Shown here: positions 1 to 50,888 of the stretch, in pieces | Position numbering within the stretch: position 1 is the first letter of the stretch | Layout of the letters: every line of letters begins with the position of its first letter | Source of the DNA: Chalciporus piperatus | Taxonomy: Eukaryota > Basidiomycota > Agaricomycetes > Boletales > Boletaceae | Assembly: GCA_038093975.1 (NCBI GenBank) | Contig: JBBPTG010000176.1 | Span: forward strand, 1-50,888 | Direction: 5' to 3' | DNA length: 50,888 nucleotides | The notes under the pieces: generated by a model | The model's database searches: none | Seen by the model: only the letters and a program-made list of their open reading frames with translations | Told to the model about the DNA's origin: nothing | Position numbers and translations under genes: made by a program

Positions 1-400
1 TTTCCTGGTAGTCGGCCTCGTTGTCAACATCCATTGAATTGTTGACATGCTGGCTGAACATCAAAGTGACAATCAGTGACAATCAGTGACGAGCAACGAA
101 GAAAATTGATTAGATTACCTTTTTGCCTTCGGCAGCACATACTTGAATGGGAAGTGCTTCTTCTCCGAAATTTTGTACTGATCCTGCCCGTGTTTGTCGA
201 GTATGCTCTGCAGAAATTCAATATAATTGTTTTCATTGATGGAAAAAAGTAGCTTCGTCTTAGAGGACTTCTCCTCCTTCGAAGAGGCTGGTTTGCCTTT
301 GGCTACCTTCTTCTTGAGCGAGGAATAGACAGTGAGAGCAACTGTACAAGCATAGGCTTTTTCCGACTCAGAATTGTGAGCAGGCGACGATGGTGCCATG
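1..400 (-). CDS. SAM-like-domain hypothetical protein, first exons (left copy, partial)
   Basis: The start codon lies at 398-400 on the minus strand and the protein begins MAPSSPAHNSESEKAY. Exon 1 ends near 120 at a GTAATC donor. An intron of about 60 bp ends in TTCAG, and the next exon begins with HVNNSMDVDNEADYQEM and leaves the window at position 1. The right copy (46236-47845) shows the remaining exons and a C-terminal SAM-like segment. Exon 1 has a Lys-rich stretch followed by an ILDKHGQDQYKISEK segment typical of a repeated basidiomycete protein family. Function is unknown. It is divergent from the small gene at 561-853. Confidence 0.6.
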
Positions 401-560
401 GTAGATGCACGCAGAATGACTGAGCGGCGTGAACGCACAATGATGGGTTTGGGGTCCTACCACGGCAATTTCCGGCAGGTTGATTTTTCAAACATGTTTC
501 CGCATCGTTTTGAAAACGGCTGTAACAAAGAGAAAAAAAATTGTTTTCAGTTGATAAATC

Positions 561-853
561 ATGTTTTTAATTCTTCGTCAACACACTGGTATCAACTTAA
601 CTTCACAAGATGCACAATCTAATGACAGCCGCACCGAGCCCGAAGACTCGCGCAACTACAATTTCATTACCGCGATCCCAGACATGCCGCATCTGGCTTC
701 AAATAAGGTAAGTACTCGTGTCTACATTGTGATGCATATAATCAAGTCTCGATACTTTATCAATAGGAAAACTTGACTGAAAAGCAAGGTACTAGCAAGT
801 ATGTATACGAGAAACCAATTGCGAGTACCAGCAGTGCTCAGTACCGCAGATAG
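561..853 (+). CDS. Two-exon mini-gene, hypothetical, left copy
   Basis: The proposed exon 1 is 561-707 and starts MFLILRQHTGINL. The intron is 708-766 (59 bp, GTAAGT to CAATAG), and exon 2, 767-853, ends SSAQYRR at TAG. The predicted protein is 77 residues, acidic in the middle (TEPEDSR) and has no domain I recognise. The start is uncertain: in-frame stops lie just upstream at 552 and 555, so either ATG 561 is used or an upstream exon joins here. Against the right copy, exon 1 has nine replacement and two silent codon changes, while exon 2 and the intron are almost unchanged. It is transcribed away from the SAM-like gene, with about 160 bp between their starts. Coding status is inferred from the clean intron and the pattern of changes. 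Confidence 0.45.
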
Positions 854-1102
854 ACCAGGCTGGCCGTGATTGTGTATGATAGTCGGTTAGTCATAATGGA
901 ACGTGTACAATAGCGTTGTTGGCGCACTCACATCCATGTTTTCAAAGTTTGCTCACAATGAAATGGCAAGAACATATTTGCTACTTGACATCAGGTCCAT
1001 CATCCTGCCACTGCTCGTCCTCATCCACTAATCCAACTAAGTGACTGAACCCCGGTTGCTTGACACAAAAAAAATGCTCCTCCCCTTCATGCACTAGTGT
1101 TT

Positions 1103-1306
1103 AAAAGTCAGGTCCAGTCCGGTCTTTTGCCTTTTTAGGAAGGCAACCACAACCAGAGGGATTTAATTAATTAATTAATTCATTTGGACCAGACCAAAAC
1201 CGATAAAAACTGGTATTTTGCTTAGCATGGGAGAAATTGAAAATAATGTCAGTTCCTGGCTACAAATTGGTTTCTGGGTCAAGCAAAATGGTTCACACGC
1301 TGTGGT
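1103..1306 (+). mobile_element. TA-MITE fragment (TAGTGTTTnAAAGTC family), left copy
   Basis: The segment begins TAGTGTTTAAAAGTCAGG and continues through a TTAATTAA run, a GACCAAAACCGATAAAA segment and GGTTCACACGC. The same order is seen at 20862-21130 and, reversed, at 44330-44565. It is cut off at about 1306, where gypsy integrase sequence begins. The region 854-1102 before it holds no gene I can support. Confidence 0.7.
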
Positions 1307-2695
1307 GCTTCTGTTTTTATTAATACAGTGACTCTTTCTTCACCTATTTATGACAAAATACAAAATGAATCAGAAAAAATAAAAAATGATACGGTAGATG
1401 GCTTCGTTTTTGACGAGGGGTCTATAGTATTTAAAAATGATAAAAACAAGGTTTTTGTACCTATTTCTTTACGTACTAAACTTCTTACAATACTTCATGA
1501 TTCTCCTATTGGTGGCCACGGAGGTCAAGGACGTACATTACATCTTGTTACTCGATATTTCTCGTGGCCTGGTGTCACAAAAGACGTCAAAACTTACGTA
1601 GAACATTGTCAGACGTGTGCCCTCACGGAGGGAAAATCAACTGCACAAGCTGGCAAATTAATTCCCCTTCCCGTTCCGAAAGAACCATGGAAGGATATAT
1701 CTATAGACTTTACCACGGGTTTCCCCAAATCACGTGGCTTTGATGCTATTTGTGTAATTGTAGATCGCTTCTCTAAAGAAGTCGAGTTCATACCTTGTAA
1801 AAAGACAATTTCTTCGAAAGAACTAGCTATTTTATTTAGAGACAATGTTTGGTGTAGACACGGACTTCCCTCTTCGATTGTTTCAGATCGAGGACCACAA
1901 TTTGCATTGGAGTTTACTTCACAGCTTTGCACCCTTCTAGGAATAGAACAGAAGCTGTCAACTGCTTATCATCCCCAAACCGATGGCCAAACGGAGCGTA
2001 TGAACCGAGAACTCCAGCAGTATCTCCGCGCTTGCGTGGCTAAACGTCAAACGGAATGGGCTGATTGGTTGAAGATAGCACAGTTCCATCATAATTCCTC
2101 CCTCTCCACCGCTACCGGAACGATCCCCTTCGCGATCACAAAAAACTACTTCCCACGCATGGGATTCGAAGGCGATTCATCTCCGGCTGGTGCATTCTTA
2201 GAAAAATGTGGAAAGGAACACAAAGAAGTAGAGCAGGCGTTAGAAGAAACTCAGAACCGGATGAAAGAGCAAGCGGACAAGCATCGGTCTGAAGCTCCAG
2301 ATTATCAAATCGGAGATTTCGTTATGTTATCCACGGACAACCTCAAATTACCTTATCCTTCCAAAAAGATGACGCAGAACTGGATCGGACCTTATCAGAT
2401 CATGAAGGTCCTTCCCAATGCAGTCACACTAGACTTGCCCAATTCCATGCATATCCATCCCACGGTTAATGTCAAACGGGTCAAACCAGCTAAAGAACCG
2501 TTGGAAGGGCAACCGGTCCGTCTTCCGGACCCGGTAATAGTCAACCAAGAAGGAGAAGAAGAGTACGAGGTGGATTACGTAGTGAAATCTCAGGTGAAAC
2601 AAGGACAATTAGAGTACCTGGTTCATTGGAAAGGCTGGGACATATCGGACCGTACATGGGAAAAGGCAGCGCATTTGTCAAATGCACCCGAAGCT
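1307..2695 (+). pseudogene. Ty3/gypsy integrase-chromodomain fragment (element A family)
   Basis: This is the C-terminal part of a gypsy polyprotein, nearly identical to element A (11290-11671 plus 14400-15400). In order it has an H2C2 zinc-binding segment (HDSPIGGHGG to HCQTC), an integrase core with catalytic D (DISIDFTTGF), D (VSDRGPQF) and E (HPQTDGQTERMN), a GPY/F-type module (NWIGPYQI), and a chromodomain (EYLVHWKGWDISDRTWE). The N-terminal side (protease, RT, RNase H) is missing at about 1307. The C-terminal end is lost at 2695, where the frame runs into the arm of element E1 and stops at 2798-2800. It has no LTRs of its own. Confidence 0.9.
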
Positions 2696-2699
2696 ATGT

Positions 2700-2965
2700 T
2701 TGAGATAAGTGGATGTGGTGGTGGGGGAGTGGAAACTCACCTAGTAAGGCCGGCGGGGCTGTTGAGCCCTCGCTGGCCGTGTTGTTCGAGTTGGTGTTAA
2801 GGTGACTCGGAGGTGGTGGTGGTGGTGGGGGAGACTCGAGTGGCTGTTGGTGAGATGAGTGGGTGGGTCAGTGAGTGAGTAGAAACTCACTTTGCATTGC
2901 TGGCAGGGCTGTGAAGCCCTCGCCGGCCATGTTGCTGTTGTTGTTGAGGTGTGGTGTAGTGGTGT
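2700..2965. repeat. E1 left arm: hairpin repeat units
   Basis: There are two units about 150 bp apart, each with a GCCGGC-GGGCT-loop-AGCCC-GCCGGC type stem-loop (2748-2778 and about 2898-2928). A short GAAACTCAC/GTGAGT inverted pair lies between them. The arrangement is the reverse complement of the right arm at 5200-5870. Confidence 0.7.
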
Positions 2966-3003
2966 GAGACAGACTCGAAGAAGTGGCGCGGCAAGTTCAA
3001 CTT

Positions 3004-3060
3004 GGTCACGTGACTTTTTCGCGTGGATTTTTTGTCAAGTCCGAGCATTAGGGAAATGTA
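3004..3060. other. Conserved GTCACGTGAC block at arm/core boundary (E1 left)
   Basis: A perfect 10-bp palindrome GTCACGTGAC (3005-3014) is followed by a GC-rich CGCG stretch, a T-run and GTCAAGTCCGAGCATTAGGG. The same order occurs at 5101-5141 (reversed, CACATGAC), 12692-12745 and 24620-24690 (reversed). The core matches the E-box CACGTG recognised by bHLH proteins such as Cbf1. A regulatory or structural role is inference. Confidence 0.55.
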
Positions 3061-3785
3061 GCTACACTTTATTAGGATCTTCTACACTAGATAGCTACCA
3101 TATTTTTTGTACACTTGTGTATGCCTTTTTGTACACTTTCAATAGGTTTGATCTCCACAAACTTTGCTACACTTGTAACTACACACTTACTGCGCTTTTT
3201 TGTACACTTTTGCTACACTCTAACCTAATACACTTTCCCACACTTGTAACTACACATTTACTACCCTTTTTTGTACACTATTGCTACACTCAATCTAGCT
3301 ACACTTTCCTACACATTTGATTCAAGTTTTACTACGCTTTTTTGTTACACTTTGCTACACTCAATCACTACACTTGTAACTATACTTTTAGTACGCTTTT
3401 TTGTACATTTTAGCTACACTCTATCACTACACACTTTCCCACACATTTCACTACACTTTTACTACACTTTTTTGTACACTTTTGCTACACTCAATCTAGC
3501 TATACTTTCCCACACTCTTGACTACACTTTTACTACACTTTTTTGTACACTTTAGCTACACTCAATCTAGCTACACTTTCCCACACTTGGACTACACTTT
3601 TACTACATTTTTTTTGTACATTTTGCTCACTCAATCCAGCTATACTTTCCCACACTTGTAACTACACTTTTACTACACTTTTTTTGTACACTTCACTACA
3701 CTCAACCCTAATACCCTTTCCCACATTGTTAACTACACTTTTAGTACACATTTTTGTGGACTTTAGCTATAATCCATCCTATGAA
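3060..3785. repeat. TACAC satellite, about 70-75-bp period
   Basis: About ten degenerate units carry, in order, TTTTTTGTACACTTT, GCTACACTCAATCTAGC, TACACTTTCCCACACTTG and ACTACACTTTTACTACAC. The same satellite lies in the opposite orientation in E3 (24090-24600) and is repeated at the right window end. The long frames rich in Tyr-Thr-Phe are by-products of the repeat. Confidence 0.85.
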
Positions 3786-3794
3786 TGATTATAA

Positions 3795-4610
3795 AATGTC
3801 ACTAATTAGAATGACTCTATTAGATGACTGAGTAGTACTGGAGTGATTGGGTGAGCTGAGGGCTGGGTAGCTGGATAACTGGTATGACTGGTGTGACTGA
3901 AGTGACTGGATTACTGGAGTGACTGGATTACTGAGGTGACTGGATTACTGGAGTGACTTATGTGATTTATGTGACTGGGGTGACTGGAGTGACTGGATTA
4001 CTGAACCACTGAGTGACTAGATTACTGGAATACTGGAATACTGCATGACTGGAGTAATGAGACAACTGGATTGCTGGATGACTAGGGCACTGGGCTACTA
4101 GGCTACTGAGATAACTGGATGACTGGAACACTGGGCTACTGAGCTACTGAGACTACTGAAGTGACTGGATGATTGGATGACTGGGCTGCTGGGTTACTGG
4201 AACTACTGGATGACTGGATGACTGGGATGCTGGGTTACTGGAACTACTGGATGACTGAATGACTGAATGACTGGGCTGCTGAGACTACTGAAGTAACTGG
4301 ATAACTTGATGACTGGGCTACTAAGACTACTGAAGTAACTGGATAACTTGATGACTGGGCTGCTGGGTTACTGAAATGACTGGATGACTGGATGACTGGG
4401 CTGCTGGATGACTCAGACTACTGAGACTACTGGATGACTGAATGACTGAGCTACTGAAGCTACTGAAATGACTGGATGACTGGGCCACTAGGCCACTGGG
4501 TTACTAAGACTACTGAAACTACTTGATGACTGGGTGACTAGGTTACTGAAACTACTGAAACTACTGAAACTACTGGTTACTGGGCCACTGGACTACTGAT
4601 TTAACTGATC
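3795..4610. repeat. GACTG-type short-period array
   Basis: This is an irregular array of ACTGGATG, ACTGGG, CTACTG and TTACTG motifs in roughly 8-12-bp steps. The plus strand is strongly purine-plus-T biased: nearly every C sits in an ACTG context. From 4625 to 5020 the sequence becomes unique and GT-rich with no supported gene. Confidence 0.75.
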
Positions 4611-5023
4611 CAGTCATTCCAGTAACTTCAGACTTTTTGCAGTGTTGCTGATGCTGGGGTGTTAATGAGTTGTTTGAGGTGTAAAGGAGTTGTTTGGGCT
4701 GCGGATAAGTCGTGCGTTTCTCGTCGTGTTGTCGTTCGTTGCTGTTGTCGTTGTGGGTTGAGGAATGAAGGTGAGGTGGCAAGGTGAGGGTGACTCACTG
4801 CTTTCACGTAGAGCTCGTTTAGCTCGTTTCAACTCTCTGAACCCACTGACTGTTTGTACACACCTTCGCACAACCTCTGTGGCCTCGCTTGCTACTCCCT
4901 TGACTCCTTCGTTAGACAGCTCTGTGGCCTTGTCTGGCCGTGTTTCCTCGTGGCTGGGTGGGTCTTCAGTGTGTTTCAACGTGTTTTGCATGTTGGTAGG
5001 TTGTGCTTGTAGTGCTCATGTGT

Positions 5024-5065
5024 GTGTGGAAAAGCTCAGTGGTATACCGCTGAGCTTTCCCACAC
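5024..5065. repeat. 42-bp near-perfect palindrome centred on GGTATACC (E1)
   Basis: The centre is GGTATACC at 5041-5048. The 17-bp arms 5024-5040 and 5049-5065 pair with two mismatches and contain AAAGCTCAG/CTGAGCTTT and GTGTGG/CCACAC. A palindrome with the same centre and the same GTGGGAAAG/CTTTCCCAC arms lies at 12784-12823 in E2. Confidence 0.8.
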
Positions 5066-5100
5066 CTTTGCTGGTAAGGTAAGTAAGCAAGGTAAGTGGG

Positions 5101-5150
5101 TCTTGGACTTCACCAAAATTTGCGTGAGCGAGTCACATGACCGTGGTGAA
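5101..5150. other. Conserved CACATGAC block at arm/core boundary (E1 right)
   Basis: GTCACATGAC lies at 5132-5141, preceded by TTGGACTTCACCAAAATTTG. Read in reverse, this is the same block as 3004-3060, with an A-for-G change that removes the CACGTG core but still fits the looser RTCACRTG pattern. Confidence 0.5.
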
Positions 5151-5199
5151 AACTCGCCTTTTGCCTGACTTCTCTCCTGCACTTCTATCTCTACACCAC

Positions 5200-5870
5200 A
5201 CCTCAACACGTCAACAAAGCCAGCATGGGCTCAACAGCCCCGCTGGCACCCAAAGGTTAGTGATAGTCCCCAAAAGTGAGTATTTGCTCACCCACCAACC
5301 CAACCACTCACCTCGAACACAGCCGCTCAGGCTGTCTGCCCCACCACTGGCAACACCTCCCACCTCTCACTCGACATCAAAACACAGTCGGTGAGGGCTC
5401 AATAGCCCCGCCGGCATTATTCCGTGAGTTTTGCTCACCAACCACCACCACCACTTACCCCATCAAGTCTGCCCCACCAAAACCACGAACAACACGACCA
5501 GCGAGGGCTCAATAGCCCTGCCAGCAATCTCACTGGCAGGTAAGTTTTTATTCACCCACAACCACATCCACTCACCACAGAGCCTCACCACAGTCCCACC
5601 ACAAGCCGGCAAGCTCAAACAAGCTCACCACCACCTTACGACTCGAAGACGAAGCCGGCGCGGGCTCGACAGCCCGCCAGCTTCACCAGGTGAGTGTTTC
5701 TTCACCCACCGACCCAGCCGCTCACCTCGGACACAGCCGCTCGGGGCTGTTTGCCCCACCTCAACCTCCCACCTCTTCGTGCGACCACGCCAACACCTTC
5801 CCGACCCCATCTCTATCATTTCTTGAGCCCGAGTGGCTCGTGCAACAACACCAACACCTCCTCACCGACC
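5200..5870. repeat. E1 right arm: hairpin repeat units
   Basis: Four units start at about 5218, 5386, 5500 and 5648. Each has a GGGCTCAACAGCCC-like stem inside GCCGGC-like outer pairs, then GTGAGT...ACTCAC inverted pairs, then CTCACCTCG...ACACAGCCGCTCGGGCTGT. The three hairpins follow one another in the same order in each unit, although individual units are degenerate. Confidence 0.75.
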
Positions 5871-5899
5871 CAAGTCCCTCATCATTGCCCTAGCCCATT

Positions 5900-6245
5900 C
5901 TTATTGTAGTCATACATTAGTACATCACATGTAGTAGATAAACCTGCCAATGCACCCTATCTTTGATATCTATTTATTTGACCGGTGTGAAGTAAAACTG
6001 AAGGAAGGGCAGTAAATCGCTACAGAATCAGAGTCTATATAGTATTATAAGAGCTATATGTGCTTGTATAGTCCACCATTCCCTTGGAGTCTATATAGTA
6101 CTATAAAAGCTATGAGAGTTTTGGGGGGCGCTATAGAGTGCTCCATAGAGGGGACTTGCACTTTTTCCTATAAGCAATATAAATGCAATTATAGTACTCT
6201 ATAGAACTATTATAGCTATGAGAGTAAAGTTGGTTTGTCCTGATG
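5900..6245. repeat. E1 right terminal region with TATAG palindromes
   Basis: The region is AT-rich and full of short palindromic pieces such as CTATATAGTACTATA and CTATAGAGTGCTCCATAG. Read in reverse from 6245, the outer 170 bp or so matches E2 from 11672 closely by eye, ending in CATCAGGACAAACCAAC. This defines the true right end of E1. Confidence 0.8.
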
Positions 6246-6407
6246 GTGGGAGAAGATAAGGGGGACGAAGTTAAAGAGGAGACAGAAGAGATAGTAGTAG
6301 AGTCTATAGTAACAGAGGGGGTAGCGGGAGCGGACATGTTTTATCGATGAGTTTTTTGTTTGACAGAAGATGGAGATCTTGAGGAAGAAGGGAAGGCGGA
6401 TGGGTGA
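6246..6407 (-). pseudogene. 3' tail of element B polyprotein, separated by element A
   Basis: On the minus strand the frame that leaves 16022-16060 (THAKDVLENYQKA) continues here as HPSAFPSSSRSPSSVKQK and ends at a TAA near 6339. This is the Ser-rich tail after the chromodomain. Downstream minus-strand sequence (MSAPATPSVTIDS) is open but I do not assign it a product. Confidence 0.65.
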
Positions 6408-6412
6408 GCTTT

Positions 6413-6865
6413 TGTTATAGTATTTAAAAACTTTTCAAACTTTTGCCTACAACGGTATTCGAACACTGGACTTTGTCTACAACTTAGGGGTCAAGCCAGA
6501 TTCATCTTTATCCACTCCGGTAGTCCCTGTAGCATTATGTAATCTATTACATAATCAGGTCACATGACAAAGGTCCAGACTTAGATGAGTCAGCAATGAT
6601 GTCATGGCCTAGACCCTAATCCGTGCCTGGTACCTTTTCTTATAGTCGTCCCCTTTACCTTATCTATCTTTCCCTTTATGATTTCCTTATTTGGCTGTTG
6701 GTCTGTGTGCACATCTCAATAGTATATAAGTAGCCCTGTGCTTATCACAGACCCCAGTCTAATCCATTTGTGACTTCACCGTCATTAAGTTTTAGTACTC
6801 AGCATATCCTTCACAAGGTCTAGTGTGACCTAAGTCCCCGCCGTGTGTTGTGAGAAATCATAACA
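6413..6865 (+). repeat. 5' LTR of element A
   Basis: It starts TGTTATAGTATTTAAAAAC and ends GAGAAATCATAACA. It contains a TATA-like AGTATATAAGTAG near 6720-6732, a plausible core promoter. It shares TSD GCTTT with the 3' LTR and has lost several CpG dinucleotides that the 3' LTR keeps. Confidence 0.95.
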
Positions 6866-7574
6866 CTTGGATTAGACTTCAACACACCGCCCGGACTCTA
6901 GGGCCAAAGAGTTGATCCAGAACGATCGTTCGCGTACATGACACGCGGGAGACAACAACTCCATCCACTGTTGTTTATACGGTTGTCCGCCGTCAATAAG
7001 GATAATGTTGCTTCACCCCATAGTGCACTAGGGGCTCTTTCGTGATTCAAGACGTCTTGGGGTCTGTGCAAGCACTAGCCCTCTGACTGTAGACATCACA
7101 CAGGTTCTTGTGATCACCTGTAACGTCACAATTCGCCTTTTGGCATTTCACTTCTATTGGGCCAGCCTTTAGTGCCCCGTCTCTGTTACCCTCGTACGAT
7201 AGTTTTTTGTTTTTGATTCGAAGACCAGATTGAGATCATGCCCAATTGCGAAGGACGACAAGGGAAAAGCGCGTCGCCGCCCCCTTGGCTGAGTCATACG
7301 TAGAGACGTAAGCTGGCAGCACCGCCGAGGTAAAAAATAGAAAACAAAAAATAAATATATTGTATTACGATAGTTCTTTGCTGCTGCTCGAAAATAGAAG
7401 TTCGAGAGTAGTACATGTGTAAAATCCAAACAGATCTTGGGAAAATTCCTCAGAAGGTCTGCAAAGATTCCGATAAGCGTCACAGATATTATCTCCGCTC
7501 CAAAAAATACTTCCTTCGTCCTCGTGTCTGTCGTCCCCAGAGAACCTTTGGAAGATAGGGTTCAGTAAGGATTT
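6866..7574 (+). other. Element A leader between 5' LTR and gag
   Basis: The presumed primer-binding site lies directly after the LTR (CTTGGATTAGACTTCAACAC), but I cannot match it to a tRNA by eye. The rest is an untranslated leader. Minus-strand open frames here show no similarity to known proteins. Confidence 0.5.
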
Positions 7575-9191
7575 ATGTCAGTCGAGTTCTACGATCAGGA
7601 ACCAATAGATCAAGGATATCGAACACCTCCCCGTCACTTTCCATCATCATCTGAAAGTTCTCATCCTCCTACTCCCCGCCCCGAATCTCCGATGACAGAT
7701 ACCGCCGATCCCATCGCTGCCCTCACCGCCGCTCTGAAGGCGCTCATTTCAGACAATTCGGACACTGTGTCCAGAAAGGTTGCCGACCCGGGAAAATGGG
7801 ATGGTGATCGCACCAAGTTCCGTTTATGGTGAGCACAGGTGAATGCCTGGCAGTCCGTCCATACATGGAAAAACAACAAGGTTCGAGTATTAGCAGTTCT
7901 CTCACGCTTGGAAGGAAAAGCGGCTGGGTACGCCCAGATTATGATAGAAACATGGTCGCGCTTAGAGTTGTTACCACCACTGCCACCACCAGAAGTAGAA
8001 GGCGTGGTAGCACCAGAGCCGGATCGTGAACCAATGGGAATGTGAGCATGGCCAACTTGGGCAGTGTTCTCACAACTCCTCAAGGACTATTTCCAGATAG
8101 ACGTTCTCGCGCATGAGAGTCTCAGGAAATTAGAAGTATTGAAGCAGGCTGGGAAACCTGTAGATATCTTCGTCCAAGAGTTTGAGTTGTTGAAGGCAGA
8201 ATCGGAGATTGCCGATGCTCATGCGAAAGAGCTTTTGAAAAAGGCGATAGATTACAAAGTCTATTACCAAGCGCAAATCAACACCAACGTTGATGAGCAA
8301 AACTACCACAAAACGCTAGACACTTATCGAAAGTTAGGTTGTACTTTCGAGCGTATTGTGGTAGAACGTGGTGTACCAGTTTGCCAGGCACCAGCTCCCG
8401 CGCCAAGACCTTCTTCATCATATCCGTATCTCCCTCCTTGTTACCCAATTGCATCTCGCCCTCTTCCGTGTCCCCCCGCTTCGTATGCGGCTCCCCGCTT
8501 CACTCCCACAGGCACGCAGCCTGGTCGTGGAGCCCCGATGGATCTGTCGGCACAGCAAATGCCGAGATCCCCCGTTCGGGGAAACTGTTTCAATTGCGAC
8601 AAGTTAGGTCGTACATTCCAGCGAATAGTCATGGAACATGGTGCACCAGTCCGGCAGGCACCAGCTCCAGCGCCAAGGCCTTCTTCCTCGTATCCTTATC
8701 TCCCCCCTTGTTACCCGATTGCATCTCGCCCTCTTCCGCGTCCCCCCGCTTCGTATGCGGCCCCCCGTTTCACTCCCACGGGCACACAGCCTGGTTGTGG
8801 AGCCCCGATGGATCTGTCGGCACAGCAAATGCCGAGATCCCCTGTTCGGGGAAACTGTTTCAATTGCGACCAGCCAGGTTATTTTGCAAACACGTGCCCA
8901 AAGCCCCACAGGCCGCGTCAGAGACAAGTTGTTATGTGGGATCCATATTCGCAACAATATGTTGGGTCTTCCCTGCCGTTTGACAACCGGCAGATGCCCT
9001 TTGCAGGTACCATCCCTGCACCCTACCTTCCCCAATCCTCCCCCTACCCCACTGGCCCGTCCACCAGCACAAGTTACATGTCGCATCAAGCGGCATATAC
9101 AAACCAAGCAGCGGAAGCGGACTGGCGCGACCGTATTGAGTCAGAAGCCAAGGCACAGGCAGCCAAGGCTTTAAAAGGAAGCAGCCGATGA
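7575..9191 (+). pseudogene. Element A gag (capsid-nucleocapsid), two internal TGA stops
   Basis: One frame runs the whole length, starting MSVEFYDQEPIDQGYRTPP. It has an acidic/Pro-rich N-terminus, a capsid-like segment around the stops (KWDGDRTKFRLW, then VNAWQSVHTWKNNKV and FSQLLKDYFQIDV), and a Pro-rich region before the zinc knuckle. TGA codons at 7830-7832 and 8043-8045 interrupt it. A 270-bp tandem duplication (8331-8600 and 8601-8870) leaves one knuckle cut short (CFNCDKLG) and one complete in length but with Tyr where His is expected (CFNCDQPGYFANTC). The gag stop overlaps the pol start as ATGA. Confidence 0.85.
8331..8870 (+). repeat. 270-bp tandem duplication inside gag
   Basis: 8331-8600 and 8601-8870 are diverged tandem copies, each running from AAGTTAGGT to CAATTGCGAC. 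The unit length is a multiple of three, so the reading frame is kept. The copies differ at scattered sites, so the duplication is not brand new. Confidence 0.9.
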
Positions 9192-11671
9192 GAGAAATGG
9201 GTTCTCAAAGGCACGGACTTAGTTTACCAAAGGGTTGTATTAGTACCGGTCCTCATGTTTCGTTTAACAATAAATTTTCTTCTTCTTCTGAAAGGGCGTC
9301 CCTCAGTGGCGTGGCGACAGAAGTAAAACAATTCGTGCTTAATTTCCTTAAGGTAAATTATTCGAAAAAAGAAATCCCATCAAAAATACATGTAAGGAAT
9401 CAGAATCGGAAAAACGAGCTGGATCTCGTTATTACTATTATGTATGATAAAGGGGAGCAATGGAAGAAAATGGAGTTTGCCGCTCTATTGGACTCCGGCG
9501 CAACCGAAACCTTCATAGATAAATCGTTCTGTGAGAGACATGGGTTGACACTGGAAGAACTCCCTTTTCCTATTCCAGTGTACAACGCCGACGGCTCAGA
9601 GGGAGCTATAGGTGGTGTCACTCACAAGGTTTCGCTTGTTTTGGGACACAAAGGACATTTTGAGCATATGGACACTTTTGTTTCTGTACTTGGCACACAC
9701 CATATGATCATCGGCTATGATTGGCTTGAAAGGCACAACCCTGAAATCGATTGGGTAGCCAAACAAGTACGATTCACACGCTGTACGGATCAGTGCAAAG
9801 TAGTTAATTATCATTTGAATCGTTCTTTTTCTATTTGTCGAGTGTTTGAGGCGGGGCTCACCAAGAAAGTCCCAGTAGAACTCCATGAATACTTGGATGT
9901 CTTCTCAGAGCAAGAGAGTGAGTGTATGCCTACCCGAAAGGCGTGGGATCACGCAATAGATCTCAAGCCTGATTTCGTTCCAAAGAAGGGTCGGGTGATT
10001 CCGATGTCCGAACAGGAACTTGAGGACATCAAAAAGTTCATCGATAAGGAGTTATCGAAAGGATATCTTCGGCCGTCGAAATCCCCTCAAACATCTCCTG
10101 TTTTCTTTATTCCAAAAAAGGACGGTAAAAAGAGATTAGTTATGGACTATCGATACGTAAATGAGGGAACTGTCAAGAACGCTTACCCTGTTGCCCTCAT
10201 TTCTGGGCTTATCGATCAGCTAAAAGGAGCTGATATGTTTACTAAAATGGACCTACGTTGGGGTTATAATGATGTTAGAATAAAAGAAGGCGACGAATGG
10301 AAAGCGGCTTTCGTTACTCCATTCGGCGCTTACGAACCAGTAGTTATGTATTTCGGACTTACCAATTCTCCACCTACATTTCAACAGATGATGAATGATC
10401 TGTTTAGCGATCTACACGGAGTTTTGATTATTTATATCGACGATCTCATGATCTTTACATTCAGAAAATCTAGAGCAGAGCACTTAGAGATAGTTAAAAC
10501 CGTATTGTAACGTCTCAGAGAGAACGATCTTTATGTAAAACCAGAAAAGTGCAGTTTTGCAGTAGAATCCGTAGATTTCCTGGGAATGGTTATTTCCCAG
10601 AAAGGCGTAGAGATGGACAATTCAAAGGTGCAGGCTATTTTGGACTGGCCGGCGCCAACTCGGTTGAAGGGGGTTCAGTCCTTTTTAGGATTGGCTAACT
10701 TCTATCGATGTTTCATTCAGGGCTTCGCTGACATTGCTCGTCCCTTAAATGACCTTACCAAAAAGGACACACCATACCGGTGGGGACCGGAGCAACAGCA
10801 AACTTTTGATAGGCTGAAACAGCAATTCACTACCGCTCCGCTTTTGGCTTATCCTGACCGCTCTAAAGAAGTCAGAGTGGAAACGGACGCTAGTGATATT
10901 GCAACGGGAGCTGTGCTCTCGGTTAAATGCAATGATGGCCTCTGGAGGCCTTGTGCTTTCATTTCCCATTCCTTTAGTTCTGCCGAGAAGAACTACCCGG
11001 TTTATGACAAGGAGCTTCTAGCTGTCATACGGGCTTTGCAGGAATGGAGGCATTATCTAATGGGTCGAGAACATTTCGAGATCTGGACAGATCACAAGAA
11101 TCTCGAATATTGGAAATCTCCCCAAACTCTGAGCCCACGTCAAGCACGCTGGAACGCGTTGCTCTCAGAGTATAATTACTCGATTATTTATAAACCGGGT
11201 TCTACAAATGGAAGGGCAGATGCTTTATCTCGTCGAGAAGATCACGGAGAAGCAGATCCCGACCATAACAAAAATATTACGGTACTTCCCGCTTCCGTTT
11301 TTATTAATACGGTTACTCTTTCTTCACCTATTTATGACGAAATACAAAACGAATCAGAAAAAATAAAAAATGATACGGTAGATGGCTTCGTTTTTGACGA
11401 GGGGTCTATAGTATTTAAAAATGATAAAAACAAGGTTTTTGTACCTATTTCCTTATGTACTAAACTTCTTACAATACTCCATGATTCTCCTATTGGTGGC
11501 CACGGTGGTCAAGGACGTACATTACATCTTGTTACTCATTATTTCTCGTGGCCTGGTGTCACAAAGGACGTTAAAACCTACGTAGAACATTGTCAGACGT
11601 GCGCCCTCACGAAGGGAAAGTCAATGGCACAAGCTGGCAAATTAATTCCCCTTCCGGTTCCGAAAGTGGAA
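9188..11671 (+). pseudogene. Element A pol, first part: protease, RT, RNase H, integrase zinc domain
   Basis: The ATG at 9188 overlaps the gag stop in the -1 frame. Domains in order are an aspartic protease (LLDSGATETFID), reverse transcriptase (FTKMDLRWGYND, FGLTNSPPTFQQMM, IIYIDDLMIF), RNase H (ETDASDIATGAVL, FEIWTDHKNLEYW) and the integrase H2C2 segment (HDSPIGGHGG to HCQTC). A single TAA at 10508-10510 interrupts the same frame between RT and RNase H. The frame then enters E2 at 11672. RT and RNase H key residues look intact, so this copy decayed late. Confidence 0.9.
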
Positions 11672-11686
11672 CATCAGGAAAAACCA

Positions 11687-11960
11687 ACTTTACTCTCATA
11701 GCTATAATAGTTCTATAGAGTACTATAATTGCATTTATATTGCTTATAGGAAAAAGTGACAAGTCCCCTCTATGGAGCACTCTATAGTGCCCCCCAAAAC
11801 TCTCATAGCTTTTATAATACTCTATAGACTCCAAAAGAATCAACAGCTATTGAGCTCTATAATAGCTTTTATAATACTATATAGACAGTACTAATTCTGC
11901 AGTGATTTACTGCCCTTTTTTGATTTCGCTTCACACCGGTCAAAGATAGATAGGAAAAAA
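11687..11960. repeat. E2 left subterminal region with TATAG palindromes
   Basis: This is nearly the reverse of 5985-6230 in E1. It contains CTATAATAGTTCTATAG, GAGTACTATAATTG and CTATAGACTCC pieces that form many overlapping short inverted repeats. The right end of E2 (14200-14384) has similar but not identical motifs (TATAGTACTCTATG, TATATAGTAGTATAG). Confidence 0.7.
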
Positions 11961-12009
11961 TCACTTGTATTGGGAAGTCTATCACTACAATGTGGTGGGG
12001 ATGGGGCTG

Positions 12010-12610
12010 AGGTGATACGTCCAAGTCAATGGTCAGTGGGTTGGTTGGTGAGTAGACACTCACCTTGCCAGTGTGAGGCCAGCGGGGCTGTTTTTTTGGC
12101 GTCAAGGTGGGAGGTGGTGGTGGGGCGAACAGCCCAAGCAGCTGTGTTAGAGGTGAGCGGTTGGATTGATGGGTGAGTGAACACTCACCCTTTTGGGTGC
12201 CAGTGGGCCTATTGACTCGTGTTAGAGGTGAGCAGCTGGGTTGGTGGGTGCACAAACACTCACTTCTGGGTGCTGGCTGGGCTGTTGAGCCCACGCCGGC
12301 CTTGTGTTGTTCGAGTGGGGCTGAGGTGGGAGGTGGTGGTGGGCAGACAGCCCCGAGAGGCTGCTAACGAGGTGAGTGGATGGGATGGTGGGTGAACTGG
12401 CAGTGGGCACTCACATCGTGATGCCGGCGGGGGCTGTTGAGCCCGCGCCGGCTTTGTTTTTCCAGCTGAGGGTGGGTGAGGTGAGAGGTGGTGATGGTGG
12501 TGAGGCCAACAGCCCAAGCGGCCGCGAACGAGGTGAGCGGATGGTGTGGTGGGTAAGTTTTCACTTACATCATGATGCCGGCGGGGCTGTTGAGCCCACG
12601 CCGGCATTGT
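12010..12610. repeat. E2 arm: about five hairpin repeat units
   Basis: Units occur at about 12065, 12195, 12270, 12420 and 12575. Each has GCCGGCGGGGCTGTTGAGCC-type stem-loops, GGTGAGT...ACTCACC inverted pairs and AACAGCCCnAGCGGCTG pairs. The orientation matches the left arm of E1 and is the reverse of the E3 arm. Confidence 0.75.
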
Positions 12611-12691
12611 TGACGTGTTGAGGGTGTGGTGTACTAGAGATAGAAAGTGGTTAGAGAAACAAATTGAAAAGGTTGACTGGCGAGTGCACCA

Positions 12692-12745
12692 CAGTCACGT
12701 GACCTACTCGCGGCGGATTTTTGTGAAGTCCAATGCTACTAACTT
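12692..12745. other. Conserved GTCACGTGAC block at arm/core boundary (E2)
   Basis: The perfect palindrome GTCACGTGAC (12694-12703) is followed by CTACTCGCGGCGGATTTTTG and TGAAGTCCAATGCTA. This is the same order as at 3004-3060. Confidence 0.6.
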
Positions 12746-12783
12746 AGTTTACTAAGCTACTAGTACCACGAGTATCCTAAGGC

Positions 12784-12823
12784 TGTGGGAAAGTGCTGCG
12801 GTATACCGCAGCGCTTTCCCACA
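12784..12823. repeat. 40-bp palindrome centred on GGTATACC (E2)
   Basis: The centre is GGTATACC at 12800-12807, and the 16-bp flanking arms pair with one mismatch. It shares its centre and the GTGGGAAAG/CTTTCCCAC outer parts with the E1 palindrome at 5024-5065, but the middle pairs differ (CTGC/GCAG here, CTCAG/CTGAG there). Confidence 0.85.
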
Positions 12824-13029
12824 TGCACATACGAGTCGACGAAGCCCACAGACGAGCGAAAGCACCCAACGATGCTGAAAACGCGCCCAGCCGCGAAGAA
12901 ATGCGACGGAACAAATCAAATGGCAGCGTAAACGGGAGGGAGAAGCAGAGAGTCAAGGCGAGCGAATCGAGTGACTGTCGAAGCTCGAAAAGAGCGAGTC
13001 GAGAGAACTGTGAGTACTACAACTTGTCG

Positions 13030-13965
13030 AACCTGGCCGTGAGCTCACCTCACCCTCACCCTCGTCCTTCACCCTCTCACCCTCACCCTCACCCTCGGCC
13101 AACAACAACAAGAGACGCGACGACACACGATCACGTGTGTCATCTCGTCTCTCGTCCTCACCCTGTCCCCGCTCGACCGACAACAACATGAGAAACGCCA
13201 TTATGTCGTTTCTCGTGTCATTCTCGTCCTTCACCCTCAACCTCACCCTCAACCTCACCCTCGTCCTTCACCCTCTCACCCTCACCCTCACCCTCACCCT
13301 CGCCCTCGCCCTCGCCCTCGCCCTCGCCCTCACCCTCGTCCTTCACCCTCTCACCCTCACCCTCGCCCTCGCCCTCGCCCTCGCCCTCACCCTCGTCCTT
13401 CACCCTCTCACCCTCACCCTCGCCCTCGCCCTCGGCCGCCTCACCCTCACCCTCACCCTCGTCCTTCACCCTCTCACCCTCGGCCGACGACGACGAGAGA
13501 CGCGACGACACACGTGATCGTGTGTCGTCTCGTCTCTCGTCCTCACCCTGTCCCCACTCAACCGACAGCGACAATGAGAAACAACATAACGCATGCGTGC
13601 GTTATGTCGTTTCTTGTGTCGTTCTTGTCCTTCACCCTCCACCTCACCCCGACCGACGACAACGACAACGAGAAAAGACCCGACGCACGCAATCATGTGT
13701 GTCGTGTGTTTCCTCGTCGTCCTCTCGTTTCCTCGTCCTTCACCCTCTCACCATCACCATCATCTCGCCCTCATCCTCGCCCTCCACTGACGACGACGCC
13801 GACGAGAGACGGTGCGACACACGTGAGCACGTGTGTTGCGTCATTTCTCGTTCTCGCCGTCTTGTCTTGTCTTGTTCTCATCCTCATTCTCATCCTCCCT
13901 CACCCTCGACTGACGACGACGATGACACGCGATCACGTGTCGTCGTCGTCTCTCGTTCTCGTTCG
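13030..13965. repeat. E2 core: chained palindromes separated by CACCCT/CGCCCT tracts
   Basis: Imperfect palindromes lie at about 13111-13152, 13189-13220, 13491-13542, 13571-13620, 13675-13735, 13800-13850 and 13910-13965. Several are centred on ATCACGTG or CACGTGATC. Others pair GAGAAAC with GTTTCTC around a centre such as GCATGC. Between them run pyrimidine-rich tracts, longest at 13225-13490, with CACCCT and CGCCCT hexamers. Confidence 0.8.
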
Positions 13966-14399
13966 TAATTTATGAGAACCGTGTAAACCTGAGCAAAAAT
14001 AGTACAGATTTTTGCCAGAATGCATATGCCCTAATTATAGTTGTCTGTGTCTACAGCTGCTACGCGAGGAGGTGTCATCAGGTGTCAGCTACGTTGAAAC
14101 CTATTAAACTTGAAATAAGTGTGAAGTAGTGGAGTTAGCTTGTTCTGCACTACGACTCCATGAAAGTTGAAGACGACAAGTAAATATGCATATCAGACCT
14201 TATGGGAGTTATTATAGAACTTTATAGTACTCTATGTCACTTTCAAAAAGATATATAGTGATATGAGAGTTCCCATAGTACTTTATATGTGCTCTACGTC
14301 ACTTTCAGAATAATATATAGTAGTATAGAAGGTCCTATAGCAACCATAGCTCTATATAGATAAGACCCCTTCTATATAGGGAAATGGTTTTTCCTGATG

Positions 14400-15551
14400 A
14401 AGGATATATCTATAGACTTTACCACGGGTTTCCCTAAATCACGTGGCTTTGATGCTGTTTGTATTATTGTAGATCGCTTCTCTAAAGAAGTCGAGTTTAT
14501 CGCTTGTAAAAAGACAATTTCTTCGAAAGAATTAGCTATTTTATTTAGAGACAATGTTTGGCGTAGACACGGACTTCCCTCTTTGATTGTTTCAGATCGA
14601 GGACCACAATTCGCATCAGAGTTTACTTCGCAGCTTTGCACCCTTCTAGGAATAGAACAGAAGCTGTCAACCGCTTATCACCCCCAAACCAATGGTCAAA
14701 TGGAGCGTATGAATCGAGAACTCCAGCAGTATCTCCGCACTTACGTGGCTAAACGTCAAACAGAATGGGCTGATTGGTTGAAGATAGTGCAGTTCCATCA
14801 CAATTCCTCCCTTTCCACTGCTACCGGAATAATTCCCTTCACTATAACAAAAAATTACTTCGCACGCATGGGATTCGAAGGCGATTCATCTCCGGCTGGT
14901 TCATTCCTAGAGAAATGTGGAAAGGCACACAAAGAAGTTGAGCAGGCATTGGAAGAAACTCAGAACCGGATGAAAGAGCAAGCGGACAAACATCGGTCTG
15001 AAGCTCCAGATTATCAAATCGGAGATTTTGTTATGTTATCCACGGACAACCTCAAATTACCTTATCCTTTCAAAAAGATGACACAGAACTGGATTGGACC
15101 CTATCAGATCACGAAGATCCTTCCAAATGCAGTCACACACGACTTGCCTAATTCTATGCACATACATCCCACGGTTAACGTCAAACGAGTCAAACCGGCT
15201 CGAGAACCGTTAGAAGGGCAACCGGTCCGTCTTTCGGATCCGGTAATAGTCAACCAAGAAGGAGAAGAGGAGTACGAGGTGGACTATGTAGTGAAATCTC
15301 AGGTTAAACAAGGACAGTTAGAGTACCTGGTTCATTGGAAAGGCTGGGATATATCAGACCGTACATGGGAAAAAGCAGCGCATTTGTCAAATGCACCCGA
15401 AGCTGTCAAAGCTTTTCACAAAAAGCACCCATCCGCCCCACGCCGCATTAACATGACCATGGGAAATTTCTCTGCCTTGTTCCAAAAATACGAAAATCTG
15501 ACAGAGGTTCCTGAGCGAAAGTTGCTGAATCGCCTGGAATGTGATTCTTAG
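14400..15551 (+). pseudogene. Element A pol, second part: integrase core, GPY/F, chromodomain
   Basis: This continues element A pol after E2. The integrase core D (DISIDFTTGF), D (VSDRGPQF) and E (HPQTNGQMERMN) are present. A GPY/F-like module (NWIGPYQI) and a chromodomain (EYLVHWKGWDISDRTWE) follow, then a basic tail ending CDS at TAG 15549-15551. The open frame is intact from E2 to the stop. It matches 1688-2695 closely. Confidence 0.9.
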
Positions 15552-15562
15552 AGAGGGGATAG
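15550..15562 (+). other. Polypurine tract of element A
   Basis: AGAGAGGGGATAG lies directly before the 3' LTR, where the plus-strand primer of LTR retrotransposons is expected. It overlaps the pol stop codon. Confidence 0.7.
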
Positions 15563-16016
15563 TGTTATAGTATTTAAAAACTTTTCAAACTTTTGCCTAC
15601 AACGGTATTCGAACACTGGACTTTGTCTACAACTTAGGGGTCAAGCCGGATTCATCTTTATCCGCTCCGGTAGTCCCTGTAGCATTACGTAAACTATTAC
15701 ATAATCAGGTCACGTGACAAAGGTCCAGACTTAGATGAGTCAGCAATGATGTCATGGCCTAGACCCTAATCCGTGCCTGGTACCTTTTCTTATAGTCGTC
15801 CCCTTTACCTTGTCTATCTTTCCCTTTATGATTTCCTTATTCGGCTGTTGGTCTGTGCACACTTCTCAATAGTATATGAGTAGCCCTGTACTTATCACAG
15901 ACCCCCAGTCTAATCCATTTGTGACTTCACCGTCATTAAGTTTTAGTACTCAGCATATCCTTCACAAGGTCTAGTGTGACCTAAGTCCCCGCCGTGTGTT
16001 GTGAGAAATCATAACA
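15563..16016 (+). repeat. 3' LTR of element A
   Basis: 454 bp, TGTTATAG...ATAACA, followed by target duplication GCTTT (16017-16021). It retains GTCACGTGAC where the 5' LTR has GTCACATGAC. Confidence 0.95.
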
Positions 16017-16021
16017 GCTTT

Positions 16022-19000
16022 CTGATAGTTTTCGAGAACATCCTTGGCGTGGGTAAGGTCTGCTTCTTTAAGTCAGCGGTCTTCGTCAGCAGTATATTCT
16101 TTCCAGCGGACCAGATACGAGTGGCGTCCAGAGAATCTTCGGTGTCAGAGAATCTTTTCGATTTCATACTCTTCTTCGCCTTCTATCAGATCAGGTGGTG
16201 GAGCCGGGAAGTTCGGTCCGTAGACGGGGTTTTCGCGATAGGGCGATAACAAAGAAGCATGAAACACAGGATGGATTTTCCACATTGTGGGAGGCGGAGT
16301 TTATAAGATAGCGGAGACAGGACTTGCGTAATGGTAAAGGGTCCTTCTCGTTTCAGGGCAAACTTTGGGGAGGTAAGGGATCGTTTGAGGTTTCTTGCTT
16401 CTAGCCAGACTTTGTCTCCTTTAGCGAATGGTTTGAACTTCTGTCGAGTTCGTGCAGACATCACTTGTCTGGCGAGCTCGTGTGAGGCGAGTGCTTCGTC
16501 TCTGGCAGCAGTGAGGGAGTGAAGGCGAAGTTCGACAGCGGGTAGAGTGGAGTCGGCAATCACCGAAGGAAGAGGGCAGGGTTTATATCCCATCATGAGA
16601 TAGAACGGGGATTTGCCGGTGACAGAGTGAGGTTGATGGTTGTGTGCAAATTCAGCGTGGGAGATAGAATCAGCCCAGGATATGAGGTTATCTCTGCAGT
16701 AGATTCGGAGATAGGTTTCTACTTCCTGGTTGACATGTTCAGTTTCCCCATCGGATTGGGGATGGTAGGCGGTGGACAGAGAAAGGTCGTATCCGAGGAT
16801 TCGTCCTAGTTCACGAGCGAACTCAGATGTGAATTGTGGTCCTCGGTCGCTGATGATTTTGTCGTAAAGGCTGAATCTCAGGTAGACTTTGTGGAAAAAG
16901 AGGGAGGCAATCCCTTCGGCGGTGACAGTTTTCTTAGTAGGGCAGAGAATTACGCCCTTTGTAAGCCCGTGGTCGACCACGACCAATGGCGAATTGAAGC
17001 CATTGGAAATGGGTAGGTTGGTGATCAGGTCACAAGACACTTGCTAGAACGGTTTGGAGCTCTTCGACGGTATGTGCATTGAAGGGGGGGTAGTCGGATG
17101 TGTGTTTGCCTTATTCTGCTGGCAGGTTGCGCATCCTTCAACATATTTGCGGACAAACTGTGCAAGCCCAGGCCACCAGAATTCGGCGGCAACCAGCTGT
17201 CTAGTCTTGAGATAACCCGAATGGCCGGCGGTGGGGTGATCATGGCAGCGTTGAACGACAGTGCGACGTAAGTTTTCGTCCGGCGGGATGTAAACGCAAC
17301 CTTGGTAGGTCAGGACGCCATTAGTCATCTGCCAGTCAGCCAACCGGGATCGGAATGGCGCAGAGATATCACCGTCAATGGCTTGTAATGCGGTAAGGAG
17401 AAATGGGTCATTTTTGGAAAGACTGGAAATGTGGTTGTTCATGGCGGCGTCAATGACGCGGACAAATAGGGAGGGTGGTAGTAGAGTGGTACCCACATTG
17501 TCATCGGCGTTAGCGGGAAAGTGATCAGCATGCCTAGATAAGGCATCAGAACAGGCAAGGGACGAGCCAGGAACATGAATCATTTTCAGGTCAAAGTTGG
17601 CAAGATCAAGGAGCCAGCAGGCTTGCCGACGGGTCAGATTTTGGGGTTGGCGGATGTAGGTCAGGCTTTTGTGATCAGTGAACACCTGGACAGGGAAGGG
17701 AGAGCAGTGGAGAAAATGTCGCCAGGTTTTCAGTGCGCGGATCACAGCAAGGAGTTCGCGATCATAGATATCATAGTTCCGTTCAGGACTGGGAGAGGTA
17801 GGAACAGGGGTGCCAATCGCCGTTGGCGTCAGTTTGGAAGAGTATACCTCCAGAGGCAAATTTGGAGGCATCAGTTGTGATGGCGAAAGGTTTGGAGAGA
17901 TCTGGGAAGCGTAGGACGGGTTTTGCCAAGAACATCTGTTTCAGGCAAGCGAAGGCATCTTGGCAGGCGTTGCTCCAATCCCATCGATGATCCTTTTTGG
18001 TCAGATCGATCAAAGGGCGGGTGACTAAGGAGTAGTTTGGGATAAAACACCGGTAGAAGTTGGCAAAGCCAAGGAATGAGCGAACTTCCTTAACTGTCGT
18101 GGGAATGGGCCATTGAGAGATGCCGTCGAGTTTGACGGGATCCATGGCAAGCTCTCCGGGGCGGACGATCATGCCAAGATATTCTACCTCTTTTACGGCA
18201 AAGTTGCATGTTTCCAAACGAAGATGGAGATCTAGCTCTTGCATCTGTTCGAGGACTCGTTGCGTGCGAGCAGTGTGAGTAGCATCGTCGGAGAAGAAGA
18301 TGAGAAGGTCGTCCATATAGATGACGAGCCATCCTTCAGCTATCATGTCTCTAAATGAGTTGTTCATGAAGTGTTGAAAGGTAGCCGGGGAGTTGTTCAG
18401 TCCAAAGAACATCACAGTTGGTTCAAAGAGGCCTTTGTGAGTGAGAAAAGCGGCCTTCCACTGATGTCCACCTTTGATGTGGACATTGTTGTAACCCCAT
18501 CGTACATTAAACTTGGTAAAGACTGTAGCATCTTTCAGTTTGTCAATGAGATCTCCGATGAGGGGAAGTGGGTATGCATCACGGGTAGTATGTTCATTGA
18601 GATACCGATAGTCTTGGCAGGGGCGGAGTTTTCCGTCTTTCTTTTTGACAAAGAAGAAGGGGGATGCTTGGGGGGAGTTGAAAGGACATATCTTTCCTGT
18701 ACGAAGGTTCTCTTCGAGAAAGTCTTCTGTGACTTTCTTTTCATCCGGAGATAGCGGATAAAGTTTTCCAATCTTAGGGACGAAGGATTCCTTCAGGTTG
18801 ATCTCGTGGTCGTAAACCCTAGGTGACTGGCCGAGGGTTCGTTGAAGACCGAGGCGTAGTTGACATATTCTTTTGAAAGGATGGGTTTGAGTTTGGCCAG
18901 TTTGGCCACGATTGCGAGTTCTGTAGCTCGGGTAAGGCGAGCGACAACATAATTGGGGACAAAGCGTGAACCGCAACGAATGATGCGGTTTAGGGTGTGA

Positions 19001-19560
19001 TTCTCATAGGCACGGTTAAGGAAGGTGGATTCGGTCTCGGAGTCCATGTAGTCATAGAGGTGTTTATCGACTTCCGGGGTCACGTAAGAGCGTCGAGGAG
19101 GAGGGGTAGGTCCGCAGCATGTATGGTATATCACTTCTTTGACTCATCGATGGACTCTGATAGCGAGAGGGTTCGTCGGCGGCAGTCGATGTTGGGTTAG
19201 CTTTTTCAAGCCATGGGAGACCTAGGATAACATTTTTGTTTCCACAGTTCATGACGTGGAAGATTACTTCTTGTGCAATTCCTTCGATGTCAAGGAAGAG
19301 GGTGGTGGTGAAGAGTATCATCCCACTTTTGTTTGCGGTCTGGTCGACGTTTCGGACTCAAATAGGGGTTTCGAGTCAGGGGGTTGAGATTCAATTCTTT
19401 CGTATAAAGCCCCAATCAATACAGGAGATGTCTGCACCACTATCAATGAGGGTGTGGGTTTCGACGGCTTTCATCGTGTGCGAGGGAACAATAATCTGTA
19501 TAGGAATTTGCATAGAGCGCTTTCACGACTTTACAAGTACAGGTGCACACGTGACTGGGG
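16022..19560 (-). pseudogene. Element B pol: protease to integrase/chromodomain
   Basis: On the minus strand, in order: an aspartic protease (THTLIDSGADISCIDW, about 19420-19470), RT (17783-18976), RNase H (YDRELLAVIRALKTWRHFL), the H2C2 zinc segment (HDHPTAGHSG to CATC), and an integrase core with D (SCDLITNLP), D (ISDRGPQF) and E (HPQSDGETEHVN). Chromodomain pieces follow in another frame up to 16022. Stops and frameshifts separate RT from RNase H and integrase from chromodomain. RT motif A reads [10 protein letters not shown]: the catalytic Asp is replaced by Asn (codon 18506-18508). The second RT motif is normal (YMDD). B is a different family from A. Confidence 0.85.
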
Positions 19561-19587
19561 AAGCTTGCGTTGGCAGAGCTTCCCGGT

Positions 19588-20840
19588 CTAAAAACCCTTT
19601 GTGACAAAGGCTATTTTACGAACGATGGTCTCATCTTCGTCATCATCTATCTCGATCAACGAGGGAATTTCTTCCTCAACCTTCTGAACCTTCTTCGGGG
19701 TTTTCTGGTTCAAGGAGAACTCTGGGCAGGCGTTGGACCGATGTCCAGCTTTCCTGCAGCGGAAGCAGAGTCCCTTCTCCTGGCAGCGTTTCCGCTCTTC
19801 AGGAGTGAGTTTGGAGATACGGATGGCATCGACGTCCATGGCATTGGGGTCCCTGGCAGGGGTGGAGTGATTGGCAGAGGAGAACGGACGGAATGGTTTG
19901 GCAGGGTTGCGATTGCGATTAGCGATCTCATTGGCGTGTTCCCATTGGGTCTGGAATTAGGTGGTGCGCTTGTACCAATCGTCGATTGTGGTAGGGACGG
20001 TATCCATGCTGTTGACTCATCTCACAAGGGAGATCGGTATTCCCGCAGAGAAGTATCCGATTAGGACGTTGTTATCGATAATGCCGGACAAGGCAACTTG
20101 ATTCTGGAAACTCGAAATGAATTCCGAGAGAGAGGGAGAATATTCTCTGTTCTTGAGAGGCTTCATTCGTTTGGTGGAAAGCCAGGCGACGGCGTTTCCT
20201 ATGATATCATGGTTTTTGAACGCGGTTTCGAAGTTGGTGATGAATTGAGCCCAGATTCCCATTGTGACAGTGGCACCAGTGATGGCCTTTCGGCGGAAGG
20301 TGGCAGCCCAAGTAGCTGCTGAACCTTTGGACATATAGAATAGCGCAAAGGCGATCTTCTTGGGGTCTGTGTTGTACACATCACCATTGACAGTGAGATA
20401 GAATTGGATGGAGTTCATCCAGGCAGTGCTTTTCGCGAAGGAGCCATCAAAGGCATCTGGGGCTCCGATGCGGAGTTCGGTGGGTTTGGAAGAAGACATG
20501 GGGTTTACAAAGCTAGGAGGTGGAGGTACTTGATACCCTCCTGGTGCAAACACGGATGCGGGAAGGGAAGGAGTGGAGAAAGCTGAGGTTTGTGGGGGAG
20601 CAGGTGACACAGGGAACTGTGGAGCTCTTCGGGATATTGGGGTCGGTGACGGTGGTGTTGGTGCCCTTGGGATAGTTACAACTGAGGAAAATTTGTGGAA
20701 GAGGTGAAGGGTTTTTTCTTGTTCCTCTTGAGTGGTGATTGGTTCGTCATAGAGATCAGAGGTGTCGTAGGGGTTAGAGGAATGTTCCTCTTCAGGTGAG
20801 CCTGAGTCAGAGGATTCGGGGTTCTATGGATTAGCGGTCT
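19588..20840 (-). pseudogene. Element B gag: capsid and zinc knuckle
   Basis: The N-terminus is acidic and Pro/Ser-rich (PESSDSGSPEEEHSSNPYD). The capsid-like region starts KPTELRIGAPDAFDGSFAKS and includes WAATFRRKAI and FKNHDIIGNAVAWL. A CCHC knuckle follows (CFRCRKAGHRSNAC). In-frame stops occur at 20017-20019 (TGA), 19957-19959 (TAA) and near 20825 (TAG). The start codon is not identified because the TA-element boundary lies close by at 20862. Confidence 0.8.
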
Positions 20841-21135
20841 CTCGTGGGGGGCCCCAACGAGTAGTGTTTTAAAGTCCGGTCTGGTCCGGTCTTTTTCCTT
20901 ATTAGGAAGGCGACCGGACCGAGACCGGTTTTTTTAGTTAATTAATTCAACAAGACTGGACCAAAACCGATAAAAACCGGTCTTTTGGCGGTTGCAACCG
21001 GTTTTTCGCTTAGCATGGGAGAAGCCAAACATAGTACCGGTTGGTGGCTATAAATCGGTCCCTGGGTCAAGCGAAACGGTTCACACGCCACAGAGATATG
21101 AGCATTTCAAAACAGCATGTTTTTTGTAGTGATAC

Positions 21136-21605
21136 TGTTATGATCGTCCCATTCTTTCCTTTCCCATTACCTTGTACTAAGTCCTAGTCGCCGGTTCGAG
21201 TCCTGCCTAGGCCACTCGTTTCTTACTTCACCTTAGTCAGCGAATATTCCCTCATGTTCTTTCACCTTCTATGCTTCGTCATCGCTGACTCGTACGCTTA
21301 CTGAGCATGACTCATTCTTATTCGTCATAGCTCATTCTTACTCATTCCGGCTCCTTCTATGCCTGCCCTTAACTTGTTCCTTTAGCTATATAAACCCTCG
21401 AAGTTTCTCCTGTAACCTTAAGTTAGACCTACACAATCTAGCCTGGTTACTCCTCGCTTCCTTGAACCCTCTGAGAGTCACCGTCCCACTCTTGAACAGA
21501 CACTAGGCCTTAACGTGGACATCCCATCGTTAGGCTACCCTGAAACCCTTGTCTTTGACTAGGCTTTTGTGTCTATGCTTTGACCTACCCGGTACAAGCA
21601 TAACA
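21136..21605 (+). repeat. Solo LTR with GATAC target duplication
   Basis: It runs TGTTATGATCG...AAGCATAACA, 470 bp. GATAC at 21131-21135 and 21606-21610 flanks it. Removing it rejoins MITE sequence seen intact at 44280-44290, which confirms the insertion. It contains a TATA-like CTATATAAACC near 21384 and an exact pol III B-box-like GGTTCGAGTCC at 21193-21203. Confidence 0.85.
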
Positions 21606-22369
21606 GATACATCAGATATTATCAAGTTACATGTGAAGTCAAGACCAATCAGAGACTCAATACTCGTGGCTGGGCCGTGTGTGAAGGAAGGAAAAGGAAA
21701 CACTACACTTGCCAGTGTTGGGTCCCGCTCGGCAATCTGCCACTAATGACCGGGATTCAGAACTCCGAAGCCAATCAAAGAGACAGAAAGACCGACCGGA
21801 AGCCAGGGCAACGAGAACACCCAAAACCCAACAGGACGAAGGACACGTCGAGGACAGGCAACAGGTCAAGTCTGGATGTGTGAGATGCAACCCAAAACAG
21901 AAGACGAGGACGAGGGAGCAACAATGTATAAGTATCGAAACGTATAAACGAGTGTTCAACAGATGAGGTACAATGGATACACGAAATATGCCCACAGTTA
22001 AGAGCGAGGTAAATTAGGCAGAATCGCAGGTAAGGAAGAGATGTGCCCGCCTAGCAGTTCAACATGGGCAGGTGCGATCTCCTCGATGAAGCGCCAATAG
22101 CGCAGGAAAGCGTCAGAACGCCAACGACCCAATAATTAACTGCTGAGATCACCCAAATTAGGTAAATAACCCCCCAATGTTAGGGTTTGATAATTACCTG
22201 TCAAGACTCCTTAACAACCATCTGTGGCTATTTTGCTTTGCACTCCCTTGTATTTTTGCTGTATGAATATTTCTTTGCTTTTCTAGCGTTTTTCACTAGA
22301 AAGTGCATAAAAAGAAAAGTCCAATATAGTGCATAAAAACGGCCACGGAGCGCTGTGGGGGGTGAATGA

Positions 22370-22688
22370 GGAAGTAACTTTGCCCCTGCAGTTAGTCCAT
22401 TCCATAGCACAATAACATGATTTCAATTGTTTTCTAAAAGAGCTCTAAATAGATAGGTCAGCCTACATCAGCGCAACTACACAGATGACCCCCTAATGTT
22501 ACGTGCTCCAGGTCATCCCCAATAAACCCACTTGATATCCCCTTGATCACTTTTTCAATTAGAGCTCAAATTCTTACCGCATAAGAATCTCTTTGCCTTT
22601 TCATCTGTTTTAGAAAACATTTAGAAAACAATCAAGATCACATTATCATGCTATGGAACAGACAACTCCCAGAGGCAAAGTCATTTCC
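22370..22688. mobile_element. Inverted-repeat MITE-like insertion
   Basis: Terminal inverted repeats of about 70 bp, imperfect, begin GGAAGTAACTTTGCC on the left and GGAAATGACTTTGCC on the right (reversed). Both contain TTCCATAGCA and ATTGTTTTCTAAA. No coding content and no clear target duplication. Confidence 0.6.
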
Positions 22689-23056
22689 ATGTCAACCGGT
22701 TGCAACCGATGAAAAAGACCGAAAAAGACCAAAGAATGGTTTTTTGCGGTTTGGGTTCAATTAGACCGACATTTATGAATCAAAAAAACCAGTCTCAGTT
22801 CAGTCTTTTCAAAAACCGCAAAAAGACCAGACTGAACCAGACTTTTAAACTCTATTTTTGCAAGTCACCTTGAGGTTTATGTCGCTGATCTCTGCTCCCT
22901 ATTTCACCTTCAGCCAGCAGCTAGATCTATATTTTTCTGAGTATTTATATGCATTAAATGCATAGTCCCTTTCATCACTGATATATGAACTTACCTGTTT
23001 TGCCCCTTTGAACTTGTAATGCACACTTCTTGTGTCCCACGTGATTATAATTTGCC

Positions 23057-23697
23057 TTGTATTTAACATTGTATTCATTGATCATGTCCTTTCAACTTCT
23101 TTGTCTGCTTTCTCAACCCCCGGTAAGTGTTGTTTTACCATCATGGTATATGCTTTCATTTACTCCCTTTCTAGCATATATACCATGTCTGGGCTATTTG
23201 AATGAGGCGTGTCTCCTGCCTCGACCATATCTGCAAGCTCATCACTGTCTCAAGTCTCTTCATCGTCAATATCGAGAACTCACTCATCATCACTTATCAC
23301 CTCAGAGCTTGATCAATTCAACTCCCAGTCTTCCCCCGATATACATATCATCTTCCCTTTCCAGTCATTACCCTACGTCCCGCTTGACAGTACCCTGATC
23401 GCCTCGCATACTGTGACATGGCTATCCCGTATCCAGCAAGTTTGTGAAGTCTGTTATGTTCTTCGCGAACCTCGTCCGATCTCGTCGAAATGCTTCCTGG
23501 CAGCAGGCAGTGGGAATGGGATGACCATCACAAACGAGAAGCTGAAAGATGTCCTTGACGCCTGCTTCATCCGAGTACTTCCTATGATAGTTTTCGACGA
23601 CAGCTGTCTTATTCCATCGGCCGCGTCATGCCACAAGACACAGAACCGATGTCGGAAATTTCCAAGAGCCATGCTAAGGCATTGCCATGACTCTTAA
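23057..23697 (+). CDS. Possible hypothetical gene, weakly supported
   Basis: Two overlapping open frames (23057-23398 and 23209-23697) may be exons joined by an intron. The second is Ser-rich at its N-terminus and contains DACFIRVLPMIVFDDSCL. I recognise no domain. 22854-23056 and 23698-23860 contain nothing I can call. Confidence 0.2.
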
Positions 23698-24089
23698 TGC
23701 GTAATTTCCCACCCCCCCATTTTTAGACAAGCCAAAGGCACCTACTTTTCATGAACACGTCATTATCATGCGCGGCCAGGGCCATTACAAGGCCATTACA
23801 AGTGTCACTTATACGTTATCATTACCTGATAAGGATATACCGTAACGATCAATGACCTTGCATCAGGAAACCCCTCCCTTGGGTAATTGTTGAAAATTGT
23901 TGAAAATACCAGATATTCTTGTGAGTACTTGAAAATTTCAAGTATTGTCATATATTATCAGGATTTTATGATATTAGTTGGGAATGACTGATCACCCATA
24001 AGTGGACATTAGTTGATATTTGTGATAATTCATGATATTCAATGATATTCATGGCTAATCACCAAAATGTGCTCACAAGTTGAGGAAAG

Positions 24090-24600
24090 TAGAAAAGAAG
24101 CATTGTAAAAGTGTACAACAAGCATACTAAGTGTAGTCAAAAGTGTGTAGCTCAAGTGTACAAAAAAGCGTACTAAAAGTGTAGTCAAGAGTGTGGGAAA
24201 GTGTAGGATAAATGAGTGTAGCTAAAGTGTACAAAAAAGCGTAGTAAATGTGTAGTTACAAGTGTGGGAAAGTGTATAAGGATAGAATGTGGCTAAAGTG
24301 TACAAAAAAGTGTACTAAAACTGTAGTCAAAAGTGTGGGAAAGGAGTGAAATAGAGTGTAGCTAAAGTGTACAAAAAAGCGTAGTAGATGTAGTCAAGTG
24401 TATTAGCATCTGAGTGTGGCTGTGTACAAAAAAGCATAGTGAAACTGTAGTCAAAAGTGTGGGAAAGAGTGTTGTGATTGAGTGTAGCCAATGTGTACAA
24501 AAAAGTGTACTAAAAGTGTAGGAAAGTACACTAGGATTGACTGTAGCTAAGATGTACCAAAAAGCGTACACAAGTGTACCAAAAGGGTAGTAGTTGTCTA
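24090..24600. repeat. TACAC satellite in reverse orientation (E3)
   Basis: About seven degenerate units contain AAAGTGTACAAAAAAGCGTA, TGTAGTCAAAAGTGTGGGAA and GAGTGTAGCT. This is the reverse complement of the array at 3060-3785. Confidence 0.85.
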
Positions 24601-24619
24601 CTCTAGAAATTCCTAATAA

Positions 24620-24690
24620 AGTGTAGTGCTATTTCCCTGATGTTTGGACTCGACGAAATTCCGCGCGCGAGCAGGTCACGTGACCGTGTT
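24620..24690. other. Conserved GTCACGTGAC block at arm/core boundary (E3)
   Basis: GTCACGTGAC lies at 24675-24684. Upstream are CTATTTCCCTGATGTTTGGA and CTCGACGAAATTCCGCGCGC. Read in reverse this is the same order as in E1 and E2, including the AGGGAAAT that follows the block in E1. Confidence 0.6.
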
Positions 24691-24739
24691 GAACTCGCCG
24701 CGTAAGCATTTTCGACTCCAAGTCTCTCACTACTTCCCT

Positions 24740-25530
24740 ACTACTACCTACTACCCCACCTCAACCCAGCACGAACACACAGCCGGCGAGGGCTCAACAG
24801 CCCTGCCAGCTGTCAAAGGTAAGGTTTTACTTACCTACTGACCCCCCCACTCACCTCGCCAACAGCCACTCCAGCTGTTTGCCCCATCACCACCTTTGAC
24901 TCAAACTCAAATAAAACAGCCGGTGTGGGCTCAACAGCCCCGCCGGCATCACGAGGTTCGTATCTTTTCACTCACCATCACCACCTCTCACCTTGCCAAC
25001 AGCCACTCGGGCTGTTTGCCCCACCACCACCTCACCCTCACCTTTGACTCGAACACGAACAAAACAGCCAGCGAGGGCTCAACAGCCCCGCCGGTCCTTG
25101 ACCGTGAGTTTTCACTCACCCCCACCACATCCACTCACCTCGAACACAGCCGGTCGGGCACCACTACCTCACCTCAACTCACTCTCAAACAACATGGCTG
25201 GCATGGGCTCAACAGCCTCGCCGGCATCACCAGGTGAGTTCTCGCTCACCACCACCACCACTACTCACCTCATAAACAGGCGCTCGCCACCAGCACCCCC
25301 CACATCTACCACGACCTACCAGAAACATGGCCGGCAAGGGCTCAACAGCCCCACCTGCATTGCTATGTGAGTTTTTACTCACCACCACCACCACATCTAC
25401 TCACCTTGCCTCACCCTCGCTCGTGCATGCCAGTGGCAGCCACACCCTGACCCTCCCTCATCTCACCATCACTGGTAGGTACATCATCATCATCATCATC
25501 TCATCATCACTGACATCACCATCACCACTG
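24740..25530. repeat. E3 arm: five hairpin repeat units
   Basis: Units lie at about 24781, 24917, 25067, 25194 and 25329, roughly 130-150 bp apart. Each carries GGGCTCAACAGCCC within GCCGGC-type outer pairs, then GTGAGTTTTCACTCACC, then CTCACCT...ACAGCC...GGGCTGTTTGCCCC. This is the cleanest arm in the window. Confidence 0.8.
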
Positions 25531-26186
25531 TCCTCAGGCTAACAGCAACATTCAGGTGGGTACTCATTCATCACCATGGTAGCTACTGTATATATGTAGT
25601 ATGAGATCTGTAGTATATAGCTTCCTTGAATACAATTATTCAAACTCTTTCTTATGACTGGTGTAAAGGAAATGGGAAGAAATAACAGTGGAATAAGGCT
25701 ATTATTATGCACTAATTATCAAGTATTATCAACTGATACTTGAAGATCATCAAGATTAATTGGGGGGGCCGGATAATTATCCAGAACCGCTATAAATCAG
25801 ATAATTGTCAGGATTTTCGAAATTTGCTGAAAATCTATCCTATTTCCACAGTATTTTCAACAATTTCCAACAATTATTCAGAGGAGGGGTTTCCTGATGT
25901 GGTGTGATAAGATATTATCATGGCAGAGTTTTCCATTAGAACACATTGTCATGGTGAGCCGTCCATGCGAATGGAACCCTCTGCCATGCCATTCCTCTGA
26001 GGATGTCTTGATCATCTCACTTTCCATTGTCACGAGCTCTGGAATCATGGGATGGAATTCATTGCAATTATATATATTTTACAGTAGATGCAGACCACAA
26101 TAAAACTACGGCAATCATATGCTACTATTCCCTCGCATTTGGGATAACATGGGCACCAGCAGAGGCAGCCCCAACGTGATGAGGAT

Positions 26187-26820
26187 ATGAAGCCGCTGGT
26201 GCAAATCAGCGCCATGTCACAACGCGGGAGAGCTTCGGAACTTACATCAGCTGCGTCAGGAGGAGATGCGCTCGGAGGAAGGTGGTCGGCAGGGGGGGCA
26301 TTCCGCGTCCAGGCATGCCAGGGATTGGTTTGCGGAGACGGAGGCACGAGAGGAGGTGGGGCTCAGAGGGAGGTGGTCAATGAGAGGGGGCATGCCGTGA
26401 TTTGGCCCACAGACACAGAGGGCGCGAGGTGGGGTGGGGCTCAGAGGAGGGTGGCCAATGGGAAGAACTGTGCCACATCCAGGCGTGCCATGGTTTGGCT
26501 TGCAGAGACGGAGGCACGAGAGGAGGTGGGGCTCAGAGGGAGGTGGTCGACAGGAGGGGGCATGCCACGGTTTGGCCTATCGAGACGGAGGGCACGAGGG
26601 GAGGCAGGGCTCAGAGAGGGGTGGTTAGGGAAAGGACTGTGCCACGTTCAAGTGTGCCAAGGTTTGGCTCGCAGAGACGGAGGACACGAGGGGAGGCAGG
26701 GCTCAGAGGAAGGGGGTCGACAAGAAGAGCCGTGCCACGTCCAGACGTGCCATGGTTTGGCTTGCAGGGACGGAGGGCAGGGGAAGGGGTGGGCTCAAGA
26801 AGATTGAGGGATGGCTCGGG
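26187..26820 (+). repeat. GC-rich degenerate minisatellite, about 75-93-bp units
   Basis: About six units carry CATGCCA(C/T)GGTTTGGCTT, GCAGAGACGGAGG, CACGAG(A/G)GGAGG and GGGCTCAGAGGGAGG. Several frames are open on both strands because stop codons are rare in the repeat; none resembles a protein. 25900-26186 and 26900-27118 hold no gene I can support. Confidence 0.7.
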
Positions 26821-27118
26821 GGTGGAAGCTCTTGATAGAATGATGGGGCCAGATGTCTTTGCCGGGCAATGTCGGACGGCTGTGGGATGGTCATAATATG
26901 GGGCTGCGGCGTCGAGATGCAGATAACTCACATCGTCAGTGCCAAAAAAAAAAATTAAGAGGTGGCAGACGGCCGTGTTGCCGGAGGAAGCAGCAGGTGC
27001 ATGTGAGTGGCAGAGTGGTGGTGTGAGGTGGCAGGTGTAGGATTCGAAGGTGGTGAGGGAGCTGTTGATGGCGACGAGACAGTCTAAGGTCATCGAAACG
27101 GCGTTGGCATGACATGGC

Positions 27119-27301
27119 TGTTGAACGTAGCGTACATTCTAGTATAGAAGGTATTTACCACGCTTGTTCTATATCACATTCGGACTCAGTCGATCTGAGT
27201 TCCAATACAACTTGACTTGTAACCACAACGTTCGACGTTATCCAACATCCTCAACACTAGGTAAGCACCAGATGTAGTTCCTCATCAGAACCCTCTAAAC
27301 A
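27119..27301 (+). repeat. Proposed 5' LTR of the copia element
   Basis: It starts TGTTGAACGTAGC and ends CCCTCTAAACA, directly before the primer-binding site. The start is inferred from the TG...CA rule; no second LTR is available to confirm it. Confidence 0.5.
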
Positions 27302-27315
27302 GGTTATGAGCCCTG
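27302..27315 (+). other. Primer-binding site matching the initiator tRNA-Met anticodon region
   Basis: GGTTATGAGCCCTG is the exact complement of CAGGGCTCATAACC, the anticodon stem-loop of eukaryotic initiator tRNA-Met. Copia-type elements that prime from a half tRNA use this internal region instead of the tRNA 3' end. It lies with no spacer after the proposed LTR. Confidence 0.75.
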
Positions 27316-27590
27316 AGTAGCTCAGCCGTGCGCGAAAGCGCCGCTGACTACTCTGGTGTTCTTGCCTAGAAGAATGTCTGGTCACTCTGTGCGGTTTACC
27401 GCCGAGCATCCCTCATGATGTGGTCACGTTCAGATGGGACATGACCACTATGAGTCAAATCCTATGGGGAGACTATGTCCCCTTGGGATAAGGGCTCTGA
27501 GCGTTCATGCTGATGTGGTACCAACCGCTCCCTTTTTCCTCTTTGATATAAAGGCAACACTGACAACTCACCCCTACTAGATATCCTACT

Positions 27591-28203
27591 ATGTCTTCCG
27601 CACTCAAGGAGATCGCTCGCCTTAATGACACCAATTACTCTTGCTGGGCTGATGAGATGCAGGATTACATCCGCTCTCAAGGCCTCTGGCAGAAGATTAT
27701 GGTACGCGCCGTTCCCTCCATCACCGATACCCCTCCTGCTACGCAGGCGCAAATCGATTCTTGGCAAGACGATGATGACAAGGTGCTGGGTTCCATCTGC
27801 ATGCGTCTCGAGACACATGTCGCCAGTCAATTCCCTCTCGCTACCTACGCTGACTCCCATACGCTCTGGGAGGCGATCAAAACGTGTTATGACTCTATGT
27901 CGGACGCCGCCGCCTACACGGAAATACAGAAGATGCTAGCTCTGAACTTCTCAAAGGAAGATCGTCCTGGGAAGACTTTCACCGCCCTCAACAGCTCGTT
28001 CGCGAAGCTGAATGCACTCACATACCATCCCAGACAACCTCCAGCGAATGTTTACGTTGGCAAAGCTTTCCGCTTACGCCGACTACGTCATCAAATCCGT
28101 TAACGAGAGATTCGTCCCCACGGGGACCGCCGCCACTACCGCACCTACCCTAGTGCAAATCGAACAGCGCGTTGTCGCTGCTTACCAGCAGCACATCTCC
28201 TGA
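27591..28203 (+). pseudogene. Copia gag
   Basis: It begins MSSALKEIARLNDTNYSCW and contains LWEAIKTCYDSMSDAAAYTE, typical of copia gag proteins. A frameshift near 28030 moves the frame to one ending VVAAYQQHIS at TGA 28201-28203. Confidence 0.8.
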
Positions 28204-29534
28204 CGTGCACCGAAGAATGTGCAGCCTGCCCAGCAGGCAAATCAGGTCTCCGCTATCAAGCGCCAAATTCACTTCTCAACAGCAAGAGTCCTCCGCTTCT
28301 CAAAAGCAAGACGGCGACCAGAAGAAGAAGAAGCGCAGAGAAGGTAAACGCTCGGAGAAGGGCAAGAAGAAGCGCGACGAACGTCGTGCTAATGCAAACG
28401 ATGCATCAGTGTCCTTCGCCTTCTCTTCATTCTCCAACACTCCGGTGCTCAGCCCGGCCTCCATCGTACCATCGCGCACACCACTGGCGCCCACCAATAT
28501 GGGCCTCCTGCATTCCCTCACACCCAGAACACCATCTTCCTCGCGGACCGGCTGGGTGTTATTCCCACTATCGAGACAGTCCGTACGCTCGACCCCGTGC
28601 CTAATCGCCACATCGACTACAAGACCCCGGTCAACGATCCAGAACCAGCTCGGTGCAGCCTATGGCGGCCCGTCTGGTTTTTCCCACATTCACGAAACCC
28701 CCTCCCGCTCTCTTCTAGACCGCCTGGAGCACACGATCGAAGACGCGGAGGAGGATACCATCTCCTTGGGCAATGAAGAACCTGATGAGTTCATCTCTCA
28801 GTACTTCAACTTTGGGGCCGCTAATGTTTGGCAAGTCCCTTTCCCGCTTTTCCTCTACACAGACACTGACATGCAGCCTTCGCCTCAGAATATGTTTACG
28901 ATTCGTAATCACATGTCTGATGTAGAAGATAGATCTAAATCTACTGCCACTCCTTTCACATTGTGTGATAACTGTTCAAAGAACAATAAGGGCAAGCAGA
29001 AAAGCGACGGAAATGATATACCAGCAGACATATGGCTGCTTGATTCAGGAGCTTCGGCTCACTTTACAAACAATATGAATGACTTCGCCGAGTACAATGC
29101 TTTTACCAAGCCTGAGTACTCAAAGACAGCGAACAGTCTTGCGCCAATTCTTGGCATAGGCACAGTCATTGTGGAGTTCAATGGGAAAACTGTGCATTTA
29201 TTGCCGACCATATATATGCCCACTTGCGACATCAAGCTCATCTCAATGGGCACACTCCTCAAAGATCAGTGTATGACACTGACAGCTGTCCCTAAGGGTT
29301 TCGAATTCCACGACACCTGCATCAAACAGACCATTCTATCTTTTCATTCACATGGTCGAGATACCATGTACTGGATCAAAGCTCCAATCGTCAGACCACA
29401 TGCCAAGCCTATCAGCATGGCCGCTGTGGACTATGATTTGCTACACCGCCGCTTCGGTCACCCCTCGCGTGATGTGCTAAAAGCTGCATGGAGCGCTGGA
29501 CGGCCCGCAAAATTGTATCATGAAGGAACAAAGA
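28204..29534 (+). pseudogene. Copia protease and pre-integrase region, truncated
   Basis: After a Lys/Arg-rich linker the frame contains the aspartic protease motif WLLDSGASAHFT (about residue 290 of the frame opened at 28172) and the pre-integrase motif LLHRRFGHPSRDV. It ends where the element is cut off; the last residues read into foreign sequence and stop at 29540-29542. Confidence 0.8.
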
Positions 29535-30899
29535 TGAAGTGATGGCAATCATCGAACACGAGTTTCAGGAGAAGCGGGGGTCCCAGAGGATGATCAAGCA
29601 TTGGCAGGCTGGCATCACTAAATTTCTGGAATCACTTTCCAAGGACGACAGAGAGCAACTAGAGGCTGAGGGCGAAGAATGGAATGCAGACAAGCCGTCG
29701 GCCGAAGTACAGGCTGAGTAGGTCCTCCAACTGTCTGATGTATCGGCTGGTAATTGACCTCTATGGCTATGGCATCAGCAATGCATCAAAGAAAGCTCCA
29801 AACATGGTCCTTGCATTTGCTAAGGATATGTGGAAGAACTGTGGAGCGCGGATCATGGTCATGAGTGCATGGAAGGACAAAGATGATGATGTCCTTATTT
29901 CTCAGTCAGTTAGCTTCATCGGCCGCTGTCAATCTCAAGCTAAACATACAATTCAGCTTCGATTACAACGACGAGTTGGACGATGGCCTGCTGTTTGGAC
30001 TTGCAGGGGTGGACTAGCCAGTTGCTAGGTCGACTCAAGAGTCTATTGGAGGCTTGGACTAGAGTCCAATGTGAGTAACTGAGATATATTTGAGTGAAGA
30101 AATGGGTAACAGTACCTAGAGTCCAATGTGAGTAACTGAAGGTTAGCTACAATGGACTCTGGAGGAGTGTGTGCTTCAAGGTAAACAAAGGTAAACAAAG
30201 TGTCAAGAAAGCGCCACACAAGTCTCTGCTAGTGCAGAGCAAAGGGAACAACACGAGGTAATGAACCAAGTTGGTATCCTAGGTAAAATGACCTGAGGAA
30301 TCGATCTAGATAGGTTAGAAGTCGAATGGAGCGCTAGGTAGCGCTGTATGAGTAAAAGGAAAAGTAAGTACGTAGGAAAAGCTAAGTTGGGGAATCACCA
30401 AAAGCAACAGTTTGAACATTGGGACAGCATTCGCCCTAAATGAAACAAATGGGCCAACACAGCCTTTGGGATGAACGACAGGCCAGCCGAAGAAGGGAGT
30501 GAAGACGAAGGGTCTTTGGAAGGCTTGCCGGTCATCACTAGGAAGAAGAAGAAGAATAGCGTTGAGGCGATGATAAAGTTGCTCAAGCCTGGGAGGCAAA
30601 AGCAAGTTGAAAGCTTGCTTAGTTCCTGGCAGAGCAGACAGCAGGCCAGGAAGGTGCCGATATTTGCTTGGAGTCAGGTAGGAGGGGTTAAAGGGGGATT
30701 CCGGCTAACATATGACCAGAGCAAACGGCTCCAGAGTCGTCAGAGAGCTCCCTTGCCTGAACTGACTGACAATGAGTTTGTGCAGACTCCCAAGGGAAAG
30801 GGAAAAGGGAAGTCACATGAGGTACCCATCTTGCCTGATGTGTCATCGGCGGAGGAGGATGAAAAGGAGGAAGATGAAATGGGGGATGACAGTGGGTGA
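29535..30899 (+). pseudogene. Hypothetical basidiomycete family gene, disrupted by an LTR and a stop
   Basis: Its parts are IKHWQAGITKFLESLSKDDR, then (after a probable intron near 29717-29778) NMVLAFAKDMWKNCGARIM, then DYNDELDDGLLF up to the LTR at 29998. After the LTR the same frame resumes with EHWDSIRPK, meets TGA at 30441-30443, and continues as NDRPAEEGSEDEG to a Lys-rich acidic C-terminus ending at 30897-30899. Removing the LTR with one GTTTG duplication joins the two halves in frame. I have seen this Trp-rich, KHWQ-type family in agaric genomes but know no function. The N-terminus is lost at the copia junction. Confidence 0.6.
29998..30409. repeat. Solo LTR (TGTTGC family) lacking its first 13 bp
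   Basis: It matches 39131-39555 except that the terminal TGTTGCAGCCAAA is missing. GTTTG flanks it at 29993-29997 and 30410-30414. It lies inside the hypothetical gene at 29535-30899. Confidence 0.85.
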
Positions 30900-31248
30900 C
30901 CCCCATGCAGCATTGGAATTGATGAGAAGATGCTAATCGGCCGACAGAGTGGCCAGCTTTCAATAAACATTGTACTGCATCCCGGAAGACCCCAGCCCCA
31001 TCCAGCTGGCATGATGTCAAAACCAAACAAGGTGAACCATCCAAGGTTTACAAGGAACAGTCAGCATCCAAGGAGAAAATGTCTCAGGGGACTGACAAGG
31101 TAATACATAACAACTTTATCTTTGCTCACAAAGTCTAACTCAGAGTCCCAGCCGAAGCCGAAGCCACAGCCTAAGCCATTGGAGCCTAAGTCTAAGCTAA
31201 GAACCAGCCTCCTAAGGGATCCACCGTAGCATTGCTGCATGGCTGGGA

Positions 31249-31635
31249 TCAGTTCAATATATATTGCATATCGATTACCACGTACCTGGAAATCAGAGGG
31301 TCAAGAAAGTCCCCTCGCACTTCGTCCCAATCCGGAAGGTTGTTCGAGAAGTAGCTGTTGATCCATTCATCAGTCCGGTGGGCGGCGCGCATAGACTGGA
31401 TGGTGGTCCTATAATCGTTCCGCGTAGCATCGCGAACGAAGGTGCCAGGTGCCGCTGAGCAGGGAGGCTGGCATGTGGGGTAATTTTTTGTTTTTGATGC
31501 ATGGCGGGTACAGCTGTTTCCATTCTTTCCCCAGAGGATGGAGTAGCTCTTGCTGTTTTGGCAAGGCAGGCATGTATGGTTGCAAATTTTGAAACCAGTT
31601 TCACGCACGCGGGGACCATTGCGCTGGGGTGCCAT
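31249..31635 (-). CDS. Small Cys-rich hypothetical protein
   Basis: It starts MAPQRNGPRVRETGFKICNH and contains HTCLPCQNSK and TCQPPC, a Cys-rich segment of the zinc-binding kind. The open frame runs on through a likely GTACGTGG donor near 31287, so the true last exon is probably elsewhere. No family recognised. 30900-31248 contains nothing I can support. Confidence 0.35.
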   Translation of the reverse strand: MAPQRNGPRVRETGFKICNHTCLPCQNSKSYSILWGKNGNSCTRHASKTKNYPTCQPPCSAAPGTFVRDATRNDYRTTIQSMRAAHRTDEWINSYFSNNLPDWDEVRGDFLDPLISRYVVIDMQYILN

Positions 31636-31808
31636 GATGAGCGTGATGGAGGGGACGGAGAGCTGTGAGGGTGAGAAACGACGAGATGCTTGCTCGAGGC
31701 GCGACACCAGAACACGCGTCACGTCGCGGTGTGACCGAGCTTTACCTAATGGTGAGCAAACCATTCAATGTTGAGGGCGGGAAGTGACGCGATCGAAATT
31801 CGAGTTAC

Positions 31809-32168
31809 CTAATGAAGAGCCGACAATGTTGTAATGCCGAGGTGCTCATGATAACACGCAGGGATCCTGATCTTGATCTCCGTCTTGGGGATACCGCGTT
31901 CTTGTTCGTACACAGTTGCCATGGGTTGCCCTTGCGTGTACTCGACAGTGTACGTCAACATGGAAATGAATCGGACAGACTCAGAGGTCAGTTCAAATTG
32001 GAGAAGGCCACTTGGAAGTTGGGATTCGCTTTCAAATGTATCAAGTAGTATACGATAGTACACGTCTAAGAAAGAGAAAAATGACATGACATTCAAATCG
32101 TGCAAGACGAGCGACGTCCACGCCGCACAACGAAATACAACGGAACAATAAACAAAGACGATGTTCAC
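31809..32168 (-). CDS. Hypothetical ORF, uncertain
   Basis: An open frame of 119 residues starting MNIVFVYCSVVF, hydrophobic at its N-terminus. No similarity recognised; it could be an exon of a larger minus-strand gene or chance. Nothing else is supported between 31636 and 32330. Confidence 0.2.
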   Translation of the reverse strand: MNIVFVYCSVVFRCAAWTSLVLHDLNVMSFFSFLDVYYRILLDTFESESQLPSGLLQFELTSESVRFISMLTYTVEYTQGQPMATVYEQERGIPKTEIKIRIPACYHEHLGITTLSALH

Positions 32169-32532
32169 GTCGCCTCAAGAGGAAGGAAATGAGGTGAGGC
32201 AGGAAAATCCAGGGTGGGCCATGAGCAACTCGAGACCGTCCAGATGGACGGGCGGACTAACGGTCGGACTCGTCCATTGGATGAGGCCAATTCCAGGCGG
32301 CGAGGACCTAGATAAAAAGAAAGAAAAAATCACCAGGGGACAGAAATAAAACCACAAGCGAACGCCGACATAGATGATAGATCACATACGATGGGAAGGG
32401 ATCGATGAGAACAGGATTGGGTGCCAAACAAACAAACTATGTGTATATTGAGCTTGACTGACAAATGACAATGTGATCCAGGGTGCGGCCGATGAAACAT
32501 TCCATAAAGTCCCTGAGCCATCGGCTCGCAGG

Positions 32533-32733
32533 TCAGGTAGACCAAGGAAGACTCCAGCTCGCAAGGAGAGGCCCTGCACTGGTTAGTTCCTGTAGCTTTC
32601 CTTTCTTATATGTTTGGCATCGCCGTGCTGAACTCATGTGAGCCAACAGGCCCTGAGTGGTCTTGAGCCTTTTCAGACATACAGGACAGGCCAGCGGGTC
32701 GTCGACGTTGAGATTTCGTAGCAGCGTCTGCAT
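32533..32733 (-). CDS. Zinc-finger-like exon of a hypothetical gene
   Basis: It starts MQTLLRNLNVDDPLACPVC. The pattern C-x2-C...H...C (CPVCLKRLKTTQGLLAHMSS, followed by ARRC) resembles the N-terminal finger of Plavaka-type (CACTA-like) transposase proteins and similar agaric hypothetical proteins. Further exons may lie to 32330, but I cannot define them. Confidence 0.4.
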   Translation of the reverse strand: MQTLLRNLNVDDPLACPVCLKRLKTTQGLLAHMSSARRCQTYKKGKLQELTSAGPLLASWSLPWST

Positions 32734-32929
32734 TGCTGAGGGTGGGTGGCAAGAAGTTGACAGGCCAAGACCTCAATCGAACGGACTGGGAATAAAGAGA
32801 TATGAATAGCCCGGAATGCACATACATGAGTATCCTATGAAACGCAGTCCGCGTAGTCACAAAAGATGACGACGACAAAAAAGATTTGCGACAATGATCA
32901 TAAGAGGTATCCCGAAACGCAGAAGGAAA

Positions 32930-35900
32930 TCACTTCCTTTTCTTTAGGGTGGATGAGCCAGATGCCTCAGCGTCCGCCAAATTTCTCTTCAAGCTGTTGG
33001 AAGATTTCGTTTGGAGCTTCCCAGAGGTGGGTAGAGCCGAGGCTCGAGACGACCGTGCGGATTGTCGGATAGTAACCACTGGGAGTTGAAGACTATGGCC
33101 CCCAAGATCTTTACCAGAGATTGGCAGCGACGCATAGCGACGGCGAGCTTCTTCCACTACCTTGGGAGATGCACCAGCAACATCTTGGGCACCGTCTATC
33201 CCTTGGCGCATTTCGTGAAGAATTAGGACAAAGTCAGCGTGGGTGATGCGGGGGTTGGGTGGCTGGTTATGGGCCCATCGGAAGCGCTTCGCCAACTTCA
33301 ACATGCCGTCCACAAAGGGCTGACACTCCCGCCAATATGGGCTCATGGCATTGGTGAAAGTGTTCTCGCCTATATCCCTCTTGAACTGTAAAACAGCTTC
33401 CGCATCATCCAGGTGTAGGCCAGGGGTGGCCCATACCGGTACGCCAAAGCCGCTTGCCTGACTATCCACAGGGAAGCGAAGAGAGGACTTCTGGGAAGTA
33501 GTGCGCGGCATGGAGAGCTGGTGGCCGGACGATGTCTTCTCTGACGGGTCAGGGAGCAGTGGAGGTCCCCATTGGTGTAGATGACAGTAGGGGCCAGAGG
33601 TGTTGATGGCGAGAATCCACATAACCCAAAACAGGCCTTCAAGGTCATGCCAAGCCTGGCGTTGCACTTTCCCATTGATTGCAAGGTCGGAGTACAATTC
33701 AGATGCGAGAAACGGATAGGTACCCTATCAAGCGAAGTGAATGAGCCACACATATTTCTGCCAGATACTTGACAGACTTACCGTGATCCCCGTGCATCGG
33801 TACTCTTCGGGTTTCTGTAGGTCTATCGCCATACCCAAATCCCCGAGGAGAGCGGAGCGTTTCGGGTAACGTCGAGGGTCGGGAGGCCCTTCGATGCCCA
33901 TAGTGGGCCAATCGGGCACAACTTGCTTCTCGTCAAGAGGATTATTGATGGCCCACCAGACGTTGGACTCGCTTGGGTCGTTGTGGAGGAGATCTCTTGA
34001 CAGCAAGTTAAAATGGCCTACCGCAAACCGTCAGCCCTGTAGTAGCGCGGCAAGCCAGCAGGAAGCACACCTGCCACAGCGCACATCATGCCATTGATCA
34101 TTTCCCGTCGACAGGAAAACCAATTCAGACTTACACCCACTGTCTCTGTCACAGTCCGGTAGTGTGTGCGGTGTTCAAGAGCCTCGGTCGAAGGGAAATT
34201 CTTGAACCTTTCAACGACAGTGGAAACAGAATCCTCCTGCATTGGCCCGTTGTAGTTGACCCGGACAGCCTCAGCAAAGAGCACGATCAGGTTACCGCGG
34301 AGATAGAGTTCGCCCCATTTTGAGGTAGCATCAGTAGCAAGGTTATCCTTCCAGATCTCCAATTTATCTGCGGCGCCAAAAATTTCTTCTTCCTCCTTCG
34401 TCCTCGCTTTGGCTTGATTCGCTCGTTCCAGGTACAGTTCTTGCGACTTGATATCGGTGGGCCCCTTGGGATAGAGGAAAGTCTCTTTGAGGGCGAAGAA
34501 GCGCTTGGAGTTATCTTGGTCATAGCCAACGGCGACCTTGCTTCCCTTGCCTGCCAAGCCTATACTCCTGTAGTACATTGCCAACGAGAGGATCAAGTGG
34601 AGGGGTTCGGCTGACTTTGGCAACTGCAGGCTGAGCCTATAGTGATGGATGGATGTCTTGGGGTTGTCCTTCGATTGCTCTTTATGAAGCAAGAAGGCAG
34701 GGTCAAAGCCAAGATGAGCGCTGCGCCCAGTACTGAGGGCTAGAATCGTTTGGATGAAAGTCGTGGGATCTTCGTGGATGTTGAGAAACGCGGAGTAGAA
34801 GGGATTATCCCGGTAGTGGAGCGCAAGTCTGAGGTTCCCATCGCAGAGCATCCCTCCAAGGAAATGAGAGCGATTGATCTGAGAGTTGGTGATAAGGCCA
34901 GCAGCCTGTTGGAGTTGGCTTGTGGCCGTCTGAATATTGAATTCTGAGCCGGAGCTCTTGATTTCAATGTAGGTGAGGACGGTGCTCATGTAGTAAGGGG
35001 GTTCTTGCCCATGTGGCACCAGGATGACATCTGGTCTGGAGCTCTGATGCGTCACGACAGCAATGGACTGTAATCTGAATGGGCGGCCGGACTGGACGGC
35101 TGGGAGGGATATTGGGACAAAGCCTGAATGTGTAATGACCGGTTTTAAGTCCACAGTCAGGTTGGCCTGCAAGTTGTGTTGCTTTTGGTGATTCCCCAAC
35201 TTAGCTTTGCCTACTTACTTACTTTTCCTTTTACTCATACAGCGCTACCTAGCGCTCCATTCGACTTCTAACCTATCTAGATCGATTCCTCAGGTCATTT
35301 TACCTAGGGTACCAACTTGGTTCATTACCTAGTCTTGTTTCCTTCGCTCTGCACTAGCAGAGACTTGTGTGGCGCTTCCTTGACACTTTGTTTACCTTTG
35401 TTTACCTTGAAGCACACACTCCTCCAGAGTCCATTGTAGCTAACCTTCAGTTACTCACATTGGACTCTAGGTACTGTTACCCATTTCTTCACTCAAATAT
35501 ATCCCAGTTACTCACATTGGACTCTAGTCCAAGCCTCCAATAGACTCTTGAGTCGACCTAGCAACTGGCTAGTCACCCCCTGCAAGTCTTTGGCTGCAAC
35601 AAGGTGACCATGCTGGCCGCAGCGACGATCTCAGGCGCCGGGATGGGTGCAGGCACTGAGGGCGAGCGGGACAAGGCAGATCTTGGGAAAACCAAAGCCG
35701 AGGGGGAGCGAAGAGTGAGAGAGGCCAAGGGAGATGGGCACGGATTCCAGACAAATGAGGCGGCCGGTGATGGACGATGATCAATGGCTTGTACTTGCCT
35801 GACCGTTTCCAACACCCTCGACATCCCGCTGACCTGCTGGGACACCACCAAGAGCCCTGACTCCAGCTCGGAGAATCGAGCCTCCATGTGGTCGAACCGA

Positions 35901-36082
35901 GCGGCCGAGGGATGGATAGTGCCTTCCAGCCTGAGTGCATAGTCCCTCCACTCAGCATAGTTGGTAGACTCGCTCGATGGACGAGCGACCGTTAAAGACA
36001 CCTGGAAGGTGTCCTTAGTGTTGCCGCAGTTCCAGTTTCCCGGCGGTTCGTAACCAAAACTAGTAATACTCTTCAGCTCCAC
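32930..36082 (-). pseudogene. FunK1-type fungal protein kinase, split by an LTR
   Basis: Minus-strand exons are 35602-36082, 34018-35176, about 33728-34006 and 32930-33697. After a Pro/Ala-rich N-terminus come FunK1-like segments (SSRPDVILVPHG, YIEIKSSGSEFNI, HFLGGMLCDGNLRLAL, AHLGFDPAFLL). The catalytic loop reads LLHNDPSESN: the HRD Arg is replaced, while Asp and Asn are kept. The metal-binding DFG reads DLG in GDLGMAIDLQKP. The C-lobe has HDLEGLFWVMWI. An LTR (35177-35601) sits in the N-terminal exon, and the reading frame is in register on both sides once one target copy is removed. FunK1 kinases are a fungal family of mostly unknown substrates. Whether this copy is dead depends on the LTR. 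Confidence 0.7.
35177..35601. repeat. Solo LTR (TGTTGC family) inside the FunK1 gene
   Basis: 425 bp, reverse complement of 39131-39555, running TGTTGCTTTTGG...GGCTGCAACA. It is flanked by AGTTG (35172-35176) and AGGTG (35602-35606), a 4/5 match. Confidence 0.85.
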
Positions 36083-36133
36083 ACAATTAGGCTAACCCGC
36101 AGGAAAACCCAGTTCCCAAAGCCACCATAGACC

Positions 36134-37180
36134 ATGGTTGACCACAGTTCCGTTTACAAACCCAGTCTTTTGAACAATGTTGGTACATTCAGTGTGAGTA
36201 ATCGTTGTGATGCATCATCCTCTGACCGTACTGATCTACCACTTGATACAGTAGTAGAGGTTAGCCATATCCGCCTGTTGTCCCACATGCCTGCTTACTC
36301 TACTCCTCATAGGTAATCAACATCTTCACAATTGACGACTACAACGAGCTGTTGGGAGTTCTTGAAGTCGAACATCCACGATCTCATATCAAGTGGGTCG
36401 CTATCCGAAACACTTGCTCACTTCTTTTACAGACTAACGTATCTTGCCAATGACCAGAAACTATTCATTATGGTGCCATCCGACCCACACGAAGATGTCA
36501 TCGCTTCCCTCCAATATTTCTTCATGAAGTTCATCCTCTCCATCCCCTTGCACCAGGACTTCCATCTCAACGTCTACGGCAACAAGGTCCTCCGGTATCA
36601 CAACGACGAAGACGAAGCGGATGGACGTCGATTAGATGCAATCCCTGACATTCAAGTAATGCTTCGTCGCCCCGCCCCGATTGTTCCACCCATGCCTATG
36701 TCCATCCCTAAATGGATCAGGGAGGTGTGCTTCACGATGCCGGAGTCTGTGACTCGTAGCCACCTCGGGGACCTTCTTAACGGCAATCCCGACATTGATC
36801 TCGCTTTTATGGTCACGATAGTGGAATCTCCTAAGTGGAAGGCTCCAAGCAAGATGGACGACCTCTGGCTTAAACTCCGCGGTCAAGCATGCCTTGAATA
36901 CAATGAGTTCGTCCAGAATGCCTCAGTGGACGGAGGGCACGTTGTTGTCGGAGGGATCACTTGGGCCTCCATTTTGGAGGTCAAGTTTGAGGCATACGTC
37001 CGTCGCCCCGAGGGTGATCTTATCATCGATCCCAAAAATAAGGACAATGATCACTCGGCATTTGGGGTACGTGTACACACGACGTCTTTGCTCCATTACT
37101 GATGCCTTCATAGACCATCTATCCTTCCATGGATAGGGACGATGTTGACCGTCTGCTAGGCAATGGCTCTGAACGACTTC
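36134..37180 (+). pseudogene. Hypothetical basidiomycete gene, 3'-truncated by an LTR fragment
   Basis: The main exon around 36332-37070 encodes RLTYLANDQKLFIMVPSDPH, PPMPMSIPKWIREVCFTMPE and DDLWLKLRGQACLEYNEFV. A GTACGTG donor near 37065 and an acceptor near 37112 lead to a short exon (TIYPSMDRDDVDRLLGNGSE) that is cut by LTR sequence at 37180. An upstream exon from 36134 (MVDHSSVYKPSLLNNVGTF) is likely. No function recognised. Confidence 0.4.
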
Positions 37181-37302
37181 TCCAGAGTCCATTGTAGCTA
37201 ACCTTCAGTTACTCACATTGGACTCTAGTCCAAGACTCCAATAGACCCTTGAGTCGACCTAGCAACTGGCTAGTTCACCCCAGGAAGTCTTTGGCTGCAA
37301 CA
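37180..37302. repeat. LTR fragment (TGTTGC family) with internal deletion
   Basis: It matches the last part of the 35177-35601 copy but lacks the segment between two copies of GTTACTCACATTGGACTC, as expected from recombination between these short direct repeats. Confidence 0.8.
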
Positions 37303-37440
37303 ATCACTTCTTCCCTCTCGCAATGCTTTTGTTCATCCTAATGTGTACAGTGTTGTTGTCATGCAATACTTCATCATCCAAATTTTGTGGCAAGTATCTT
37401 CTTACAAGACACAAAGGTTGATTGTGCTTTCAGGTGAGTT

Positions 37441-37701
37441 ATGTACATCTTCATACATCGATTCTCCCCTCCACAAACAATCTGGATCGAAGACGGTGAG
37501 GTTTTGATATATGGACAGGTTGGCAATATACTCATCTATTCACCATCTGAACAGTTTACTGATGTCTTCATCGATCAAATATTGGGGGATGTACCTTCCC
37601 TTTCGCATGATACAATAACAAGGGGGCCAACATCCTCATTTGCTTCATTCAATGGTGTTTCAGCGAAGACCGTAACAACATTGATAGATGTTTCATTATG
37701 A
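37441..37701 (+). CDS. Hypothetical ORF, uncertain
   Basis: An 86-residue open frame (MYIFIHRFSPPQTIW...), probably part of a spliced gene or chance. Nothing else is supported from 37303 to 38060. Confidence 0.15.
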   Translation: MYIFIHRFSPPQTIWIEDGEVLIYGQVGNILIYSPSEQFTDVFIDQILGDVPSLSHDTITRGPTSSFASFNGVSAKTVTTLIDVSL

Positions 37702-38269
37702 ACTGCAGTTTAGGCCGTTGAGGGGAGATGTCTTGAGGGGAGATGTCCTGTGAAAGCGAATATAGAACAGTGCGGGCATGTCTTGCTGAGTAACCATGTT
37801 GAACATTCCGCTCATTGTGCAGATCACCACCGTATCAATGCAGACACATTGCAGACGACTTTGTGCGAAAACCATGGGAGAAAAGGGGAAAACCCAGCCG
37901 GCTTTCATTTGTGTTTCCTGGACCCAATAGTGCGCCCATACTTCATATTGATCCTATCATAACTCAACAACCACCCTTCCAATCATCCTGATTGTTGATT
38001 CCATCCTCATCTACGCCTTCTACTGCGTCTATCCGGCCCATTGTCGTGTCCACTGGTCGAGCCTATTGCTCCCAACGCCCCCATCTTCCTTATCATCCCC
38101 TATTCCCAACATCGACCCATATCTCCCTATCCAGCTGGTCAATCCATCTTGCACCTCTACTAAACCATCTTCCCTGGCATCTGATCACCCATCCATCTCG
38201 TTTGCGATCGATCCAAACCATTTCCCAGCTCGCTACATCGTCATCTTCGCTGTCTATCCCCCAAATCTT

Positions 38270-38935
38270 CGACATCTCTTATTTCCCTGCCCATATCATG
38301 TGTTCAGAATCTGCCCATCGCATCCAAGCAAGGGCCTTTCTGGCACCAACTACACTACCTGGGCCGAGGAAATGAAGGCTCTCCTTCGCTCCAAAGGCCT
38401 CTGGCACCTTGTGGATGGCAAGGAGACTCGACCTACTGATGCAGGAGATGAGCAAGATAAGTGGGATGCCAAGCAGGACGAGGCTGCTGGTGAGCTTATG
38501 CTCAACCTTCATCCTGATCAGAGGGTGCATCTCAGGGCGCATCAGGACGATCCCATCGCTTCCTGGAAAGCTCTGAAGGACCTCTATGTTCAACAGAAGC
38601 CTGGAACTCAGTTCGTTGCCTACGACGATTTCTTCAGCCGCCCAGAGGAGACCCTCACTACCCTCACCGCTCGTGTTGAGCAGGCCATGTCCAGGATCCA
38701 AGATCTTCGCCCAGCTGACTTCACCTTGACCACGTTGGACGAAGAGTTGGCCTGTCTGGCGATGATTCGTGCCCTCGGGAAGGACTTAGTAACTACCACT
38801 TCACCTCTTCCCTATCCCTGCTTGCCACCCTCCACAAAGCCACTGTCAAAGCTGCCTTCCAAGCCGAGGACATCAATCGTCGCCCTCGTGCTGATGGATC
38901 TGACCCCATGTCTGGTGTGAACAGTAAAGCCAGCT
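38270..38935 (+). pseudogene. Second copia gag remnant
   Basis: GTNYTTWAEEMKALLRSKGL, WKALKDLYVQQKPGTQFV and LDEELACLAMIRALGKD are typical of copia gag proteins. Frameshifts near 38320 and 38790 (where YHFTSSLSLLATLHKATVKA continues in another frame) break it, and no pol follows. It is a different family from the element at 27119. Confidence 0.75.
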
Positions 38936-38999
38936 AGATAAGGGGGAAAAAAACCTGGGTCAATCTGATTGGTCCCAACCGTCTCAGCTCTGTCCGAAC

Positions 39000-40259
39000 T
39001 CGTGCCTCGCCAGCAAAGCCTCGAAATGTCATCAAAGCAAAGTGAGGATGTTAGCATCAATCACTGCGTTGTCATCTTGACGTTCCCCTTGACCATTATT
39101 TGCTTACAGTCAGTCATCGTTTGGATTTGGTGTTGCAGCCAAAGACTTGCAGGGGGTGACTAGCCAGTTGCTAGGTCGACTCAAGAGTCTATTGGAGGCT
39201 TGGACTAGAGTCCAATGTGAGTAACTGGGATATATTTGAGTGAAGAAATGGGTAACAGTACCTAGAGTCCAATGTGAGTAACTGAAGGTTAGCTACAATG
39301 GACTCTGGAGGAGTGTGTGCTTCAAGGTAAACAAAGGTAAACAAAGTGTCAAGGAAGCGCCACACAAGTCTCTGCTAGTGCAGAGCGAAGGAAACAAGAC
39401 TAGGTAATGAACCAAGTTGGTACCCTAGGTAAAATGACCTGAGGAATCGATCTAGATAGGTTAGAAGTCGAATGGAGCGCTAGGTAGCGCTGTATGAGTA
39501 AAAGGAAAAGTAAGTAAGTAGGCAAAGCTAAGTTGGGGAATCACCAAAAGCAACATTTGGCTCTTCATCCAACAATTCATATCATCATTTTGATGGTTAC
39601 TGAAAGGGTCCTTGATGACCTGGATCATATTCCCAATGCAGTACAAGCAAGATAGTGAGGTGAGGGGAATGGGATATTCAGGTCCCTCAAATAAGCGTAC
39701 ATCAGGTGATCCACATCGGAAAGTCCACAGGTATGTTCGGAAAGAGAGCATCGAGCTGCTCAGGGGACTTTACCTTGCCAATGGTCACAGCAAAGTCTTT
39801 GAACTGATTCCAGTAGCTAGATTGCATGTTATTGAACCTCGGCGAACTCGACCTTGGGCAAATAGCTTACTTTGCATAGTCTGATAATGTTGTGTCAACG
39901 ACGACACCTTTCGAGGCATCTTTAAGGTTGGCAGCAAGCCGGTCCAAGTCATGGTTGCTGCTGTGACCATACTCTGCGTCTGAGTCGCCAGAGTCCGATA
40001 TTAAATCAAAGTGCTGTCGTCTTGTTGGCCTGTCATCCAGCAGATCACCTGAGTTCGGATTTCGGTCCCGGAGTGTTCCCTCTGCAAGTGCCTTGTCGAC
40101 CTCGAGGCCATTGACGAGTGATTCAATTTCTTCTGTCCAGTCCTCGACAGCTTCCAAGCTGACAGCCATTTGGGACTCGTTGAGATAGAATACAGCCCAG
40201 GCAATAGTCTCCTCAAGCATTCCTGTAGTAGACATTGGGCTGTTTCGACTTGGAGACAA
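39000..40259 (-). pseudogene. Multi-exon hypothetical gene split by a solo LTR
   Basis: Exon 1 starts MSTTGMLEETIAWAVFYLNE (first Met at about 40235) and runs to TTLSDYAK, followed by a GTAAGC donor near 39870. Further exon-like pieces are SSYWNQFKDFAVTIGK and LDALFPNIPVDFPMWI, and then NDDMNCWMKS, where the LTR at 39131-39555 interrupts. Across the LTR the frame continues (QIQTMTDC, with a GTAAGC donor and a TGCTAAC branch site). The region from 39000 to 39120 is tentative. I recognise no domain. Confidence 0.4.
39131..39555. repeat. Solo LTR, reference copy of the TGTTGC family
   Basis: 425 bp, TGTTGCAGCCAAAG...CACCAAAAGCAACA, with perfect target duplications TTTGG at 39126-39130 and 39556-39560. 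The internal direct repeat GAGTCCAATGTGAGTAAC occurs twice. Confidence 0.95.
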
Positions 40260-40526
40260 GCAGCAAGCAGACGAGTGTGTGGCGAGGGTACAGTTACGAC
40301 TGACAAAAATATATTATGAAATATGGCGAAGTAGCACCTCCTAGTGCCAAGTGTAGCACACAATGTCTGAACCATGTGTATCGACACCTGAATCAGCTGC
40401 GGTCAACAAGTTTGACCTTCCGGAGCCCAGACAGACCTTTATTCCCGGTGTCGAACTCAAAATGATTGAGTTCACGGTGTGGGTGACCTCCAAATCAGAC
40501 CTCTGAATTGCTGAGCTGACAGACTC

Positions 40527-42368
40527 ATGATTGGATCAAGAACGAACAAGACAACAAAACGGATCCTTCATAACCAGCTCCGCTCGTACGGCCTGCCTGT
40601 AAAGGGCAAGAAAGCAAACCTCGTTGCATCACTGTGGGAATTCTCCCGTGATCAAGATGCTTGGGCATCGTGAGTTTCGCACCACTGCCCAAGTGTTTTC
40701 CATTGAACTGACCTGGCCCACAGCCTCTTTCAGCCCGCAAAAAAGCGAAAACACGGTGTTCACAACAGCCTGTCCTCGCTGTCCACAAAACGGATTGTTG
40801 CGCAGTCCGACGAGGGCAAAACGGGCCAGTAATAACCTACAAAAGCAAGAAAAGTGTTGCTCGTGTCCAACATGCACTCACTGATCAAGATTGCACGGTG
40901 AATAGCGACTGTGTGAGTCCCGATTTGCGGCCATTTCTCGTTATGGGCTGAGGGGGGAAAACCAGGCTGGGGCTATCCTGGAAGCTCTGGGTGTCAAGGA
41001 AGACTTCAGTCCTGCATCCCCAGCGAAACGGAGACACACAGAGAATGTTGCCATTGACAATGTGGCTCAGAATGACGAGAACGGATCGAGAACGGCGACA
41101 ATCGCTGACAGCGTGAGTGGATTTCCAAATAGCTCTAATCAATAACCTAATTATCCTGTTTCGATAGGAAGGGCTCACCGTGAGGATACGGCACCTCGAA
41201 CGCAAGCTCGACCACGCCTTCTCGCCGTGATGGACCGAGTCGACGACATGCATGACACCCTCTCTACTCAGCTCCAATCTTCAGCTGTGGCCTCAACTCT
41301 GACTACTACTGTATCCTCACTGGCAGGCACCACTCACGCATAGTGTTTCAAAGTCCAGTTGCACAACTGGTAAAAGACTGGCAACTGGACTGGACCACAA
41401 CTGGTCACAACTGGACTGCAGTTGCCAGGTGCCGGCATTTGAGATGAAAAGACTGCAGTTGCAACCGAAAAAAAGACCAATTGCAACCCGTTGTAACTAA
41501 TGCACAGCCACCCCCTATGTATTTCCCTATTTTTCCTGATTTTTCCTGATTTTTCCGGACCTTTATGGATGTTATTTGAGTTTTTGATGAATATTGACGT
41601 TAGCCAATGACAATGTTGATTAACATGTCATAGAATTCATTCAATCATGTATATACACTCTCTGAGTCACATATATCATTAATTTGAGTTGAGCATTGAG
41701 TCTATGATTGGTCTTGAGTTCACACGTAACTTGATAATATCTGATGTATCACTACAAAAACATGCTGTTTTGAAATGCTCATATCTTTATGGCATGTGAA
41801 CCATTTATTACAAAAAACCGGTCACAAACCGGTCACAAACTGGACCATAACTGATATGACAGTTATTTAGAGTTTCAGTTCAGTTAAACTGATTTTGCCG
41901 AAATTGATAACCAGTTATAGTTACAGTTTTGTCAAAAGAGGTACAAAAACTTAACTTAACTGGACTTTTAAACACTACGCGAGAGCGAAGCAAACTGCTT
42001 GGGATGCTCTCAAGACAAAATGGGGGAAACGGAAGGTGAGGCAGTCACGAAATCTGCACCGAACTCATGATAGATTTTTTTTTTTGCTTCGTCGACAGTT
42101 TATCGTTGAAGAACAGAGCAAGTACACCGACGATGCCGCTTTCTGGACCCAGTTCAGCATGGACAAGGGCAAACAACTCGGTTACCAGCAAATTCTGAAC
42201 AGGATCGCGAATACTCGAAGTGCCTCCAATACACAAGATGCCTCCAAAGCCCGTCTTTTTTGGGGGGGCGATCTTGAACATCCCACCGCAAATGGCGCGT
42301 TTCGCTACATGCGGTCAGGCAAGTCGTATGTGCTGACCAAGGATAGTTCCGTCGCCAAAGCATGGTGA
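40527..42368 (+). pseudogene. SAP-box hypothetical protein, disrupted by a MITE
   Basis: Exon 1 (40527-40669) encodes a SAP-like motif, LHNQLRSYGLPVKGKKANLV, which binds DNA in many nuclear proteins. The intron is 40670-40723. Exon 2 has a nuclear-localisation-like PAKKRKHG and reaches TAA at 40830-40832, after which a neighbouring frame stays open (TYKSKKSVARVQHALTDQD), suggesting a frameshift. Later exons include SRYGLRGENQAGAILEALGV and a coiled-coil-like segment. The MITE at 41342-41977 splits an exon that is in frame on both sides. The last exon, 42099-42368, ends SSVAKAW. It is divergent from the gene at 39000-40259, and the short gap between them (40260-40526) may hold both promoters. 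Confidence 0.5.
41341..41978. mobile_element. Complete TA-MITE (TAGTGTTT family)
   Basis: The ends are TAGTGTTTCAAAGTCCAGT on the left and the reversed TAGTGTTTAAAAGTCCAGT on the right, with TA on both sides as target duplication. The length is about 637 bp and there is no coding sequence. TA targets are typical of Tc1/mariner elements, so the transposase at 45144 is a possible source of mobility. Confidence 0.9.
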
Positions 42369-42551
42369 ACTGTGCTTGCTACACAGCCTGTCATTGTGGA
42401 GCAGTGGGAAGTGTTGCACACTTTGCATTGTGCTGTGCAGCCTGAGCATGGCACCCCAAGGTGACATCAACCAAAGTTCTCGATGAACACTGTAAATTAT
42501 TACCCCTTACGATTTCATACCATACAAATATTCTGCTCACAACATCGTCAC

Positions 42552-43134
42552 TGAAACGACTCAACTCAATCAAGAGCTAGCGCTATCATCAGACAACATG
42601 CCCTAGCGAAACCACATCAACTCAGTAACTAGAGCTGAGGATCAGACTAGGCAAGCAGGAGCGCTTGGCCCATGAAGTTCAAGAAGAGGAAACTCCAGGA
42701 GAACAAGACTGGAGAGCCAGTGCTTGTCAACCCGGGTTTATATACTATTGACAGTGTTTGTACATGTTGTGGCTAAACCTTAACTATATGACTAGGTATG
42801 ACTAGATATGAGTCATGGCGAGTAACAGCCAATAGCGTATATGACTAGAAAGCGAGATGAGTCAGCGTGAGTCAGTATGAGTCAATAAGAGTCTGAGTCA
42901 TGGTGACTCGGTATGAGTCATGGACAGTGGGGAAAGTGTACAGCCACGCACAGCCACGTTACGTAAGCGAAAGGCTAGACCTAGCTGATGTCAGCAGGTC
43001 ACGTGATGTGATCTTGATAAGATAAGATAACAGAAAAGGGAGAGAAAGCGACTAAGTCCAAAAGTGAAAGATAAACGTAGTAAGTGTAGTGAAGTCTAGG
43101 AAAGACTAGGATAAGGAACTGAGCATTCATAACA
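42552..43134 (-). repeat. Solo LTR with GTCAC target duplication
   Basis: Read on the minus strand it runs TGTTATGAATG...GTTTCA, with GTCAC at 42547-42551 and 43135-43139. A TATA-like AGTATATAAACCCGGG on that strand (near 42731-42747) sets the orientation. It resembles the LTR at 21136 in its start and TATA region but not elsewhere. Confidence 0.75.
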
Positions 43135-43139
43135 GTCAC

Positions 43140-44049
43140 GGACTCGGCATTGGACTGCATAGATAGATAGACATATAGATACATACATATACATCCTACA
43201 TAAGTACTTCTCGTCTACATCCACCTAATCAATACTGGAGACGCCCACCGTAGGGACTGTGGCTTTTTCACACGAATTGAAGCAGCAATTAGTGAATCAA
43301 CATGCATAAAAATGCGTGGGAAAGGGGCTGAAAACATAGGAGACTGGCTGCAACAAATGCCATATACACCACCCTGGCTTCCACAATGATGCTGAGGGTG
43401 TTCCAATACATAGAATAGATGTTTACAAGTCTCCCCCACCCTTCTGGATCATCAGAAAAGCCCCTGAATGTTTCTGTGTGACACATTTGACTGTAGAATG
43501 AGAAAACAGAAACCATAACCGCATTTTTGACATATTTAACATGAGTGTCTGGATAGTACATCCCCAACAAGGGTTCATGTGTATGTACATCATATCAGCA
43601 GCCCAGATGGCCAGGGACAAAGCCAGGGATGTTACAGGACATTCATCTCCTGAACCCCTTTTGGCTCTGGCAGGCTCTCCTGATGGCTGGGGCTTGTCAG
43701 GGTGGTCTGGGAAATCATCCAGGCACTATTCCCCTTCATTCTACCATTTCCTGATGCATCCTCAGGGCATGGTAGGGCACATTTTTCACATTTTGACTGA
43801 TAGTGTATATAAAGGGATCCATGACATATCTATTAAATTTGACTACAGGAGCTGATTCTATACATTGTATCACATATGGAAAACTCAACATTGTGACTTC
43901 CAAAACATGTCTAGGAGTGTGCCATATGACAGGTCATGCATGTATTTACCATATGGACATGTATGTAGAATATACATTGACATGGTGATGTCAAAATGTC
44001 AAAAATGCGAAAATGTATGGATGTACAATATTAATGCCTATGAATCTTG
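43140..44049. other. Unassigned sequence
   Basis: It has a short GATA microsatellite near 43160-43190 and several open frames of about 60-100 residues on both strands with no recognisable domain. I see no gene I can support here. Confidence 0.4.
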
Positions 44050-44565
44050 CCGGCATTTGAGATCAAAAGATTGCAGTTGCAACCAGAAAACAGAGGATCT
44101 TTATGGATGTTATTTGAGTTTTTTGATAAATATTGAAGTTAGCCAATGACAATATTGATTAACATGTCATAAAATTCATTCAATCATGTATATACACTCT
44201 CTGAGTCACATATATCATTAATTTGAGTTGAGCATTGAGTCTATGATTGGTCTTGATTTCACATGTAACTTGATAATATCTGATGTATCACTACAAAAAC
44301 ATGCTGTTTTAAAATGCTTATATCTCTGTGGCGTGTGAACCGTTTCGCTTGACCCAGGGACCGATTTATAGCCAGGAACCGGTACTATTTTTTATCTCTC
44401 CCACGCTAAGCAAAACACCGGTTGCAACTGGTTGCAACTGCCAAAAGACCGGTGTTTATCAGTTTTGGTCCAGTCTTAATGAATTAATTAATTAATTAAA
44501 TCGGTCTAGGTCTGGTCGCCTTTCTAATAAAAAAAAGACTGGACTAGACTGGACTTTAAAGCACT
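44050..44565. mobile_element. TA-MITE family member, partial
   Basis: 44050-44290 matches the interior of the 41341 element (GCCGGCATTTGAGAT... to CACTACAAAAACATGCTG). 44330-44565 matches the 1103-1306 and 20862 type ends in reverse. The right end is GGACTTTAAAGCAC; the left end is missing. Confidence 0.75.
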
Positions 44566-44785
44566 GCTCAGTGTCCCAGTTGACCAAGCGAACCTTCAAC
44601 TCGATTGCCACCTCTAGCCACTATGTTCAAGGAAATGTTTGCCCTTTAATCTTGAGCGATGATTCACCCTTAAATGAGTATTTGAGTATTAGTCCACAGC
44701 TGCAACCCAATGTCCCTTACCTAGCTTTGTCACAAGGATTTTGCTGAGACTTGTACGTGCACCATCCTGAGTTTGAGCGTGGATT

Positions 44786-44885
44786 AGTGTTTCAAAGTCC
44801 AGTTGCGCAACTGGTAAAAGACTGGCAACTGGACTGCAGTTGCAACCAATGCACAGCCACCCCTATGTATTACCCTATTTTTCCA
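44786..44885 (+). mobile_element. TA-MITE left-end fragment
   Basis: It starts TAGTGTTTCAAAGTCCAGT and carries GCAACTGG pairs and GCACAGCCACCCCTATGTAT, like the left part of the 41341 element with an internal deletion. It lies 258 bp upstream of the mariner transposase, but I could not find a matching right end. Confidence 0.6.
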
Positions 44886-45143
44886 CATTGATCTCTACAG
44901 ACCATTGAGGTCTTCTGCTCTCAAGTTCGTTCTGAAATACCGACACCTAAGGTAACCAAGAACGAAGGGAGTTCCACACAGCCTCCGATTTCCCCGAGTC
45001 CCATTACAGCCGTTTTCAAAACAACGCGGAAAACGTGTTTGAAAAATCGACCTGCCGCAAATTGCCGAGGTAGGACCCCGACTCTACCTGACTGACAAAC
45101 TGCTGTCGCAGCGCGCTTCGATTCATAGCCATCCCCTTCACCC

Positions 45144-46204
45144 ATGCCAATACACATTGTGTTCAACAACACAAAAACACACATCCCCGCTCTTTTTCAA
45201 GATGGCTATAGCATCAAGAAGATCTGTGCCATTCTAGGTGTCAAAAAATCGCTCGCCTACAAAACCCTCAGCCTCTACAACCAGTTTGGCACTGTTGGCA
45301 ATCCCCACAAGTATTCTCGAGTCATTGGACGCCGTCGTATCCTCAGCACAGCAGATCTTTCCTTTCTTCACGACATGGTCCAGCACTGACACACTATCTA
45401 CCTCGATGAACTCCAACATGAGCTCTGGGAGAAGTGCCAAGTCTATGCTACAGTCCCTACTCTTTCCCGAGCCCTTCAACGCCTTTCCCTCACATGCAAA
45501 GTCATCTCATTCTCAGCCGCGGAACAGAGTGAGGAGTTACGTGCACTCTATATGAATCATATTGCAGCAGAAGCGCCAGATGCCGACATGCTAATGTTCA
45601 TCGATGAAGCTGCTAGGGACAAACACACGTCTAATCGCCAGCATGGGCGATCACTCAAAGGACAATGTTGCCGAGGGCAACGATGCTTTGTACGTGGAGT
45701 GTGCTACTCCATCCTCCCTGTCATTACACTGGATGGGATTATCGGATACGACATCATTGAGGGTCCCGTTGATAGTGAACACTTTTTACGGTTCTTGAGG
45801 GAACAAGTGGTACGTGGTTAGCATTTTCATATTGGCATAATACACTCACAGGGCTACAGATGCCATTCACCAATCCATATCCTGGTCCGCGCAGTGTCCT
45901 TGTTATGGACAATTGTCGCATTCATCACGGCAAAGAGGTTCAAGCACTGGTCGAAGACATGCATCATAAGCCCAAAAAATGTATGGCCGTGTGCTTCTAA
46001 TGATTGGTTTTAGTGTGTAGACTTATTTACTTGCCGCTGTACTCCCCCGACTATAATCCAATTGAACAAGCATTCTCCTCGATCAAATCTTACTTACGTC
46101 GCCACAACAGTGATCTTTCTATGATGGGTATTGTTCGTGCATGTCAAAACATCACTCCCGAGAAGGCGAAAGGATATTTCAGAGCATCTGGCTATCTGGT
46201 GTAG
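45144..46204 (+). pseudogene. Tc1/mariner (DDE) transposase pseudogene
   Basis: The start MPIHIVFNNTKTHIPALF leads into a helix-turn-helix (YSIKKICAILGVKKSLAYK). The catalytic triad is D in LMFIDEAARD, D in VLVMDNCRIHHG and E in SPDYNPIEQAFSSI, spaced about 34-40 residues after the second D depending on the intron model. Introns are likely at about 45810-45851 and 45981-46013. A TGA at 45387-45389 ends the first exon early in this copy. The end lies about 31 bp from the convergent stop of the SAM-like gene at 46236. Confidence 0.8.
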
Positions 46205-46235
46205 AGATAGTACATAGACTATATACTGTCTAGTG

Positions 46236-47845
46236 TCAGAACGAGCTGAACAAATTTGTATCCTCCTCCTCCTCCTCCTCAATAACAATAAAACCTTTCG
46301 GAACAGGAAGCCATTGATTATGAATGTCGCACTTGTAGTATAGATCATAGTCAGCATTCGGAGCACTACCATCTTCATTTGGCTGCATTGACGGCCCTGT
46401 AAAGCGGGATCCGCCACCGTCATGGTATCGCTTCTCGTACGCGACTCTTTTCTTCGCTGGTGGCTGGTCCCTGGTAAAACCGCCTGTTACCATGTCATCT
46501 GCGCCTGCTGAGGTTGAGGTATTGCTCTGCTTTCGCTTCGCATCGGGGCAATTCCACCAGGCTATACTACCATCCTTGAGACGAATGATGTCACCTATCG
46601 GAACACCCATCCCAGTAAGTACTTTGTCATCAACCCTCGAAAGGATATCTGGGCCAATATTGTGGAGTTTGAGATCATACTCATAGCGAGTAGCATTGAG
46701 CACTCCGAGATGGGCTTCAGCGTAGCTGAGGAATGGTCCAAGCTTAGACGGAGATGGAACAGGTGGAGAGGTGGCTGCTCTGCAGATCGGCGTGTAGGTG
46801 TTGCTGGAGGTGTGGTTGGAATGTTACTGATGGTGCTGGAAAGAGACGGAGTGGTTGCCGAAGACAGAAGACCGAAGTTCAAGCTAGCGAGTGTTCGGAG
46901 GAGAAGAACGGATGTAAGCGAGTTGATGTCGGCACTCGGCGCTGGCGGAACTGGTTGCTGTCGTGCCGGATTCAACAATCATACTTTGTTGGCCATATTG
47001 AATGATTCTATATTCGGAGGAGTTCTCAGTGTGGCCTGCCCTTCCTCCTGTGGACCTGTTAGAGTCTTATTGTAACAAAAAAACGTGAACTTACCAGAGC
47101 ACGACACCAATCCAGAACCATTGCCGGAGTAAAAGGTAGTGGTCCCGTTGAATTGACATATGTCATCCCTTCATTGTGCATGTTCTTGTATAGGGTTTGA
47201 AGTTTGATTCGCCATCGTGCAAGCCGTGAGTCGAGATCACTAGTAGCTCGGGAAGACGGACTCTGCAGAGCTGCTGAGTTATATCTTCGTAAGCGGAGTC
47301 CGTGTCCATACCTGGATAATATCTACGTCACTCGTTTCACCTTCTTCATCATCAGAGTTGCTTGACAAGGGGAGTTTCTCAACCTGCTTCATATCGACGA
47401 AGATTTTGGTCGTACTAGGATCTGTGCTTCGAATCTTCTTCACCATTTCCTGGTAGTCGGCCTCGTTGTCAACATCCATTGAATTGTTGACATGCTGGCT
47501 GAACATCAAAGTGACAATCAGTGACAATCAGTGACGAGCAACGAAGAAAATTGATTAGATTACCTTTTTGCCTTCGGCAGCACATACTTGAATGGGAAGT
47601 GCTTCTTCTCCGAAATTTTGTACTGATCCTGCCCGTGTTTGTCGAGTATGCTCTGCAGAAATTCAATATAATTGTTTTCATTGATGGAAAAAAGTAGCTT
47701 CGTCTTAGAGGACTTCTCCTCCTTCGAAGAGGCTGGTTTGCCTTTGGCTACCTTCTTCTTGAGCGAGGAATAGACAGTGAGAGCAACTGTACAAGCATAG
47801 GCTTTTTCCGACTCAGAATTGTGAGCAGGCGACGATGGTGCCATG
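46236..47845 (-). pseudogene. SAM-like-domain hypothetical gene, right copy (complete locus)
   Basis: Exon 1 is about 47565-47845 (MAPSSPAHNSESEK...). Further exons encode MVKKIRSTDPSTTKIFVDMK, RLARWRIKLQTLYKNMHNEG with PFTPAMVLDWCRAL, and a final exon with a SAM-like domain (LSYAEAHLGVLNATRYEYDL, LHNIGPDILSRVDDKVLTGM, GVPIGDIIRLKDGSIAWW). The C-terminus has a Glu run from a CTC microsatellite (about 46259-46280). A TGA (reading NKV then stop) and a frameshift near 46750 break the last exon unless splicing removes them. SAM domains mediate protein-protein or RNA contacts; the role here is unknown. Confidence 0.6.
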
Positions 47846-48030
47846 GTAGATGCACGCAGAATGACTGAGCGGCGTGAACGCACAATGATGGGTTTGGGGT
47901 CCTACCACGGCAATTTCCGGCAGGTTGATTTTTCAAACATGTTTCCGCATCGTTTTGAAAACGGCTGTAACAAAGAGAAAAAAAATTGTTTTCAGCAAAG
48001 AGAAAAAAAATTGTGTTCAGTTGGTAAGTC

Positions 48031-48323
48031 ATGTTTTTAATTCTTCGTCAATGCACTGGTATCAACTTACTATTACAAGATGCACAATCTAACGAGAGCC
48101 TCACCGAGCCCGAAGACTCGCGCGACTACGATTTCATTACCGCGATCCCAGACGTGCCGTATCTGGCTTCGAATAAGGTAAGTACTTGTGTCTACATTGT
48201 GATGCATATAATCAAGTCTCGATACTTTATCAATAGGAAAACTTGACTGAAAAGCAAGGTACTAGCAAGTATGTATACGAGAAACCAATTGCGAGTACCA
48301 GCAGTGCTCAGTACCGCAGATAG
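48031..48323 (+). CDS. Two-exon mini-gene, right copy
   Basis: Same structure as 561-853. Exon 1 differs at nine amino acids (for example TS to LL and MPH to VPY), while the intron and exon 2 are nearly the same. The predicted protein starts MFLILRQCTGINLLL. Confidence 0.45.
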
Positions 48324-48572
48324 ACCAGGCTGGCCGTGATTGTGTATGATAGTCGGTTAGTCATAATGGAACGTGTACAATAGCGTTGTTGGCGCACTCA
48401 CATCCATGTTTTCAAAGTTTGCTCACAATGAAATGGCAAGAACATATTTGCTACTTGACATCAGGTCCATCATCCTGCCACTGCTCGTCCTCATCCACTA
48501 ATCCAACTAAGTGACTGAACCCCGGTTGCTTGACACAAAAAAAATGCTCCTCCCCTTCATGCACTAGTGTTT

Positions 48573-48776
48573 AAAAGTCAGGTCCAGTCCGGTCTTTTGC
48601 CTTTTTAGGAAGGCAACCACAACCAGAGGGATTTAATTAATTAATTAATTCATTTGGACCAGACCAAAACCGATAAAAACTGGTATTTTGCTTAGCATGG
48701 GAGAAATTGAAAATAATGTCAGTTCCTGGCTACAAATTGGTTTCTGGGTCAAGCAAAATGGTTCACACGCTGTGGT
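48573..48776 (+). mobile_element. TA-MITE fragment, right copy
   Basis: Identical by eye to 1103-1306 (offset 47470). Confidence 0.7.
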
Positions 48777-50165
48777 GCTTCTGTTTTTATTAATACAGTG
48801 ACTCTTTCTTCACCTATTTATGACAAAATACAAAATGAATCAGAAAAAATAAAAAATGATACGGTAGATGGCTTCGTTTTTGACGAGGGGTCTATAGTAT
48901 TTAAAAATGATAAAAACAAGGTTTTTGTACCTATTTCTTTACGTACTAAACTTCTTACAATACTTCATGATTCTCCTATTGGTGGCCACGGAGGTCAAGG
49001 ACGTACATTACATCTTGTTACTCGATATTTCTCGTGGCCTGGTGTCACAAAAGACGTCAAAACTTACGTAGAACATTGTCAGACGTGTGCCCTCACGGAG
49101 GGAAAATCAACTGCACAAGCTGGCAAATTAATTCCCCTTCCCGTTCCGAAAGAACCATGGAAGGATATATCTATAGACTTTACCACGGGTTTCCCCAAAT
49201 CACGTGGCTTTGATGCTATTTGTGTAATTGTAGATCGCTTCTCTAAAGAAGTCGAGTTCATACCTTGTAAAAAGACAATTTCTTCGAAAGAACTAGCTAT
49301 TTTATTTAGAGACAATGTTTGGTGTAGACACGGACTTCCCTCTTCGATTGTTTCAGATCGAGGACCACAATTTGCATTGGAGTTTACTTCACAGCTTTGC
49401 ACCCTTCTAGGAATAGAACAGAAGCTGTCAACTGCTTATCATCCCCAAACCGATGGCCAAACGGAGCGTATGAACCGAGAACTCCAGCAGTATCTCCGCG
49501 CTTGCGTGGCTAAACGTCAAACGGAATGGGCTGATTGGTTGAAGATAGCACAGTTCCATCATAATTCCTCCCTCTCCACCGCTACCGGAACGATCCCCTT
49601 CGCGATCACAAAAAACTACTTCCCACGCATGGGATTCGAAGGCGATTCATCTCCGGCTGGTGCATTCTTAGAAAAATGTGGAAAGGAACACAAAGAAGTA
49701 GAGCAGGCGTTAGAAGAAACTCAGAACCGGATGAAAGAGCAAGCGGACAAGCATCGGTCTGAAGCTCCAGATTATCAAATCGGAGATTTCGTTATGTTAT
49801 CCACGGACAACCTCAAATTACCTTATCCTTCCAAAAAGATGACGCAGAACTGGATCGGACCTTATCAGATCATGAAGGTCCTTCCCAATGCAGTCACACT
49901 AGACTTGCCCAATTCCATGCATATCCATCCCACGGTTAATGTCAAACGGGTCAAACCAGCTAAAGAACCGTTGGAAGGGCAACCGGTCCGTCTTCCGGAC
50001 CCGGTAATAGTCAACCAAGAAGGAGAAGAAGAGTACGAGGTGGATTACGTAGTGAAATCTCAGGTGAAACAAGGACAATTAGAGTACCTGGTTCATTGGA
50101 AAGGCTGGGACATATCGGACCGTACATGGGAAAAGGCAGCGCATTTGTCAAATGCACCCGAAGCT
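48777..50165 (+). pseudogene. Ty3/gypsy integrase-chromodomain fragment, right copy
   Basis: Identical in translation to 1307-2695, with the same junction into the E1 arm, so the fusion predates the duplication. Confidence 0.9.
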
Positions 50166-50888
50166 ATGTTTGAGATAAGTGGATGTGGTGGTGGGGGAGT
50201 GGAAACTCACCTAGTAAGGCCGGCGGGGCTGTTGAGCCCTCGCTGGCCGTGTTGTTCGAGTTGGTGTTAAGGTGACTCGGAGGTGGTGGTGGTGGTGGGG
50301 GAGACTCGAGTGGCTGTTGGTGAGATGAGTGGGTGGGTCAGTGAGTGAGTAGAAACTCACTTTGCATTGCTGGCAGGGCTGTGAAGCCCTCGCCGGCCAT
50401 GTTGCTGTTGTTGTTGAGGTGTGGTGTAGTGGTGTGAGACAGACTCGAAGAAGTGGCGCGGCAAGTTCAACTTGGTCACGTGACTTTTTCGCGTGGATTT
50501 TTTGTCAAGTCCGAGCATTAGGGAAATGTAGCTACACTTTATTAGGATCTTCTACACTAGATAGCTACCATATTTTTTGTACACTTGTGTATGCCTTTTT
50601 GTACACTTTCAATAGGTTTGATCTCCACAAACTTTGCTACACTTGTAACTACACACTTACTGCGCTTTTTTGTACACTTTTGCTACACTCTAACCTAATA
50701 CACTTTCCCACACTTGTAACTACACATTTACTACGCTTTTTTGTACACTATTGCTACACTCAATCTAGCTACACTTTCCTACACATTTGATTCAAGTTTT
50801 ACTACGCTTTTTTGTTACACTTTGCTACACTCAATCACTACACTTGTAACTATACTTTTAGTACGCTTTTTTGTACATTTTAGCTACA
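50166..50888. mobile_element. E1 start, right copy, cut by the window end
   Basis: It contains the left hairpin arm, the GTCACGTGAC block (50475-50484) and the first units of the TACAC satellite, as at 2696-3418. One base near 50744 differs from the left copy. Confidence 0.8.

What the first reader, a model, noticed from the sequence alone, without database searches (positions are those of the whole stretch)
2696..25899. A family of noncoding elements built from hairpin-unit arms (E1, E2, E3)
Seen: three elements with CATCAGGA-type inverted termini contain arms of units that each carry three stem-loops in the same order: GCCGGC/GGGCT...AGCCC/GCCGGC, GTGAGT...ACTCAC and AGCC...GGCT. The arms turn inward toward different cores. 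None has a credible protein. Inference: the repeated secondary structure is maintained for a function such as replication, recombination or RNA folding, because base changes in some units look paired.
Basis: partly seen in the sequence, partly recalled or inferred. Interest (0 to 1): 0.85.

Follow-up and report, generated by a model that had tools for sequence, protein, structure and literature searches.

The report
Non-autonomous Plavaka transposons sharing noncoding cassette
The three "hairpin elements" are copies and pieces of protein-less jumping DNA in a mushroom-type fungus, most likely moved by a known transposase (Plavaka), and their hairpins are repeats inside a noncoding cassette that has passed between element families, not a structure clearly kept by paired base changes.

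Summary
The elements and repeated units are real, but the reading changes. E2 (11672-14399) and E3 (23861-25899) are complete inverted-repeat elements ending CATCAGGA...TCCTGATG. "E1" is not one element: 2696-4653 is a truncated copy of another family (end CATCAGCAACACTGCAAAAAG) and 4654-6245 is half of an E2-type element, so its inward-facing arms belong to two abutting elements. Of 20 TIR-paired copies, 12 have an exact 2-bp target duplication and all carry units in one orientation only. CATCA...TGATG ends with 2-3 bp duplications are the published hallmark of PlavakaB transposons. This genome has at least 135 Plavaka transposase matches; a 6.6-kb copy with such ends encodes the transposase, and 170 bp at one end are 98% identical to arm-bearing copies. 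Best reading: non-autonomous PlavakaB elements. Units fold well, but compensatory change overall is not clearly above shuffles (one short stem excepted); stem changes are mostly CpG transitions. Unexpectedly, families with unrelated ends share an interior: E3 and L040 are 90% identical over 0.75 kb of array while neither pair of ends matches. Each unit carries intron-like signals. The cassette's role is unknown; the autonomous copy lacks it.

The parts
2696..4653 (-). E1a: truncated copy of the CATCAGCAACACTGCAAAAAG-type element, reverse orientation; TIR at 4653, broken inside its unit array at 2696
   Evidence: TIR matches the complete 2561-bp copy on C66, flanks AT/AT; break against gypsy at 2695/2696
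4654..6245 (+). E1b: half of an E2-type element (units 5227-5760, TIR at 6245), abutting E1a
   Evidence: 5923-6245 is 85% identical to the E2 end; boundary at 4653/4654
11672..14399 (-). E2: complete non-autonomous PlavakaB-like element, 2728 bp, TIRs CATCAGGAAAAACC, flanks AA/AA, inserted in gypsy pol
   Evidence: sister gypsy copy without the insert at 1660-1720
23861..25899 (+). E3: complete non-autonomous PlavakaB-like element, 2039 bp, CATCAGGAAACCCCTCC ends, flanks TG/TG
24776..25420 (+). E3 unit array (5 units: GC-rich hairpin, GTNNGT...CTCAC...YAG segment, AGCC/GGCT hairpin)
12270..12620 (-). E2 unit array (3 clear units, further degenerate ones down to about 12030)
5206..5765 (+). 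E1b unit array (4 units)
2696..2950 (-). E1a unit array remnant (2 units)
24675..24684 (+). E3 GTCACGTGAC palindrome at the head of the unit array
12694..12703 (-). E2 GTCACGTGAC palindrome
3005..3014 (-). E1a GTCACGTGAC palindrome
24108..24600 (+). E3 array of A-rich repeats, period 71 (AGTGTA/GTGTGGGAAAG motifs)
3126..3769 (-). E1a array of the same 71-nt repeats
   Evidence: matches the E3 array in inverse orientation at 83%
3871..4608 (-). E1a ACTGG-type 8-9 nt repeat array next to its TIR

Best explanation
E1a, E1b, E2 and E3 are copies or fragments of several non-autonomous DNA transposon families of the PlavakaB type in an agaricomycete-like fungus. Shown: CATCA..TGATG ends, 2-bp target duplications in most paired copies, hundreds of dispersed ends, and a transposase-coding Plavaka element with the same kind of ends in the same genome. 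Inferred: a PlavakaB transposase recognises the short ends in trans and moves these protein-less elements by cut-and-paste. The hairpin units lie in a noncoding cassette (GTCACGTGAC block, then the unit array, in most families preceded by an A-rich 71-nt array) that is shared between families whose ends do not match, so interiors and ends have been exchanged. The units change in number by local tandem duplication and decay by CpG transition (inferred). They are not a general need of the transposase, because the autonomous copy lacks them. Constraint on them looks more like primary sequence than pairing.
For: Ends and duplications: 12 of 20 TIR-paired copies have an exact 2-bp duplication, about 1.25 expected if bases were equally frequent; C66 copy AT/AT. 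PlavakaB hallmark CATCA..TGATG and 2-3 bp (PMC12730594, section read). Transposase: at least 135 PF18759 matches here, none in 14 control genomes. Of 21 sites of one 21-nt CATCAGGA end, 15 lie 1527-1528 bp past the 3' end of a Plavaka match. C85:103991-110562, 6572 bp, has CATCAGGAAAAACCTC ends, TA/TA flanks and a 725-aa ORF matching Plavaka at 4e-87; 170 bp at one end are 98.2% and 98.8% identical to arm-bearing L048 and L061. Numbers: 258 sites of CATCAGGAAAAMMC, 254 of CATCAGCAACACTGCAAAAAG with reversed controls 0, of which 30 pairs among the 100 listed, median 3090 bp. No unit array in the autonomous copy. Exchange: E3 and L040 arrays 89.6% identical over 747 bp with no match between their ends on either side; L055 interior 81.8% to L049 over 1.46 kb but its ends match L040's, not L049's. 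CpG pattern.
Against: 8 of the 20 paired copies have no 2-bp duplication. E2 differs from its sister empty site by a further 5 nt. The transposase partner of E2, E3 and the CATCAGC family was not found: at loose scoring E3's ends match the autonomous copy at 64-76%, while E2, E1b, the C66 copy, L040 and L055 do not match it. PF18759 does not by itself separate PlavakaA from PlavakaB; the assignment rests on the ends. Movement was not observed.
Confidence: 0.88

Rival explanations
1. The unit arrays are conserved RNA structures: a transcribed structured RNA (or a hairpin-recognised replication/recombination site) kept by selection on base pairing.
For: Nine of ten chosen window stretches fold better than nearly all shuffles; the GTGAGT/ACTCAC stem has 20 both-side cells vs 10.1 shuffled; percent paired and both-side cells of the whole structure are a little high (31 and 34 of 500 shuffles).
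Against: Number of covarying pairs, pair types and score not above shuffles; outer first stem WC 386 vs 379.3, both-side cells 7 vs 7.6, third stem 213 vs 205.9 (197 of 2000); the first loop is nearly as conserved as its stem (85-97% vs 93-97% in 72 of 74 units chosen by their other half); 22 of 33 second-stem variants not re-paired; no Rfam match in the window; the autonomous relative lacks them.
Confidence: 0.1
2. The cassette is an outward-reading noncoding transcription unit: A-rich array and CACGTG block as promoter, units as small exons separated by 35-67 nt introns.
For: 66 of 74 units have GTNNG, CTNAY and YAG in order; +1/+2 (57 of 63 GT) and +5/+6 (59 of 63 GT or GC) are kept while +3/+4 vary; the CACGTG block averages 68% identity across nine copies against 40% at the array-side ends.
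Against: Units are related by descent and were chosen by likeness to the consensus, so the signals are not independent; predicted exon lengths are mostly not multiples of three; one array ORF had no homologue; two introns read off the transposase gene are longer (59 and 61 nt); some E2 units lack the YAG; no RNA data. The block comparison preselects the 10-nt palindrome.
Confidence: 0.25
3. The unit and 71-nt arrays are binding sites for a transposase or host protein, as in the subterminal arrays of CACTA elements; hairpins arise because motifs (AACAGCC, ACTCACC) occur in both orientations.
For: Short motifs repeated in direct and inverse orientation (read by eye); conserved across families; halves conserved singly.
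Against: The autonomous copy whose end is near-identical to arm-bearing elements has no such arrays; the array in E3 is about 480 bp from the TIR and in one orientation.
Confidence: 0.2
4. KDZ or another superfamily moves them.
For: 75 KDZ matches in the genome.
Against: Reported KDZ duplications are 7-8 bp (PMC12730594) or 4-8 bp (PMC12810828), against 2 bp here; ten fetched KDZ loci of 75 matches show no CATCAGGA end within the 1.5 kb held on each side.
Confidence: 0.04

Closest known systems
PlavakaB transposons (CMCT clade, Agaricomycetes; PMC12730594)
   Same: CATCA..TGATG ends, 2-bp duplications, a Plavaka transposase with such ends in the same genome
   Different: These copies encode no transposase and carry a repeated noncoding cassette shared between families with unrelated ends
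Non-autonomous DNA transposons / large MITEs in general (recalled)
   Same: Short TIRs, no protein found, high copy number, fairly uniform length (about 1.9-3.1 kb)
   Different: Long internal tandem arrays with three stem-loops per unit; not simple deletion derivatives of the one autonomous copy read here
CACTA/EnSpm elements with subterminal motif arrays (recalled)
   Same: Same broad clade as Plavaka; repeated motifs in both orientations
   Different: Ends are not CAC..GTG; array internal and in one orientation

Membership tests
PlavakaB transposons | Termini 5'-CATCA..TGATG-3' | tested here: met
   definition from PMC12730594
PlavakaB transposons | 2 or 3 bp target duplication | tested here: met
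   12 of 20 paired copies exactly 2 bp, 8 none; AT on C66, TA on C85
PlavakaB transposons | Encodes a Plavaka transposase | tested here: not met
   No Pfam match in the three E2/E3 ORFs tested, so non-autonomous; a same-ended copy on C85 does encode it
PlavakaB transposons | Transposase falls in the PlavakaB branch of the Plavaka tree | not tested
   No tree was built; the named relatives listed are Agaricomycete proteins with the Plavaka domain, best near-full-length 62% identity
PlavakaB transposons | Mobilised in trans by the transposase | not testable with these tools
   needs a transposition assay
KDZ transposons | 7-8 bp (4-8 bp in two Cryptococcus elements) target duplication | tested here: not met
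   figures
CACTA/EnSpm proper | CAC..GTG ends | tested here: not met
   definition
Conserved structured RNA family | Compensatory base changes above controls | tested here: inconclusive
   Not above shuffles for pairs, types and score, none in the first stem; excess in the short second stem
Conserved structured RNA family | Match to a described Rfam family | tested here: not met
   window only, gathering threshold
Spliced transcript | 5' and 3' splice signals with branch site | tested here: inconclusive
   66 of 74 units; no RNA evidence

The most novel reading that the evidence does not exclude
A noncoding cassette (CACGTG block and intron-bearing hairpin units, often with an A-rich 71-nt array) passes between PlavakaB families with unrelated ends and acts as an outward-reading, spliced noncoding transcription unit that helps its carriers, for example by resisting silencing or driving neighbours, so that selection acts on the cassette more than on the ends. 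The exchange itself is supported; the transcription and benefit are not tested.
Probability: 0.12. Interest if true: 0.7.

Novelty: new variant of a known kind. Interest (0 to 1): 0.42.

Why it matters
It links a puzzling hairpin repeat to a recently described fungal transposase clade and finds a same-ended, transposase-coding copy in the same genome. The shared cassette shows that noncoding interiors and transposon ends have been recombined between families, and it offers a direct test of what such cargo does. It also shows how CpG decay in palindromes can look like compensatory change.

Tried and rejected
RNA-structure maintenance was tested three ways; not supported overall, with the exceptions told above. 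Protein coding in the arrays: long frames exist; predicted exons are mostly out of phase, and one array ORF gave 158 candidates, none at E 0.001. KDZ as mover: set aside on duplication size. C160 was first thought to be an autonomous element carrying the arms; a second copy (C168) matches it only up to the Plavaka end, so the two are adjacent or nested. C66 was first read as an array inside a transposase intron; the TIRs and AT/AT flanks showed an insertion. A protein search with the transposase listed Agaricomycete and unnamed metagenome proteins, none close enough to name the species. Literature; no paper on non-autonomous Plavaka elements with such units appeared in those listings, which cover only the held open library. 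Papers seen: PMC12730594 abstract, passages and section 3.2; PMC12810828 and PMC9674265 passages; others listings only.

Biases and dropped rows: the unit set was chosen by the inner first stem (GGGCTCAACAGCCC, up to 2 substitutions), which inflates that stem; one search used units chosen by their other half. Ten of the 73 references were left out of alignment A1 by eye before aligning (odd or near-duplicate looking), without a fixed rule. The nine copies were picked by me and need the palindrome within one substitution. Genome counts are lower bounds (40 of 310, 40 of 351 and 123 of 211 candidates scored), and pair counts rest on the first 100 listed sites.
Full report
Setting. The window is a whole contig (C176) of a 35.5-Mb, 484-contig genome. 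It carries Ty3/gypsy chromodomain elements and a fungal kinase; the named nearest relatives of the Plavaka transposase found here are Agaricomycete proteins.

Anatomy. E2 runs 11672-14399 and E3 23861-25899, each bounded by CATCAGGA...TCCTGATG. E2 splits a gypsy copy whose sister has no insert at that place; its flanks read AA/AA, with a further 5-nt difference from the sister. E3 flanks read TG/TG. E1 is a composite. Sequence 2696-4653 is the reverse of another family whose complete 2561-bp copy on C66 has CATCAGCAACACTGCAAAAAGTCTG ends and AT/AT flanks inside a Plavaka gene; in the window it is cut off at 2696 against gypsy DNA. Sequence 4654-6245 is half of an E2-type element.

A dispersed family. 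The terminal 329 bp of E2 have 29 matches; the E3 arm has 59, with 40 of 310 candidates scored; the C160 arm has 62, with 40 of 351 scored. CATCAGGAAAAMMC occurs 125+133 times against 1+0 for the reversed control, CATCAGCAACACTGCAAAAAG (one mismatch allowed) 121+133 against 0. Among the first 100 listed sites of the latter, 30 pair, median 3090 bp, one of them only 86 bp. Of the 40 arm places, 22 lie on contigs covered by that list; 21 of these have such an end within 900 bp on the array side and 14 lie inside a listed pair. Among the 100 sites listed, 26 form inverted pairs 976-2786 bp apart. Of 20 distinct TIR-paired copies held, 12 show exactly 2 bp duplicated, 8 none, and all have units in one orientation only.

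The mover. PlavakaB elements are defined by CATCA..TGATG ends and 2-3 bp duplications (PMC12730594, section 3.2 read). The genome has at least 135 PF18759 matches (123 of 211 candidates scored) and none of 14 control genomes rings. One 21-nt CATCAGGA end occurs 21 times (one mismatch allowed): 15 lie 1527-1528 bp past a Plavaka 3' end, 3 within 0.4-2.0 kb, 3 have no match on the contig. Two copies are 99.8% identical over 445 bp, to within one base of that end, and then part. C85:103991-110562 has both ends, TA/TA flanks and a 725-aa Plavaka ORF. Its first 170 bp match the ends of arm-bearing L048 and L061 at 98.2 and 98.8%. It has no unit array: one hairpin match at up to 3 substitutions and one two-copy 21-nt direct repeat. 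So the units are cargo of non-autonomous copies, not a general need of the transposase.

The units. Order and stem-loops are conserved. In-register identity of the E3 and L040 arrays (90%) against off-register (64-72%) shows an inherited array, while the C160 array has spacings 142, 147, 147, 159 and 132 with near-identical units, a recent local amplification. Pairing is not what is mainly conserved: see the counts, and the CpG tally, 92 C>T/G>A and 20 other changes in 575 cells at CpG columns against 15 and 28 in 1015 cells at other G/C columns. The GTGAGT/ACTCAC stem is the exception, with 20 both-side cells against 10.1, in a few lineages.

The shared cassette. By their outer 150 bp the seven copies compared fall into four end groups (E3, L048, L049; L040, L055; C66; E2) with no match between groups on either side at loose BLAST scoring. 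Their interiors cross those groups. E3 and L040 arrays are 89.6% identical over 747 bp, and L055 is 81.8% identical to L049 over 1.46 kb although its ends go with L040. So ends and interiors have been recombined. The order is A-rich 71-nt array, GTCACGTGAC block, units; the E2-type copies looked at have one motif of the A-rich array, and E2's best matches to other families cover only the block and units. Across nine chosen copies the CACGTG block averages 68% identity and the first unit 62%, against 36% before the block and 40% at the array-side end (shuffled 18-23%). Units have intron-like signals (66 of 74), varying at +3/+4 and constant at +1/+2 and +5/+6, but the lengths between them are mostly out of phase, so a coding gene is unlikely and a spliced noncoding transcript remains a guess.

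Verdict. The kind of mover is well supported, the individual partner of E2 and E3 is not identified, and the role of the cassette is open.

Noticed in passing
1-3418 and 47446-50888: The two ends of the contig are 98.8% identical over 3.4 kb, so part of E1a appears twice; this may be allelic overlap, a tandem duplication or an assembly effect.
   Followed up: partly
12780-12822: E2 has a near-perfect palindrome of about 40 nt (GTGGGAAAG...GGTATACC...CTTTCCCAC) also present with varied arms in E2-type copies (12 distinct sequences); a few arm changes are two-sided, others not.
   Followed up: partly
20860-22860, 41340-41990, 44280-44570: Other repeats with AGTGTTTnAAAGTCC-like ends, seen by eye, apparently another short-TIR element family.
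   Followed up: no
29998-30414, 35177-35601, 39131-39559: Three stretches of about 410-425 bp, 97-100% identical, the middle one inverted, near a Pol_BBD ORF at 28154-29539; possibly LTRs.
   Followed up: no
L053 and L083: Arm-bearing copies sit inside Plavaka genes on C235 (TT/TT) and C66 (AT/AT), i.e. these elements insert into relatives of their presumed mover.
   Followed up: partly
42550-43134: A stretch 93% identical to DNA beside the C160 arm array; unidentified repeat.
   Followed up: no
13020-13980: The non-unit side of E2 is a CACCCT/CGCCCT tandem array with interspersed palindromes, unlike the unit arrays.
   Followed up: no
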